Position numbers and translations under genes: made by a program. A model generated the notes under the pieces. The model had not been told where the DNA came from. It was given only the letters and a program-made list of their open reading frames with translations, and did not search any database. Positions 1-64,000 of a DNA stretch of 64,000 nt are shown here, in pieces; position 1 is the first letter of the stretch; each line of letters opens with the position of its first letter. Origin of the DNA: Micromonospora olivasterospora. Its GTDB lineage: Bacteria > Actinomycetota > Actinomycetes > Mycobacteriales > Micromonosporaceae. The stretch is taken from positions 5,146,001 to 5,210,000 of the forward strand of contig NZ_VLKE01000001.1 of assembly GCF_007830265.1 (NCBI RefSeq), written 5' to 3'.

Positions 1-344
1 TTCTGCTCGACGTACGCCACGGCGGGGTCGGCGGCCAGCCGCCGGGCGGCCGGCTCGGGCAGCCGGGCCTCGAAGCCCCGGATGGCGGCGTCGTAGACGT
101 GGCCGCGGGTGCCGCCGAACCTGCCGGTGAGGCGGTCGGCCGCGGCGGCCACCGAGGCGGCCGTCGGGCCGTCGCGCAGCACCACGATGTAGCTGCCCGG
201 CACGGCGGTGGGGCCGCCGGCGTGCCGGATCTGACCCGACGCGGCGGCCGGGAGCGGGCCGGTTGCCAGGCCGACGCCGACGGTCAGGGCGGCGCCGAGG
301 ACGAGCGCCAGCGTCCGCCGGCGCCGGATACCAGGAGCGAGCAT
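1..344 (-). CDS. Secreted S8 (subtilisin-like) peptidase, N-terminal part, cut by window edge
   Basis: The ATG at 344 opens a frame that runs off the left edge. It begins MLAPGIRRRRTLALVLGAAL, an Arg-rich n-region and hydrophobic core of a Sec signal peptide. The propeptide motif PGSYIVVLRD follows, then RGHVYDAAIRGFEARL and RLAADPAVAYVEQ. These are hallmarks of the inhibitor I9 propeptide that precedes S8 catalytic domains. The same motifs occur in the complete S8 gene immediately upstream on this strand, so the two are tandem paralogues. The catalytic triad lies outside the window, so activity cannot be judged. Expected product: an extracellular serine protease matured by autoprocessing. 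Confidence is high for family, none for intactness. Confidence 0.88.
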   Translation of the reverse strand, partial: MLAPGIRRRRTLALVLGAALTVGVGLATGPLPAAASGQIRHAGGPTAVPGSYIVVLRDGPTAASVAAAADRLTGRFGGTRGHVYDAAIRGFEARLPEPAARRLAADPAVAYVEQ

Positions 345-366
345 GTTCCGGTCCTTTCCAACGGGA

Positions 367-399
367 CCGGCCCCGGGGGCGAGAGCGCCCCGGGGCCGG
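367..399 (-). terminator. GC-rich hairpin between tandem protease genes
   Basis: A perfect 12-bp stem (367-378 with 388-399) closes a 9-nt loop in the gap between the stop of the complete S8 gene (415) and the start of the next (344). It is placed to end transcription of the upstream protease. No T-run follows, as is usual in actinomycetes. Confidence 0.6.
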
Positions 400-414
400 C
401 CGGTCGTCATCGGA

Positions 415-1650
415 TCAGAGTGCGGGGGAGCGGTACAGCAGGCGGTTCGGCGAGCCGGCGCCGGGGTTGGTCACCAGGTTCAGGGTGGCGGTGCTGGTCA
501 GGTGGGAGGCCACCGTGGCCGGGCTCCAGGACGGGTTGCTCTGGAGCACGCGGGCGATCACCCCGGCCACGTGCGGGGACGCCATCGAGGTGCCGCTGAT
601 GGTGTTGCTGGCGGTGTCGCTGGTGTACCAGGCCGACAGGACGTTCACGCCGGGGGCGAAGATGTCCAGGCAGGTGCCGTAGTTCGACCAGCTGGCCCGG
701 GCGTCGACGCTGTCCGTCGCGCCGACGGTGACCGCCGTCGCGACGGAGGCCGGCGAGTAGTTGCATGCGTTCGCGCCGGAGTTGCCGGCGGCGATCGCGT
801 AGCTGACGCCGTCGGCGATCGAGTTGGCCACAGCGGCGTTCACGGAGGCGTCGAAGCCGCCGCCGAGGCTCATGTTCGCCACCGCCGGCACGCCGGCCGC
901 GTGGTGGGACGTCACCCAGTTGACGCCGGCGATGACGCCCGCGTAGGTGCCGCTACCGTTGCAGTCGAGCACGCGCACGGCGATCAGCCGGACACCCTTG
1001 GCGACGCCGTACGTCGAGCCGCCGACGGTGCCGGCGACGTGGGTGCCGTGCCCGTTGCAGTCGGCGGCCGGCAGGGCGCCGTCGACCGCGTCGTAGCCGT
1101 CGACGGCCCGGCCGCCGAACTGGCTGTGCGTGGTGCGGATGCCGGTGTCGATGATGTACGCGGTGACGCCGCTGCCCGTGGTCGTGTAGTTGTAGGTGGC
1201 CGACAGCGGTCGGTTCGGTTGGTCGATCCGGTCCAGGCCCCACGGCGGGTTGGTCTGGGTCGCGGTCGCCTGCACGGTCTGGTTCTGCGCGACGTAGGCC
1301 ACGGACGGGTCGGCGGCGAGCCGCTTGGCCGCCCGCTCCGGCAGCCGCGCCTCGAAGCCGTTGAGCGCCGCGCCGTACACGTGGCCGAGGGTGGCGCCGT
1401 AGCGGCCGGCGAGGCTCCTGGCCGAGCTGGCCACGGCGGCCTCCTGGGTGCCCGCCCGACCGCCGACGGCGCTGTCCTTGAGCACCACGATGTAGCTGCC
1501 CTGGACCGCGGTGGCGCTGTTCGCGTTCAGGATCCCACCGGTGGCCGGGGCCGCGCTGGCCGGGCCGCCGACCATGGCGGCGGCCATGGCCGAGGCGGTG
1601 AAGACGCCGAAGGCGGCAAGCCGGCGGCGGTTGGTGTGGGGGAGTGTCAT
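415..1650 (-). CDS. Secreted subtilisin-like serine protease (S8, with I9 propeptide)
   Basis: A 411-aa extracellular protease. The start at 1650 (MTLPHTNRRRLAAFGVF) is preferred over upstream in-frame starts because a Sec signal peptide ending near PASAAP begins there and a GGGAGG-like ribosome site precedes it. The I9 propeptide (GSYIVVLKDS, GHVYGAALNGFEARL) is followed by the catalytic domain with all three residues visible: Asp in AYIIDTGI, His in NGHGTHVAG and Ser in ISGTSMASPHVAG. Size and order match fungal/actinobacterial proteinase K-like enzymes. A terminator-like hairpin follows, then a truncated paralogue in the same direction. No frameshift is visible. Confidence 0.95.
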   Translation of the reverse strand: MTLPHTNRRRLAAFGVFTASAMAAAMVGGPASAAPATGGILNANSATAVQGSYIVVLKDSAVGGRAGTQEAAVASSARSLAGRYGATLGHVYGAALNGFEARLPERAAKRLAADPSVAYVAQNQTVQATATQTNPPWGLDRIDQPNRPLSATYNYTTTGSGVTAYIIDTGIRTTHSQFGGRAVDGYDAVDGALPAADCNGHGTHVAGTVGGSTYGVAKGVRLIAVRVLDCNGSGTYAGVIAGVNWVTSHHAAGVPAVANMSLGGGFDASVNAAVANSIADGVSYAIAAGNSGANACNYSPASVATAVTVGATDSVDARASWSNYGTCLDIFAPGVNVLSAWYTSDTASNTISGTSMASPHVAGVIARVLQSNPSWSPATVASHLTSTATLNLVTNPGAGSPNRLLYRSPAL

Positions 1651-1846
1651 CTCCCGGTCCTCCCTTGCTCTGGCCGCTCCCGCGGGGTTGCGGTCCCTTG
1701 GGGAGACGGTCCGAACCATTGCGACGGAGCCTACAAGTTGCATCCATGGCGATGGATATATCAAAGGATCCATAACACGGCGCTATGGCCGGTCGCCCCG
1801 ACGGCGGTTGACCTGGAGTCCACTCCAGCTCCTAGCGCCCGTCGAC

Positions 1847-2155
1847 CTGACCAGCGGCCGGCCCGCGCTGACGCCAGCCCGCTTCGACCCGGCGATCCCC
1901 GGCAACGCCGCCAAGCTCGACGCCGTCGAGCGGCTGCTCGACGTCGCCGGGCAGGTCGGCTGCACGCTGCCGGAGCTCGCGCTCGCGTTCACCACCGCGC
2001 ACCCGGCCGTCACCTCAACGATCATCGGCCCGCGCACCATGGAGTAGCTGGAGGTCCTGCTCGCGGGCGCGGTCAGCCTGGACGACGCCGCTCCCGACCA
2101 GATCGACGAGATCGTGCCGCCCGGCACCAACCTCTACCCCCCGGACGCCGAGTGA
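1847..2155 (+). pseudogene. Aldo/keto reductase, C-terminal fragment with internal stop
   Basis: About 100 codons match the C-terminal end of aldo/keto reductases: LALAFTTAHPAVTSTIIGPR, then LDDAAPDQIDEIVPPGTN. A TAG at 2045-2047 replaces the residue after RTME, where the family has Gln (CAG), so a single C-to-T change could explain it. The N-terminal two thirds, including the catalytic Tyr, are absent. I see no promoter or start, so this is a dead remnant. Confidence 0.8.
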
Positions 2156-2385
2156 CGCCCGCCCGCCCTCGCGTCCGCCACCCGCCGGCGCCGGGCGGTC
2201 GACGACCGGGCCGCCGCCTGAGCGGCGCCGGCTCGGGTCGTTCCCCGTCCGTTCGCCGCCGCAGCTCACCTACGCCGCCGGGCGGGGAAACCGTGTCGTA
2301 CGGGCAGTGCAGGTGCGGGGGCGCCGTCCGGGGTAGGATTCTCCGGTCGGCCCGGCGGAGCCCGCCCGCTCGCCACAATCAGGGC

Positions 2386-3045
2386 ATGGACACCGAGTCG
2401 GCCGACACCGGCGCGCGGCGGCGCCCCGACGGCGACCGGCGCCGGGACCGGACGTTGCAGCGGACCATCAACTTCACCGACGCCGCGGTGGCGATCGCCC
2501 TGACCGCGCTGGTGCTTCCGCTGGTCGACTTCGCCGACGCCAGCAGCGCCCGGCAGTCGGTGGCCGATCTGGTCGTCCAGCACCTGGGCGACATTCTCTC
2601 CTTCGCGGTGTCGTTCCTGGCCATCGCGCTGTTCTGGCGTACCCACCGGCAGTTGCACGAGCGGCTCGCCGACTACGACGAGCCGCTGCTGCTGCTGAAC
2701 ACCGTGTGGCTGCTGGCGGTGGTCTTCCTGCCGTTCCCGACCGCGCGGCTGTTCGTCGAGACCCGGCTGCGCGCCGACTCCGCCGTCTTCTACCTCGGCA
2801 ACATGTTCGCCATCAGCCTGGTCGCGCTCGCCCAGGCCTGGTGGGTCCGCCGCCGCCCCGAGCTGCGCGTGTCGAGGGACCCGCGGGCGTCCCCGGCGCT
2901 GCTGCCGCCGGCGGCCCTGTCGGCGGCGTTGGCCGTCGCGGCCCTGATCGCGGTCGCCTCGCCGGGTGGTGGACTGCTGCTGCTCGCCCTCGTGCCGGTG
3001 GTGCACTTCGCGGTCGCCCGCGTCGGCAGGCCGGCCCGGCGGTGA
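2386..3045 (+). CDS. TMEM175/DUF1211-family integral membrane protein (putative K+ channel)
   Basis: A 219-aa membrane protein. The first helix carries the family signature, here FTDAAVAIALTALVLPLVDF (FSDxxxAIxxTxLxL type). It continues with FWRTHRQLHERL, a conserved loop before helix three, and LLLLNTVWLLAVVFLPFPT. About six hydrophobic segments are visible, as expected for one TMEM175 repeat; bacterial members form tetrameric potassium channels. A charged, Arg/Asp-rich 30-residue cytoplasmic N-terminus precedes helix one. The ATG at 2386 is the only one giving this topology. It stands alone, followed 87 bp later by a VOC gene. Channel activity is inferred from the family only. Confidence 0.88.
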   Translation: MDTESADTGARRRPDGDRRRDRTLQRTINFTDAAVAIALTALVLPLVDFADASSARQSVADLVVQHLGDILSFAVSFLAIALFWRTHRQLHERLADYDEPLLLLNTVWLLAVVFLPFPTARLFVETRLRADSAVFYLGNMFAISLVALAQAWWVRRRPELRVSRDPRASPALLPPAALSAALAVAALIAVASPGGGLLLLALVPVVHFAVARVGRPARR

Positions 3046-3132
3046 GCGACAACTCCCGCCCGGCGGCGGTGGCGGACGAGGTGTGCCGCCGGCAGCGGCG
3101 GGTACCCGGCGGGCCGGAACGGGGAGGGGCGT

Positions 3133-3582
3133 ATGACGCACGAGGCACCGGACTACTTCCGGCCCGAGGGTGGCTTCGTGCTCACCCACCTGCTGATCGT
3201 CAGGGACGTGGACCGGTCCCGCGAGTTCTACCGGACCGTGCTGGGCGCCGCGGTGCTGCGCGAGCGCCAGCCGGCGATCCTGCGGTTCCACAACAGCTAC
3301 ATCGTGATCAACACCGAGGGTGGTCCCACCGACGACAAACCGACCGTACGGGCTCAGGCCCCGTCGGATCCGGACACGCTCAGCTGCGCGATGAACATTC
3401 GGGTCAGCGACGTGCGGGCCGTCTACGAGCAGTGGCGCTCCCGCGGCGGGCAGTTCCTGACCGAGCCGAAGGACCACGGCGTCGAGATCCGCTGCTACCT
3501 GCGGGACCCGGACGGCTACCTGATAGAGCTCGGTCAGGGGACGGGCATCCTCGCCGAGATGGGGCCCGCCGCCCCCGGCTGA
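3133..3582 (+). CDS. VOC-superfamily protein (glyoxalase/bleomycin-resistance fold)
   Basis: A 149-aa single-domain protein with a strong ribosome site (GGGGAGGGG) just before ATG 3133. It shows the two beta-alpha-beta-beta-beta halves of the vicinal oxygen chelate fold. LTHLLIVRDVDRSREFYRTV opens the first half, and the second ends with YLRDPDGYLIELGQG, whose Glu is the usual second-half metal ligand. The His in LTHLL is the likely first-half ligand. The substrate cannot be told; related proteins include lactoylglutathione lyases, dioxygenases and antibiotic-binding proteins. It may be co-transcribed with the upstream channel gene. Confidence 0.88.
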   Translation: MTHEAPDYFRPEGGFVLTHLLIVRDVDRSREFYRTVLGAAVLRERQPAILRFHNSYIVINTEGGPTDDKPTVRAQAPSDPDTLSCAMNIRVSDVRAVYEQWRSRGGQFLTEPKDHGVEIRCYLRDPDGYLIELGQGTGILAEMGPAAPG

Positions 3583-3664
3583 CCGGCCGGCCCACCAGCC
3601 GCCAATACATAGAGCATCATCAACGTTTAGTGTGTCCGCTCATCCGAGACCTGGTGAGGGACAT

Positions 3665-3775
3665 ATGCCTCGACTGTCGAAGCGCCTGGCCGCCGCGCTC
3701 GCCGCCGGGGGGCTCCTGGCCCCGCTGGCCGGCAACCGCCGCCCAGGCCGGCCCGGTGGTGCCCCGGCACGCCAT
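3665..3775 (+). pseudogene. 5' stub of a secreted protein gene
   Basis: A start codon with a nearby GGTGAGGGA site opens MPRLSKRLAAALAAGGLLAP, a clear signal peptide. Shortly after, the frame shifts by one base: the continuation ATAAQAGPVVPR is in another frame. Sequence of an unrelated gene on the opposite strand then begins near 3775. Only the export signal of the original protein remains. Confidence 0.6.
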
Positions 3776-3777
3776 CC

Positions 3778-4052
3778 CGGGTGCCTTCGGCTTCGCCGTG
3801 CGCGGTGCGGGCGGCGGCCCAGAACGCGTCGTGCACCGCCGTGAACGACCCCTCGGCGCGGGCCTGCGCCAGCGCCGTGGATCCGGCCGGTGCGCCGGGT
3901 TTGACCAGCAGGATTTCCAGGTAGTGGTCCAGGTCGTCGCGGTAGTCGTAGCGGCGCGACAGCCGCGGATGGCGGGCGACGACCTGCCGGCCGTCGAACA
4001 CGAGGATCTCGTTGGCGCGCAGGCTGACCCGGACCTTGCGGTCGATGAACCG
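3778..4052 (-). pseudogene. IS21-family IstA transposase, C-terminal fragment
   Basis: On the minus strand the frame reads RFIDRKVRVSLRANEILVFD, then RRYDYRDDLDHYLEILLVKP and STALAQARAEGSF, ending at AEGTR. This is the C-terminal region of actinobacterial IS21 IstA proteins after the integrase core. The catalytic core, the real C-terminus and IstB are missing. It abuts a membrane-protein fragment at about 4053 and the signal-peptide stub at about 3775. It belongs to a different IS21 subgroup from the IstA at 30.8-33.8 kb. Confidence 0.7.
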
Positions 4053-4054
4053 TG

Positions 4055-4436
4055 GAAGCGCACGTCGTCGCCGCGGAGCAGCAGGACGACCCAGCCGGTG
4101 CTGGCGACGAGGCCGAGCCAGAGCAGGCCGGCGGTGACCAGCCCGGCCCGGTGCCGCAGGTCAGCACCCCGAGCAGTTCGTCGCCGGCCCGGCTGGCCCA
4201 GGCCGCCAGGGCGAGGCCGGCGACGCCCACGAGCGCCGCCAGGAGCAGCCAGAGCACCCGGGACGGGGTGGCGGTGTCGCCGAGCCTGGCCAGCGCGCCG
4301 TGCAGCGACTGGTTGAACACCCACCGGGGGTCGGCGTTGATCCGTCCGGTCTCGACGGCCGCGCCGGACCAGAACCGCGCCGAGTCGGCGGGGTGCCACG
4401 CGTACCCGGCGGCGATGGTGGCGCCCGGCCGTCGCC
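4055..4436 (-). pseudogene. Membrane protein fragment, frameshifted
   Basis: The frame runs GATIAAGYAWHPADSARFW, then VFNQSLHGALARLGDTATPS, then two hydrophobic helices (VLWLLLAALVGVAGLALAAW and, after a one-base shift near 4157, LVTAGLLWLGLVASTGWVVL). Both ends are cut, by an IstA fragment at one side and a regulator fragment at the other. I do not recognise the family. Confidence 0.5.
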
Positions 4437-4709
4437 CAGTTCGGCGAGTTGGGCGACCCGTACCGGGAGGCGGTCAGCCTGACCTGGCTGGGCGACACGC
4501 ACCGCGCGGCGGGGGAGCCGGACGCGGCGCGGCTGGCCTGGCGGCGGGCGCTACCCGCGCTGGACCGGCTCGACCCCTCCCGGGCCGAACAGGTGCGGGC
4601 CCGGTTGCGCGGGCTGGAGAGCAGGGAACTGGTGGCGGTGGGCGGCGGGCCGCCGTGTCCCGCGGGCGGCGGCTGGCCCGGCGCACCCGCCGAGGGCGAC
4701 CAGGGGTGA
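4437..4709 (+). pseudogene. AfsR/SARP-type regulator, C-terminal TPR fragment
   Basis: Frame FGELGDPYREAVSLTWLGDT followed by GEPDAARLAWRRALPALDRL matches the terminal tetratricopeptide repeats of large AfsR/BTAD transcriptional regulators, which end this way. The DNA-binding, BTAD and NB-ARC parts are missing. The fragment begins abruptly at the junction with a minus-strand membrane gene fragment and ends at a TGA (4707-4709). Confidence 0.65.
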
Positions 4710-4716
4710 CCGTCTG

Positions 4717-5184
4717 CTACCGGTGGGGCTCCGCCTCGACGAGCCGGGCGAGGTTCGCCAGGGCCATCCGGGTGCCCGTCTCGTTGTCGGCGGCGGGGAT
4801 GGCGTCGGGGACGCCCTTGTGCACGATGAGCACGTCGGTGCCGCCGCCGGCGTCGGTCAGGGTGGTGGTCATGGTCATCACGGTGCGCAGGGCGGGGTCG
4901 TCGGTCTCGAACTCCAGCTCCTCGACCACCTGCTCGTCCGGCACCAGCTTCAGGAACCGGCCGTGGTAGGTGTCGGTGTGCGCTGTCGACTTGCCGGTGC
5001 CGTCCGGCGTGTCGTAGGTGAGGGAGACCCGGAACGAGCCGCCCTCGCGGGGGTCGAACTCGTGCACCCGGCCGCTCATGCCGGCCGGCGTCCGCCACCG
5101 GGCGATCGCGTCGGCGTCGAGCAGCGCCCGGTAGACCAGGCGGCGGGGAGCGCGGACGTGGCGGAAGACCTGCGTCGAGTACAT
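4717..5184 (-). CDS. SRPBCC/AHSA1-family protein
   Basis: A 155-aa protein of the Bet v1-like START superfamily, AHSA1 (Aha1 C-terminal) branch. Typical motifs are FRHVRAPRRLVYRALLDADA at the N-terminus, WRTPAGMSGRVHEFDPREGG, then YHGRFLKLVPDEQVVEELEF and a C-terminal helix. The fold forms a hydrophobic ligand-binding cavity, and the ligand is unknown. It is convergent with the AfsR fragment and separated by only 7 bp. A 22-bp tandem repeat lies just upstream of its start. The product appears complete. Confidence 0.9.
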   Translation of the reverse strand: MYSTQVFRHVRAPRRLVYRALLDADAIARWRTPAGMSGRVHEFDPREGGSFRVSLTYDTPDGTGKSTAHTDTYHGRFLKLVPDEQVVEELEFETDDPALRTVMTMTTTLTDAGGGTDVLIVHKGVPDAIPAADNETGTRMALANLARLVEAEPHR

Positions 5185-5196
5185 GCGCAGACGCTA

Positions 5197-5240
5197 CTCC
5201 GCCCGCCGCTCTCTTCGACTCCGCCCGCCGCTCTCTTCGA
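5197..5240. repeat. 22-bp direct tandem repeat, two copies
   Basis: The 22-bp unit starting CTCCGCCCGCCGC is repeated exactly at 5197-5218 and 5219-5240, immediately upstream of the SRPBCC gene on the minus strand. It overlaps where that gene's promoter should be. Confidence 0.85.
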
Positions 5241-5398
5241 CGATCAAGAGAAATGTGTCGGAGTCGATCTCGCGGAGGACGCAAACCTCTTGGTCACCGA
5301 GGAGCGGCGGCGGGCGGCGCCGCGTGCCGGGCCTCGTGGACATGGTCGGGGGATTTCGGGGTACGCAGCGGCGCCGACACGAGCCGAGGGGAGGCGCG

Positions 5399-5845
5399 AT
5401 GGGCGACGCCGCCGCACAGCAGCCCGGTGCTCCCGGGAGACCGGGCAGTCCCACCGACCGGCTGGCGCAGGACGTGGCCGCGGTGGTGCGCGAGGAGGTG
5501 CGTGCGGTGCGCGCGCAGCTGACCGACGCCGCGCGCCCCGCCGGGCTCGCCTTCCTGCTCCTGGCCGCCGCCGGCGGGTGCGCGGTGCTGGGCGTCGGGG
5601 CGGCCTCGACGACCGTGCTCCGCGGGCTGGAGGCGTTCCTGCCGAGGCGGCTGGCCGCGGCGGGACTGACCGCCGGGTACGTCGCCGCCGCCGTGTTCCT
5701 CGGCGGCATGGGCCTGGACCGGCTGCGCGCCGCGGGAGGAAGCTCGGCCCGGCTGGCCGACCAGGTCAGCGCCGCGGTCTCCGACACCGCGAACCGGGTG
5801 CTTCCCGCCGGCTCGGCCGCGGCCCGCGACGCGCTGAGGCGCTGA
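5399..5845 (+). CDS. Phage-holin-3_6-like (DUF1469) membrane protein
   Basis: A 148-aa protein starting at ATG 5399 behind a GAGGGGAGG ribosome site. An N-terminal amphipathic helix (DRLAQDVAAVVREEVRAVRA) precedes two hydrophobic helices (GLAFLLLAAAGGCAVLGVGA and AGYVAAAVFLGGMGLDRLRA). That is the usual layout of PF07332-type proteins common in actinomycetes. Despite the name, these chromosomal members are not known lysis proteins, and no phage genes surround it. The longer upstream extension of the frame is rejected because it lacks a ribosome site. Confidence 0.75.
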   Translation: MGDAAAQQPGAPGRPGSPTDRLAQDVAAVVREEVRAVRAQLTDAARPAGLAFLLLAAAGGCAVLGVGAASTTVLRGLEAFLPRRLAAAGLTAGYVAAAVFLGGMGLDRLRAAGGSSARLADQVSAAVSDTANRVLPAGSAAARDALRR

Positions 5846-5934
5846 TCCACGTCCGCGACGGCCACCTCGCCGTCCCGCGGGAACGCCACGTCCCTGGGGT
5901 GCTCAGGGCCCGCCGCCGACATCGGGATCCGAAC

Positions 5935-6786
5935 ATGGGCTTTGGCTTCGGCCTGGCGATCCTTGCCGCGTTGTGCAGTGCCACCGCCGCCATTCTGCAG
6001 TCCATCGGTGCGCGTCGGATCGCGGCGACCAGACACGTGGACCCCAGGATGTTCGTGCGGTTGGTGCGGAACGTCCCGTACGCCGCTGGGCTGGCGCTGG
6101 ACGGCGTGACCTCCGTCCTCACCTTCACCGCGCTGCGGACCCTGCCGGTCTTCGTCGTGCAGGCGGTGGTGGCGGCGAACCTGAGCATCGTCGCGCTCGT
6201 CGCCATGGTGGCGCTGCGCGTCCGTCTGGACGCCCGGGACTGGGTGGCGATCGGCGGGGTCGTCGCCGGCCTGGTGCTGCTGTTGCTGTCCGCCGCCGCC
6301 GGGCCGCCGGTCGCGGTGCCGGCCGCGGCCGGTTGGGGGCTGCTCGGTGAGGTGCTCGCGCTCGCCTTCGTGGCGTACCTGGCAAGCCCCCGGATGCGTC
6401 GCGCCGGCGTGCCGGGGGTGCTGGCCGGGCTGTCGTTCGGTTCCGCGGCCCTCGGCGCCCGGCTCATCGGCCGGGCGGACTCGTTGAGCGCCGTGACCAC
6501 GAGTCCGGCCACCCACGCGATCGTGCTGGCCGGCTTCGTCGGACTGCTGCTCTACGCCGCCGCGCTGCAACGCGGGACGGTCACCGTCGCCTCCGCGTCG
6601 TCCACGGTCGGACAGACCGTGGTGCCGGCGGCGGTCGGCTGGCTGCTGCTCGGCGACCGCGTGCGGCCCGGCTTCGCGCCGGTGGCGGTGCTGGGCTTCC
6701 TGCTCGCCGTCGCCGGCGCGGTGGCGCTCGCCCGGCACGCCCAGCCGCACACCCACCCGACCGCGTGCGCCCAGGAGCGCGGATAA
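5935..6786 (+). CDS. EamA/DMT-type multi-helix transporter-like protein
   Basis: A 283-aa integral membrane protein with about ten hydrophobic helices and two internally similar halves. It begins MGFGFGLAILAALCSATAAI. Motifs such as FTALRTLPVFVVQAVVAANL and GTVTVASASSTVGQTVVPAA match the EamA/DMT fold (NIPA-like and SMR-like families) seen in actinobacterial proteins annotated as hypothetical membrane proteins. The substrate is unknown. It stands between the holin-like gene and a GNAT gene in the same direction. Confidence 0.75.
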   Translation: MGFGFGLAILAALCSATAAILQSIGARRIAATRHVDPRMFVRLVRNVPYAAGLALDGVTSVLTFTALRTLPVFVVQAVVAANLSIVALVAMVALRVRLDARDWVAIGGVVAGLVLLLLSAAAGPPVAVPAAAGWGLLGEVLALAFVAYLASPRMRRAGVPGVLAGLSFGSAALGARLIGRADSLSAVTTSPATHAIVLAGFVGLLLYAAALQRGTVTVASASSTVGQTVVPAAVGWLLLGDRVRPGFAPVAVLGFLLAVAGAVALARHAQPHTHPTACAQERG

Positions 6787-6879
6787 CGTACGCGCCGCAG
6801 CGACAGCAGGGTCGAACGGTCGCGGACCGGCACGAGGAGCCTCGGTGTGCCGGACGAGGCGACGTAGGGATCGTCGCCG

Positions 6880-7509
6880 GTGGCGGAGTCCCGCGGCCGG
6901 ACGCCGAGCGCCGCGAGGATGCCACCGAGCCCTGCGGAGCGCTCCGACGAGCTCGCCTGGTCGATCCTCGAACCGCTCACCGGGCGCCGCCGGGAACGGC
7001 TCGTCGCGGCGATGGCGGAGGTCGAGCGGCTGCTGATGGCGTCGATGGTGCTCATCGCCCCGTGCCCGCCCGGCGACCCGCGGGCCCGGGCGTGCGTCCG
7101 CGCCTACGCACGGGACGTCGCCCGGCGCTTCGACGGCGGGTTCGACCCGGCCCTGAGCAGGCCGGTGCGCGACGAGGAACTCGTCCCGCCCGCAGGGGTG
7201 TTCCTGCTCGCCACCCTCAACGCCGCCCCCGTCGGCTGCGGCGCGGTAAAGCTTCACCCGGGCGCACCCGCCGAGATCAAGCGTGTCTGGGTGTCCGACA
7301 CGGTACGCGGGCTCGGGATCGGCCGGCGGATGCTGGCCGAGCTGGAGCGGCACGCGGCCGAGCGCGGCTGGAGTGCCGTCCGGTTGGACACCAACCGCAA
7401 CCTCACGGAGGCGATCGCGCTGTACCGGTCGGCCGGCTACCGAGAGATCGAGCCGTACAACAGCGAGCACTACGCCCAGCACTGGTTCGAGAAGCGCCTG
7501 ACGCCGTGA
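6880..7509 (+). CDS. GNAT N-acetyltransferase, apparently a MarR-GNAT fusion lacking its MarR domain
   Basis: A 209-aa product. The C-terminal half is a clear GNAT domain: IKRVWVSDTVRGLGIGRRML carries the acetyl-CoA-binding R/Q-x-x-G-x-G/A loop, and LTEAIALYRSAGYREI is the usual final motif. The first ~75 residues (LAWSILEPLTGRRRERLVAA, then VERLL) look like the linker and dimerisation helices that follow the winged helix in bifunctional MarR-GNAT proteins. The HTH itself is absent. The start is uncertain (GTG 6880 or ATG 6919). It may still be an active acetyltransferase. Confidence 0.75.
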   Translation: MAESRGRTPSAARMPPSPAERSDELAWSILEPLTGRRRERLVAAMAEVERLLMASMVLIAPCPPGDPRARACVRAYARDVARRFDGGFDPALSRPVRDEELVPPAGVFLLATLNAAPVGCGAVKLHPGAPAEIKRVWVSDTVRGLGIGRRMLAELERHAAERGWSAVRLDTNRNLTEAIALYRSAGYREIEPYNSEHYAQHWFEKRLTP

Positions 7510-7678
7510 CCGCAGGCTCCGGCGACTTCCGGAAGGCATCCGGCCGGCGGGTCGATCCGGCGTGCCGGCCGGGGGCGACCGGGCCGGGTGCCGAAATTGC
7601 TGTGGCGGACAGCACCGAGGGGCTGTGAGACTCGTCCCGGCGCCGGGGCCCGCCCGCGTCGCGGGGAAAGGGACCGGC

Positions 7679-8443
7679 ATGGGAGTCCTCGTACCGTCCG
7701 AGACGGCGACGTTGCTGCGACAGGCCGAGCGGGTGGTGATCTTCACCGGCGCGGGCATCTCGGCCGAGAGCGGCGTGCCGACCTTCCGCGACGCCCTCAC
7801 CGGCCTGTGGGAACGCTTCGACGCCGCGGCGCTCGCCACGCCGGAGGCGTTCCAGGACGACCCCGCCCTGGTCTGGGGCTGGTACGAGTGGCGACGCAGC
7901 GCGGTCCAGCGGGTCCGGCCGAACGCGGGGCACGAGGCCGTGGCCGCGATCGAGGCTCGGGTCCCGAGCAGCGTCGTCGTCACCCAGAACGTCGACGACC
8001 TGCACGAACGCGCCGGATCTCCCGCGCCGCTGCATTTGCACGGCAGCCTGTTCGCGCCCCGCTGCTCGGCCTGCGCCCATCCGGCTCCCCTGCCCGACGG
8101 GCCGGCGGAGGAGCCGGCCGACGGCCGGCGGGTGCCGCCGCCGGGGTGCGCGCGCTGCTCGGCTCCCCTGCGGCCGGGCGTGGTGTGGTTCGGCGAGGCG
8201 TTGCCGGAGGCGGTGTTCGAGTCCGCCGTCGAGGCCGCGTCCTCCTGTGACCTGCTGCTGACGGTCGGCACCTCCGGCCTGGTGTACCCCGCCGCGGAGA
8301 TCCCGCGCGTGGCCGCCCGCTTCGGAGCCGCGGTCATCCAGGTCAACCCGCAGGAGACGCCGCTCGATCCGGTCGCCGACGTGAACCTGCGCGGGCCCGC
8401 CGCCCAGGTCCTGCCCGCCCTCGTCGAGGCCGCCTGGCGCTGA
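7679..8443 (+). CDS. NAD-dependent protein deacylase (sirtuin, class III-like)
   Basis: A 254-aa sirtuin. Visible motifs are the NAD-binding FTGAGISAESGVPTFRD, the core TQNVDDLHERAG, the catalytic His in LHLHGSLF, and a structural zinc site of two Cys pairs (CSAC and CARC). The NAD pocket VGTSGLVYPAAEIP is also present. The sequence WGWYEWRR contains the Tyr-x-x-Arg pair that in SIRT5 and CobB binds succinyl or malonyl groups, so desuccinylase activity is likely. ATG 7679 has a GGAAAGGGA site upstream. The neighbouring GNAT gene in the same direction could be its acylating counterpart, but that is only suggestive. Confidence 0.92.
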   Translation: MGVLVPSETATLLRQAERVVIFTGAGISAESGVPTFRDALTGLWERFDAAALATPEAFQDDPALVWGWYEWRRSAVQRVRPNAGHEAVAAIEARVPSSVVVTQNVDDLHERAGSPAPLHLHGSLFAPRCSACAHPAPLPDGPAEEPADGRRVPPPGCARCSAPLRPGVVWFGEALPEAVFESAVEAASSCDLLLTVGTSGLVYPAAEIPRVAARFGAAVIQVNPQETPLDPVADVNLRGPAAQVLPALVEAAWR

Positions 8444-8594
8444 CATTCGCCCCGCACGCTGTCGTCCCGCCCGGCCGCGCGAATGCGGCCTAACGGCTGA
8501 TAATGACCATAAATCGGATAAGGTCGTCGATGTGGAGTCGCCCAGCTTGCGGGGATGTCGGCGTATCCGCTGGTAGCGGCCTGCCGGCAGCGAA

Positions 8595-8646
8595 CACATG
8601 CGGGTCGGCGGTGTCTGACCGCCAGATGCCGCCGTCGTCGCATGTG
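8595..8646 (+). promoter_or_regulatory. Nested inverted repeats in the rhodopsin leader
   Basis: CACATGCG at 8595-8602 pairs with CGCATGTG at 8639-8646. Inside lies a smaller stem, GGCGGT with ACCGCC. The structure ends 22 bp before the GTG start of the rhodopsin gene, next to its GAGGTCGAGGAG ribosome site. It could be an operator or a leader RNA stem. Confidence 0.4.
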
Positions 8647-8667
8647 CGCAGAGGTCGAGGAGCATAC

Positions 8668-9366
8668 GTGGCCGAGTGGTGGCTGTGGTCGTACGTCATC
8701 CTGTGCGCCGCCGCCCTGCTGCTGTTCGTGCGATGGAGCCGCAACCCGAAGGGAATTCCCCAGTCCGAGTACCTGGTGGTGTTCGTCGTCCTGGGGTGGT
8801 CGGCGATCTGGCACGTCGTCGCGGCGCTCGACGCCGGCCGGACGAGGGCCGCAGACCCCATCATGGAATGGGCGCACTACGCCGACTGGATCGTCACCGC
8901 GCCGCTGCTGGCGTTCTCTCTCGTTCTCACGGCCACGCACGCCATCGCCGAGAAGCGGATAGGCCTGGTGACGGCGCTCATCGTGCCAACCATCCCGATG
9001 ATCCTCGCGGGACCGGTCGCCGAGGCCATGAGGAGCCCTACGGCCCGGTTCGCCAGCTACGGAATCGGGATGGTCGCGCTCGGGCTCGTCCTGGGCCTGA
9101 TCTGGGGGCCGCTACGGGCCGACGCCGAACGGCAGCCCGCCCCGATGGCCGCCCACTTCATCGTCGTGGCACTGCTGCTGTCCCTGCTCTGGCTCGCCTT
9201 CCCGCTGGTCTGGATCCTGGGGCCGCCCGGAGTCGAGATCCTCGACGAGGACACCAGTGCGATCCTCTTCGTCGTCCTGTCGGCCCTCATGAAGGTCGGC
9301 TGGAGCATCGTCGACGTGGGCCGGCTCCGCGCGATGTCCGACCGTGGCCAACTCGCGGTGGCGTGA
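8668..9366 (+). CDS. Type-1 microbial rhodopsin of the sensory/xenorhodopsin-like type
   Basis: A 232-aa, seven-helix retinal protein starting at GTG 8668 behind a strong ribosome site. Helix C reads WAHYADWIVTAPLLAFSL, aligning with bacteriorhodopsin WARYADWLFTTPLL: D73 (D85), T77 (T89) and S84 (D96), a D-T-S motif. The usual Arg82 is His70. Helix G reads FVVLSALMKVGWSIVDV. K209 is the retinal Schiff-base lysine, and the D212 position is Ser205. Anabaena sensory rhodopsin and xenorhodopsins also have D-T-S-like motifs and lack D212 (Pro there), so this branch is the best fit. It could be a sensor or an inward proton pump. It is coupled to the retinal-forming gene by a 4-bp overlap. Confidence 0.9.
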   Translation: MAEWWLWSYVILCAAALLLFVRWSRNPKGIPQSEYLVVFVVLGWSAIWHVVAALDAGRTRAADPIMEWAHYADWIVTAPLLAFSLVLTATHAIAEKRIGLVTALIVPTIPMILAGPVAEAMRSPTARFASYGIGMVALGLVLGLIWGPLRADAERQPAPMAAHFIVVALLLSLLWLAFPLVWILGPPGVEILDEDTSAILFVVLSALMKVGWSIVDVGRLRAMSDRGQLAVA

Positions 9367-10397
9367 ACAGCCAGCCCATCGCACGGGGCGGGCTTCGGCT
9401 CGGCCCCCGGCAACAGCGGGCGACCCCGCCCGTTCGGCCGACCCGACGTCGCCCTGAGCGCCCCGCAGACCCGCGCCGGGCCGTGCTGCTCCGCGCCGAT
9501 ACCGTGGGCATCCTTGCGCTACTCGCCGTACTCGTCCCGTACCTGCTCACCCAGGCCGAGGCGGCGGCGTCCACGCCGATCCCGGCGCTGCTGGGGCTGG
9601 TGCTGGGGCTTCCACACGGCGCCGTCGACCACCTGGTTCCCGCCTGGCTCTCGACGGAGGCGCGGCGGTGGGGCCGACGCCTGAGCCTGCTACTCGGCTA
9701 TGCCGCCATGGCCGGCACCGGGCTGCTGGCCTACCACGCCGCACCGGCCGCCGTCCTGCTGGGCTTCCTGGTCCTCGCCATCGCGCACTTCGGCGCCGGC
9801 GACGAGGCGTTCCGGGCCGAGCGGGACGGCCGGCGGAAGCGCCTACGCCCGCACGGCGTCCTCGCCTACGGCGCACCGCCGGTGGTCTTTCCCCTGGTGC
9901 TGTCGCGCGACCAGGTGGACGAACTGCTGGAGCGCGTCGCCGCCGGGTCCACCACGCCGCTCACCAGCGAGGTCCGCGCCGCCGCCCTGGTCCTCACGGT
10001 GTCGGCGATGGCCCTCACCGCCGTACAGCACGCGCGCGGTCGACGGGTACGCGACCTCGTCGAACTCGGGCTCCTCGCCGCCGTGTTCGCGATCGTCCCG
10101 CCCGCGCTGGCGTTCGGGGTCTACTTCGCGGCGTGGCATTCGCTCCGGCACATCGCGCGACTGCTCTGCGCCGACCCGGCGAACACCGCCTATCTGCGGG
10201 CCGGTCGGCTGGGCCCACCGCTACGACGATTCGCCCTGCACGCCGCGGCCCCCACCGCGGCCGTACTGGTCTCCTTCGCCCTGCTCGCCCACCACACCGG
10301 GACCGCGGGAGTCCTGCCCGCGGCATTCGCCCTCCTCGCCGCGCTCACCGTGCCGCACACCGTGGTCGTCGCCTGGCTGGACCGACGCGCCCGATGA
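9363..10397 (+). CDS. blh: Brp/Blh-family beta-carotene 15,15'-dioxygenase
   Basis: A 344-aa integral membrane enzyme that cleaves beta-carotene to retinal. The GTG at 9363 overlaps the rhodopsin stop (GTGA), implying translational coupling. Conserved histidine motifs are visible: LGLPHGAVDHL, LAIAHFGAGDE, YFAAWHSLRHIARLL and LTVPHTVVVAW. These are the iron-binding histidines of Brp/Blh proteins. Several transmembrane helices separate them. An Arg/Pro-rich 45-residue N-terminus precedes the first helix and may be non-essential. No carotenoid biosynthesis gene lies in the window, so beta-carotene must be made elsewhere. Confidence 0.92.
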   Translation: MNSQPIARGGLRLGPRQQRATPPVRPTRRRPERPADPRRAVLLRADTVGILALLAVLVPYLLTQAEAAASTPIPALLGLVLGLPHGAVDHLVPAWLSTEARRWGRRLSLLLGYAAMAGTGLLAYHAAPAAVLLGFLVLAIAHFGAGDEAFRAERDGRRKRLRPHGVLAYGAPPVVFPLVLSRDQVDELLERVAAGSTTPLTSEVRAAALVLTVSAMALTAVQHARGRRVRDLVELGLLAAVFAIVPPALAFGVYFAAWHSLRHIARLLCADPANTAYLRAGRLGPPLRRFALHAAAPTAAVLVSFALLAHHTGTAGVLPAAFALLAALTVPHTVVVAWLDRRAR

Positions 10398-10622
10398 CGG
10401 GCCGAAGCGCAGCCAGCCCAGGAAGCGGCGGTGCAGGGTGCCGGCGTGGGCCCAGGTCAGGTCCTCGGCGGCCCTGGCGAACTGCGCCCCCATGTACAGG
10501 GCGAGGGAGATCGGCGCGTCCGCGAACTCCGCTTGCAGTTCCTGCCGTCTGGTCCGGCAGGGCCAGGGCGCGCCGCAGCCGCCGCAGCTCCAGACCGGCA
10601 GCACCGGGCCGTGGGTGGTCAC
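10221..10622 (-). CDS. Small conserved actinobacterial protein with Cys-x-x-Cys site
   Basis: A product of up to 133 aa from GTG 10622, overlapping the upstream gene's TGA. The conserved-looking part reads GPVLPVWSCGGCGAPWPCRT followed by ELQAEFADAPISLALYMGAQ and LHRRFLGWLRF. This resembles a small family in actinomycetes often mislabelled flavin reductase; I know of no proven function. The Cys cluster suggests metal binding. The final ~55 codons run antisense into blh and look non-conserved, so the original stop may have been lost. Confidence 0.6.
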   Translation of the reverse strand: MTTHGPVLPVWSCGGCGAPWPCRTRRQELQAEFADAPISLALYMGAQFARAAEDLTWAHAGTLHRRFLGWLRFGPSSGASVQPGDDHGVRHGERGEEGECRGQDSRGPGVVGEQGEGDQYGRGGGRGVQGESS

Positions 10623-10798
10623 GCCCGCACCCCCAGGTAGCGCGCCATGATCGTCCGCGCCTGCCGACTGGTTGCCCAGTCGACCTGCCAGCACGGGTAC
10701 GGCACCAGCCGCGACCACCACGCCCGGCAGCCGACGCACATCCCGTCGAGCCCTCGGAGATGTACGGCGAGGATCGCCTGCTCCTGGTCGTCGTTCAC
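10619..10798 (-). CDS. Small protein (59 aa), unknown function
   Basis: GTG 10798 overlaps the stop of the preceding gene in GTGA fashion, and its own stop overlaps the next GTG. The product has a Glu/Gln-rich start and a Cys-x-x-Cys centre (GMCVGCRAWWSRL), ending in a basic helix (SRQARTIMARYL). I do not recognise it. Two perfect start/stop overlaps support it being a real coupled gene. Confidence 0.6.
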   Translation of the reverse strand: MNDDQEQAILAVHLRGLDGMCVGCRAWWSRLVPYPCWQVDWATSRQARTIMARYLGVRA

Positions 10799-11040
10799 CT
10801 GGCCTCCCCGTCCGGCCAGTGGCCGCGGTTGATCGGGATCCGGTGCCGGGCACGGCAGGGCAGGTCGGCGCCGCACCGGCAGATACGCCGCCACTTCCGC
10901 CAGCACCAGACCGGCCGGTGCCGTCGAGCGAGGGTCAGAGCGACCGCCAGGACGTACTCGTCGTAGGAGACGCGCCCGGCCGCCTCGCCGTTCTGGCCTG
11001 GGGCGAGGGCTCGTCGTTCTGCCCGAGTCGAACGGGGCAC
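10795..11040 (-). CDS. Small basic protein (81 aa), unknown function
   Basis: First of three tightly coupled tiny genes. It starts at ATG 11040 behind a GAGGAAT-type site (plus-strand ATTCCTCCTC). The product is basic and carries WCWRKWRRICRCGADLPCRA, a Cys/Trp/Arg cluster. It resembles small proteins found next to integrated elements in actinomycetes, but I cannot name it. Its stop is embedded in the next gene's start. Confidence 0.55.
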   Translation of the reverse strand: MPRSTRAERRALAPGQNGEAAGRVSYDEYVLAVALTLARRHRPVWCWRKWRRICRCGADLPCRARHRIPINRGHWPDGEAR

Positions 11041-11308
11041 GGATTCCTCCTCGTGCCGCAGCTACCTGGAACGTGGATGCCCGGACGCGGGGGATGCGCC
11101 CGGGCATCCACGCTGGCGAGGACGGCCCACAGCGCCAACCGGGGGAAAATGACTGAGACACTGCCCGGCGTGGGCGTTTTCGTCGCCGAGTAGGTCACTC
11201 CTCGTCGCAGGCCGGTTGCTGTCACGTTGCTGTCGACAGTTTCCTGCTCAGACGTCCCACCGCAGGGCCTTCATAAACCTGACCTCGCCAGCGTCGTTGC
11301 TGGCCCGT

Positions 11309-11998
11309 TTAGAGTCCGACCATGGACCGCCGACGGACAAGCCGAAACCTTCTGCGGGTGATCTCGACGCTCGGTCTGATCATTGCGATCCGCTGGTCGG
11401 CGTGCGTGGTGAGGGCGAGTTGGTCGAGCACCTCGTCGATGCGCTGGTCCCGTTCGGCGGGGGTCACGTCGGCGCCGAAGCGCAGTCCGGCCGCAGAGCG
11501 GATCGCCCGGCGTACGGTCAGCTGGTGGTGCGGGATGTCGTCCTGCGGCACCAGGCCGATGCGGTGCCGCAGGTCGGCGTACTCGGCGTAGAGGTCGCGG
11601 TCCTGGTAACGGACCGTGCCTGCCTGCGCCGGGTGGTTGCCGGTCAGCGCCTCCAGCAGCGTGGACTTGCCGGTGCCGCTCGGCCCGACCACTGCGAGCA
11701 GACTGCACTCTTCGAGCGCGAACGAGAGGTCCGGGAGCAGGTTCCGCGCGCCGGCCGTGACCCGCAGCCCCTCGGCGCGCAGCGACACCCGGCCGGTGTC
11801 GACGTAGTCGTGCGGGGCGATGTCGTCGAACACCATCTGGTGGTGCCCGAACGAGAGGAGGTCGCCGTCGGAGAGCGCCGCCTGCTCGACCTGCTGCCCG
11901 TTGACGTACGTGCCGTTCGAGGAGGCCGCCAGGGCCGACGAGACTCTGTCGGGGTTGGCCCGCTCGACCAGCTGCTGCGGGAACTTCGTCTCAGTCAC
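11309..11998 (-). pseudogene. FHA domain-ABC ATPase gene, truncated at both ends
   Basis: The frame opens inside an FHA domain (SSNGTYVNGQQVEQAALSDG, FGHHQMVFDD) and continues into an ABC ATPase with an intact Walker A (VVGPSGTGKSTLLEALTG). The Q-loop region (IGLVPQDDIPHHQLTVRRAI) and the helical domain follow. It stops at a basic tail before the LSGGQ signature, Walker B and the usual membrane domain. The first half of the FHA domain is also missing. Such FHA-ABC-permease proteins are normally over 700 aa. It is probably an ABC-G-type transporter gene disrupted by rearrangement beside the IS110 element. Confidence 0.75.
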
Positions 11999-12039
11999 CC
12001 TGACCCCCTGGGGACGCCACGATGGCGTGAAAAATGGGG

Positions 12040-12224
12040 CCGGGTTGCCCGTCGACGCCGACGCATCCTTGGTCGTTGAGGCCGTGTCTCAGTCTGGCGC
12101 CGGGGCTTTGACCAGAAGGGTCACACACTGTTGCTTCGAGCACGCCGAACAGAATTTCGGCTTCCCTACCGAGGCCCCCGGGCAGCCCACCCACCCTATC
12201 GGCAAGTTCAGTGAAGGAGCGCGT
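12040..12224 (+). other. Non-coding left part of the IS110 element, candidate bridge-RNA region
   Basis: About 185 bp without a credible gene precede the IS110 transposase. IS110-group elements carry a structured guide (bridge) RNA in their non-coding end next to the transposase start. Position and length fit; I have not folded it and the element end is not defined. Confidence 0.3.
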
Positions 12225-13586
12225 GTGCCGGTGATGGGAGTCCCCGAGCAGATCGAGGACGAGGAGCATGAGCAGCGACTGGAACGGGTCGCCGCGATCG
12301 ATGTGGCCAAGGCATCCGGGAAGGTGTGCACCCGCGTGCCGCATGAGTCGAAGGCCGGCAGCCGGGTCACCCTGGTGTGGGATGTGGCGGCCACTACCAA
12401 CGCGATCTGCGAGTTGGCCGCGCACCTGGTCGAGCAGCGCATCGAGCGGGTCGTCCTGGAGTCGACGTCGGATTATTGGCGGCCGTTCTTCTACCTGTTG
12501 GAGGCCGCCGGGCTGTGCGTGTGGCTGGTCAACGCCAGCGACGTCAAGCAGGTCTCCGGCCGGCCGAAAACGGACAAGCTGGACGCGGTGTGGCTGGCGA
12601 AGCTCAACGAGCGGGGCATGCTGCGCCCCTCGTTCGTGCCCCCGGCGGACATCCGTCGGCTGCGGGACTACACCCGGCTGCGGCTGGACCTGACCCGCGA
12701 CCGGACCCGCAACAAGCAGCGCATGGAAAAACTCCTGGAGGACGCGCTGATCAAACTGTCGACGGTGGCCACCGACATCTTCGGCAAGTCGGGCCGGGAC
12801 ATGATCGAGGCGTTGATCGCCGGGAACAACGACCCGAAGCAGTTGGCCGCGCTGGCCCGGGGCCGGATGCGGGTCAAACACGCAGCTCTGGTCCAGGCCT
12901 TGGACGGCCGCTTCGACGCCCACCACGCCGACCTGGCCCGGATCCTGCTCGACCAGGTCGACAGGCTCGACACCCAGATCCAGCGGCTGACCACCACCAT
13001 CGATGAACTGATCGCGGCGATGCCCACCGCCGCAGCAAGCGACCAGGCACCCACCGACACCGGCGGTGGCGGATCCGAGCAGCAGCCCACCACCACCCTG
13101 CCGGTGATCGCGCGGCTGGACGAGGTACCCGGCATCGCCAAGCACACCGCCCAGGTCATCATCGCCGAACTCGGCCTGGACATGGCCCAGTTCCCCACCG
13201 CGGGGCACCTGGTGTCCTGGGCAAAACTGTCCCCGCGCACGATCCAGTCCGGGGCCAGACAGCGCGGCGGGAAGACCGGCAAGGGCAATCCGTATCTCAA
13301 AGGAATCCTCGGGGAGGCCGCCGCCGCGGCCGCGAAAACCGACACATTCCTCGGTGAGCGGTACCGGCGCCTGGTCAAACGCCGAGGAAAACTCAAAGCC
13401 CTGGTCGCCGTCGCCAGATCCATCCTGGTCATCGTCTGGCACCTGCTGGCCGACCCCACCATCCGGTTCCGTGACCTGGGCCCGGACTTCCACACCCGCC
13501 GCGTCAACACCGACCGCAAAATCCGAAGCCTGGTCCACCAACTCGAAATCCTCGGCCACACCGTCAGCCTGCAACCCGCCGCCTGA
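12225..13586 (+). CDS. IS110-family transposase
   Basis: A 453-aa DEDD recombinase. The GTG at 12225 is preferred because GAAGGAGC sits 5 bp upstream; ATG 12234 is the alternative. The RuvC-like N-terminal domain shows AAIDVAKASGKV, VVLESTSDYWRP and GRPKTDKLDAVWLAKL, giving the four acidic residues. The C-terminal Transposase_20 domain shows LDEVPGIAKHTAQVIIAELG and LSPRTIQSGARQRGGKTGKG, including the nucleophilic Ser region. Both domains are intact, so it may be active. It lies between a truncated FHA-ABC gene and the control region of giant gene A. Confidence 0.95.
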   Translation: MPVMGVPEQIEDEEHEQRLERVAAIDVAKASGKVCTRVPHESKAGSRVTLVWDVAATTNAICELAAHLVEQRIERVVLESTSDYWRPFFYLLEAAGLCVWLVNASDVKQVSGRPKTDKLDAVWLAKLNERGMLRPSFVPPADIRRLRDYTRLRLDLTRDRTRNKQRMEKLLEDALIKLSTVATDIFGKSGRDMIEALIAGNNDPKQLAALARGRMRVKHAALVQALDGRFDAHHADLARILLDQVDRLDTQIQRLTTTIDELIAAMPTAAASDQAPTDTGGGGSEQQPTTTLPVIARLDEVPGIAKHTAQVIIAELGLDMAQFPTAGHLVSWAKLSPRTIQSGARQRGGKTGKGNPYLKGILGEAAAAAAKTDTFLGERYRRLVKRRGKLKALVAVARSILVIVWHLLADPTIRFRDLGPDFHTRRVNTDRKIRSLVHQLEILGHTVSLQPAA

Positions 13587-13684
13587 CCTCAAGGACCAAC
13601 GCCCACAGCCCGGACCGATGACAGGGTCCCGGGTCGATGCCGCGCGGCCCTCACCCGACGTGGTCACCGTTTGTTTTCCGAACA

Positions 13685-14049
<365 letters not shown>

Positions 14050-17000
14050 ATGGGTGAGGCTCCCGTTCCTTCCGTTGGTCTCAGTGAGTCGTCGAAGCGG
14101 GCCCTGGAGGCGTTCACCGGGATGCGGTTGCACCGGGCGGATCTGCCGGTGTTGGCGTATGACCTGAACGCGTTGGAGGTGTTGGCGGATCGGGTGCGGA
14201 CCTTGTTGGTTCCGGAGCTGGTCCAGGCGATCAGGGCGGTTCGGGCGGCGGGGGAGGGTGAGGTCTATGACCGGTTCGTGGCGCAGACGGCTCCGTTCGT
14301 GGAATTGCTGGACCGGGTTGCCGATCTGGAGGTGAACCTGGCGCAGGCGATGCGGGGCTTCCTGAACCAGATGGAGCTGACGGATCGTCAGGCGCTGGTC
14401 ATGTTCGTGTTCATGATGACGGAGTTGGCGGTCGCGTTCGCGATGGCGTTCTTCCTGCCGGTGGAGGCGGCGGCGCACATCGTGAAGGTGCGGACGATCA
14501 TTCAGACGATCCTGCGGTCGTCGATGGTGCGGGCGGCGGCGAGTAGCACGGCGATTCAGATGTTGTTCGTGCCGGGGTCGTCGTTGTTGGCGCAGATCAG
14601 CATGTTGGCTGATGGTCTGATGTCGGGGGTCGACTGGGGGCAGGTTGGTAAGCAGGCGTTGTACGGGTTGGCGGTGGCGGGTGTCAGCACGGCGGCCGGG
14701 CCGGCGTTGGCGCGGTTCGCCGGTGCGGTGGGTGGTGGTTTGTCGCATCTCGGGGTGTCGGGTTCCACGCGGGATCTGTTGACCAGCCTGTCGATGGTGC
14801 CGGTGTCGGAGGTCGGCGTGGAGGTGGTCGGCGGTATCGCCGCCAGCTACCTCGTTGACGGGCATTACGACACGGGCAGTCTCGGGCCGGATGCGCTTTC
14901 TGGGGCGTTGTCGGGGTCGGGTGAGTTGGCCGCGACCGGGGCCGGGATGGGTGCGCGTCGTGGCGCGGTGGGTCTGGGGTTCAACCCGACCCGGCCCCGG
15001 TGGCGGATGCCGGATGGTGTCGGTTTCACCGCCGACGGTAGGCCGGTCGCGCCGCTGCCGCCGCCCCCGCCGGTCACTGCGGACCCGTCGGCGTATCTGC
15101 CGGAGGTCGGCGATCCGGCGGGCTCCGGCGGGCAGGCCCTGGTGCCTGTCCCGCCGCTGCCGGCACCGGCGCTGCCGGCGCCGGCGCCGGCGTCGGGGGT
15201 GTCTGAACCGGTGCCGCCGGTACCGGTGTGGTCGGCGCCGGCCCTGTCCGTGCCGTCGTGGTCGATGCCGGAGCTGCCGGTGCCGTCGTGGTCCGTGCCG
15301 AACTTCTCGGTGCCGGCGGTGCCGGCGGTGCCGGCGGTGCCGGCGGTGCCGGTGGTGCCGGTGGTGCCGGTGCCGGAGTGGGTGGCGGTCGCTGGTGCGC
15401 TGGTGGTGGAGCAGTGGCAGCGGTTCCAGCGGGAACTGGTGGACCACTATGGTGGGTTGCTTGCCGGGACGGGGCAGGCGCGGCGGTTCCTGGCCGCGCT
15501 TGCCGTGCCGGTGGAGCAGGTCTTCACCGAGTGGGTCGACGCCCGGCAGAACGACCCGACCGTCCCGGTTTTCCTGTCCCGGATCGGCCTGCCGGCCGCC
15601 GCGCTCACCGAGCGGTACCTGTTCGGTGTCCGGGACCAGGCCGTGGCCCGGATCACCGAGACTCTCGCGCGGTCGGTCACCACCGGCGGGCAGATCCCGG
15701 CGGCGGTACGGCCGGAGCAGGTGATCGCCGCGCTGCCGGCGGAGTTCGACCGGCAGGCGTTGCGTTCGGCCGCGCACCTGGCCGCCCAACACCACATCGA
15801 CCAGTACCTCACCACCGGCCTACCCACAGACACAGGCATCCCGACGGACACACACACCCGGGCAGATACACACCCGCCGGCAGGCGCGGGCACGCCGGCG
15901 GGTGTGGGTGTGTCGGGGGTGTGGTCGGCTGGCGTGTTCGGGGCGGTCGAGGGCGGTGTGTGGAGTCAGGTGGAGCGGGGGGTCGATGCGGTCCTTGGTG
16001 TCTCTGCCGTGCTGCCGGCTGTGGTGGCTGGTCCGGACGCTGGGCAGGTCAGTGCGGTGGCGAGGGTGGTCCGGCAGGTGGTTGCCGATCTGCCCGCTCG
16101 TTTCTCGGCGGCGGCTGTTCCTGGTGTCACCGCAGTGGCTGCTGGTGTGGTTACCGTCGATGGTGGAGCAGGCGGGGGTGTCGGCGGGTCGATGGTGCCG
16201 GTGATGTCCGAGCGGCACACCTCGGTGGCGGCCGGTCTGGCGCAGGCTCAGTTCACCGTGTTGGCCCGCCGTTACGGTGTCGACCCGGCCGGTCATGCGG
16301 CGCTGGTCGCCTCGTTTCAGCGGGAGTGGCTGCACGGGTATCACCAGGTGCTCGCGTCGGCCGGTGGCAGCGCGATGTCCGGGACGGTGGATGTGGTCGG
16401 GGCCCGCGGTCCGCTGCCGGGCGGCGCCGGTTCCCGTGTCGGTGGCATGTCGATCGTCGGCGTCGTCAGCGCCGGTGACCCGACGCCGGTCAGTGACGTG
16501 TCTGCCGCGAGCGGTGCGGTGTTCAGCCCCGATCCCGGCTCCAGGAACACGGATTCCAGCGGTTTCAGGGACACGGGTTCGATCAGTGGGGTGTCGGTGC
16601 TGGACGAACCGGTCGGTGCCGGCTCTGGGGGTCTCGGCGAGCCGGCCGTCGCGGCCACCGGGCCGGCCGCGCACCGAATTCATGATCTCGCCAGCGGCGG
16701 CCACGGCCGTGCCAGCGAGGTTCAGCTGCACCGGCTCGCCGCGGACATCGGTATCCAGACGGCGTCGCCGGACGGGGTCCTGCCCCGACTGTTCGAGGTG
16801 TCCAGGGACATCGTCATGGCGGACACGTTCAGCGGCGTGTACTTCGCAGACCCGGCGGCGGCGGATCCGGACGCGGCGGCGGCGGACCGCACGGCGGCGC
16901 GGGCGCTGCCGCGGGTGCGGGGATGGTTCACCATCGCCGGGCACCGGAACCTGGCCGAGCGGCTGGCCGACGATCCCGTGCGTCAGGCCTTGTTCCTCCG

Positions 17001-20000
17001 GATGCTCACCGCCTCGCCCGCCTGGCGACACGCCGTCGCGCAGGCGCGGCAGCGCGGCGGCGACACACCCGACATCATGCTGGTCTGGTGCGACGCGGCA
17101 TGGCAGGCACCGGGACAGGCCACCTCCTTCGGTGAATGGCTGCGCACCCGGCTACGCGCCCGACGCCTGATGTCCTCCACACACCAGGTGGACCAGATAC
17201 CCGGCGAGCTGCGGCCACACGTCAACGAGCCGGCGCGGTCGGTGTTGTTCTCGGACGCCTCGGTGGAGTTGTTCGGGCCGGACCTGGTGGAGGCGGTACG
17301 AACCGCGGACATCGTGCAGAACGGTCAGGAACCCGGCGTGCGCTGGCCGGATCAACAAGACTTCGCCGCCGCTGGCGGCCGGCACCGGTGGGCCGGCAAC
17401 ACCTCACACGGGCAGTCCCCGGACCCAGCGGAAGGCCCCGACCCGTCCAGCCCCGCCCCGGTGTCCGCTACCCAGTGGATGTGGGACCCGACACGGAACC
17501 CAGCAGCCCAGTCGCCGCTGCCACACCCTGCCCTGGAAGCGGACCACCCACCCGGTGAGGACCTGTCCTGGCTGAACGACGGGAACACGTCACCGATACC
17601 CGGGCCGGCACCCGCCTCGCCGACGGGCACGAGCCTGCCACAACTGCCCGGGCCGTGGGACGACCCGGACGCCCCCACCACGCCGGCCTGGCCGACAGGG
17701 CGGGCAGAGTGGGCGGAACCAGCAGGGTGGGCGGAACCGGGGTGGCCGGTTCCCGGCACGGCTGCGACCGACGAGCACGGTGCGGCGATGTCCACCGACT
17801 TCGGCCAGCCCAGCATCGACGATCAGGCCGACGACGGCAGCAGGAACCTCGACGACTGGGCCGGCGACGGCGGAATCCTCGGCGACTGGGCTATCGGGCA
17901 GGGGCCGGACATGGACTGGCAACCATCCCTCACGCCACCCCCAGCGGTGACCCACACCGACGCCGGCACCATCCACACCGGCGACACCCTCCACCACCCC
18001 ACCGACGAGCCACCCGCCACACCCGCCCCACTGCATCCCGACGAACACCAACCCGCCGCCGGCAGCCGACAGGTACGCCACCCGGACGAGGCCCGGGCCC
18101 TGTTCGACCTGCACGCCGACCACATCGCCACCACCACAGCGCAGCGAGACCAGCTGCGGCAGTTGTGGCACGCCCTGATCAACCACATGGACGACAACGG
18201 AACCATCACCGCCAGCGAGTCAGACCTCGCCAAGGCGACATCCGCACCGCAGCCGACGGTGCATCGCCGGATAAGGGTATTGCGCGGCCGTGGTCTGCTG
18301 CAGCGGGTCCAGGAAGCACGCCGTGGCGGGGCGGCGCGGTACGGGGTGAGCGACCCGGGCCGGCCCCGGCAAGCACCGCTGCCCGCCCCTCCCGAGGGCA
18401 GCCGGTGGGTGCACAACCCGGACGAGGCCCGGGCCCTGTTCGACCTGCACGCCAACCACATCGCCACCACCACAGCGCAGCGGGAACCGCTGCGGCAGTT
18501 GTGGCACGCCCTGATCGACCGGATGGACGACAACGGAACCATCACCGCCACCGAGTCAGACCTCGCCACGGCGACCTCCACACTGCAGCAGACGGTGCAT
18601 CGCCGGATGGGGGTATTGCGCGACCGTGGTCTGCTGCAGCGGGTCCAAGAAGCACACCGTGGCGGGGCGGCACGGTACGGGGTGAGCGACCCGGGCCGGC
18701 CCCGGCAAGCACCGCTGCCCGCCCCTCCCGAGGGCAGCCGGCGGATGCACAACCCGGACGAGGCCCGAGCCCTGTTCGACCAACACGCCAACCACATCGC
18801 CACCACCACACCGCGGCGAGACCAGCTGCGGCAGTTGTGGCACGCCCTGATCGACCGGATGGACGACAACGGAACCATCACCGCCAGCGAGCCAGACCTC
18901 GCCACGGCGACATCCACACTGCAGCCGACGGTGCATGACCGGATGGGGGTATTGCGCGACCGTGGTCTGCTGCAGCGGGTCCAGGAAGCACACGGTCGCG
19001 GGGCGGCGCGGTACGGGGTGAGCGACCCGGGCCGGCCCCGGCAAGCACCGGTGCCCGGCACTGCCCTCGGACCGCACCGCCCACAAGGTGAAAATCTGTC
19101 CTGGCTGGACCACGGAGCTACGGCGCCGATACCCGGGCCGGCACCCGCCTCGCCGACGGGCACGGACCTGCCACAGCTGCCCGGGCCGTGGGACGACCCG
19201 GACGCCCCCACCACCTCGCCCCACGATCCGACCGACGCCTCGACGCCGGCCTGGCCGACAGGGTGGGCAGAACCGGCGGAGCCGATGGAGTGGACGGAAC
19301 CGGGATGGCTGGTTCCCGGCACGGCTGCGACCGACGAGCACGGTGCGGCGATGTCCACCGACTTCGGCCAGCCCAGCATCGACGATCAGGCCGACGACGG
19401 CGGGAACCCCGGCGACTGGGCCATCGGGCAGGGGCCGGACATGGACTGGCAACCACCCCTCACGGTGACCCGCACCGACGCCGGCACCATCCACACCGGC
19501 GACACCCCCCACCACCCCACCGACGAGCCACCCACCACACCCGCCCCACTGCACCCCGACCAACCCCAACCCACCGCCAGCAGCCGACAGGTACGCCACC
19601 CGGACGAGGCCCGGGCCCTGTTCGACCAACACGCCGACCACATCGCCACCACCACAGCGCAGCGAGACCAACTGCGGCAGTTGTGGCACGCCCTGATCAA
19701 CCACATGGACGACAACGGAACCATCACCGCCACCGAGTCAGACCTCGCCAAGGCGACATCCACACTGCAGTCGACGGTGCATCGCCGGATCGGGGTATTG
19801 CGCGGCCGTGGTCTGCTGCAGCGGGTCCAGGAAGCACACGGTCACGGGGCGGCGCGGTACGGGGTGAATGATCCCGGTCAGCTCCGGCAAGCACCGCTGC
19901 CGGCCCCTCCCGAGGGCAGCCGGTGGGTGTGCGACCCGGACGAGGCTCGGGCCCTGTTCGACCTGCACGCCGGCCACATCGCCGCCACCACAGCGCAGCG

Positions 20001-23000
20001 GGACGGGCTGCGGCAGTTGTGGCACGCCCTGATCGACCGGATGGACGACAACGGAACCATCACCGCCAGCGAGTCAGACCTCGCCAAGGCGACATCCACA
20101 CCGCCGCCGACGGTGCATGACCGGATGGGGGTATTGCGCGGCCGTGGTCTGCTGCAGCGGGTCCAGGAAGCACACGGTCACGGGGCGGCGCGGTACGGGG
20201 TGAATGATCCCGGTCAGCCCCGGCAAGCACCGCTGCCCGCCCCTCCCGAGGGCAGCCGGTGGGTGCGCGACCCGGACGAGGCTCGGGCCCTGTTCGACCA
20301 GCACGCCGACCACATCGCCACCACAGCGCAGCGGGAACCGCTGCGGCAGTTGTGGCACGCCCTGATCGACCGGATGGACGACAACGGAACCATCACCGCC
20401 AGCGAGCCAGACCTCGCCAAGGCGACAGCCACACTGCAGCCGACGGTGCATCGCTGGATGGGGGTATTGCGCGACCGTGGTCTGCTGCAGCGGGTCCAGG
20501 AAGCACACGGTCGCGTGGCGGCGCGGTACGGGGTGAGCGACCCGGGCCGGCCCCGGCAAGCACCGGTGCCCGGCCCTGCCCTCGGACCGCACCGCCCACA
20601 AGGTGAAAATCTGTCCTGGCTGGACCACGGAGCTACGGCGCCGATACCCGGGCCGGCACCCGCCTCGCCGACGGGCACGGACCTGCCACAACTGCCCGGG
20701 CCGTGGGACGACCCGGACGCCCCCACCACGCCGGCCTGGCCGACAGGGTGGGCAGAACCGGCGGAGCCGATGGGGTGGGCGGAACCGGGGTGGCTGGTTC
20801 CCGGCACGGGTGTGACCCACGAGCACGGTGCGGCGATGTCCACCGACTTCGGCCAGCCCAGCATCGACGATCAGGCCGGCGACGGCGGGAACCTCGGCGA
20901 CTGGGCTATCGGGCAGGGGCCGGACATGGACTGGCAACCATCCCTCACGCCACCCCCAGCGGTGACCCACACCGACGCCGGCACCATCCACACCGGCGAC
21001 ACCCTCCACCACCCCACCGACGAGCCACCCACCACACCCGCCCCACTGCACCCCGACCAACATCAACCCACCGCCGGCAGCCGACAGGTACGCCACCCGG
21101 ACGAGGCCCGGGCCCTGTTCGACCAACACGCCAACCACATCGCCGCCACCACAGCGCAGCGGGAACCGCTGCGGCAGTTGTGGCACGCCCTGATCAACCA
21201 CATGGACGACAACGGAACCATCACCGCCAGCGAGTCAGACCTCGCCAAGGCGACATCCGCAAAGCAGTCGACGGTGCAGCGCCGGATGGGGGTATTGCGC
21301 GGCCGTGGTCTGCTGCAGCGGGTCCAGGAAGCACGCGGTCGCGGGGCGGCGCGGTACGGGGTGAATGATCCCGGTCGGCCCCGGCAAGCACCGCTGCCCG
21401 CCCCTCCCGAGGGCAGCCGGTGGGTGTGCGACCCGGACGAGGCTCGGGCCCTGTTCGACCTGCACGCCGACCACATCGCCACCACCACGGCGCAGCGGGA
21501 ACCGCTGCGGCAGTTGTGGCACGCCCTGATCGACCGGATGGACGACAACGGAACCATCACCGCCAGCGAGTCAGACCTCGCCAAGGCGACAGCCACACCG
21601 CCGAGGACGGTGCGTTTCCGGATCGGGGTATTGCGCGGCCGTGGTCTGCTGCAGCGGGTCCAGGAAGCACACGGTCACGGGGCGGCACGGTACGGGGTGA
21701 GCGACCCGGGTCGGCCCCGGCAAGCACCGCTGCCCGCCCCTCCCGAGGGCAGCCGGTGGGTGTGCGACCCGGACGAGGCTCGGGCCCTGTTCGACCTGCA
21801 CGCCAACCACATCGCCACCACCACACCGCGGCGAGACCAACTGCGGCAGTTGTGGCACGCCCTGATCGACCGGATGGACGACAACGGAACCATCACCGCC
21901 ACCGAGTCAGACCTCGCCAAGGCGACAGCCACACCGCCGAGGACGGTGCGTGACCGGATGGGGGTATTGCGCGATCGTGGTCTGCTGCAGCGGGTCCAGG
22001 AAGCACACGGTCGTGTGGCGGCGCGGTACGGGGTGAGCGACCCGGGCCGGCCCCGGCAAGCACCGGTGCCCGGCCCTGCCCTCGGACCGCACCGCCCACA
22101 AGGTGAAAATCTGTCCTGGCTGGACCACGGAGCTACGGCGCCGATACCCGGGCCGGCACCCGCCTCGCCGACGGGCACGGACCTGCCACAGCTGCCCGGG
22201 CCGTGGGACGACCCGGACGCCCCCACCACGCCGGCCCGGCCGACGGAGTGGGCAGAACCGGCGGAGCCGATGGAGTGGACGGAACCGGGATGGCCGGTTC
22301 CCGGCACGGGTGTGACCCACGAGATGGACCCAGCCGTTTTACTCGATGTGGACCCGGCCGATCTGCTCTACCTGCTTGAGGCCGTGGGCACGGAACCCGA
22401 TCCCGAACGGCAACCGATGCATCCGCCCCGGCCGCAGACCCCGCCCCGCCCGACATCGTGGCCGCAGCCCAGCGGCGACCAGCCCAGCCAGTCCCCCGGG
22501 ACTCAGTCGATCCCGCCCGGACCAGGCATGCAGAATCCGGCACCTCAATCGCCGACGCCCGAGCCGGTTCCCGGCATGGATGTGACCCACGAGCACGGTG
22601 CGGCGATCTCCACCGACTTCGGCCAGCCCAGCATCGACGATCAGGCCGACGACGGCAGCAGGAACTTCGACGACTGGGCCGACGACGGCGGGAACTTCGA
22701 CGACTGGGCCGGCGACGGCGGGAACCTCGGCGACTGGGCCATCGGGCAGGGGCCGGACATGGACTGGCAACCATCCCTCACGCCACCCCCAGCGGTGACC
22801 CGCACCGACACCCCCCACCACCCCACCGACGAGCCACCCACCACACCCGCCCCACTGCACCCCCACCAACCCCAACCCACCGCCGGCAGCCGACAGGTAC
22901 GCCACCCGGACGAGGCCCGGGCCCTGTTCGACCTGCACGCCGACCACATCGCCACCACCACAGCGCCGCGAGACCAACTGCGGCAGTTGTGGCACGCCCT

Positions 23001-26000
23001 GATCGACCGGATGGACGACAACGGAACCATCACCGCCAGCGGGTCAGACCTCGCCAAGGCGACATCCACATTGCCGCAGACGGTGCATTACCGGATCGGG
23101 GTATTGCGCGGCCGTGGTCTGCTGCAGCGGGTCCAGGAAGCACACGGTCGCGGGGGGGCGCGGTACGGGGTGAGCGACCCGGGTCGGCCCCGGCAAGCAC
23201 CGCTGCCCGCCCCTCCCGAGGGCAGCCGGTGGATGTGTGACCCGGACGAGGCTCGGGCCCTGTTCGACCTGCACGCCGACCACATCGCCACCACCACAGC
23301 GCGGCGAGACCAGCTGCGGCAGTTGTGGCACGCCCTGATCGACCGGATGGACGACAACGGAACCATCACCGCCAGCGAGTCAGACCTCGCCAAGGCGACA
23401 TCCACATTGCCGCAGACGGTGCATTACCGGATCGGGGTATTGCGCGGCCGTGGTCTGCTGCAGCGGGTCCAGGAAGCACACGGTCGCGGGGGGGCGCGGT
23501 ACGGGGTGAGCGACCCGGGCCGGCCCCGGCAAGCACCGGTGCCCGGCCCTGCCCTCGGACCGCACCGCCCACAAGGTGAAAATCTGTCCTGGCTGGACCA
23601 CGGAGCTACGGCGCCGATACCCGGGCCGGCACCCGCCTCGCCGACGGACACGGACCTGCCACAGCTGTCCGGGCCGTGGGACGACCCGGACGCCCCCACC
23701 ACGCCGGCCTGGCCGACAGGGCGGGCAGAGTGGGCGGAACCAGCAGGGTGGGCGGAACCGGGGTGGCCGGTTCCCGGCACGGCTGCGACCGACGAGCACG
23801 GTGCGGCGATGTCCACCGACTTCGGCCAGCCCAGCATCGACGATCAGGCCGACTACGGCAGCAGGAACTTCGACGACTGGGCCGGCGACGGCGGAGTCCT
23901 CGGCGACTGGGCCATCGGGCAGGGGCCGGACATGGACTGGCAACCATCCCTCACGCCACCCCCAGCGGTGACCCACACCGACACCCCCCACCACCCCACC
24001 GACGAGCCACCCACCACACCCGCCCCACTGCATCCCGACCAACCCCAACCCGCCGCCGGCAGCCGACAGGTACGCCACCCGGACGAGGCCCGGGCCTTGT
24101 TCGACCTGCACGCCGACCACATCGCCACCACCACAGCGCAGCGAGGCCAGCTGCGGCAGTTGTGGCACGCCCTGATCGACCGGATGGACGACAACGGAAC
24201 CATCACCGCCAGCCTGTCAGACCTCGCCGAGGCGACATCCACACCGCGGCCGACGGTGCAGGCCCGGATCAGGGTATTGCGCGACCGTGGTCTGCTGCAG
24301 CTGGTCCAGGAAGCACACGGTCACGGGGCGGCGCGGTACGGGGTGAGCGACCCGGGCCGGCCCCGGCAAGCACCGCTGCCCGCCCCTCCCGAGGGCAGCC
24401 AGTGGCTGCGCGACCCGGACGAGGCCCGGGCCCTGTTCGACCAGCACGCCGGCCACATCGCCACCACAACACGGCAGCGGGAACCGCTGCGGCAGTTGTG
24501 GCACGCCCTGATCGACCGGATGGACGACAACGGAACCATCACCGCCACCGAGTCAGACCTCGCCAAGGCGACAGCCGCACCGCCGCAGACGGTGCATGAC
24601 CGGATGGGGGTATTGCGCGACCGTGGTCTGCTGCAGCGGGTCCAGGAAGCACACGGTCGTGTGGCGGCGCGGTACGGGGTGAGCGACCCGGGCCGGCCCC
24701 GGCAAGCACCGGTGCCCGGCCCTGCCCTCGGACCGCACCGCCCACAAGGTGGTGAAGACCTGTCCTGGCTGGACCACGGAGCTACGGCGCCGATACCCGG
24801 GCCGGCACCCGCCTCGCCGACGGGCACGGACCTGCCACAGCTGCCCGGGCCGTGGGACGACCCGGACGCCCCCACCACGCCGGCCCGGCCGACGGAGTGG
24901 GCAGAACCGGCGGAGCCGATGGAGTGGACGGAACCGGGATGGCCGGTTCCCGGCACGGGTGTGACCCACGAGATGGACCCAGCCGTTTTACTCGATGTGG
25001 ACCCGGCCGATCTGCTCTACCTGCTTGAGGCCGTGGGCACGGAACCCGATCCCGAACGGCAACCGATGCATCCGCCCCGGCCGCAGACCCCGCCCCGCCC
25101 GACATCGTGGCCGCAGCCCAGCGGCGACCAGCCCAGCCAGTCCCCCGGGACTCAGTCGATCCCGCCCGGACCAGGCATGCAGAATCCGGCACCTCAATCG
25201 CCGACGCCCGAGCCGGTTCCCGGCATGGATGTGACCCACGAGCACGGTGCGGCGATGTCCACCGACTTCGGCCAGCCCAGCATCGACGATCAGGCCGACT
25301 ACGGCAGCAGGAACCTCGACGACTGGGCCGGCGACGGCGGAATCCTCGGCGACTGGGCCATCGGGCAGGGGCCGGACATGGACTGGCAACCATCCCTCAC
25401 GCCACCCCCAGCGGTGACCCACACCGACGCCGGCACCATCCACACCGGCGATACCCCCCACCACCCCACCGACGAGCCACCCACCACACCCGCCCCACTG
25501 CACCCCGACCAACCCCAACCCACCGCCAGCAGCCGACAGGTACGCCACCCGGACGAGGCCCGGGCCCTGTTCGACCAACACGCCGACCACATCGCCACCA
25601 CCACAGCGCAGCGAGGCCAGCTGCGGCAGTTGTGGCACGCCCTGATCGACCGGATGGACGACAACGGAACCATCACCGCCAGCCTGTCAGACCTCGCCGA
25701 GGCGACATCCACACCGCGGCCGACGGTGCAGGCCCGGATCAGGGTATTGCGCGACCGTGGTCTGCTGCAGCTGGTCCAGGAAGCACACGGTCACGGGGCG
25801 GCGCGGTACGGGGTGAGCGACCCGGGCCGGCCCCGGCAAGCACCGCTGCCCGCCCCTCCCGAGGGCAGCCAGTGGCTGCGCGACCCGGACGAGGCCCGGG
25901 CCCTGTTCGACCAGCACGCCGGCCACATCGCCACCACAACACGGCAGCGGGAACCGCTGCGGCAGTTGTGGCACGCCCTGATCGACCGGATGGACGACAA

Positions 26001-28823
26001 CGGAACCATCACCGCCACCGAGTCAGACCTCGCCAAGGCGACAGCCGCACCGCCGCAGACGGTGCATGACCGGATGGGGGTATTGCGCGACCGTGGTCTG
26101 CTGCAGCGGGTCCAGGAAGCACACGGTCGTGTGGCGGCGCGGTACGGGGTGAGCGACCCGGGCCGGCCCCGGCAAGCACCGGTGCCCGGCCCTGCCCTCG
26201 GACCGCACCGCCCACAAGGTGGTGAAGACCTGTCCTGGCTGGACCACGGAGCTACGGCGCCGATACCCGGCCCGGCACCCGCCTCGCCGACGGACACGGA
26301 CCTGCCACAACTGCCCGGGCCGTGGGACGACCCGGACGCCCCCACCACGCCGGCCCGGCCGACGGAGTGGGCAGAACCGGCGGAGCCGATGGAGTGGACG
26401 GAACCGGGATGGCCGGTTCCCGGCACGGGTGTGACCCACGAGATGGACCCAGCCGTTTTACTCGATGTGGACCCGGCCGATCTGCTCTACCTGCTTGAGG
26501 CCGTGGGCACGGAACCCGATCCCGAACGGCAACCGATGCATCCGCCCCGGCCGCAGACCCCGCCCCGCCCGACATCGTGGCCGCAGCCCAGCGGCGACCA
26601 GCCCAGCCAGTCCCCCGGGACTCAGTCGATCCCGCCCGGACCAGGCATGCAGAATCCGGCACCTCAATCGCCGACGCCCGAGCCGGTTCCCGGCATGGAT
26701 GTGACCCACGAGCACGGTGCGGCGATGTCCACCGACTTCGGCCAGCCCAGCATCGACGATCAGGCCGACTACGGCAGCAGGAACCTCGACGACTGGGCCG
26801 ACGACGGCGGGAACCTCGACGACTGGGCCGGCGACGGCGGGAACCTCGGCGACTGGGCCATCGGGCAGGGGCCGGACATGGACTGGCAACCATCCCTCAC
26901 GCCACCCCCAGCGGTGACCCACACCGACGCCGGCACCATCCACACCGGCGACACCCCCACCACCCCACCGACGAGCCACCCACCACACCCGCCCCACTGC
27001 ATCCCGACCAACCCCAACCCACCGCCGGCAGCCGACAGGTACGCCACCCGGACGAGGCCCGGGCCCTGTTCGACCAACACGCCGACCACATCGCCACCAC
27101 AACGTCCCGGCCGACGGGGCGGGCAGAACCGGCGGAGCCGGATCCCGGCATGGATGTGACCGACGAGCACGGTGCGGCGATCTCCACCCACCCCGGCCAG
27201 CCCAGCATCGACGATCAGGCCGACGACGGCGGCGGGAACCTCGGCGACTGGGCCATCGGGCAGGGGCCGGACATGGACTGGCAACCATCCCTCACGCCAC
27301 CCCCAGCGGTGACCCACACCGACGCCGGCACCATCCACACCGGCGACACCCCCCACCACCCCACCGACGAGCCACCCACCACACCCGCCCCACTGCACCC
27401 CGACCAACCCCAACCCACCGCCACCAGCCGACAGGTACGCCACCCGGACGAGGCCCGGGCCCTGTTCGACCAACACGCCAACCACATCGCCACCACAACG
27501 TCCCGGCCGACGGGGCGGGCAGAACCGGCGGAGCCGGATCCCGGCACGGATGTGACCGACGAGCACGGTGCGGCGATCTCCACCCACCCCGGCCAGCCCA
27601 ACATCGACGATCAGGCCGACGACGGCGGCGGGAACCTCGGCGACTGGGCCATCGGGCAGGGGCCGGACATGGACTGGCAACCACCCCTCACGCCACCCCC
27701 AGCGGTGACCCACACCGACGCCGGCACCATCCACACCGGCGATGCCCCCCACCACCCCACCGACGAGCCACCCACCACACCCACCCCACTGCACCCCGAC
27801 CAACACCAACCCGCCGCCACCAGCCGACAGGTACGCCACCCGGACGAGGCCCGGGCCCTGATCGACCAACACGCCGACCACATCGCCGCCACCACAGCGC
27901 AGCGAGACCAACTGCGGCAGTTGTGGCACGCCCTGATCAACCACATGGACGACAACGGAACCATCACCGCCAGCGAGTCAGACCTCGCCAAGGCGACATC
28001 CACACCGCAGCCGACGGTGCATGACCGGATCGGGGTATTGCGCGACCGTGGTCTGCTGCAGCGGGTCCAAGAAGCACACGGTCGCGGGGCGGCACGGTAC
28101 GGGGTGAGCGACCCGGGCCGGCCCCGGCAAGCACCGCTGCCCGCCCCTCCCGAGGGCAGCCGGTGGGTGCACAACCCGGACGAGGCCCGAGCCCTGATCG
28201 ACCTGCACGCCGACCACATCGCCACCACCACAGCGCAGCGGGACCAGCTGCGGCAGTTGTGGCACGCCCTGATCGACCGGATGGACGACAACGGAACCAT
28301 CACCGCCAGCGAGTCAGACCTCACCGCGGCGACATCCATATGGCAGCAGAGGGTGCGTACCCGGATCGGGGTACTGCGCGACCGTGGTCTGCTGCAGCTG
28401 GTCCAGGAAGGCCATGGTCGTGTGGGGGCGCGGTACGGAGTGACCGACCCGGGTCGGCCCCGGCAAGCACCGCTGCCCGCCCCTCCCGAGGGCAGCCGGT
28501 GGGTGTGCGACCCGGACGAGGCCCGGGCCCTGTTCGACCAACACGCCGACCACATCGCCACCACCACACCGCAGCGGGACCAGCTGCGGCAGTTGTGGCA
28601 CGCCCTGATCGACCGCATGGACGACAACGGAACCATCACCGCCAGCGAGCCAGACCTCGCCAGGGCGACATCCGCAAAGCAGTCGACGGTGCATCGCCGC
28701 ATCGCGGCATTACTGCGCGGCAGAGCTCTGCTGCAGCTGATCCAGAAAGGTCACGGCAGCGTGGCGGCGCGGTACCGGGTGAGCGATCCGGGTCAGCCCC
28801 GGCGGACCGTGTCAAGGGACTGA
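14050..28823 (+). CDS. Giant protein A: N-terminal membrane module, His/Cys domain and 18 winged-helix repeats (one frameshift)
   Basis: Restoring one C in the tract at 26954-26958 gives about 4,924 aa; as read, the frame stops at 27159. Order: residues 1-110 helical; 115-300 several hydrophobic helices (LVMFVFMMTELAVAFAMAFF, ALYGLAVAGVSTAAGPALAR); 330-445 Pro-rich with VPA repeats; 455-620 helical. Around 880-1130 lies a domain with GWFTIAGHRN and DIMLVWCDAAW, a His/Cys pairing like clan CD peptidases. From 1340 to the end, 112-aa winged-helix units occur in blocks of 3, 3, 3, 2, 2, 2 and 3. Acidic, Pro-rich linkers separate the blocks. The N-terminal layout recalls giant polymorphic-toxin-like actinobacterial proteins; the HTH array does not. 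Function unknown; no similar neighbours except paralogue B. Confidence 0.85.
18067..19050 (+). repeat. wHTH repeat block A1 (3 units)
   Basis: Three 336-bp units start at 18067, 18403 and 18739. Each encodes DEARALFD, LRQLWHALI, MDDNGTITA, a variable recognition helix, then GLLQRVQE and ARYGVSDPG (the wing). Recognition helices: APQPTVHRRI, TLQQTVHRRM, TLQPTVHDRM. Confidence 0.92.
19585..20570 (+). repeat. wHTH repeat block A2 (3 units)
   Basis: Three units of the same 112-aa design. Recognition helices: TLQSTVHRRI, TPPPTVHDRM, TLQPTVHRWM. The third unit lacks one Thr codon (HIATTAQRE instead of HIATTTAQRE). The block is followed by the GPALGPHRPQGENLSWLDHG linker. Confidence 0.92.
21082..22070 (+). 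repeat. wHTH repeat block A3 (3 units)
   Basis: Three units with recognition helices AKQSTVQRRM, TPPRTVRFRI and TPPRTVRDRM. The following linker contains the module DVDPADLLYLLEAVGTEPD, which recurs twice more in A and once in B. Confidence 0.92.
22891..23542 (+). repeat. wHTH repeat block A4 (2 units)
   Basis: Two units that share the recognition helix TLPQTVHYRI, suggesting recent duplication of one unit. Confidence 0.9.
23990..26930 (+). repeat. Tandem duplication of ~1,470 bp containing wHTH blocks A5 and A6
   Basis: Landmarks recur with a constant 1,470-bp offset (block starts 24064 and 25534; DVDPADLL modules about 24973 and 26443). Each copy holds two wHTH units with recognition helices TPRPTVQARI and APPQTVHDRM plus the long Pro-rich linker. 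Near-identity implies a recent event. A 24-bp indel at the left boundary changes the offset to 1,446 bp further upstream. Confidence 0.85.
26954..26958 (+). other. Five-C tract where sibling repeats have six: frameshift in gene A
   Basis: Here the text reads GACACCCCCACC. The equivalent places at about 19505 and 27350 read GACACCCCCCACC. Loss of one C moves the downstream 1.87 kb, which stays open and encodes normal repeats, out of frame with the start of gene A. Confidence 0.85.
27033..27503 (+). repeat. Two aborted wHTH units
   Basis: At 27033 and again at 27429 a unit begins normally (RQVRHPDEARALFDQHA) but after HIATTTS jumps into linker sequence (RPTGRAEPAEPDPG). The same deletion appears twice, so one probably arose by deletion and was then duplicated with its 396-bp surroundings. 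Confidence 0.8.
27825..28823 (+). repeat. wHTH repeat block A7 (3 units, C-terminal)
   Basis: Three units ending the protein, with recognition helices TPQPTVHDRI, IWQQRVRTRI and AKQSTVHRRI. The last unit has diverged (ALLRGRALLQLIQKGHG) and ends at PGQPRRTVSRD, nearly the same C-terminus as gene B (PGQPRRNVSRD). Confidence 0.92.
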
Positions 28824-29257
28824 GGCCAGTGGGAGTCAAGCCTCGATCCGTGGACGAGCCCTCGGGTTGATCCCGCTTGCGAATTGGTGGATCTTGCTGA
28901 TGAGGTGTGCTGATCCGATGCCCAGCGTGCTCGGTCCCGCTCGTTGGCAGGTGTGGATGCCGGGGTTGGCGGAGATTCGTGCCCTGTCGTTGTCGGTTAG
29001 GTCGCGTAGACGGCTTTCCGGCAGGTGAGCCAGGCTTCGGCTCTTGGCCAACGGGTGGGTAGGTTGTCAATCCCCTGGATCATGGAGAACTCCGTCATGC
29101 GGCTCGGGTTGCGTCCACTGGAGTGGCGTGGGTACGACTTGTTCCGTGATGGGCGTGTCGCGTAGATGGGAGACGGCCACCGCGTGATCCATCGAGACGA
29201 CCCAAGTCATGAAGGAGAGGAACCCGGCCGAGAGAGTGGGACACCAAAGGATGTCTC
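28824..29257. other. Intergenic stretch without a recognisable gene
   Basis: This stretch lies between the stop of gene A and the IS630 left end. The only longer frame (minus strand 28836-29051, 71 codons) matches nothing I recognise and has no ribosome site. I see no convincing hairpin or promoter. Confidence 0.6.
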
Positions 29258-30378
29258 GTACTAAGGAGTTCGTAAGTTTCTGGACTGTCCATGCTGGACG
29301 TGGCAAAATGGTCGAATGGCGAAGAAGGGCCGCAGATCGACGCACGAGGAACGTATCCGTGCGGTCCAGTTGATGGAGAACGGGTGGCGGGCTGAGGATG
29401 TCGCCGAGGCGCTGGGGGTCAGCCGCGGGTCGGTGTTCGCTTGGCAGAAAACCTTCCGCGAAGGCGGGCTGGAGGCGTTGTCGACCAAGTTCGCCTCGGG
29501 TCGGCCGACGGCGCTCAGCGATGAGCAAATGATGCAGGTATACACGTGGATTGTGGGATCGGATCCGCGGGCGCATACGTTCGGATTCGCCTTGTGGACC
29601 CGTCAGTTGGTGCGGGACCTGATCAAGCGTCATTTCCGGGTGCGGTTGTCGCTGCCGACTGTGGGCCGGATCTTGAAAAAGCTCGGCCTGTCGCCGCAGC
29701 GGCCGTTATACCGGGCCTATCAGCAGGACCCGGACAAGGTGCGGGCATGGAAGCAGGAGACCTTCCCGGCGATCAAGGCGGAGGCTGCCGCGGTCGGCGC
29801 GGAGGTCTTCTTTGCTGATGAGGCCGGCATCCGCACGGACCACCACGCCGGTACCACGTGGGGACGGATCGGGCAGACCCGGTCGTTGTCGCCACCGGCG
29901 AACGCAAGTCGATCAATATGATCTCGGCGGTCAACGCCAAGGGGCTGTTGCGGTTCCAGGTGTTCGAGGGCACGTTGAACGCCGGCCGGTTCATCGAGTT
30001 CTGCAAGCGGCTCGTGGCTGATGCAAGCGGCCCGGTGTTCTTGATCGTGGACGGGCACCCCGCCCACAGGGCAAAGGAGACCACGCAGTATGTGGAGTCC
30101 ACCAACGGGCGGCTGAAGCTGTTCTTCCTTCCCGGCTACTCCCCGGAACTCAACCCGGACGAGTGGGTGTGGAAGAACGTGAAGCACGACCGGATCAAAC
30201 GCGCCGTCCCCATGAGCCAGACGGAGATGAAACGCCTCGCTATCGGCGCCCTGCGGCGCCTCCAGAAGATGCCTCAGATCGTGCGCGGGTTCTTCGCCGA
30301 CCCGCACCTTGCGTACATCGGTGCATAACGCCGAAATCACCATCAACGGTCAAGAAACTAACGCTCGTCTTGGTAACT
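29258..30378 (+). mobile_element. IS630-family insertion sequence
   Basis: A transposase gene is flanked by imperfect inverted ends. The left end around 29258-29293 includes GTACTAAGGAGTTCGTAAGT. The right end, read on the complement from about 30378, includes AAGACGAGCGTTAGTTTCTT; both contain AGTTTCT followed by GAC-type sequence. Exact termini and the TA duplication are not certain. Confidence 0.7.
29316..30328 (+). pseudogene. IS630 transposase, frameshifted (two frames)
   Basis: The first frame (29316-29921) gives the N-terminal HTH domains (ERIRAVQLMENGWRAEDVAE, GVSRGSVFAWQKTFREGG) and the first catalytic Asp in EVFFADEAGIRTD. The second frame (through 30328) continues VVVATGERKSINMISAVNAK, with the other two catalytic residues in FLIVDGHPAHRA and LNPDEWVWKNVK. 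The join is near 29876, where one C appears missing in CAGACCCGG. IS630 elements sometimes use programmed frameshifting, so it could be functional. Otherwise it is a single-base inactivation. Confidence 0.85.
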
Positions 30379-30500
30379 CGGCGCCAGGTCCATGGTGGAT
30401 CATGTCGGGGTGCAGGTGATCTCAGCGGCTCTCTCAAGCGCCGTGGTGACCACTCGGCCGCTGACGGAACTGCTGTACTCGCTGGTGTGCGCAAGCAGGA

Positions 30501-30530
30501 AGGCCACCTCCCGAATCCGGGAAGTGGCCT
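30501..30530 (-). terminator. Hairpin downstream of the tRNA-Val remnant
   Basis: A 13-bp stem with one mismatch closes a 4-nt loop (AATC at 30514-30517). It lies 10 bp beyond the 3' end of the tRNA-like sequence on the minus strand, the usual place for a tRNA terminator. Confidence 0.65.
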
Positions 30531-30540
30531 TTGACCTGCG

Positions 30541-30575
30541 CGGGCGGTACTGGGATCGAACCTCTTCGGTGTGAA
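30541..30575 (-). pseudogene. tRNA-Val(CAC) 3' fragment with internal deletion
   Basis: The minus strand reads TTCACACCGAAGAGG followed by TTCGATCCCAGTACCGCCC. This matches the anticodon arm (CAC), T-arm and acceptor 3' strand of actinobacterial tRNA-Val(CAC). About seven bases of the variable loop and T-stem (between two GGT) are missing, and the whole 5' half is absent. It starts directly at the stop codon of the SGNH gene tail. Such 3' tRNA fragments are typical attachment-site remains. Confidence 0.6.
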
Positions 30576-30712
30576 CTAGGCGCAGGTGCCGCCGACGGTG
30601 AACCAGCAGGCCGTGGTCGGGGAGTTCTTGAAGAAGCGGAGCAGCAGGGTCCCCACCTTCTGGCGTCCGCTGTCGGACGGATGTGTGCCGTCGGAGCCGA
30701 AGTCCGACCGGG
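30576..30712 (-). pseudogene. SGNH/GDSL hydrolase, 3' part (separated by IS21 insertion)
   Basis: The frame reads [20 protein letters not shown], containing the catalytic Asp-x-x-His block (DGTHP) of the family. It ends [16 protein letters not shown], then VGGTCA and stop. It continues in frame from the 5' part at 34893-35792 once the IS21-type element and one copy of the CCGGG duplication are removed. Confidence 0.85.
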
Positions 30713-30856
30713 TGTCGGGGTACGGCCTGGAGTGCAGAGCTAAGTACAGCTGATCTTGCAGAGGTGCGCACTGTTTGTCCGTCGTCAGCGGGTGACTGAG
30801 GGTGAGGCTGCTCGGGTCGTGATCGGGCAGACGTGGGGCGGCTGGCGATGGGAGCG

Positions 30857-31621
30857 ATGGATGAGCAGCGGTGGCTGGATGTGCGCCGGTTCCGGGCGTT
30901 GCACGAGGCTGGTGCGAGTGTCTCGGAGATCGCTCGTGAGACGGGCCTGAACTGGCGGACGGTGAAGAAGTACCTGGCTGCTGGTAGCGGCGAGGTGGTG
31001 CCGCCGGTTCGGGCGCGGCCGGCTCGGGGGCAGTTGATCGACGTGTTCGCGCACGTGGTCGATGCGTGGCTGCGGGCGGAGTTGCTGCTCAAGGGCACGG
31101 TGATCCATGAACGCCTTGTCGAGCAGTACGGGTTCACCGGCAACTATCAGCGGGTGAAGCTGTATCTGCAGCAGGCCCGGCCGCGGATCGCTGCGGAGTT
31201 GGGGATCAGTCCGGATCAGCTGGCCGGGCTGCACCGCCGGTTCGAGGTCGTTCCGGGCGCCCAGGCGCAGGTGGACTGGGGCGACGAAGGCGGCATCCTG
31301 GCCCATGTCGGGATCCCGAAGGTGTACTCGTTTCACATGGTGCTGTCGTACTCGCGGGACCCGTTCTGCTGTTTCACCACCAGCCGGGACCTGGCCGCGT
31401 TCTGGGAGTGTCACCGGCGGGCGTTCGCGCACTTCGGCGGGGTTCCCGGGGCGATCGTCTACGACCGGACCAAGACCGTGGTCCGCCGGCATGTCGCCCC
31501 GGGCCAGGCGGTGCCGCTGCACCCGGAAGCGGTCGCGTTCGCCGGGCACTACGACTTCGACATCGATGTGCTGGCCGCCTATCGGCCGACCGGCAAAGGG
31601 CGGGTCGAACGGCAGGTCACC
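30857..31621 (+). pseudogene. istA: istA transposase, 5' part (interrupted by IS4)
   Basis: This encodes the N-terminal HTH ([32 protein letters not shown]) and most of the DDE integrase core. That core includes AQVDWGDEG, FHMVLSYSRDPFCCFTTSRD, GGVPGAIVYDRTKTVV and the third acidic residue in PTGKGRVERQV. At 31622 the reading frame enters the IS4-type element. The frame resumes in phase at 33159 after the 10-bp duplication. The start may be ATG 30848 or 30857. Confidence 0.9.
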
Positions 31622-33158
31622 ACAACACCGTTGCGTTTAGCGCCGTGAGCGGGAGGCAAGCCCCTTTTCGAAGATTGTGATGTCGGCGTGGAAGGTGTAG
31701 GTCTGCGTGGTTGCGGGGTGCTGTCCGGCGTTCGGGCTGTACTTGCTGGTCGGGTTCTTGCGGGAGCGGGCCTTGATTCGAGGGCGGCGCCAGGCGGGTA
31801 GGAGGTCGGCCAGCGCGGCGTGGCCTATCGTGCCGAGGAGGTCGGTTGAGCTGCCGGGAAGGATTCCGCTGGCGGTGGTGATCGTGTCGGCGGCGGCGTC
31901 GATGAGGACGGTGAAGCTGATCCGGTCCATGTCCAGGCCGGGCTGGGTGCAGGTGGCGTCTGCTGCCGCGCGGATGAGGGCCTGGTAGGCGGTGAGCAGG
32001 GCGTACACCTCCTGCTCGATCCCGGGGATGCTGCGGGAGCGCAGGACGCGGCCGTCGAGCATGGTCGCTTTGATCGAGAAATACGTGGTTTCGGCCTGCC
32101 AGCGTTCGTGGTAGAGGTCCACGAGTTCGTGGGCGGGGTAGCGGGTGTGGTCTGTCAGGCTGGTGATCAGCCGCCACTGCTCGCGCCGCAGGCTGCCGTC
32201 GGCCAGTGTGACGGTGACCTGCGCTTCGATGACCCGCACCAGGATGAGAGCGGGTAGGCTGCCGTAGCCGATGCGGGCCAGGTAGGAGCCGTCGGGTAGG
32301 CGACGCTGGATGGTCGGGCAGCGGCGGGCGGATGAGCGGACCAGGAACTGCGCGCCGGTGGCGCCGACGTCGCGCAGGAATTCCGCGGCGTCGAAGCCGG
32401 CGTCGGCCAGCAGCAGCATCGTGCGGTCCAGGACGCCCAGAAGCCGCCGCGCGTAAGCCAGTTCGCCTTCTGTTTCGGGGCCGAAGGCCGCGGCGAGCAG
32501 GGCGCGGGTCCCACACTCGATCACCACGAGCAGCCGTAGCAGCGGGTAGCCGAACTCCAGCTTGTCTCCTACGCGTTTGGGGTAGCGCCAGGTGACCCGT
32601 TCCTCGTCGGGCACGTGCAGGTGGGTGCCGTCGATGGCCACGGTACGCAGGCCCCGGTAGAACACGCCGGGCTGGCCGAGCAGACCGACGGCACCGGCCA
32701 GGGTCTCGAACAGGCGCCGTAGCGGCGCTACTCCGACCCGGCGGCGAGCGCGTGACAGTGAGGAGATACTCGGCCGCGTCAGGCACAAGCCGGCCAGGGC
32801 CGCGGTCAGCTTCCCCCACGTCGCTCGGTAGGAACAGCGGTCGAGCAGGGCGAGTGCGAGGACGAAGTACACCACGACCCGAGACGGCAGCAGCCGCAGC
32901 CGCTTCTCGCGTGTCCCGGTTTCTTCCAGCACCGCGTCGACCAGGTCGAAGTCGATGATCTGGGTCAACTCGCCCAGATGTCCGGGCGCGTGCACACCCC
33001 CGGCTACCTCGATCGACCGGGTGATGACAGACTTCTCCTGCAACGGGACTCCTGAGGCATGATCTTCTTGCTCGACACAAGTTGATCTATCAGAAGTCCC
33101 GTTCGCGTCTTCAAAGTCCCCCTTGACTCATCCGCCGATCGCCAAACGCAACGGCGTT
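31622..33158 (-). mobile_element. IS4-family element inserted in istA
   Basis: The ends are inverted: left ACACCGTTGCGTTTAGCG, right (complement) AACGCCGTTGCGTTTGGCG. A 10-bp direct duplication, GCAGGTCACC, flanks it at 31612-31621 and 33159-33168. Removing the element plus one copy restores istA in frame (RVERQVTIIRDHV). Confidence 0.9.
31637..33043 (-). CDS. IS4-family transposase
   Basis: A 468-aa DDE transposase with the IS4 N-terminal domain (RVVVYFVLALALLDRCSYRA, WGKLTAALAGL). The catalytic residues are visible: Asp in TVAIDGTHLHVPDE, Asp in LLLADAGFDAAEFL, and Glu in the Y-x-x-R-W-x-x-E signature YHERWQAETTYF. There is no frameshift and the length is normal. It is the sole gene of an element with intact ends and target duplication, so it was probably the last of the nested insertions and may be active. 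Confidence 0.93.
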   Translation of the reverse strand: MQEKSVITRSIEVAGGVHAPGHLGELTQIIDFDLVDAVLEETGTREKRLRLLPSRVVVYFVLALALLDRCSYRATWGKLTAALAGLCLTRPSISSLSRARRRVGVAPLRRLFETLAGAVGLLGQPGVFYRGLRTVAIDGTHLHVPDEERVTWRYPKRVGDKLEFGYPLLRLLVVIECGTRALLAAAFGPETEGELAYARRLLGVLDRTMLLLADAGFDAAEFLRDVGATGAQFLVRSSARRCPTIQRRLPDGSYLARIGYGSLPALILVRVIEAQVTVTLADGSLRREQWRLITSLTDHTRYPAHELVDLYHERWQAETTYFSIKATMLDGRVLRSRSIPGIEQEVYALLTAYQALIRAAADATCTQPGLDMDRISFTVLIDAAADTITTASGILPGSSTDLLGTIGHAALADLLPAWRRPRIKARSRKNPTSKYSPNAGQHPATTQTYTFHADITIFEKGLASRSRR

Positions 33159-33822
33159 GCAGGTCACCATCATCCGCGATCATGTCCTGGCCGGGCGGGC
33201 GTTCTCGTCGCTGGCCGAACTCGACGCCACGTTCATGGCCTGGGTGCCACAGCGGCGGGCCGTAAGGCATCGCACCCACGGCGAGATCATCGGCGTGCGG
33301 GCGGTCCGCGACCACGCCGCGCTGCGACCGATCCCCGCCCGGCCGTATGTGGTCGCCGACCGGCATCTGCGGCACGTCGGCAAGGACTGCCTGGTCGCCT
33401 ACGCCGGCAACCTCTACTCCGTGCCGGCCCGACGGGTCCGCCACCGCCAACTCGTGGAGATTCGGGCGACCGCCGCCACGATCACTATTCACGCCATCGT
33501 GCCCGGTCTGGACGGCACCACGCTGCTGGCCACGCACCAGCGGGCCGTGGGCCGCGGCGCCCGCGTGGTCGACGAGAGCCACTGGGACGGTCTGCCCGAC
33601 GGACACACCCGGGCCGTCACCATCGGCGACCCCGACAGCGGGCAGTCGACCGCACGCCGACCGGCCCGTCACGACGGCGGCCAGGGGCCGCTGCAAGCCC
33701 TGCTCAACCGGGCCGCCGCCGCCCAGATCGCCGTCGAGGCCCGGCCGCTGTCGGTCTATGAGCAGATCGCTGCGGCCAGCCCGTTCACCAACCGCCCACA
33801 CCTGAAGGACGTCTCGAAGTGA
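33159..33822 (+). pseudogene. istA: istA transposase, 3' part
   Basis: This continues IstA from the insertion point: VTIIRDHVLAGRAFSSLAEL, then YVVADRHLRHVGKDCLVAYA, NLYSVPARRVRHRQLVEI, ending PFTNRPHLKDVSK. These are the C-terminal beta-barrel and tail that follow the integrase core. The stop overlaps the istB start in GTGA fashion. Without precise loss of the IS4-type element no full IstA is made. Confidence 0.9.
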
Positions 33823-34580
33823 GTGAGCTGGTCACCAACCGCATCCACGCCAGCGCCACCAAACTCGGCCTGCCTCACCTGGCCAAGACGCTGCGGGAAC
33901 TCACCGGCCGGGCCGACACCGAAGCCATGGGCTACCTGGAGTTCCTCGACCTCGTCCTGGAAGAGGAACTCGCCGTCCGCGACGAACGCCGCTTCCGCGC
34001 CGGGCTACGCCTGTCGAAGCTGCCGCACCACAAGACCCTCGACGACTACGACTTCAGCTTCCAACCCGACCTGGACCCCCGCAAGGTCCGTGACCTCGCG
34101 ACCCTCGCATTCGTGCAGGCCAAGGCCAACGTCGCTCTCCTCGGCCCACCCGGCGTCGGCAAGACCCACATCGCCGTGTCCCTCGCGGTCGCCGCCTGCC
34201 GAGCCGGATTCACCGTCTACTTCACCACCCTCGACGACATGGTCCGCCACCTCACCGCCGCCGACGCGATCGGCCGCCTGGCCCGCAAGCTGCAAACCTA
34301 CCTACGCCCCACCGTCCTGGTCATCGACGAAGTGGGCTACCAACCCCTCGAACGACCCGAGGCCAACCTCGTCTTCCAAGTGATCTCGAAACGCTACGAG
34401 AAGGGCTCCACCCTGCTGACCTCGAACAAAGGCTTCGGCGAATGGGGCCAAGTCTTCGGCGACGAGGTCCTGGCCACCGCCATCCTCGACCGGCTCCTGC
34501 ACCACTGCGACGTCGTCCCCATCAACGGCCCCAGCTACCGACTCAAGAACCGCCTCACCGCCATCGAGAACGTCGCCTGA
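33819..34580 (+). CDS. istB: IstB, IS21 transposition helper ATPase
   Basis: A 253-aa DnaA-like AAA+ ATPase that regulates target choice by IstA. It starts at GTG 33819, overlapping the istA stop. Walker A is LLGPPGVGKTHIAVSLAVAA and Walker B is VLVIDEVGYQPLERPEANLV. Sensor and C-terminal motifs (TLLTSNKGFGEWGQVFGDEV, INGPSYRLKNR) are complete. Because istA is split, IstB probably has no cognate partner here unless supplied in trans. Confidence 0.95.
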   Translation: MSELVTNRIHASATKLGLPHLAKTLRELTGRADTEAMGYLEFLDLVLEEELAVRDERRFRAGLRLSKLPHHKTLDDYDFSFQPDLDPRKVRDLATLAFVQAKANVALLGPPGVGKTHIAVSLAVAACRAGFTVYFTTLDDMVRHLTAADAIGRLARKLQTYLRPTVLVIDEVGYQPLERPEANLVFQVISKRYEKGSTLLTSNKGFGEWGQVFGDEVLATAILDRLLHHCDVVPINGPSYRLKNRLTAIENVA

Positions 34581-34840
34581 TGCCCACCCCGGCCACCCCG
34601 GACGACCCCGCAGCCACCAGCGACACCAACCGCGGCGACCTGCTGCAACTCCTGCTCCAGATCTGCGAGGACTTCCTCGCCCGCACCACTCCGGCGACCC
34701 ACCACGAGGTCGACACCCTCCTACGCGCCCGCGGCATCACCGGCGGACCCGGATGGCTGATCGACATGCTCGGCCTCACCCGCCTGCGCCTGCAAGACGC
34801 AACCCACCGTGACGAACAAGGCGCCCACCGCGACACCTGA
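34580..34840 (+). CDS. Small IS21 accessory ORF (86 aa)
   Basis: Its ATG overlaps the istB stop (TGATG), so it is the third gene of the element. The product has an acidic, Thr-rich start followed by GDLLQLLLQICEDFLARTTP and EVDTLLRARGITGGPGWLID, a helical segment. I know no function. Similar tiny genes accompany some actinobacterial IS21 elements. Confidence 0.6.
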   Translation: MPTPATPDDPAATSDTNRGDLLQLLLQICEDFLARTTPATHHEVDTLLRARGITGGPGWLIDMLGLTRLRLQDATHRDEQGAHRDT

Positions 34841-34892
34841 CCTCTGCAAGATCAGCCGTACTCACCTCTGCACTCCAACGAGTACCCCGACA

Positions 34893-35792
34893 CCGGGCCC
34901 AGGTGAGCCCGTCGGAGCGGGGCTGGAGGCCGTTTGCCCACAGGTGCGGGCCTCAGGCCGCCCACGCCACGGTGCCGTTGTAGTCCAGGTTGCCGGCCCG
35001 GGGGTCGGTGCCGCCGCCCGACATCTGGGTGAGCTGGGCCTGGATCAACCATTTGACACCGAAGCCGGTCTCGTACGCGTACGGCTCGGGGTTGAGGGTC
35101 GTCGTGGCGTAGCCGCCGTAGATCCGGCTGGAGACGAAGACCTGCTGCAGGTTGGGGTAGCGCTTCTTGAGCGCCCGCATGATGTTGCCCTGCTGGGTCA
35201 CGAGCTGGTACGCGTCGGCGTTGGCCGCGGGCAGGGACACCGACGGCTGGGCGTTGGCGACCTTGACCCAGGCGATCTGGACCTGTCGTTCCGTCAGGCC
35301 GAGGGGCGCGAGTCGGGTGTCGCGCACGCGGTCGTAGTTGGCGTCGGTGGGGGAGTCCCACGTGTCCGCGGTCTGGCCGCCCGCCGCGCCGTCGACGATG
35401 GCGAGCTCGTCGTGGTTGACCTGCGGGTCCGCCGCGGCCTGGCCGATGAAGGAGAACGGCGCGCACTGGCCGCCGGTCCCGCCGGAGCAGAACTCCTGGG
35501 TGGTGTTGGACATGCCGATGGACAGCAGGACGTACCTGCCGTTGGCGCTCGGGTTGCCGGCGGTGTCGACCGGGCGTACCCGCAGGGCCCGGTTGACACC
35601 CACGGTGCGGTGGGCGCCGGGCATGGCGTTGCTGCCGGCGGGATACAGGCCGCCCTGGAAGCCGAGGTAGGTGCCGCTGCCGAGGTCGTTGATGGGTACG
35701 GGGCCCGCGGCGACCGCATCGGGCATGCCGACGACGGCGACCGCCGCGAAGGCGGTCAGCGCCGCCAACGCCCGGCGAACATTGATAATCAT
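34893..35792 (-). pseudogene. Secreted SGNH/GDSL-type hydrolase, 5' part, with nonsense codon and IS insertion
   Basis: ATG 35792 begins a signal peptide (MIINVRRALAALTAFAAVAV) ahead of a secreted hydrolase. Motifs include VLLSIGMSNTTQEF (the catalytic Ser block), VNHDELAIVDGAAGGQTADT and FVSSRIYGGYATTTLNPEPY. A TGA at 34953-34955 interrupts AWAA*GPHLWANGL where Trp (TGG) is expected. Downstream, the IS21-type element separates the tail at 30576-30712. The protein belongs to secreted esterase-like families. Two independent lesions show it is dead. Confidence 0.85.
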
Positions 35793-35939
35793 GGCGCCGA
35801 AGGTAGGGGCAAGAGTGAAGCACGTCAATGCCGCGGAAGTCGCCTCTGCGCGACCCCGATGTGGGCTGCCCGTGGTTTCCGGACGCCGGCCCGCTCGCCT
35901 ACGACCCCGTGGCCCGGGCCCCGGCGTACGCTGGTCCGC

Positions 35940-37046
35940 GTGGATCAAGAAGACCGGATCGCCCTGTTCCTCGACTACGAGAACCTCGCGCTGGGGGCAC
36001 GCGACCACCATGGCGGGATGGCGTTCGACTTCCGCCCGATCGCCGACGCCCTCGCCGAGCGGGGACGGGTGGTGGTGCGCCGGGCGTACGCGGACTGGTC
36101 GTACTTCGACGAGGACCGCCGGATGCTCACCCGGTCGCACGTCGAACTCATCGAGATACCGCAGCGCATGGGCGCCTCGCGCAAGAACGCCGCCGACATC
36201 AAGATGGCCGTCGACGCCGTGGAGCTCGCCTTCGAGCGCGCGTACATCTCGACGTTCGTGATCTGCACCGGCGACAGCGACTTCACCCCGCTCGTCCACA
36301 AGCTCCGCGAGCTCAACAAGCGCGTCATCGGGGTCGGCATCGAGAAGTCCACCTCGGCGCTGCTGCCGCCCGCGTGCGACGAGTTCCTCTACTACGACCG
36401 CCTCGAGGGAGTCGACATCCCTACGACGCGCGCCCGGCGCGGCCGCCCCGGCCGGGTGCCGAGTCCGGAGCCGCAGCCGGTCGAGCCGCAGCCGGTCGAG
36501 CCGCAGCCGGGGGAGCAGGAGCCCGAGCCGCAGCGGGTCGTCGAGGAACCCACCCGCGACGTCGACGCCCTGGCGGTCCTCGTGGCACAGACCGTGGCAG
36601 GCCTCCAGGGCAGCTCCAGCGGGCAGGTGACCGCCTCCGGGCTCAAGCGCACCCTGCTGCGGAAGGATCCGACGTTCAGCGAATCCGACTACGGGTTCCG
36701 CGCCTTCGGCGAACTCCTGCGCCACCTTGCCGGGCACAACGTGATCGAGCTGGCCGAGGGCCCGGCCAAGGGCGACCCGGAGGTGTCGCTGCCGGAGCAC
36801 GGCGACCGGGAGGTGGCGTTCGGCCTGCTCCGCTCCGTCGTCCTCGACCTGGCTGGCGACGAGGGCTCGGTGGCCCTGTCCGGCCTGAAGAACCAGCTGC
36901 AGCGGGCCAGGCCCGACTTCAGCGAGAAGAAGCTGGGCTACCGAAGCTTCCTCCAGTTCTGCAAGGCGGCCGCCACCAGCGGCATGATCGACCTGCGATG
37001 GAGCCCGGACGTCGACGACTACCTCCTCGACGCGACGCCTTCGTGA
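35940..37046 (+). CDS. NYN-domain (PIN-like) nuclease with two C-terminal LOTUS/OST-HTH domains
   Basis: A 368-aa protein from GTG 35940. Residues 1-155 form a NYN/LabA-like nuclease fold with the acidic residues in LFLDYENLAL, KNAADIKMAVDAVELA and VICTGDSDFTPLVHKL. A Pro/Glu-rich linker with repeated PQPVE follows. Two related domains of about 75 residues come next (VLVAQTVAGLQ to AGHNVIELAEG, and GLLRSVVLDLA to SGMIDLRW). Each has the motif LKxxLxRxxPxFxExxxGxxxFxxxL of OST-HTH/LOTUS RNA-binding domains. The likely role is RNA cleavage or RNA metabolism in the cytoplasm. It sits alone after the disrupted SGNH gene. Confidence 0.9.
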   Translation: MDQEDRIALFLDYENLALGARDHHGGMAFDFRPIADALAERGRVVVRRAYADWSYFDEDRRMLTRSHVELIEIPQRMGASRKNAADIKMAVDAVELAFERAYISTFVICTGDSDFTPLVHKLRELNKRVIGVGIEKSTSALLPPACDEFLYYDRLEGVDIPTTRARRGRPGRVPSPEPQPVEPQPVEPQPGEQEPEPQRVVEEPTRDVDALAVLVAQTVAGLQGSSSGQVTASGLKRTLLRKDPTFSESDYGFRAFGELLRHLAGHNVIELAEGPAKGDPEVSLPEHGDREVAFGLLRSVVLDLAGDEGSVALSGLKNQLQRARPDFSEKKLGYRSFLQFCKAAATSGMIDLRWSPDVDDYLLDATPS

Positions 37047-37122
37047 TCGTCAGGTCTTCCTGGCGCCCGTGTTCCCCGCCGAGCGGCGCTGAGCCGTCCG
37101 GGCTTCGCCGCCGACCTCGGCA

Positions 37123-37734
37123 CTAACCCCGGTCAGCCGGTCCCGGCTGGCTGTTGCGCCGCGGGGCGGCCCGGAGGTGCGCGCGTTCGCCCTGGCTGCC
37201 GAACAGGCTGAGGAACTCGACCGACTCGGTGCCGACGGCGCCGAACCAGTGCGGTACGCGGGTGTCGAACTCGGCCGCCTCGCCGGGGGAGAGCACCAGG
37301 TCGTGCTCGCCGAGGACGAGTCGCAACCGGCCGTTGAGGACGTAGAGCCACTCGTACCCCTCGTGGCTGCGAGGGTCGGGCTCGGCCCGGCGGCTGCCGG
37401 CCTGGATCACGAGCTTGTACGCCTGGATGCCGCCGGCGCGGCGGGTCAGGGGCAGCATGGTCATGCCGTGGCGGGTGATCGGGCGCAGGTGGATGCGCGG
37501 GTCGCCGGTGGGCGGGGCGCCGACGAGTTCGTCGAGCGTGACGCCGTGGGCTCGGGCCAGGGGGAGCAACAGTTCGAGTGTCGGCCGGCGGGCGCCGGAC
37601 TCCAGCCGGGACAGGGTGCTCACCGAGATGCCGGTCGCCTCCGACAGGTCGGCCAGCGTGGTTTCGCGCTGACGGCGCAGGGCGCGTAGCCGCGGCCCCA
37701 CCACGCCGAGGGTCTGGTCGAGGTCCTGGTCCAT
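37123..37734 (-). CDS. XRE-family regulator with C-terminal cupin
   Basis: A 203-aa protein. Residues 12-65 form the HTH (RLRALRRQRETTLADLSEAT, GISVSTLSRLESGARRPTLE). Residues 110-185 form a cupin: SHEGYEWLYVLNGRLRLVLG, then LSPGEAAEFDTRVPHWFGAV, with the conserved His and Glu residues. Such proteins are usually repressors sensing a small molecule. It is transcribed divergently from a thioredoxin-reductase-like gene, with a 15-bp palindrome between them, so it likely controls that gene and itself. Confidence 0.93.
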   Translation of the reverse strand: MDQDLDQTLGVVGPRLRALRRQRETTLADLSEATGISVSTLSRLESGARRPTLELLLPLARAHGVTLDELVGAPPTGDPRIHLRPITRHGMTMLPLTRRAGGIQAYKLVIQAGSRRAEPDPRSHEGYEWLYVLNGRLRLVLGEHDLVLSPGEAAEFDTRVPHWFGAVGTESVEFLSLFGSQGERAHLRAAPRRNSQPGPADRG

Positions 37735-37744
37735 GGTCCGTACT

Positions 37745-37759
37745 TTGCCATAACGGCAA
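37745..37759. promoter_or_regulatory. Palindrome TTGCCATAACGGCAA, likely operator
   Basis: A perfect 5-bp inverted repeat (TTGCC/GGCAA) with a 5-bp centre lies in the 80-bp divergent gap, 11 bp before the regulator start. A further TTTGC half-site follows at about 37764. It is a natural binding site for the XRE-cupin protein. Confidence 0.6.
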
Positions 37760-37814
37760 CAGAGTTTGCAGGCGCTGCCCGCGGCTCGGCATGGTCGTCG
37801 TGGAGGTGGTCACG

Positions 37815-38795
37815 GTGACAAATCGACTGAGGGACGGCTACGACGTGGTGGTGGTCGGCGGTGGCGCGGCGGGGCTGAGCGGCGCGTTGACGCTCGCCCG
37901 GGCACGGCGGTCCGTGCTGGTGATCGACGGTGGTGCCCCGCGCAACGCCCCCGCGTCCGGCGTGCACGGGCTGCTGGCCCGCGACGGGATCCGCCCGGCG
38001 GACCTGCTGGAGCGCGGCCGGGCGGAGGTCCGTGGCTACGGCGGCCAGGTGGTGCCCGGCGAGGTCGACGGCGCGCGCCGCGAGGACGGCGGGTTCGTCG
38101 TACGGCTGGCCGACGGCCGGACGGTCCGTGCGCGCCGGCTGCTGGCGGCCACCGGGCTGGTGGACCAGCTGCCGGACATCCCCGGAGTGCGCGAGCGCTG
38201 GGGCCGGGATGTGCTGCACTGCCCGTACTGCCACGGCCGGGAGGTCCGGGACCGGGCCATCGGCGTGCTGGCCAGCGGGCCCCTGGCGGTGCACCAGGCG
38301 CTGCTGTTCCGGCAGTGGAGCCCCGACGTCACGCTCTTCGCCCATGCCACTGCGCCCCCTGCCGGAGAGGAGGCGGAGCAGTTGGCCGCCCGCGGCGTCA
38401 CCGTGGTGGCCGGGGAGGTGGCCTCCCTGGAAGTCGCCGAGGACCGGCTCGTCGGCGTACGGCTGCGCGACGGCACAGTCGTCCGCCGCGAGGCGGTGGT
38501 GGTCTCGACGCGGATGGTGGCGCGGTCCGGCTTCCTGGCGGCGCTCGGATTGCGGCCGGTGGAAGATCCGCGCGGCGTCGGGGAGTACGTCCCCGCCGAC
38601 CCGACCGGCCGTACGGAGGTGCCCGGCGTGTGGGTCGCTGGCAACGTCGCGGACCTGGTCGCCCAGGTCGGCGCCGCGGCGGCCGGCGGCGCGGCGGCGG
38701 CAGCGGCGATCAACGCCGACCTGGTCGCCGAGGAGACCCGCCACGCGGTCGCCGCCCACCGCGACTCCACCGTGCCGGCCCGCACGCGTCCCTGA
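37815..38795 (+). CDS. NAD(P)/FAD-dependent oxidoreductase, thioredoxin-reductase-like
   Basis: A 326-aa flavoprotein. GTG 37815 is chosen because GGAGG lies 7 bp upstream; ATG 37791 is in frame but lacks a site. The FAD-binding motif is DVVVVGGGAAGLSGALTLAR and the redox pair is HCPYCHGRE. The NAD(P) loop region (GVLASGPLAVHQAL) is degenerate relative to GxGxxA. The C-terminal FAD motif is VPGVWVAGNVADLVAQVGAA. Actinomycete members of this group often sit beside XRE-cupin regulators. The partner thioredoxin is not visible. Confidence 0.92.
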   Translation: MTNRLRDGYDVVVVGGGAAGLSGALTLARARRSVLVIDGGAPRNAPASGVHGLLARDGIRPADLLERGRAEVRGYGGQVVPGEVDGARREDGGFVVRLADGRTVRARRLLAATGLVDQLPDIPGVRERWGRDVLHCPYCHGREVRDRAIGVLASGPLAVHQALLFRQWSPDVTLFAHATAPPAGEEAEQLAARGVTVVAGEVASLEVAEDRLVGVRLRDGTVVRREAVVVSTRMVARSGFLAALGLRPVEDPRGVGEYVPADPTGRTEVPGVWVAGNVADLVAQVGAAAAGGAAAAAAINADLVAEETRHAVAAHRDSTVPARTRP

Positions 38796-38888
38796 CGGCC
38801 AGGCTCGGCTCGGGCATGATGATGACGCGCCGGCGGGCTCGGAGCAGAGCCGGTGCCGGCCCAGAGCCAGCGGTCCAGGGAGAAGAGC

Positions 38889-39368
38889 ATGACGTACCCG
38901 CCACCTCGGTACCTCGGCACGGACGGCGAGACCAGTGCCACCTACCGCCCCGCCGACGCCGGGCCGGAACTGCGGTACGCCAACGGTGGCTCGGCGCACT
39001 ACCTGGCGACCGGCGCCACGACGAACGGCCAGTTCGGCCTCTACCGCTGGGACATGGGCCCGACGCCGAGCGGCCCCGCCCCGCACTTCCACCGCTCCAT
39101 CTCCGAGTCCTTCTTCATCCTCGCCGGCTCCGTACGGATCTACGACGGCACCCGGTGGATCGATACCGTCCCGGGTGACTTCGTCCATGTGCCGGAAGGC
39201 GGGGTGCACGCGTTCCGGAACGAGTCCGGCGAGCCCGCGTCGATGCTGCTGCACTTCTCGCCCGGTGCCCAGCGGGAGGGCTACTTCGAAGGGCTGCCCG
39301 GGCTGGCGGAGCTGAGCGAGGAGGAACGCGCCGAGTTCTTCCTCCGCCACGACACCTACTGGCTCTGA
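38889..39368 (+). CDS. Cupin-domain protein
   Basis: A 159-aa single cupin from ATG 38889 with an AGGGAGAAG site. Metal-binding motifs are visible: GPAPHFHRSISESFFILAGS (motif 1, His-His-Glu) and PGDFVHVPEGGVHAFRNESG (motif 2, His). The C-terminal helix (GLAELSEEERAEFFLRHDTY) is typical of actinobacterial cupins related to quercetin dioxygenase. The substrate is unknown. It lies 94 bp behind the oxidoreductase and may belong to the same XRE-controlled unit. Confidence 0.9.
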   Translation: MTYPPPRYLGTDGETSATYRPADAGPELRYANGGSAHYLATGATTNGQFGLYRWDMGPTPSGPAPHFHRSISESFFILAGSVRIYDGTRWIDTVPGDFVHVPEGGVHAFRNESGEPASMLLHFSPGAQREGYFEGLPGLAELSEEERAEFFLRHDTYWL

Positions 39369-39463
39369 CGGGCCGGCACCGGGCGCCGCGCCGACCAGGA
39401 GCGATCGGCAAGCATAGGGAAACGCCCGATTACCCGCCGCGCGTTGCCGCCTAGCCTCGGGTC

Positions 39464-39730
39464 ATGACCGCACACCTGTTCGCACTGGAGCAGTACGACT
39501 GCTCGCCCGGCGCGGACGGGCCGAGGCCGGCGTTCGGCACCCCGGACTGCCGTTTGGTCGCCGTCGTCCAGCTACCCACCGACGACGTGGTGATCGCGCT
39601 CGTCAAGGGGCCCGACGCCGACGTGGTGGCCGCCGCCGCCGAGGCCGCGGCCTGGCGGGTCGACCGCCTCGTCCCGGCCCGGTGGATCCATCCACCCGGA
39701 ACCGAATCCCCAGATCCGAAGCTTTCCTGA
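39464..39730 (+). CDS. Hypothetical protein (88 aa)
   Basis: Frame MTAHLFALEQYDCSPGADGP, then LVAVVQLPTDDVVIALVKGP, ending with an Ala-rich helix and VDRLVPARWI. Codon use resembles real genes and the next gene starts 20 bp later. The centre looks like a beta-alpha module. I do not recognise a family. The TAGCCT hexamer at 39451-39456 could serve a leaderless or short-leader transcript. Confidence 0.55.
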   Translation: MTAHLFALEQYDCSPGADGPRPAFGTPDCRLVAVVQLPTDDVVIALVKGPDADVVAAAAEAAAWRVDRLVPARWIHPPGTESPDPKLS

Positions 39731-39750
39731 CTTCCGAAAGGAGCACGACC

Positions 39751-40266
39751 ATGCGCCGTCTGATCGCACCCATGTCGTGCTCGTTCCTGATCCTGCCGCT
39801 CGTCGCCTGCGGCGCCGAGGACGTCGGTGACGCCGACCCGGCCGCCGAGGCAGGCGTCGAGGCGGACACCGGCGGCGAGACGGCGGACACACCGGCGCCC
39901 CGGTGCCCGTTCACCGTCAGCCAGCTGTCCGAGATCGTCGGCCAGCCCATGGTCTACCAGGGCAGCTGCTCGTTCGGCGACGGCAACGGCGTCGCGCTGC
40001 TCACCGTCACCACCGCCAGCCGGCTCGCCGGCGAGACCACCTACGGCTACGAGCGGGACCAGGCCGGGAAGGTGTACCGCGAGGTGAAGGACGTCGACAA
40101 GGGCGACAAGGCGTACCTCGCGGTCAAGGACATCGGGGCGGAGGCCGTCGTGGTCAGCGGCGCCGGCAGCTACACGGTGACCCTGAGCAGCTTCCAGCGC
40201 CTCGGCGCCAGCCCCGACGGGTACGAGCGGACGCTGCGCGCCCTTCTCGACGCCCTCCCTCTGTGA
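39751..40266 (+). CDS. Secreted lipoprotein, unknown function
   Basis: A 171-aa product with a GAAAGGAGC ribosome site. The signal peptide MRRLIAPMSCSFLILPLVAC ends in a lipobox (Leu-Val-Ala-Cys), so the mature protein should be acylated at that Cys and anchored outside the membrane. An acidic linker (DVGDADPAAEAGVEAD) precedes a domain of about 110 residues with two further Cys (PRCPFTVSQL and GSCSFGDGNG). This resembles actinobacterial DUF3558-like lipoproteins. The role is unknown. Confidence 0.8.
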   Translation: MRRLIAPMSCSFLILPLVACGAEDVGDADPAAEAGVEADTGGETADTPAPRCPFTVSQLSEIVGQPMVYQGSCSFGDGNGVALLTVTTASRLAGETTYGYERDQAGKVYREVKDVDKGDKAYLAVKDIGAEAVVVSGAGSYTVTLSSFQRLGASPDGYERTLRALLDALPL

Positions 40267-40489
40267 CACGACCTTTACGACAGGACTCGCGGGCCTACCT
40301 GTCCAGCGCGTTCGGCAGCGCGCCCCGGTAGTCGGCCGGCCGGGGCGCCGGGCCACTCCCGGCCGGGCGCCCCGGCCGTCACGGCCGGGCCGAGGACGCC
40401 GTACGCGGGCCGTGGACCATCCGCAAGCCAGGGACGTGGCACTATGGCCTTCACCCCCGCGGAGCCCGAGCTCGGATAGGTACGTGAGA

Positions 40490-41164
40490 ATGCCGCTGTC
40501 TCGTCGCCTGATCATCTCAGCCGTCGTCGCCACGGCCGCCGTGGGCGCGGGGATCACCATCGCCCTCCTGGTCGACGGCGACGATCCGCCGTACCGCGCG
40601 CCGAGCTCGCACGTGGTCCAGCCCGGCGCCCCGGGCCAACCCGGCAGGACGCTGTCGGGCGAGGACCTGTCCCGGATCCCACCGCCCCGGTTCACCGCGG
40701 CCGACACCCTGTTCATCCAGGGGATGATTCCGCACCATGCGCAGGCACTGGCGATGACCGCGCTCGTGCCGAGCCGTACCACCAACCCCGACCTGGCGTT
40801 GCTCGCCAAGCGGATCGACGCGTCGCAGCGCGAGGAGATCACGCGAATGCAGCGGTGGCTGGAGGAGCGGGACGTGCCGAGTGCGGGGCCGCAGGCGGGC
40901 CACGCGGGGCACGACAAGCTCATGCCCGGGATGCTCACCGACGAGCAGCTCGGCCAGCTCAGGCAGGCGAGGGGAGCGGAGTTCGACCGGCTCTTCCTGA
41001 CCCTCATGATCCGCCACCACCAGGGGGCGCTGGCGATGGTGCGGGAACTCTACGCGACGGGGGGCGGGCTGGAGCCGGCCAGCGACCAGTTCGCCCGGGA
41101 GGTCGACGCCGACCAGAGCATCGAGATCCAGCGGATGCAGGAGCTGCTGGCCAGGCTGGGCTGA
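40490..41164 (+). CDS. DUF305-family exported protein
   Basis: A 224-aa protein with an N-terminal membrane anchor or signal (SRRLIISAVVATAAVGAGIT). Two copies of the ferritin-like DUF305 motif follow: DTLFIQGMIPHHAQALAM and FLTLMIRHHQGALAMVRE, each with the His-His pair. DUF305 proteins bind metals, including copper, outside the membrane and often accompany copper handling. The TGA at 41162 is followed by a strong bidirectional terminator. ATG 40490 is chosen because it starts directly at the basic n-region. Confidence 0.9.
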   Translation: MPLSRRLIISAVVATAAVGAGITIALLVDGDDPPYRAPSSHVVQPGAPGQPGRTLSGEDLSRIPPPRFTAADTLFIQGMIPHHAQALAMTALVPSRTTNPDLALLAKRIDASQREEITRMQRWLEERDVPSAGPQAGHAGHDKLMPGMLTDEQLGQLRQARGAEFDRLFLTLMIRHHQGALAMVRELYATGGGLEPASDQFAREVDADQSIEIQRMQELLARLG

Positions 41165-41192
41165 CGCCCGCACGGTCGACGGCAAAGGCGGA

Positions 41193-41230
41193 GGGCGCCC
41201 CGGCTCGACGGGTGTCGAGCCGGGGCGCCC
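41193..41230. terminator. Bidirectional terminator hairpin
   Basis: A perfect 17-bp stem (41193-41209 with 41214-41230) with a GGGT loop lies between the convergent DUF305 and LVIVD genes. Confidence 0.9.
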
Positions 41231-41245
41231 CCGGTCAGGAACGGG

Positions 41246-43012
41246 TCAGAGCGAGTTCGCCAGGTCCAGGACCGCCCGCTTCAGCGCCTGGTGCCGGGCG
41301 GCGTCCAGCTGGTTGGAGATGGCCCGCAACTGCGCGGCCGCCGCGGCCCGCTGACCGTTGGCCGCGAACGTCTCGGCGCGCTCCAGGAACTTGTCGACCT
41401 GGGACCGCAGCGGGTGGCCGAGGGCGTCGGCACGTACCAGCTGGTCGTAGTACGCGCGCGCGACGGCGAAGCTCGGCGTCCAGGCGACCTTCGGCTGGTG
41501 CTGGGCGTTGAACTGGTCGAGCCGCACCTGCTCGGCCGCCTCGATCTCCGCCTGCGACAGGTGCTCGCTGGGCAGCAGCCTGAACACGTCGAGCCCGCGG
41601 GAGATCTCGTTGCCGTAGAGGTTGCCGTTGTACCAGTACGCCGACCAGAACCCACCGAACCGGGCCGTGTTCGCGTCCATGGGACCGCGGTCGAAGAACG
41701 CGATCTCGCGCGGGTTGGCGGAGTCGGTGAAGTCGAGCACCGAGATGCCGCCCTGGTACCAGGCCTGCATCATGATGTCGCGGTCGGGCACCGGGATCAG
41801 CGACCCGTTGTGCGCGACGCAGTTCTCCAGCGCCGTCTGCGGGACCGGCAGCTTGTAGTAGCTGGCGAACTCCAGCTTCCGGTCGACGATGTCGAAGATC
41901 GCGTTGGCGCCCCACTGCGGCTGGTCCGTCTCGCGGCAGCGTGCGGCGCCGCCGCCGCCCCACTCGTCGGTGAAGACCACCTTGGTGCCGTCGTTGTTGA
42001 ACGTCGCCGAGTGCCAGTACGCGAAGTTCGGATCGGCGACCTCGTCGATGCGGCGGGGGTTCGCCGGGTCGGAGATGTCGATCAGGATCCCGTTGCCCTG
42101 GCACGCGCCGGCTGCCAGCCCGATCTCCGGGTACGCGGTGATGTCGTGGCAGGCGTGCGTCCTGGGCGTGGGCGACCAGGTGGTGCCCGACGGGTGCAGG
42201 GGCGTCGGCGGGTCGTTCTGCAGGCCGTCGATCCGGCCCGTCTCCGGGTCGGTGAAGAGCCTCGGCTGGTTCACGACCGCGGCCTGCTGGGGCGCCGACA
42301 GGGGCACCTTGATGACGTCGATCCGCCACCGCACCGGGTTCTCGCCCGTCGCGGGGTTGTCGTTGCAGCCCTCCATGGTGGTGGCCGGCCGCGGCGTGGT
42401 CGTACCCGACACGTAGACGTAGACGTTGGCGGCGTCGTCCGGGTCGGTCACCACCGTGTGGGTGTGCGAGCCGCGGCAGAGCTGGACGGCCGAGACCTGC
42501 ACCGGGTTGCGTACGTCGCTGATGTCGAAGATCCGGACGCCCTGGAACCGGGTGCCCGCGTTGGGGTCCGTGCCGCAGTCGACCCGCCCGCGGGTCTCCT
42601 CGACGGACATGAACAGCAGATTGCCGTGCACGGAGATGTCGCCCTGCCCGCCGGGGCACACGACGCTGGTGACGAGCGTCGGGTCGGTGGGGTCGGCGAC
42701 GTCGACGATGTTGAACCCGTGGTAGTTGCCCTGGAATACGTACCTGCCGCCGAAGGCGAGGTCCGAGTTGGCGTACCGGCTGGTGCCCGGGTTCGTCGGG
42801 TCGAAGAACCCGGCCGGCTTGTCGCGGTGCGCGACGTGTTCGAGGTTGCTGATCGCGGACTGCGCGTCCAGCCAGCCGGCGCCGAGCCCGATCCGTGGGT
42901 CGGGCTCGGCTGCCGAGGCGGTGCCGGGAAGCGCGCCGGCCAGGAGTAGGCCCGCGGCCGCCAGGGCGAGCGCCCGCCGGCCTCTTGGCGATCGTCTCAA
43001 TTGAGCGGTCAT
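41246..43012 (-). CDS. Secreted LVIVD beta-propeller-like protein
   Basis: A 588-aa exported protein. The signal peptide has an RSPRGRRALALAAAG start and ends near TASAAE. Repeated motifs such as FNIVDVADPTDPTLVTSV, VRIFDISDVRNPVQVSAV, GILIDISDPANPRRIDEV and ISVLDFTDSANPREIAFF mark LVIVD repeats, which form a beta-propeller. A helical C-terminal region of about 110 residues follows. Cys residues are numerous, fitting an extracellular location. The catalytic role is unknown. It is common in Micromonospora and Streptomyces genomes. Confidence 0.88.
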   Translation of the reverse strand: MTAQLRRSPRGRRALALAAAGLLLAGALPGTASAAEPDPRIGLGAGWLDAQSAISNLEHVAHRDKPAGFFDPTNPGTSRYANSDLAFGGRYVFQGNYHGFNIVDVADPTDPTLVTSVVCPGGQGDISVHGNLLFMSVEETRGRVDCGTDPNAGTRFQGVRIFDISDVRNPVQVSAVQLCRGSHTHTVVTDPDDAANVYVYVSGTTTPRPATTMEGCNDNPATGENPVRWRIDVIKVPLSAPQQAAVVNQPRLFTDPETGRIDGLQNDPPTPLHPSGTTWSPTPRTHACHDITAYPEIGLAAGACQGNGILIDISDPANPRRIDEVADPNFAYWHSATFNNDGTKVVFTDEWGGGGAARCRETDQPQWGANAIFDIVDRKLEFASYYKLPVPQTALENCVAHNGSLIPVPDRDIMMQAWYQGGISVLDFTDSANPREIAFFDRGPMDANTARFGGFWSAYWYNGNLYGNEISRGLDVFRLLPSEHLSQAEIEAAEQVRLDQFNAQHQPKVAWTPSFAVARAYYDQLVRADALGHPLRSQVDKFLERAETFAANGQRAAAAAQLRAISNQLDAARHQALKRAVLDLANSL

Positions 43013-43256
43013 CTGCCGCCTTCCGTTCGAAGGACCTGGTGCGACGTGCGGTCGGGGGAGGCGCGTCGTTCAGGTAAGGACCGTAACGTCGATGGATGGT
43101 TGATCAAAGGGGCTTACGAGATATCGACATATTTGTGGGTGCCGACGGCGCCGCGCGGCCGGCTGCGGTGCGTACCGTGCCGGTTTGACCACGTAGGGTG
43201 GCCGAATGTTTCGTGGTGTGCCCGGCGGGGCGCCGGTACGCCGGCGCCGGACGTGC

Positions 43257-44300
43257 TCAACCCGCGGCGGTCGGGGAGGGAGCCGCGCTGCCCCCCTGCG
43301 GCGCCTCGGCCGTCATCAACCGGATGATCTCGGACCGGTCGGCGGCGGAGGGCAGGCCCCACCCGGGCCGGTATCCGTACACCTCGTCCAACGGCGTGGA
43401 GGCGGTACGGCCGTGGAGAACCTCGACCGCGCCGGTGTCGATCAGGCCGGGGTGCTCGACGCCGCACGCCTCGGCGACCCTGAGCAGGTCGCGCCGCAGC
43501 GTCCGGACGTAGTTGGCCGCCCGCACCGACTTGCGGGCCGGGTCGAGGCCGCGCGCCAGCCACGGGTTCTGGGTGGCGACCCCGGTGGGGCAGGTGTCCG
43601 TGTGGCACTTCTGGGCCTGGATGCAGCCGATCGCCAGCATCGCCTCCCGGCCGACGTTCACCATGTCGGCGCCGAGGGCGAACGCCACCACGGCGTTGTC
43701 CGGCAGCCCGAGCTTGCCGGAGCCGACGAAGACCACCCGCTTGTGCAGGTCCCGTTCGGCGAAGACCCGGTAGACGCGGGAGAAGCCCTGCTGGAACGGC
43801 AGCGACACCGAGTCGGTGAAGATCAGCGGGGCGGCTCCGGTGCCTCCCTCGCCGCCGTCCACGGTCACGAAGTCCACCCCGCGGCCGGTGTCGCGCATCA
43901 GCGTGGCCAGTTCCACCCAGAAGTCCAGGTCGCCGACGGCGGACTTGATGCCGACCGGCAGGCCGGTCTCGGCGGCGAGCAGTTCCACCCAGTCCAGCAG
44001 GCTGTCGCAGTCGGAGAACTCGGCGTGCCGCGAGGGGCTGACGCAGTCGCGTCCCGGCGGGACCCCCCGGGCCGCGGCGATCTCGGCGGACACCTTCGCC
44101 GCCGGCAGCAGGCCGCCGAGGCTGGGCTTCGCGCCCTGACTCAGCTTGATCTCCAGCGCCCGGACCGGTGCTCCCGCAACGAGGTCCTTGAGCCGGTCGA
44201 GACTGAACCGGCCCCGCTCGTCCCGGCAGCCGAAGTACGCCGTGCCGATCTGGAAGACCAGGTCGCCGCCCCTGCGGTGGTACGGCGACAGCCCGCCCTC
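43257..44300 (-). pseudogene. FMN-binding glutamate-synthase-family protein, 3' part (split by TnpB element)
   Basis: This carries the FMN-binding barrel: GGLSPYHRRGGDLVFQIG, KLSQGAKPSLGGLLPAAKVS, the signature VDFVTVDGGEGGTGAAPLIF, and the Cys-rich KCHTDTCPTGVATQNP that binds an iron-sulfur cluster in glutamate synthase large subunits. Removing the inserted element joins it in frame to the 5' part (LHNT then EGGLSPY). It would have been a ~520-aa stand-alone domain protein, membrane-anchored by its N-terminal helix. Confidence 0.9.
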
Positions 44301-45622
44301 ACCGGATCACCGCCAGGATGCCCCGTCCTTCAGGGCGGGGAGGAATGGCGGACGCGCCGTCAACCATGACTGTCCTTTCTGGTTGGATGGGTTCTGTGCG
44401 GACGGCGTACAGGTGTCGGGCGTATCCGACCCCGGAACAGGTGGTGGTGCTGAGCCGCACGTTCGGTTGCGTCCGGGTGGTGTGGAACCGCACTCTCGCC
44501 GCCCGTCGTGCTCGTTACCGCGCTGAGGGCAGGTCGACCTCGTACGCGGAGACGGATCGGGCGCTGACCGAGATGAAAAAGCAGCCCGACCTGGCGTTTC
44601 TGGGTGAGGTGTCGTCGGTGCCGTTGCAGCAGACGCTGCGGCACCAGCACACCGCCATGACCGCCTTCTTTCAGAAGCGGGCCCGGTATCCGCGCTACAA
44701 GTCCCGGCACGGCCGCCAGTCCGCGAGCTTCACCCGGTCGGCGTTGCGGATGCGTGGCGGGAACCTGACGTTGGGGAAGACACCGGGTGTGCTGCGGTTC
44801 GTGTGGTCGTGGCCCGGCGTGGACGTGGCCGGGTTGGATCCGACGACGGTGACGGTGTCCCGTGACCCGGACGGCCGTTGGTTCGTGACGTTCGCCGTCG
44901 ACGTCGAGGCACCCGTCGCACCCGAAGCCACCGGTCAGGTGGTGGGTGTGGACCTCGGGTTGACCGACTTCGCGGTGCTGTCCACCGGCGAGCGCATCCC
45001 GCATCCGAAGCACATGGAGCGTCGGGAGCGCCGACTCAAGCGGTACCAGCGGATGATGGCCCGCCGGCAGAAGGGCTCCGCCAACCGCGCCAAAGCCAAG
45101 CGGAAGGTCGCCCGTGCGTATTCGCGGGTACGCGACGCCCGCCGGGACTTCCTCCACCAACAGTCCACCACCCTGGTACGCCGGTTCGACGCCATCGCTG
45201 TGGAGGACCTGGCCGTGGCGAACATGGTCCGCAACCGGTCCCTGGCCAGATCGATCTCCCGTACCGGCTGGGCGGAGTTCCGTACCCTGCTCACCTACAA
45301 GGCCCATCGCGACGGCCGCACCCTCGCCGTGGTGGACCGCTGGTACCCGTCGTCGAAGACCTGCTCGGCGTGCGGGCATCTGCTCGCCACACTCTCCCTC
45401 GGCACGCGCCACTGGCGGTGTCCGGGTTGCGGCACCCGGCATGACCGGGACGTCAACGCCGCTCAGAACATCGCCGTCGCGGCCGGGCTGGTCGAGACGA
45501 AAAACGCCTGCGGAGTGGACGTCAGACACGAAGGATCTCCTTCCGTGCGGTCTGCGGTGAACCAGGAACCCCAACCTGCGAGGGTGGGAATCCCCCGCGT
45601 TTAGGCGGGGGAGGATGTCAAC
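44301..45622 (+). mobile_element. IS200/IS605-superfamily (IS1341-like) element carrying only tnpB
   Basis: The element is bounded by the two halves of the FMN-binding gene. A hairpin near the left end (CCCCGTCC TTCA GGGCGGGG, 44321-44340) and one near the right end (stem CCCCCGC/GCGGGGG, 45592-45611) are the subterminal structures of this superfamily. No target duplication is seen, as expected for this type. There is no tnpA. Confidence 0.9.
44387..45604 (+). CDS. tnpB: TnpB, RNA-guided DNA endonuclease
   Basis: About 405 aa. The start is uncertain (ATG 44366 or 44387; the conserved part begins VRTAYRCRAYPTPEQ). RuvC catalytic residues are intact: D189 in VGVDLGLTDFAV, E273 in IAVEDLAVANM and D355 in RHDRDVNAAQNIAV. 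The zinc finger (CSACGHLL, CPGCGTRH) lies between the last two. The C-terminal coding end overlaps the presumed omegaRNA. TnpB proteins cut DNA guided by the RNA made from the element's right end, which helps retain the element after excision. Confidence 0.93.
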   Translation: MGSVRTAYRCRAYPTPEQVVVLSRTFGCVRVVWNRTLAARRARYRAEGRSTSYAETDRALTEMKKQPDLAFLGEVSSVPLQQTLRHQHTAMTAFFQKRARYPRYKSRHGRQSASFTRSALRMRGGNLTLGKTPGVLRFVWSWPGVDVAGLDPTTVTVSRDPDGRWFVTFAVDVEAPVAPEATGQVVGVDLGLTDFAVLSTGERIPHPKHMERRERRLKRYQRMMARRQKGSANRAKAKRKVARAYSRVRDARRDFLHQQSTTLVRRFDAIAVEDLAVANMVRNRSLARSISRTGWAEFRTLLTYKAHRDGRTLAVVDRWYPSSKTCSACGHLLATLSLGTRHWRCPGCGTRHDRDVNAAQNIAVAAGLVETKNACGVDVRHEGSPSVRSAVNQEPQPARVGIPRV

Positions 45623-45640
45623 GGTGTTGTGCAGGCAGCC
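45480..45640 (+). ncRNA. Candidate omegaRNA (right-end RNA) of the TnpB element
   Basis: In this superfamily the guide RNA spans the tnpB 3' end and the right-end hairpin, and its guide is the flanking DNA. Here the scaffold would end at the hairpin 45592-45611 plus GAGGATGTCAA. The guide would start at about 45622 with CGGTGTTGTGCAGGC, antisense to the disrupted gene. The 5' boundary is a guess. Confidence 0.55.
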
Positions 45641-46150
45641 GGCGAGGGCGGCGCCCCGGTTGAGCGCCTCCACCGCGTTCCCGGAGAGGGAGCCGAAGCT
45701 CATGCCGGAGATGTTGACCACCGACTCCGGGCGGAAGGCGCGGACCCGCCCCCGGGCGGCGCCGAGCACCTTCGCGCACGGCAGCGCGACGTCGTGCCCG
45801 GCCGTGGGGGACGACGGCGGCACCGCCCGGCCGAACGTGCGGTGCTTGATGATCGGATAGCCGGGCGTGTACTCGATGTCGTTGTCGGTCCCGAATCCGA
45901 AGTAGTTGTTCTGCTGCTTCGCCGACGCGTACACCCAGCGCCGCTGGTCGCGGGTGAACGGCCGCTCCTCGTTGTTGCCGGCCACGATGTACTGGCGCAG
46001 CTCGGGCCCGATGGACTCCAGCAGGTACCGGGCACGGCCGAGGACGGGGAAGTTGCGCAGCAGCGCGCGGTCGCGCTGGAGCAGGTCGTGTGCGGCGAGG
46101 GCCGCGGCGGCGACGGCGGCGGCGGGTACGGCTCTACGGGCCCAGCTCAT
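45623..46150 (-). pseudogene. FMN-binding glutamate-synthase-family protein, 5' part
   Basis: It starts at ATG 46150 (MSWARRAVPAAAVAAAALAA) behind a GGAAAG site, giving an N-terminal membrane helix. It then reads YIVAGNNEERPFTRDQRRWV, YASAKQQNNYFGFGTDND and VVNISGMSFGSLSGNAVEAL, all conserved in the family. The frame breaks after LHNT at the TnpB element. As read, translation would continue into meaningless sequence. Confidence 0.9.
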
Positions 46151-46346
46151 GCCGGCAATCTTTCCGGGATCAGGGTCGGCCAAACGGCCCGGTACGACGA
46201 GCGCCCGTCTCTGTCACCCGACGACCGGCACGGGACCGGGGTGACCCTCTACCCGTCGGCTCCCCGGGATCCGTCCAACGTAGGGCCTGTTACGAAAGTG
46301 GAGTTGCCGTCCGAAGGGCGTGCCATGCGGCAGGCGCCGCTCTGCG

Positions 46347-47030
46347 TCAGGCTCTGGAGGGCCGCTGTCTCGGGGAGCTGTCGGCCGCGAGCGGGAGACT
46401 GCGCAGCGACAGAGTGCTCGGCGGAGGTAGGGCCCCGTGAGCCGCCTCAGCGCGGAACGACTGGAGCAGGTACGCCACCAGGCGCCGGGACGCAGCACTG
46501 TCACGCGGCAGCGCGGTGACCAGACCGCAGTGGGACAACAGGGCCACGGCGAGGTCAGAAGGGTGGAAGTCGGCCCGCAACGCGCCCGCTGCCTGGGCTC
46601 TGCGGACCAGGGTCAGGAGGTCCCGCTCGGCCCGTTCTCGGGCCTGCGCGTGTTCCGCCGTGCTGTCCGGGAAGGCCGCGACGAACGCGGCCGGAAACCC
46701 CTGTTCCTCCCGCTGAAGCTCGCAGGCCGTCTCGACCAGGCGCTGGAAGCCCCGCCAGGGGTCGGGGTCGGCCAGCGCCTCGGTGAGCGCTCGGGCGCAG
46801 GTCTCCATCTGCTGCGCGAACGCGGCCCGCACCAGGGCATCCCGGGTCGGAAAACGCCGGTACAGCGTCGCTACGCCGACCCCGGCCCGTCGGGCCACGG
46901 TCGCCATGGGCGCGTCGACCCCGTGCTCGGCGAAGACCGCGCGGGCGGAGACGAGGATGCGCTCCTGGTTGCGCCGGGCGTCGGCCCGCAGCCTGGCCGG
47001 GCCCGCGATCCGAGAGGATTTCTCCACCAC
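46347..47030 (-). CDS. TetR-family transcriptional regulator
   Basis: A 227-aa protein with a typical N-terminal HTH (NQERILVSARAVFAEHGVDA, RRAGVGVATLYRRFPTRDAL) and a helical ligand-binding domain of the TetR_C_33-like kind. It is divergent from the quinone oxidoreductase gene, 100 bp apart, and is therefore the likely local repressor of that gene. Confidence 0.93.
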   Translation of the reverse strand: MVEKSSRIAGPARLRADARRNQERILVSARAVFAEHGVDAPMATVARRAGVGVATLYRRFPTRDALVRAAFAQQMETCARALTEALADPDPWRGFQRLVETACELQREEQGFPAAFVAAFPDSTAEHAQARERAERDLLTLVRRAQAAGALRADFHPSDLAVALLSHCGLVTALPRDSAASRRLVAYLLQSFRAEAAHGALPPPSTLSLRSLPLAADSSPRQRPSRA

Positions 47031-47130
47031 TGTTTCTCACCTCCGGTCCAACCGGACGATCTCGTCCATTTATTAGCCTACGCTCGGGGCCAGGTCCCCC
47101 GCACGGCCACTGGTGGCGAAGGTGAGAACG

Positions 47131-48093
47131 ATGGACGACCGCATGATGAGAGCAGTACTTTTCGACCGCTTCGGCGGCCCCGAGGTGCTGTACGTGGGCC
47201 GGGTACCACGCCCCGAACCGGCGCCCGGCGAGGTACTCGTGCGGGTACGCGCGTTCAGCATCAACGGCAGCGAACTGGCGGCCCGTTCCGGCAGCCTCCG
47301 TCTCTTCACCGGACGGAAGTTCCCGCAGCGCGTCGGGTTGGACCTCACCGGCGAGGTCGCCGCACTCGGCGCCGGCGTGACGGACTTCGCGGTCGGCGAC
47401 CGTGTGTGGGGCATCGTGGGCCGTACCGGATTCGGCAGCGCCGCCGAGTACGTGACAGTCCGCGCCGAGCGGCTCGGCCGGGTCCCGGACGGACTGGATC
47501 TGGCGGCAGCCGCCGCACTGCCGGTGGCAACCACGGCCATCACGGCGCTGCGCGACAAGGCCAGGCTGCGCCCCGGCGAACGACTGCTCGTACGCGGCGC
47601 TGCGGGCGGCGTCGGCAACGCCGCCGTCCAGCTCGGACAGGCATATGGTGCCGAGGTGACGGCCCTGGCCCGCGCCGCCAACCTTGACTTCGTCCGCACG
47701 CTCGGCGCCCACCACGCCATCGACCACCGGACCGTCCCGCCGAGGGAACTTGGCCTGTTCGACGTGGTCCTCGACACCGCGGGCACCGACCTGCGGGCCT
47801 TCCGGCGTCTGCTGGCACCCGGCGGACGCATGGTCACTATCGCCTTCGACCCGGCACGGCCCGCCGCCTCACTCGGCTACATCGCCGCCAGCGCCGTACA
47901 CGGAGGCGGCCGGGTGCGCTTCTTCAGCGGCAACCCCACGCGGGCACTCTTCGACGACCTCGCCCGCCAGGTGGCGGAGGGTGGACTGCGCCCTGTGGTG
48001 GACAGGTGCTTCTCGTTGGAGGAGACAGCGGCGGCACACCGGGCGCTGGAGGCGGGCGGGGTGCGGGGCAAGTACGTGGTCAGGGTCGACTAA
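47131..48093 (+). CDS. NADPH:quinone oxidoreductase-like MDR dehydrogenase
   Basis: A 320-aa medium-chain reductase. ATG 47131 follows AAGGTGAG; GTG 47113 is an in-frame alternative. The GroES-like domain has PAPGEVLVRVRAFSINGSEL and VGLDLTGEVAALGAGVTDFA. The Rossmann fold has VRGAAGGVGNAAVQLGQAYG (GxxGxxG-type). The zinc ligands of alcohol dehydrogenases are lacking, so it is a zinc-independent quinone reductase type. It ends with the characteristic ALEAGGVRGKYVVRVD. Regulation by the divergent TetR protein is likely. Confidence 0.92.
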   Translation: MDDRMMRAVLFDRFGGPEVLYVGRVPRPEPAPGEVLVRVRAFSINGSELAARSGSLRLFTGRKFPQRVGLDLTGEVAALGAGVTDFAVGDRVWGIVGRTGFGSAAEYVTVRAERLGRVPDGLDLAAAAALPVATTAITALRDKARLRPGERLLVRGAAGGVGNAAVQLGQAYGAEVTALARAANLDFVRTLGAHHAIDHRTVPPRELGLFDVVLDTAGTDLRAFRRLLAPGGRMVTIAFDPARPAASLGYIAASAVHGGGRVRFFSGNPTRALFDDLARQVAEGGLRPVVDRCFSLEETAAAHRALEAGGVRGKYVVRVD

Positions 48094-48845
48094 GGTCTGT
48101 TGCACTGTGCTGGTCGAGCAGGCGGTGGACCTGGTGCCAGCGTTGCAGGGTCGTCCGCGCGCGGGCCCGTCATACAGGGGCGCGTCCAGTACGGGGGCCC
48201 AGCAGGTGCTGTGTGCCTTCACCTCGCTCAGGGCGGCTTCGCACAGGTTTGTGCCACAGGTGCCATCTGTCCGCGACCTGCACCGCGTCGGGCAGGGCGC
48301 GGCGGACGGCCTCGGCATAGGTGGCGGAGCCGTCACGGCACACGACCTGCACGCCCGGATGTTCGCGTAGCCACGTTCCGAGGGTGTGGGCGGTGCGGTC
48401 GGGCAGCACGACGGGACAGGCCCATGGCGAGTACCGCCAGCAGACGGGCTCCCGCCCGGCCCGCTAACTCCTTGACCACGGCCTTGACGTGCCGGGACAG
48501 GCGGGCCGTGCGTCGCTGGTATCGCTCCAGCACCCCGGGAACCTGTTCGCGGAGAGTGTGGCGGCAGCCGCGCGTGGGGCACACCAGACGCCGCACCCGC
48601 ACACGGACCACCACCCGACGCCCGTCGACCGGAACGTCGGCCACCGTCCGCCAGTGATAGCCGTGGACCCGTCCCGACGAGGCCCCGCACATCGGGCAGA
48701 CCGCGGTGTCCTGCGGCGTCCGGGCCCGCACCACGATCCGCTCGCCCTCGTCGGCCACGTCCGCTACGACCAGCGGAGAAAGACCCGAAAACACCGTCCG
48801 CGCAAGCTCATCGACATCCTTCACGCCAGTGTCAACGACCCCCAC
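48094..48845 (-). pseudogene. ISL3-family transposase, internally deleted and frameshifted
   Basis: The N-terminal part (48845 to about 48430) has the zinc finger (TAVCPMCGASSGRVHGYHWR, RLVCPTRGCRHTLRE) and HTH helices (RTARLSRHVKAVVKELAGRA). It then jumps, with loss of the first catalytic Asp region, to VLPDRTAHTLGTWLREHPG. VVCRDGSATYAEAVRRALPD and VADRWHLWHNLCEAAL follow in changing frames, ending at RWHQVHRLLDQHSATD near 48094. It cannot encode a working transposase. It lies directly upstream of the control block of giant gene B. Confidence 0.85.
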
Positions 48846-48869
48846 GACTCTCCGTCACCACCGAATGTG

Positions 48870-48938
48870 AGACAGGGCCGAAATCCTACGCAGTCCCCGG
48901 TGGTGAACCCACTGCCAGGATTCAGTCGTGGGGTAACG
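48870..48938. repeat. Upstream control block shared by giant genes A and B (copy B)
   Basis: This matches 13685-13751 with a few changes (GACAGGGCCGAAATCC, then GCAGTCCCC, AACCCACTGCCAGGATTCAG, TCGTGGGGTAAC). It is followed by seven G instead of thirty-one. The 361-bp gap 48846-49206 otherwise holds only a doubtful 31-codon frame. Confidence 0.7.
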
Positions 48939-48951
48939 GGGGGGAGATGGG

Positions 48952-49047
48952 ATGAGCGCGTTGAGTGATGAGGAGCTGTTGGTCGAGGTGTGTGCGGCCC
49001 TGGATTTCAGGGCGAGGCGGTGGGCCTCTGTCGTTGTGTCGGGGTGA
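48952..49047 (+). other. Doubtful 31-codon leader ORF before giant gene B
   Basis: ATG 48952 is preceded by GGGGGGGAGATGG and encodes MSALSDEELLVEVCAALDF, ending SVVVSG. The poly-G expansion in the gene A leader falls exactly where this ribosome site lies. The frame is not preserved there, so it may be chance. Confidence 0.3.
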
Positions 49048-49206
49048 ACACCGAGGCCATCGGTACCGAGCTGGTTGCGGACATGAGTGGCGGTGCGCGG
49101 GGCTGCTCCGCGTGGGAACGAGATGGCCGAGGGCCGAGGCGTTGGTGCGCTGCTGGGTGATTGGCATTGAGTGCCCCTGATCGGGGTGGGGAGGGGGCGT
49201 TGCGCG

Positions 49207-52200
49207 ATGGGTGAGGCTCCCGTTCCTTCCGTTGGTCTCAGTGAGTCGTCGAAGCGGGCCCTGGAAAATTTCACCGGGATGCGGTTGCACCGGTCGAATC
49301 TGCCGGTGTTGGCGTATGACCTGAACGCGTTGGAGGTGTTGGCGGATCGGGTGCGGACCCTGTTGGTTCCGGAGCTGGTCCAGGCGATCAGGGCGGTTCG
49401 GGCGGCGGGGGAGGGTGAGGTCTACGACCGGTTCGTGGCGCAGACCGCTCCGTTCGTGGAAATGCTGGACCGGGTCGCCGATCTGAAGGTGAACCTGGCG
49501 CAGGCGATGCGGGGCTTCCTGAACCAGATGGAGCTGACGGATCGTCAGGCGCTGGTCATGTTCGTGTTCATGATGACGGAGTTGGCGGTCGCGTTCGCGA
49601 TGGCGTTCTTCCTGCCGGTGGAGGCGGCGGCGCACATCGTGAAGGTGCGGACGATCATTCAGACGATCCTGCGGTCGTCGATGGTGCGGGCGGCGGCGAG
49701 TAGCACGGCGATTCAGATGTTGTTCGTGCCGGGGTCGTCGTTGTTGGCGCAGATCAGCATGTTGGCTGATGGTCTGATGTCGGGGGTCGACTGGGGGCAG
49801 GTTGGTAAGCAGGCGTTGTACGGGTTGGCGGTGGCGGGTGTCAGCACGGCGGCCGGGCCGGCGTTGGCGCGGTTCGCCGGTGCGGTGGGTGGTGGTTTGT
49901 CGCATCTCGGGGTGTCGGGTTCCACGCGGGATCTGTTGACCAGCCTGTCGATGGTGCCGGTGTCGGAGGTCGGCGTGGAGGTGGTCGGCGGTATCGCCGC
50001 CAGCTACCTCGTTGACGGGCATTACGACACGGGCAGTCTCGGGCCGGATGCGCTTTCTGGGGCGTTGTCGGGGTCGGGTGAGTTGGCCGCGACCGGGGCC
50101 GGGATGGGTGCGCGTCGTGGCGCGGTGGGTCTGGGGTTCAACCCGACCCGGCCCCGGTGGCGGATGCCGGATGGTGTCGGTTTCACCGCCGACGGTAGGC
50201 CGGTCGCGCCGCTACCGCCGCCCCCGCCGGTCACTGCGGACCCGTCCGCGTATCTGCCGGAGGTCGGCGATCCGGCGGGTGCGGGCTCCGGCGGGCAGGC
50301 CCTGGTGCCTGTCCCGCCGGTGCCGGTACCGGCCCTGTCGGCACCGGACCTGTCCGCGCCGGCGTGGTCGGTGCCGGACCTGCCGGCGCCGTCGTGGTCC
50401 GTGCCGAGCTTCTCGGTGCCGCTGGTGCCGGTGCCGGAGTGGGTAGCGGCCGCTGGTGCGCTGGTGGTGGAGCAGTGGCAGCGGTTCCAGCGGGAACTGG
50501 TGGACCACTATGGTGGACTGCTGGCCGGGATGGGGCAGGCGCGGCAGTTCCTGGCCGCGCTTCCCGTGTCGGTTGAGCGGCTGTTCGCCGGGTGGGTCGA
50601 CGCCCGGCGGGGTGATCGGGCTGTTGCGGCTTTCCTATCCGCTGTCGCGCTTCCTGTGCCGGGCGAGCGGGTGTTCGCCGGGTGGGTCGACGCCCGGCGG
50701 GGTGATCGGGCTGTTGCGGCTTTCCTATCCGCTGCCGCGTTGACCGAGGGGTATCTGACGGGTGTCCGGCAGCGGGCGGTGGCCCGGATGGTCGAGGCGT
50801 TGGCGTTCTCCGGTGGGCGGATCCCGGCCGAGGTGCGGGCGCGGCAGGTGATCGCCGGGCTGCCGGCGGAGTTCGACCGGCAGGCGCTGCGCTCGCTCGC
50901 GCACCTGGCCGTTCAACACCACATCGACCAGTACCTCGCCGCCGGCCTACCGACAGGCCCCGGCACGCCGACAGGCGCTGGCGTGTCGGGGGGCGCTGGG
51001 GCGGTGGTGCCGTCCGCTGGCGTGCTCAGGGCGGTCGAGGGCGGCGTGTGGAGCCAGGTGGACCGAGGGGTCGATGTGATCCTCGGTGCCCCCGCCGTGC
51101 TGCCGGGTGTGGTGGCCGGTCCCGACGCCGGGCAGGTCAGTGCCGTGGCGAGCGTGGTCCGGCAGGTGGTCGTCGACCTGCCCGCCCGTTTCTCGGCCGC
51201 GGCCGTCCCCGGCGTCACCGCAGCGGCCGCCGGTGTGGCTACCGTCGATGTCGAGGAAGGCGGGCGTGTCGGCGGGCCGACGGTGCCGGTGATGTCCGAG
51301 CGGCACATCGCGGCGGCGGCTGGTCTGGCGCGGGCCCAGTTCACCGCGTTGGCCCGCCGCTACGGTGTCGATCTGGCCGGTCATGCGGCGCTGGTCGCCT
51401 CGTTCCAGCGGGAGTGGGTGGACGGGTACCACAGGGTGCTCGTGTCGGCCGGCGGGAGCGTGACGCCCGGGACGGCGGAGGTGGTCGGGGCCCTCGGTAC
51501 GGTGCCGGGTGGTGCCGGCTCCCGTGTCGGTGGCATGTCGATCGTCGACGTCGTCAGCGTCGGTGATACGGCGTCGGTCAGTGACGTGTCTGTGGCAAGC
51601 GGTGCGGTGTTCAGCCCCGATCTCGGCTCCAGGGACACGGATTCGGCCGGTTTCGGGGATACGGGTTCGATCGGTGATGTGTCGGTGTTGGACGAACCGG
51701 TCGGTGCCGGCGCTGCCGGTTTCGGCGAGCCGGCCGTCGCGGCTACCGGGTCGGCCGGGCAACGAATCCACGAGCTCGCCAGCGGTGGCTACGGCCGTGC
51801 CAGCGACGCTCAGCTGCGCCGCCTCGCCGCGGACATCGGTATCCAGGCGGCGTCGCCGGACGGGGTCCTGCCCCGACTGTTCGAGGTTTCCAGGGACATC
51901 GTCATGGCGGACACGTTCAGCGGTGTGTACTTCGCAGACCCGGCGGCGGCGGATCCGGACGCGGCGGCGGCGGATCGCACGGCGGCGCGGGCGCTGCCGT
52001 GGGTGCGGGGATGGTTCACCATCGCCGGGCACCGGAACCTGGCCGAGCGGCTGGCCGACGATCCGGTGCGTCAGGCCTTGTTCCTCCGGATGCTCACCGC
52101 CTCGCCCGCCTGGCGACACGCCGTCGCGCAGGCGCGGCAGCGCGGCGGCGACGCACCCGACATCATGCTGGTCTGGTGCGACGCGGCATGGCAGGCACCG

Positions 52201-55200
52201 GGACAGGCCACCTCCTTCGGTGAATGGCTGCGCACCCGGCTGCGCGCCCGGCGGCTGATGTCGTCCACGCACGAGGTGGACCAGATACCCGGCGAGTTGC
52301 GGCCGCACGTGGACGAGCCGGTGCGGTCGGTGTTGTTCTCGGACGCTTCGGTGGAGTTGTTCGGGCCGGATCTGGTGGAGGCGGTACGGACCGCGGACAT
52401 CGTGCAGAACGATCAGGAACCCGGCGTGCGCTGGCCGGACCAGGAGGACTTCGCCGCCGCTGGCGGCCGGCACCGGTGGGCCGGCAACACCTCACACGGG
52501 CAGTCGCCCGATCCAGCGGAAGACGGCGACCCGTCTGGTCCTGGCCCGGCGTCCGCGGCCCAGTGGATGTGGGGCCCGTCGCGGGATCCAGGGGCGGAAT
52601 TGCCGGTGCCGGGCCCTGCCCTGGAGCCGGACCGCCCGCAGGGTGAGGATCTGTCCTGGCTGGACGACTGGGATGCGCTGCCGATGCCGGGGATGGCACC
52701 TGCCCCGCCGGCAGGCACGGGTCTGCCCTGGCTGCCCTGGCTGCCCTGGCCGCTGGACGACCCGGACGCCCCCACCGCGTCGTCCTGGCCGGCGGGGTGG
52801 GCGGAACCGGGGTGGCCGGTACCCGGCATGGGCGTGACCGACGGGCACGGTGCTGCGATCTCCACCGACTTCGGCCAGCCGCGCATCGACGATCAGGCCG
52901 GCGAGGGCAGCGGGAACCTCGGCGACTGGGCCGGCGAGGGCAGCGGGATCCTCGGCGACTGGGCCGGCGAGGGCAGCGGGAACCTCGGCGACTGGGCCGG
53001 CGAGGGCGGGAACCTCGGCGACTGGGCCACCTACCAGGGGCCGGACATGGACTGGCAGCCATCCCTCGCGTCCTGGCCAGCGGTGGCCCGCACCGACGCC
53101 GGCACTGTCCACGTCGGCGACATCCTCCATCACCCGGCCGACGAGCCACCCACCACGCCCGCCGCGCCGCACCCCGACCAACCCCAACCCCAACCCGCTG
53201 CGGGCAGCCGGCGGGTGCGCGACCCGGGCGAGGCCCGGAGGCTGTTCGACCAGCACGCCGGCCACATCGCCACCACAACGCGGCAGCGGGAACCGCTGCG
53301 GCAGTTGTGGAACGCCCTGATCGACCGGATGGACGACAACGGGATCATCACCGCCGGCGAGCCAGACCTCGCCGAGGCGACATCCACACCGCAGCCGACG
53401 GTGCATCGCCGGATCGGGGTATTGCGCGACCGTGGTCTGCTGCAGCTGGTCCAGGAAGCACACGGTCGCGGGGTGGCGCGGTACGGGGTGAGCGATCCGG
53501 GTCAGCCCCGGCAAGCACCGCTGCCGGCCCCTCCCGAGGGCACCCGGTGGCTGCGCGACCCGGGCGGGGCCCGGGCGCTGTTCGACCAGCACGCCGGCCA
53601 CATCGCCACCACAACACCGCAGCGGGACCGGCTGCGGCAGTTGTGGAACGCCCTGATCGACCGGATGGACGACAACGGGATCATCACCGCCAGCGTGTCA
53701 GACCTCGTCGAGGCGACATCCACACCGCGGCCGACGGTGCAGGCCCGGATCGGGGTATTGCGCGACCGTGGTCTGCTGCAGCTGGTGCAGGAAGGTCGCG
53801 GTGGCGGGGTGGCGCGGTACGGGGTGAGCGATCCGGGTCCGCCCCGGCAAGCACCGCTGCCGGCCCCTCCCGAGGGCAGCCAGTGGCTGCGCGACCCGGG
53901 CGGGGCCCTGGCGCTGTTCGACCAGCACGCCGGCCACATCGCCACCACAACACCGCAGCCGGAACCGCTGCGGCAGTTGTGGAACGCCCTGATCGACCGG
54001 ATGGACGACAACGGGATCATCACCGCCAGCCTGTCAGACCTCGCCGAGGCGACATCCACACCGCAGCCGACGGTGCGTCACCGGATCGGGGCATTGCGCG
54101 ACCGTGGTCTGCTGCAGCTGGTCCAGGAAGCACACGGTGGCGGGGCGGCGCGGTACGGGGTGAGCGATCCGGGTCCGCCCCGGCAAGCACCACTGCCGGC
54201 CCCTCCCGAGGGCAGCCAGTGGGTGCGCGACCCGGACGGGGCCCGGGGGCTGTTCGACCAGCACGTCGGCCACATCGCCACCACAACACGGCAGCGGGAA
54301 CCGCTGCGGCAGTTGTGGCACGCCCTGATCGACCGGATGGACGACAACGGGATCATCACCGCCAGCCTGTCAGACCTCGCCGAGGCGACATCCACACCGC
54401 AGCCGACGGTGCGTCACCGGATCGGGGTATTGCGCGACCGTGGTCTGCTGCAGCTGGTCCAGGAAGCACACGGTCGTGTGGCGGCGCGGTACGGGGTGAG
54501 CGATCCGGGTCAGCCCCGGCAAGCACCACCGCCGGGCCCTGCCCTCGGACCGGACCGCCCGCAGGGTGAGGACCTGTCCTGGCTGGACCACGGGGCTACG
54601 GTGCCGATGCCCGGGCCGGTACCTGCCCCGCCGGCGGGCACGGGTCTGCCTGGGCTGCCAGGGCCGTTGGACGACCCGGACGCCCCCACCGCGTCGTCCT
54701 GGCCGGCGGGGTGGGCGGAACCGGGGTGGCCGGTACCCGGCATGGGCGTGACCGACGGGCACGGTGCTGCGATCTCCATCGACTTCGGCCAGCCGGGCAT
54801 CGACGATCAGGCCGGCGAGGGCAGCGGGAACCTCGGCGACTGGGCCGGCGAGGGCGGGAACCTCGGCGACTGGGCCACCTACGAGGTGGGCCCAGCCGGT
54901 TCGCTCGATGTGGACCCGGCCGATCTGCTCTATCTGCTTGAGGCCGTGGGCACGGAACCCGACCCCGGGCCGCAACCGATGGATCCGCCCCGGCCGCAGG
55001 CCCCGCCCGGCCCGACATCGTGGTCGCAGCCCAGCGGCGACCAGCCCAGCCAGTCCCCAGGGACTCAGTCGTTCCCGCCCGGACCGGGTATGCAGGATCC
55101 GGCACCTCAGTCGCCGATGCCCGGGCCTGCGCCTGCCCCGCCGGCGGACACGGGCCTGCCAGGGCTGCCCGGGCCGTTGGACGACCCGGACGCCCCCACC

Positions 55201-56193
55201 GCGTCGTCCTGGCCGGCGGGGTGGGCGGAACCGGGGTGGCCGGTACCCGGCATGGGCGTGACCGACGGGCACGGTGCTACGATCTCCACCGACTTCGACC
55301 AGCCGGGCATCGACGATCAAGCCAGCGACGGCGGGAACCTCGGCGACTGGGCCACCTACCAGGGGCCGGACATGGACTGGCAGCCATCCCTCGCGCCCTC
55401 TCCAGCGGTGACCCGCACCGACGCCGGCACTGTCCACGTCGGCGACATCCTCCATCACCCGGCCGACGAGCCACCCACCACGCCCGCCTCGCCGCACCCC
55501 GACCAACCCCAACCCCAACCCGCTGCGGACAGCCGGCGGGTGCGCGACCCGGGCGAGGCCCGGGCGCTGTTCGACCAGCACGCCGGCCACATCGCCACCA
55601 CAACACGGCAGCGGGAACCGCTGCGGAAATTGTGGAACGCCCTGATCGACCGGATGGACGACAACGGGATCATCACCGCCAGCGAGCCAGCCCTCGCCGC
55701 GGCGACATCCACACTGCGGCAGACGGTGCATCGCCGGATCGGGGTATTGCGCGACCGTGGTCTGCTGCAGCGGGTCCAGGAAGGTCGCGGTCGCGGGGTG
55801 GCGCGGTACGGGGTGAGCGATCCGGGTCCGCCCCGGCAAGCACCGCTGCCGGCCCCTCCCGAGGGCAGCCAGTGGCTGCGCGACCCGGGCGAGGCCCGGA
55901 GGCTGTTCGACCAGCACGCCGGCCACATCGCCACCACAACACCGCAGCGGGAACAGCTGCGGCAGTTGTGGCACGCCCTGATCGACCGGATGGACGACAA
56001 CGGGATCATCACCGCCAGCGAGTCAGACCTCGCCGCGGCGACATCCACACCGCAGCCGACGGTGCATGACCGGATCGGGGTATTGCGCGACCGTGGTCTG
56101 CTGCAGCGGGTCCAGGAAGGTCGCGGTGGCGGGGCGGCGCGGTACGGGGTGAGCGATCCGGGTCAGCCCCGGCGGAACGTGTCAAGGGATTGA
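49207..56193 (+). CDS. Giant protein B: paralogue of A with 6 winged-helix repeats (intact)
   Basis: 2,328 aa in one uninterrupted frame from ATG 49207, with the same leader end and N-terminus as A. The first ~340 residues are almost identical to A, and about 700 bp of DNA show no difference I can find. The proline-rich stretch is shorter. A 90-bp tandem duplication (FAGWVDARRGDRAVAAFLSA twice) is unique to B. The central domain again has GWFTIAGHRN and DIMLVWCDAAW. Acidic mini-repeats (GNLGDWAGEGS) precede the first block of four wHTH units; the second block of two ends the protein. B shows what an intact copy looks like. Location and function are unknown; the hydrophobic N-terminal region suggests membrane association or export. 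Confidence 0.88.
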   Translation: MGEAPVPSVGLSESSKRALENFTGMRLHRSNLPVLAYDLNALEVLADRVRTLLVPELVQAIRAVRAAGEGEVYDRFVAQTAPFVEMLDRVADLKVNLAQAMRGFLNQMELTDRQALVMFVFMMTELAVAFAMAFFLPVEAAAHIVKVRTIIQTILRSSMVRAAASSTAIQMLFVPGSSLLAQISMLADGLMSGVDWGQVGKQALYGLAVAGVSTAAGPALARFAGAVGGGLSHLGVSGSTRDLLTSLSMVPVSEVGVEVVGGIAASYLVDGHYDTGSLGPDALSGALSGSGELAATGAGMGARRGAVGLGFNPTRPRWRMPDGVGFTADGRPVAPLPPPPPVTADPSAYLPEVGDPAGAGSGGQALVPVPPVPVPALSAPDLSAPAWSVPDLPAPSWSVPSFSVPLVPVPEWVAAAGALVVEQWQRFQRELVDHYGGLLAGMGQARQFLAALPVSVERLFAGWVDARRGDRAVAAFLSAVALPVPGERVFAGWVDARRGDRAVAAFLSAAALTEGYLTGVRQRAVARMVEALAFSGGRIPAEVRARQVIAGLPAEFDRQALRSLAHLAVQHHIDQYLAAGLPTGPGTPTGAGVSGGAGAVVPSAGVLRAVEGGVWSQVDRGVDVILGAPAVLPGVVAGPDAGQVSAVASVVRQVVVDLPARFSAAAVPGVTAAAAGVATVDVEEGGRVGGPTVPVMSERHIAAAAGLARAQFTALARRYGVDLAGHAALVASFQREWVDGYHRVLVSAGGSVTPGTAEVVGALGTVPGGAGSRVGGMSIVDVVSVGDTASVSDVSVASGAVFSPDLGSRDTDSAGFGDTGSIGDVSVLDEPVGAGAAGFGEPAVAATGSAGQRIHELASGGYGRASDAQLRRLAADIGIQAASPDGVLPRLFEVSRDIVMADTFSGVYFADPAAADPDAAAADRTAARALPWVRGWFTIAGHRNLAERLADDPVRQALFLRMLTASPAWRHAVAQARQRGGDAPDIMLVWCDAAWQAPGQATSFGEWLRTRLRARRLMSSTHEVDQIPGELRPHVDEPVRSVLFSDASVELFGPDLVEAVRTADIVQNDQEPGVRWPDQEDFAAAGGRHRWAGNTSHGQSPDPAEDGDPSGPGPASAAQWMWGPSRDPGAELPVPGPALEPDRPQGEDLSWLDDWDALPMPGMAPAPPAGTGLPWLPWLPWPLDDPDAPTASSWPAGWAEPGWPVPGMGVTDGHGAAISTDFGQPRIDDQAGEGSGNLGDWAGEGSGILGDWAGEGSGNLGDWAGEGGNLGDWATYQGPDMDWQPSLASWPAVARTDAGTVHVGDILHHPADEPPTTPAAPHPDQPQPQPAAGSRRVRDPGEARRLFDQHAGHIATTTRQREPLRQLWNALIDRMDDNGIITAGEPDLAEATSTPQPTVHRRIGVLRDRGLLQLVQEAHGRGVARYGVSDPGQPRQAPLPAPPEGTRWLRDPGGARALFDQHAGHIATTTPQRDRLRQLWNALIDRMDDNGIITASVSDLVEATSTPRPTVQARIGVLRDRGLLQLVQEGRGGGVARYGVSDPGPPRQAPLPAPPEGSQWLRDPGGALALFDQHAGHIATTTPQPEPLRQLWNALIDRMDDNGIITASLSDLAEATSTPQPTVRHRIGALRDRGLLQLVQEAHGGGAARYGVSDPGPPRQAPLPAPPEGSQWVRDPDGARGLFDQHVGHIATTTRQREPLRQLWHALIDRMDDNGIITASLSDLAEATSTPQPTVRHRIGVLRDRGLLQLVQEAHGRVAARYGVSDPGQPRQAPPPGPALGPDRPQGEDLSWLDHGATVPMPGPVPAPPAGTGLPGLPGPLDDPDAPTASSWPAGWAEPGWPVPGMGVTDGHGAAISIDFGQPGIDDQAGEGSGNLGDWAGEGGNLGDWATYEVGPAGSLDVDPADLLYLLEAVGTEPDPGPQPMDPPRPQAPPGPTSWSQPSGDQPSQSPGTQSFPPGPGMQDPAPQSPMPGPAPAPPADTGLPGLPGPLDDPDAPTASSWPAGWAEPGWPVPGMGVTDGHGATISTDFDQPGIDDQASDGGNLGDWATYQGPDMDWQPSLAPSPAVTRTDAGTVHVGDILHHPADEPPTTPASPHPDQPQPQPAADSRRVRDPGEARALFDQHAGHIATTTRQREPLRKLWNALIDRMDDNGIITASEPALAAATSTLRQTVHRRIGVLRDRGLLQRVQEGRGRGVARYGVSDPGPPRQAPLPAPPEGSQWLRDPGEARRLFDQHAGHIATTTPQREQLRQLWHALIDRMDDNGIITASESDLAAATSTPQPTVHDRIGVLRDRGLLQRVQEGRGGGAARYGVSDPGQPRRNVSRD
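50584..50733 (+). repeat. 90-bp in-frame tandem duplication in gene B
   Basis: The 60-bp stretch encoding FAGWVDARRGDRAVAAFLSA is identical at 50584-50643 and 50674-50733. The offset is 90 bp. Gene A has a single, diverged version (EWVDARQNDPTVPVFLSR). Confidence 0.9.
52900..53033 (+). repeat. Acidic Trp mini-repeats in gene B linker
   Basis: Four tandem copies of a 10-12-residue unit of the type AGEGSGNLGDWA occur. Shorter versions (DDWAGDGG, LGDWAIGQG) occur in every linker of gene A. The units are rich in Gly, Asp and Trp and probably disordered. Confidence 0.85.
53209..54530 (+). repeat. wHTH repeat block B1 (4 units)
   Basis: Four 336-bp units carry recognition helices TPQPTVHRRI, TPRPTVQARI, TPQPTVRHRI and TPQPTVRHRI. 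B units differ from A units at fixed places (DDNGIITA for DDNGTITA, LWNALI for LWHALI in most). Confidence 0.92.
55534..56193 (+). repeat. wHTH repeat block B2 (2 units, C-terminal)
   Basis: Two units carry recognition helices TLRQTVHRRI and TPQPTVHDRI. They end PGQPRRNVSRD like gene A. Confidence 0.92.
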
Positions 56194-56328
56194 GGCCAGC
56201 GGGAGTTGATACTCCAACGTCACTTGGCTTCGCTGTGGGCGTGGCGTGGGCATGAGGACGGCCACCGCGCTGATCATCGATGGTTTGTGAGGACAACCGA
56301 AGATCGCGCGATGGCCGTGGGCCACAGC

Positions 56329-56344
56329 CTAGCTAGCTAGCTAG
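56329..56344. repeat. (CTAG)4
   Basis: Four perfect CTAG units lie 31 bp before the start of the small membrane protein gene. CTAG is generally rare in bacterial DNA and the run is self-complementary. Confidence 0.9.
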
Positions 56345-56374
56345 ATTGGTGCGTACCGACCGAGGAGGACCACG

Positions 56375-56824
56375 ATGCGGACCTGGACGCCGCGCCGTCT
56401 GGTCGCGGCGGTGCTCGGCGCCGCCGGGACCGCGGCGGTGATCTCCGTGCCGACCGACCTGATCGACACCCCGCTGTTCACCCGCAGCGTCCCGGTGACG
56501 TGGTGGGCCTGGCCCGCGTTGGCCGTCACCGCGGTGCTGGCCGGCCTGCTGCTCGCCACCTACGTGCAGCCTGCGGACGCCGTGCCCCCGGCGACGGAGA
56601 AGCGGCTGGGCACCGTCGGCGGGGTGCTGTCACTGCTGGCGGTCGGCTGCCCCGTCTGCAACAAGCTGGTGCTGCTCGCGCTCGGCGCGAGCGGCGCCAT
56701 GACCTGGTTCGCGCCGGCGCAGCCGTTGCTCGCCGTCGCCTCGATCGTCCTGCTCGGCTGGGCCCTCGGCCGGCGCCTGCGCGGCGAGCGCAGGTGCCCG
56801 GTGCCCACTCCGGCGGACGGATAG
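56375..56824 (+). CDS. Small four-helix membrane protein with Cys-Pro-Val-Cys motif
   Basis: A 149-aa product with a GAGGAGGACCACG site before ATG 56375. Four hydrophobic helices are visible. The third begins LSLLAVGCPVCNKLVLLALG, placing a CPVC motif at the membrane edge, as in thiol-redox or metal-handling membrane proteins. I cannot assign a family. No thioredoxin or metal-resistance gene is adjacent. Confidence 0.75.
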   Translation: MRTWTPRRLVAAVLGAAGTAAVISVPTDLIDTPLFTRSVPVTWWAWPALAVTAVLAGLLLATYVQPADAVPPATEKRLGTVGGVLSLLAVGCPVCNKLVLLALGASGAMTWFAPAQPLLAVASIVLLGWALGRRLRGERRCPVPTPADG

Positions 56825-56874
56825 GTCAGGCGGTCAACCGGCCCGGCGCCGCACGCCCGCCCGCGTCCGGCAGG

Positions 56875-57125
56875 TCAAGCCTCGAAGCCGGCGGGGTGGG
56901 CGTCGCCGACGGCGGTCAGCACCGCGCCGTGCTCCAGCAGCGCCTTGCAGGCGCACAGCACCATCGTGAACCCGCCCATGGAGTCGATCGCCCTGGCCAC
57001 GCACTCGTCACCGCTGCCGCGGAAACCAGTCTCGGTGATCCGGACCAGGGTGACGTCCCCCTCGCCGGGCAGGAAACGCCATTCGAGCTGGGTGGGCGAC
57101 TCCGGGTCCCACTCCGCCAGGATGC
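56875..57125 (-). pseudogene. SRPBCC/AHSA1 protein, C-terminal fragment
   Basis: The frame reads AEWDPESPTQLEWRFLPGEG, then VTLVRITETGFRGSGDECVA and GGFTMVLCACKALLEHGAVL, ending AGFEA and stop. This is the C-terminal half of an SRPBCC polyketide-cyclase-like protein. The 5' half is absent; unrelated sequence begins at about 57126. There is no start codon or ribosome site. Confidence 0.75.
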
Positions 57126-57241
57126 GGCTTGGTCAAGCGGTCACTGGCCACGGACGCGGTGTTCCTTCCTCGTGCTGCTTGTGCCCGGCGGACAACGAGG
57201 TGGGAAGGGTGCTGGGGTGATCGTACGTGCCCGCCGACGCT

Positions 57242-58123
57242 CTACGGGGGCGCCGCCGCCCTCCATTCGAGCAGCCGGAGCAGGTAGTCGCCGTAGCCGC
57301 TCCGCGTCAACGGTTCCGCGAGGGCCCGTAGCTCGTGGTCGTCGAGGAAGCCGGCCCGCCACGCCGCCTCCTCCACACATCCGATCTTGAACCCCTGCCG
57401 CTCCTCGATCACCCGCACGTACTCGCCGGCCTGGACCAGTCCGGTGAACGTGCCGGTGTCCAGCCATGCCGTGCCCCGGTCGAGCAGGGTCAGGCTCAGC
57501 GCGCCCCGGCGCAGGTACTCCCTGTTGACGGCGGTGATCTCCAGCTCGCCGCGGTCGCTCGGCTTCAACCGGTCCGCGATGTCGACGACGTCGCCGTCGT
57601 AGAAGTAGAGGCCCGGCACGACGTACCGTGACCTCGGCTCGGCCGGCTTCTCCTCGAGGGACAGCACCCGTCCCGACTCGTCGAACTCCACCACTCCGTA
57701 CGACGACGGGTCGGCGACCGGGTAGCCGAAGATCTGCGCGCCCGACGGATCGGTGTGGCCACGCAGTTTCCGGCCGAGCCCCACGCCGTGGAAGATGTTG
57801 TCGCCCAGGATGAGCGCGACCGGTCCACCGGCCAGGAAGTCCCGTGCGATGACGACGGCCTGCGCTATGCCCTCGGGTCGGGGCTGCACCCCGTACGTGA
57901 GGGAGAGCCCCCACTGCCTCCCGTCACCGAGCAGCCGGTGGAACTGCGGCTGGTCCTCCTCGGTGGTGATCACCATGATCTCGTTGACCCCGGCCATCAC
58001 CAACGTGGACAGCGGATAGTAGACCATGGGCTTGTCGAACACCGGCAGGAGTTGTTTCGACACCGCCCGCGTGATCGGCCACAATCGCGATCCGGTTCCG
58101 CCTGCCAGCAGAATTCCTCGCAC
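57242..58123 (-). CDS. rmlA: Glucose-1-phosphate thymidylyltransferase
   Basis: A 293-aa nucleotidyltransferase making dTDP-glucose from dTTP and glucose 1-phosphate, the first step of dTDP-rhamnose and many deoxysugars. The signature [20 protein letters not shown] followed by [20 protein letters not shown] is complete. So are [12 protein letters not shown] (metal-binding Asp) and the product-site motif [18 protein letters not shown]. The length matches RmlA. No other rml genes or sugar biosynthesis genes lie nearby. Confidence 0.96.
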
Positions 58124-58174
58124 CGGTGCAGGGTAACAACGCGGTCGCGGCTGGCGATTGTCGATGCCGAGGCG

Positions 58175-59752
58175 CTACCCGCCCTGCGGGGGCGAGACGA
58201 AGTCCTTCGAGCGGATCAGGGCGAACGCCAGTATCCCGGCGGCGATCGTGACGATCGCCGCCAGCAGCAGGATCTCGTTCAGGCCGCTGGCGAAACTGCC
58301 GCGCGCGATCTCGTCGAGCAGGTCGCGCTGCTGCGGCGGGACGGTCGCGAAGAGCCGGTTGACGCTGCCGTTGCGCAGGGCCCTGGCGATGTCGTCGCCG
58401 TGCGCGGCCAGCGGGGTTCCGGCGGTCCGGCTCTGCACCACGGTGGTCAGCCGGTTGGCGAGCAGGGTGCCCAACAGCGCCACACCGGTGGCGATGCCGA
58501 CCTGCCGGAAGGTCAGGTTGATTCCCGACGCCATGCCCGATCGCCTCGGTGGCACGACCCCGACCGCGGTGGACGCCAGCGGCGGGTTCACGAAACCGAT
58601 GCCGACGCCGGCCACGATCAGGCCCGGGACCAGGTGCGTCCACGACGACGCCGCGGTCAGGCCGCGCATGAGCAGCAACCCGACGCCGACCAGAGCCAGC
58701 CCCGGACCGACGAGCGCCCGGATCGGCACCTTCGCGCTCAGCCGTCCCGCCACGGCACTGGCGACCAGGACGGCGCCGGAGAGCAGGAGCAGCCGTACGC
58801 CGGTCTGCAGTGCGCTGTAGCCGAGCACGTTCTGCAGGTAGAGGACCAGGTACAGCAGCATGGAGAAGATGCTGAAGGAGACGCCGAACGCGGCGATGTC
58901 GCCGCCGACGAACGTGGGCACCCGGAACAGCCGTAGGTCGAACATCGGGTGCGTGCTGCGGGCCTCAATCAGGAGGAAGGCGGTGAGCAGCACCGCGGCC
59001 GCGGCGAAGCAGGCGACGACCACGCCGGCGGTGAAACTGCTGCGCCCCGCTTCGATCAGGGCGTAGACCAGGCAGGCCAGTGCCGCCGAGAAGACCACGA
59101 AGCCCGGCCAGTCCGGGCGGGTGGCCTGCTCGTCGCGCGACTCGACGACCTTCAGCCTGGTCAGGGCCAGCGCGACGACACCGATGGGCAGGTTGACGAA
59201 GAAGATCCACCGCCAGGACAGGCCCGAGACCAGTGCGCCTCCGATGATGGGTCCGATGGCCACAGCGACCCCGACCAGGCTGCCCCAGATGCCGAAGGCC
59301 ACGCCGCGCTCCGCGCCGCGAAAGGCGCTGGCCACCAGGGCCAGCGAGACGGAGAACATGATCGCCCCACCGACGCCCTGCAGGCCGCGGGACAGTTCGA
59401 GCATGAACGGGGACTGCGCGAAGCCGCACAGCGCCGACGCCGCGGTGAAGACGACCAGGCCGATCAGGTAGAGGCGGCGCCGGCCGAACAGGTCGGCCAG
59501 CGACCCGGCGGTCAGCAGGAGCGCCGCGAGGGTCAGCGAGTACGCGTCGACGACCCACTGCACGTCGGAGAAGGACGCCCCCAGCGAGGCCTGGATGTCC
59601 GGCAACGCGACGTTCACGATCGTCAGGTCGAGCAGCAACATGAACGTGCCCAGGCAGACTGCCGTGAGCGTCCACCACTTCGGGTCGACTCCCGGACGCG
59701 ACGGCCCCCGCGCACCTGAGCTGGCGGCGCCGATCCGGCTCGGCTCGGTCAT
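58175..59752 (-). CDS. MFS drug:H+ antiporter, DHA2 (14-helix) family
   Basis: A 525-aa exporter with about 14 hydrophobic helices. DHA2 signatures: WTLTAVCLGTFMLLLDLTIV with NVALPDI (motif D1), DVQWVVDAYSLTLAALLLTA with GSLADLFGRRRLYLIGLVVF (motif A), and GIWGSLVGVAVAIGPIIGG (motif C, antiporter). ATG 59752 is chosen because the segment before it is unlike membrane exporters; the ribosome site is weak. The substrate is unknown. It lies 51 bp from rmlA on the same strand. Confidence 0.93.
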   Translation of the reverse strand: MTEPSRIGAASSGARGPSRPGVDPKWWTLTAVCLGTFMLLLDLTIVNVALPDIQASLGASFSDVQWVVDAYSLTLAALLLTAGSLADLFGRRRLYLIGLVVFTAASALCGFAQSPFMLELSRGLQGVGGAIMFSVSLALVASAFRGAERGVAFGIWGSLVGVAVAIGPIIGGALVSGLSWRWIFFVNLPIGVVALALTRLKVVESRDEQATRPDWPGFVVFSAALACLVYALIEAGRSSFTAGVVVACFAAAAVLLTAFLLIEARSTHPMFDLRLFRVPTFVGGDIAAFGVSFSIFSMLLYLVLYLQNVLGYSALQTGVRLLLLSGAVLVASAVAGRLSAKVPIRALVGPGLALVGVGLLLMRGLTAASSWTHLVPGLIVAGVGIGFVNPPLASTAVGVVPPRRSGMASGINLTFRQVGIATGVALLGTLLANRLTTVVQSRTAGTPLAAHGDDIARALRNGSVNRLFATVPPQQRDLLDEIARGSFASGLNEILLLAAIVTIAAGILAFALIRSKDFVSPPQGG

Positions 59753-59930
59753 AGGCGGGATGGTACCGGCGGTGTGTGCAGGTTTATCCGGATTTTGGCG
59801 GATAGCGGGCATGGGTACGGTCCGCGGGCCGCCGGTGCGGCGGTCCTGCCGGATGCCGGTTGCGGTCAGCCTGCGGGGAGGGGGTCAAGGTCGGCCGGGT
59901 GGAACCCTGAAGATCTGACGAAGAACGACG

Positions 59931-59962
59931 GGTGGGGCCCGGCGCGTGCGCCGGGCCCCACC
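59931..59962 (-). terminator. Perfect 15-bp hairpin after the third subtilisin
   Basis: GGTGGGGCCCGGCGC pairs with its exact complement around GT. It lies 19 bp after the S8 stop codon. Confidence 0.85.
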
Positions 59963-59980
59963 ACTGTCGCCGTCAGGCGG

Positions 59981-61468
<1,488 letters not shown>

Positions 61469-61612
61469 ACAGACTCCCAGGGGCTGTTCCAGCCGGCCCA
61501 CGCCCCTGTGGAGGCTGGGCCGGCGGGAGACGGACAGGACGCCCGCCTTCGAACGACCAGCGTAGGAGCCGAGTGTCGCGTTACACACGGCCGTTTGGTC
61601 AGTCCCAGGCTG

Positions 61613-62482
61613 TCAGACAGTGGCCAGCGTGTGGGGGATCTCGTCGAGCAGTTCGCGGGCCAGGAAGCCGATGCGGCCGAACCGGGGCACCAGCCGCTGC
61701 CCGCTCACCGCGTGCGCGAACGCCGCCCAGCAGGCGGCCTGCGCCGGCTCCGCGCCGCGGGAGAGCAGCCCGGCCAGCAGCCCGGCCCGCACGTCGCCGC
61801 TGCCGGACGTGCCCAGCCCGGCGTCGCCGCTCTCCTCCCGCCAGCCCCGCCCGTCGGGCGTGGCGATGTGGCCGTACAGGGAGACCACCGCGTCGTACCG
61901 GCGGGCCAGCTCGGCGGCCTCGGCGTCCAGGTCGTCGCCGGGGTCGCGGCCGAGCAGGTGCCGGGCCTCGGTCAGGTTGGGGGTGAGCACCGCCGGCCGG
62001 CCGGAGCCGACCAGCAGGTCCGGCGCGTGGCTGAGCGCCCCGAGGGCGTACGCGTCGATCACCAGCGGGGTGTCGGTGGGCGCCGCGTCGAGGACCAGGC
62101 GCAGCAGCACGCCGGTCTCCTCGACCTCCGTGAGCCCGGGGCCGACGGCCACCACGTCGGCGCCCGCCACCAGCTCGGCGAGCCTGTCGCCGGGACGGCC
62201 GCCGACCGCGCCGTCGGGGGTCTCCGGCAGGCCCACCACCAGCGCCTCGGGCACCTGGATGCTCAGCGCGGCGGCGGTGGACTCGGCGGCGGCCAGCCGC
62301 AGTACGCCGGCGCCGGCCCGCAGCGCGGCCACCCCGGCCAGCAGCACCGCGCCGGGGGTGAAGCGGGAGCCGCCGACGACCAGCACGCTGCCGCGGCTCT
62401 CCTTGCCCCCGCCCGGTACGGGCAGCGCCCAGTCCCGCAGCAGACCGGGGGTGATCACGGCGGTGTCAGACCGGTTCGGCAT
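61613..62482 (-). CDS. nnrD: ADP-dependent (S)-NAD(P)H-hydrate dehydratase
   Basis: A 289-aa ribokinase-fold enzyme that repairs hydrated NADH/NADPH. Motifs: GSVLVVGGSRFTPGAVLLAG at the N-terminus, DVVAVGPGLTEVEETG, LVIDAYALGAL, PAVLTPNLTEARHLLG, and the catalytic GTSGSGDVRAGLLAGLLSRG with Asp. It corresponds to the C-terminal half of two-domain NnrDE; the epimerase half is absent, as in stand-alone forms. It overlaps the upstream phosphatase gene by 17 bp, so they form an operon. Confidence 0.92.
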   Translation of the reverse strand: MPNRSDTAVITPGLLRDWALPVPGGGKESRGSVLVVGGSRFTPGAVLLAGVAALRAGAGVLRLAAAESTAAALSIQVPEALVVGLPETPDGAVGGRPGDRLAELVAGADVVAVGPGLTEVEETGVLLRLVLDAAPTDTPLVIDAYALGALSHAPDLLVGSGRPAVLTPNLTEARHLLGRDPGDDLDAEAAELARRYDAVVSLYGHIATPDGRGWREESGDAGLGTSGSGDVRAGLLAGLLSRGAEPAQAACWAAFAHAVSGQRLVPRFGRIGFLARELLDEIPHTLATV

Positions 62483-63197
62483 CGACCTCGTCCTCCCGGG
62501 TCGGCCGGGCGCCCTGCCGGTGCAGGTGGCGCACGTCGTTGAAAATGTCGGGGCGCAGCCGGCCGTCAGCGCCGGCCGACCAGCCCGTGACGGAGCAGTT
62601 GGCGATGGAGTGCTGCCGGGTCAGCGCCATCAGCTCCGCCTCGGTCAGCCCTTCGACCAGGTAGCGCAGCACGAAGACCAGGGCGTCGTGGCCGAACAGC
62701 AGCACCCGCCGGCCGGCGTGGTCGCGGCGCAGGTCGGCGAGCAGGGTACGCAGCCGCAGCGCCACGTCCGTCCACGACTCGCCGCCCGGCGGGCGGTAGT
62801 AGAACTTGCCCAGCCGGGTCCGCCGCTCGGCCTCCTCGGGGAACCGCCGGGCGACGCCGCGTTCGGTCAGTCCGTCCAGGATGCCCAGCTCGCGGTCCCG
62901 CAGCCGCTCGTCCCGGCTGATCTCGACGCCGGTGCCGGCCAGGGCCAGCTCGGCGGTCCGCACCGCCCGCACGTACGGCGACGTGAGCGCCACATCCGGG
63001 CGACGCTGCTCCGGCAGCCCGGCCAGCCAGCGGCCGGTGGCCCGGGCCTGCTCCTCCCCGGTCGGGGACAGCGGCACGTCCGGGTCACGGTGGTTCAGCC
63101 CGATCAGCTCCCCGCCGGCGGCCTCGGCCGCCGTCGCGGCGACGTTCGCCGCGCTCTCGCCGTGCCGGACGATCCACAGCGCTGCCAGTTCCGCCAT
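62466..63197 (-). CDS. Histidine phosphatase superfamily protein
   Basis: A 243-aa phosphoglycerate-mutase-like phosphatase. The catalytic His is in LWIVRHGESAANVA. The conserved Arg/Glu region is TSPYVRAVRTAELAL with RDRELGILDGLTE. The second His is in VLLFGHDALVFVL. The substrate is unknown. The gene precedes and overlaps nnrD. Confidence 0.93.
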   Translation of the reverse strand: MAELAALWIVRHGESAANVAATAAEAAGGELIGLNHRDPDVPLSPTGEEQARATGRWLAGLPEQRRPDVALTSPYVRAVRTAELALAGTGVEISRDERLRDRELGILDGLTERGVARRFPEEAERRTRLGKFYYRPPGGESWTDVALRLRTLLADLRRDHAGRRVLLFGHDALVFVLRYLVEGLTEAELMALTRQHSIANCSVTGWSAGADGRLRPDIFNDVRHLHRQGARPTREDEVDAEPV

Positions 63198-63364
63198 GCG
63201 GCCACCCGTACCCGGCGCCCCTGACGGTTAACCGTGTCCGTGTCCGTGTCCGGTCGAGCCCGCGCCCGCCGTCCGGCCCTGTCGCGCCGGCCGGCGGTGC
63301 GTGAGAAAGCGGCGCTGCCGGGTAATCGCGCGCTGCACCGAGACGCGACAGGGGGAGGTATCCG

Positions 63365-63604
63365 GTGGCAACGATGGTCAGGGAAGAGATCAGCCCGGTC
63401 AGGGACAAGAACTACGACCTCATCCACACGCTGCAGATGTCGCTGGAGCAGGTGTACCGGATGGAGACGTACATCTCCGACGCCGACTCGCGCGGCGACA
63501 GCGAGCTCGCGACCTGGTTCCGGAAGATCCAGGACAACAACCGTAAGGCGGGCGAGCAGGCCAAGCAGATGCTGATGGACCGCATCCAGAAGGAGAAGCG
63601 CTGA
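63365..63604 (+). CDS. Small conserved helical protein (79 aa)
   Basis: GTG 63365 behind GGGGGAGG; ATG 63374 is an alternative. The product is charged and alpha-helical (NYDLIHTLQMSLEQVYRMET, WFRKIQDNNRKAGEQAKQML). It resembles short ferritin-like or coiled-coil proteins that are frequent in actinomycetes. I know no function. Confidence 0.75.
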   Translation: MATMVREEISPVRDKNYDLIHTLQMSLEQVYRMETYISDADSRGDSELATWFRKIQDNNRKAGEQAKQMLMDRIQKEKR

Positions 63605-63671
63605 GTCACGACTCGGGCCGGCCGGGGTGGACGCCTGCTGCGCCCACCCGGCCGGCCCGCGTCCGGTGGGA

Positions 63672-63970
63672 TCAGGGCACCCGGACGGCGTACACGCCCC
63701 GGCCGAAGGTGCCCGCGACGAGGCGGTGGTTGTCGCCGTCGTACTCGATGTCGTCGACCGAGACGAGCGGCAGGCCCCTGCCCTGCCGCAGCCACCCCCC
63801 ACCGCCGGACGGGCTGACGAAGACGCCCTGGTCGGTGGTGGCGTAGAGGGCCGCGCCCCGGCCGATGGCCAGGTCGTTGACGGGCGCGTCGGGCAGTGTG
63901 CCGCTGAGGTCGGTGAAGTGCCGGCCGCCACGGCGGCGAGGGGCAGGGGGAGGAGTCGTCGTCGTGCCAC
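63672..63970 (-). pseudogene. Secreted sialidase/BNR-repeat-like protein reduced to its two ends
   Basis: GTG 63970 with a GAAGGGACC site opens a signal peptide (ARRRLLPLPLAAVAAG). Within 50 bp the sequence jumps, out of frame, to the C-terminal part of a beta-propeller: VNDLAIGRGAALYATTDQGV, then DIEYDGDNHRLVAGTFGRGV and YAVRVP, stop at 63672. The body of the protein has been deleted. The C-terminal motifs resemble those at the ends of exo-alpha-sialidase/YCF48-like proteins. Confidence 0.6.
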
Positions 63971-64000
63971 GGAGGTCCCTTCGCCGGTGGAGGGGAAGAC

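Follow-up and report, generated by a model that had tools for sequence, protein, structure and literature searches.

The described proteins closest in layout to the two genes considered here are the type VII (WXG) polymorphic toxins and giant toxins of actinobacteria. As set out in the available text of Zhang et al. 2012 (PMC3482391), these toxins have a constant secretion-type N-terminus, an internal cysteine peptidase-like module, OTU-like and papain-like parts, variable C-termini, and very large size, and all of these recur in genes A and B of Micromonospora olivasterospora or their relatives. The term helix-turn-helix (HTH) is absent from that available text. What sets A and B apart from type VII toxins is their C-terminal array of DNA-binding-type units; no toxin family is found for either protein among the Pfam matches listed, in agreement with the original prediction that the array takes the place of any recognizable C-terminal toxin. 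No immunity gene was recognized; the neighbors of A and B in the window (the whole 64,000-nucleotide stretch that was analyzed) are largely transposase genes, and the neighbors of their relatives were clustered only. Since no C-terminal toxin domain is listed for them, A and B are treated here as relatives of type VII toxins, not as toxins.

A second parallel is with TAL effectors, whose repeats are helical hairpins of 33–35 residues. In A and B, too, nearly identical repeats follow one another in tandem and are hypervariable at a few positions, and their carrier is a proposed secreted protein. The likeness is one of logic only: the units of A and B are winged helices of 112 residues, their secretion route would be a different one, and DNA binding is predicted only. 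Winged-helix regulators such as CRP, MarR, ArsR, and Fur share the fold and the recognition-helix layout of these units, but they generally have one winged-helix domain per chain and act mostly as dimers, whereas up to 17 full units occur here in one open frame. A TALE-inspired screen considered only repeats of 30–43 residues, according to the accessible part of PMC5472282, and therefore could not have found 112-residue units.

The fungal WD40 receptors HET-D and HET-E resemble the A/B family: their repeats are highly conserved within a protein, are exchanged between loci, and have few selected positions each, with four residues per repeat of het-d and het-e under positive selection in the part of PMC1805685 available. 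These receptors are NACHT NTPases with WD40 repeats only, whereas A and B have no NACHT among the Pfam matches listed, and their family has a winged-helix repeat in addition. Sensors diversified by diversity-generating retroelements (DGRs), as portrayed in the available part of PMC10907252, are also diversified recognition proteins of multicellular bacteria, but the codon pattern at column 64 of the unit argues against a DGR here. The original prediction knew of no described family with so many tandem winged-helix units in one chain, and the matches listed in literature searches include no paper on such arrays or on the giant family. The carrier is of a known kind; the array is undescribed as far as those matches go.

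Genes A and B and their family

Both genes lie on the plus (+) strand of the window, and successive units of one block are 336 nt (112 aa) apart in each. The first open reading frame (ORF) of gene A (14014–27159; 4,381 aa) has an ATG at residue 13 (position 14050) and holds 15 full units. Its N-terminal domain (14014–15033), a divergent WXG100_2-like helical region with a hydrophobic stretch, is 98% identical to that of gene B, and its Cys/His module (16612–17412), a putative processing peptidase, is 93% identical to that of B. The units form three blocks of three (18067–19071, 19585–20586, and 21082–22086) and three blocks of two (22891–23559, 24064–24732, and 25534–26202), the last two being the same in protein sequence (24064–24720 and 25534–26190). 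The frame changes at ~26.96–27.03 kb, where the first unit fragment in the second frame starts from 27033, and the continuation in that frame (26499–28823) carries two truncated units (27033–27110 and 27429–27506) and three full ones (27825–28817). Gene B is an intact ORF (49171–56193) of 2,340 aa, or 2,328 aa from the ATG at residue 13, with six full units. Its divergent WXG100_2-like N-terminal domain (49171–50190) and Cys/His module (51700–52500; 13 copies in the genome at 93–100% identity) precede a block of four units (53209–54549) and a block of two (55534–56187). The predicted numbers of 112-residue units stand, with 18 full copies in gene A (15 in the main ORF and three in the second frame) and six in gene B.

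Genes A and B are surrounded by transposase genes. An IS110-type gene lies upstream of A, with DDE_3, rve, and IS4-type genes downstream (window positions 11820–13586 and 29316–33043), and an ISL3 zinc-ribbon fragment lies upstream of B (48333–48845). Elsewhere in the window, the sole Rfam match in the scan is RF02743 (Sernc389; 103.8 bits; 44586–45177, minus strand), in a GC-rich region with overlapping ORFs outside A and B. An ARAGORN scan found no tRNA. A 1,248-aa open frame without a Pfam match (5194–8940, minus strand) is possibly a spurious GC-rich frame.

A and B had been described as two paralogues; they are instead two of 41 loci with the same N-terminus, belonging to a large recombining family. 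Residues 1–340 of B give 42 matches in the genome, two of which belong to one broken locus, and the ORFs of these loci total 287 kb, or 4.05% of the genome. Members are alike over an N-terminal half of ~850 residues, then have one of two Cys/His modules, and then differ in their C-termini. The survey suggested with the original prediction, for the same N-terminus with different C-termini, found many such combinations, and a constant N-terminus with exchanged C-termini is the arrangement of type VII polymorphic toxins.

Across 300 genomes of the bacterial family, with the best 7 first-look candidates per genome scored, the N-terminus was matched in 20 genomes at E ≤1e-3, 13 of them weakly; strong matches (≥50% identity) come from the M. 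olivasterospora genome and six others. Strong matches to the unit, with the best 14 candidates per genome scored, were found among the 300 only in the M. olivasterospora genome and in one other, G298. In 12 further genomes, weak matches to the unit (two of them dropped) were not taken as family members; one of these (L089) resembles, by eye, what we take to be a free-standing HxlR-type regulator. G298 has 23 N-terminus matches, including frames of 19,120, 10,625, and 4,983 aa; in the best of its arrays, a single frame holds 17 full units, and its long intact frames carry 13–17 full units. The 19,120-aa single frame (G298:C1:178963-236322; L123–L125) has the same N-terminus and the papain-like module, and a further genome, G247, has one of 11,802 aa. 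The 10,625-aa frame (G298:C2:554124-585998; L121, L122) has 62 WD40-like motifs and then five winged-helix units, indicating that repeat types mix within one chain.

Two protein searches scored only the ~7,980 candidates sharing most words, a search for the unit took in proteins near unit length only, and a scan of genome contigs with two peptide patterns gave 3 loci. Micromonospora sp. NPDC048830 has an intact protein of 1,964 aa with the Cys/His module of A and B and four units. Relatives of the N-terminus occur in M. pallida, M. fulviviridis, and NPDC048830, all annotated as "hypothetical protein", and further ones in M. rubida and strains MW-13 and MP36.

Arrays continue in another frame after a break within the repeats at no fewer than nine loci in this genome and at two in G298. 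These breaks may reflect sequencing error, decay, or phase variation. Several family members are short fragments and transposase genes flank A and B, so the arrays could be read as a decaying, transposon-driven repeat expansion without present function. This explanation is very unlikely, given the purifying selection on the Cys/His and papain-like modules (piN/piS 0.33–0.40), the long intact frames of G298, and the intact four-unit homolog in another Micromonospora.

The N-terminus, type VII secretion, and the exchanged modules

Direct searches of Pfam and NCBIfam with the first 340 residues of B gave no match. Distant relatives of this region are found in other Micromonospora giants at 25–30% identity. 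Four of five relatives tested match PF25547 (WXG100_2), one at 1.1e-12 and three at 5e-6 to 1.3e-5, with three of the four scoring at or just under the Pfam cut-off; the fifth, a closer relative, matches PPE only, at 0.069. Profile comparison of the N-terminus family with the WXG100_2-bearing relatives gave 99.1% probability over 216 columns. By this profile homology, the N-terminus of A and B is a predicted WXG-type trafficking domain.

Gene neighborhoods provide a further link to type VII secretion. In M. rubida, EccD, EccB, two WXG100 genes, and a YbaB gene are located upstream of the relative, separated from it by three unassigned genes, so that this relative is linked to a type VII locus; A and B themselves are among transposases. 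YbaB-like genes, identified by eye and by homology, precede four other members, including the 19,120-aa one. Except for the YbaB-like genes upstream of that member, no member in the two expanded genomes is beside type VII genes. Three EccCa genes score over the cut-off in the M. olivasterospora genome. Export by type VII secretion is likely because of the WXG100_2 profile homology, the M. rubida synteny, the YbaB-like neighbors, and the EccCa genes. The homology and the synteny also support the resemblance to giant polymorphic-toxin-like actinomycete proteins that had been noted for the N-terminus.

The Cys/His modules are caspase-like by motif in A and B and papain-like in other members. The His and Cys of the A/B-type module are kept in 24 of 24 aligned copies, and both this module and the papain-like one are under purifying selection. 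The module of B has no direct Pfam or NCBIfam match. Its structure model was too poor for use in assigning a fold, and two VIA rows neither support nor exclude any family; a candidate label for it, "lonely Cys domain", was set aside, with no paper found and no match in NCBIfam. The A/B-type module occurs in two of 160 genomes of the genus (best 16 candidates per genome scored) and also in G036, from another genus. A class survey beyond the genus, which scored the best 6 candidates per genome in 394 genomes, gave two matches that appear by eye to be chance (a Ser/Thr kinase and a noise frame).

The other C-termini are varied. By motif, WD40 arrays are found in members M24 and M27 (L046, L049, L050), with four strongly variable columns (8, 10, 29, and 31) that resemble the fungal HET-E pattern. 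An ADGYC motif as in OTU proteases was recognized by eye in M15, M19, M20, M22, M29, M31, and M37; two of these OTU-like members were tested and had no Pfam match. M34 has a Gln_amidase match. At least M15, M19, M20, M22, and M37 contain a second type of repeat. This repeat has ~102–106 residues and 151 full copies (L037, L041, L042, L044, L062, and G298 loci), and its most variable columns are n, n+1, n+2, and n+6, before and after an SV motif. Its assignment as an HTH was rejected: it is HTH-like by motif only, with HTH_3 at 0.021 in 1 of 24 members and HTH_32 at 0.025 in 2 of 24. There is no HTH among its two weak PDB rows and no profile link to the winged-helix unit.

The winged-helix unit and variation at its recognition helix

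Single units of gene B match the Pfam families MarR_2 (1.5e-4), HTH_IclR (4.6e-4), and HTH_24 (0.0018), all individually under the gathering score. Scores for the whole chain are much higher but are sums over repeats, and the single-unit scores alone were relied on; matches to Sigma-54, RepL, RcnB, Csa3, and SoFic were rejected as sums of weak repeat matches. The structure model of a single unit (pLDDT 84.1) has the order of a winged-helix fold, with helix, strand, helix, recognition helix (at 62–74), and two-strand wing; most of the PDB structures listed first for it are winged-helix regulators. The profile check of a single unit, on which the proposed winged-helix identity could have failed, returned HTH matches, and these and the predicted fold support that identity.

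The two genomes contain 346 full units, a number that, with the purifying selection on the Cys/His module, speaks against a chance pattern; five of the units were dropped before alignment. Identical copies among the remaining 341 were removed for several analyses, leaving 317 by DNA and 316 by protein, and the structure alignment contains 22 of the 24 full window units, with two identical copies left out. Several core columns are invariant across the 341 units and the scaffold is nearly fixed. The most variable of the 107 columns are 67, 63, 61, 25, 7, and 62; columns 25, 7, 18, and 84, which are also strongly variable, lie outside the recognition helix. Columns 61, 62, 63, and 67 together show 133 distinct four-residue combinations, and the variation at the recognition helix is seen in each genome separately.

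Because these four columns were first chosen by entropy from the same data, a test of columns 62, 63, and 67 defined by CRP was added. In the available part of PMC12531629, Arg180, Glu181, and Arg185 of CRP make specific base contacts, and Ser179 and Thr182 contact phosphate. HMMER aligned RESV of the Crp-family structure 3b02 to columns 62–65; in the register given by this weak profile match (E 0.11), columns 62, 63, and 67 correspond to Arg180, Glu181, and Arg185, column 61 to Ser179, and column 64 to Thr182. Among 198,485 column triples, 6 reach the variability of columns 62, 63, and 67 (p ~3e-5). Of the phosphate-contact equivalents, column 64 is nearly fixed and column 61 is variable.

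Measures of selection point to the same positions. Nei–Gojobori ratios, which include no model of codon bias or recombination, give a piN/piS for the unit of 1.38 overall, 3.83 in columns 50–78, 6.39 in the four columns, and 0.77 in the linker. The control values are 0.33–0.40 for the Cys/His module, 0.40 for the papain-like module, and 0.64–0.89 for the N-terminus; the second repeat and the WD40 repeat have values of 0.87 and 1.22. Since synonymous change is unevenly low in GC-rich DNA, piN relative to linker piS is the safer measure, and it is 2.08 (1.90–2.33) for the four columns and 0.65 (0.58–0.74) for other columns, with ranges from 200 resamplings of 51 ORFs. Between close pairs of winged-helix units, the four columns account for 45 of 351 differences (13.1 expected), and the other 306 fall outside them. 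The corresponding numbers are 23 of 101 in columns 80, 81, 82, and 86 of the second repeat (4.0 expected) and 272 of 616 in columns 8, 10, 29, and 31 of the WD40 repeat (58.7 expected).

There are two main rivals to a DNA-reading array: units that do not bind DNA, and an internal sensor repertoire. In the first, the units would be past DNA binding, with the winged helix serving as a spacer or protein-binding surface and the variation reflecting either a relaxation of constraint or an evolutionary race with partner proteins. Consistent with this, unit charge is near neutral (14 K+R versus 11 D+E in one unit and 11 versus 10 in another), Asp is the commonest residue at column 67 (112 of 341), Pro is frequent at columns 61 (55%) and 63 (39%), the surface columns 25, 7, 18, and 84 also vary, and the sister WD40 arrays presumably bind proteins. 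However, the variation singles out the CRP base-contact equivalents while the neighboring phosphate-contact position is fixed, residues are polar or hydrogen-bonding in 91% of units at column 62 and 83% at column 67, and piN at the four columns exceeds synonymous change, beyond what relaxed constraint alone would give. We therefore regard the loss of DNA binding as rather unlikely.

The variable codons mostly keep their third base (NNG in columns 61–63 and mostly NNC in column 67), and the genome has reverse transcriptase domains, a combination that could suggest hypermutation by a DGR as the source of the variable positions. Eight RVT_1 matches score over the cut-off (G000:C1:5696869, 404209, and others). 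Such an origin is highly improbable, as the neighboring ACG codon (column 64) retains its adenine in 304 of the 317 unique units, the same logic is found in the WD40 and second repeats, and the dispersed targets would be very many.

The nearest neighbor of a winged-helix unit comes from its own genome in 91% of cases, compared with 51% when labels are shuffled; the values for the two other repeat types are 100% and 99%. This clustering has been likened here to the concerted evolution of fungal het genes, as described in the available part of PMC1805685. The second main rival is an internal repertoire of non-self or phage sensors like the fungal NLR WD40 receptors: within the cell, the arrays would recognize foreign DNA (winged-helix) or proteins (WD40) and thereby activate the Cys/His module and hydrophobic N-terminus. 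In its favor, change is concentrated at the predicted ligand face in all three of the unrelated repeat types, and the hosts are filamentous bacteria; the concerted pattern, as in het-d and het-e in that part of PMC1805685, is a further such point. Against it, no NACHT or STAND NTPase was found for A or B among the Pfam matches listed, the N-terminus is homologous to the secretion-type WXG100_2, one member lies beside ESX genes, and the PADLOC matches are weak, being repeat-summed HTH matches or C-terminal pieces of other systems. On this evidence, a sensor repertoire is unlikely.

A candidate modular DNA-recognition system

Our preferred explanation, put forward tentatively and with a little less than even confidence, is that A and B are Micromonospora lineage-specific giant type VII-type polymorphic effectors with a diversified DNA-recognition array at the C-terminus, TALE-like in logic and different in fold. 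As judged from sequence, the explanation brings together a WXG100_2-homologous N-terminus, alternative Cys/His modules, interchangeable C-termini, and units with a nearly fixed scaffold and diversified base-contact equivalents. The N-terminus would direct export via a type VII (ESX) system, and the Cys/His module would cut the chain and free the C-terminus. Each unit would bind a short stretch of DNA with its own preference, and together the 6–18 units of a chain would read a long composite sequence. New specificities would keep arising as units are duplicated and shuffled between loci and as selection acts on the contact positions. The likeliest effect would be the occupation of selected DNA belonging to another cell or to an invading element.

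A more specific form of this proposal, which is possible but which we hold with clear reservations, is a previously undescribed, exported, modular DNA-recognition system. Each unit would read a few base pairs through columns 62, 63, and 67 (with 61), the chain would spell out a long target, and a genome-wide pool of ~180 units would be continually recombined into new specificities; the second repeat of sister genes, whose variable columns also follow an n, n+1, n+2, n+6 spacing, may constitute a second alphabet independent of the first. The main cautions for a DNA-reading array are the near-neutral charge, the frequent Asp and Pro at variable sites, and the frame changes. The role of A and B may be surface DNA capture, delivery into another cell, or internal sensing. 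A chromosome-organizing role, also suggested in the original prediction, gained no support from any evidence found.

Few natural modular DNA-reading arrays are known to us, TALE-like repeats and zinc fingers among them. If the proposal is correct, A and B would represent a bacterial winged-helix version, and the 133 four-residue combinations sampled by evolution would be ready data for a recognition code. It would also mean that polymorphic effector systems can evolve recognition in place of catalysis. With three repeat types on one front end, and change in each at the predicted ligand face, this bacterial family would make the origin of recognition repertoires testable.
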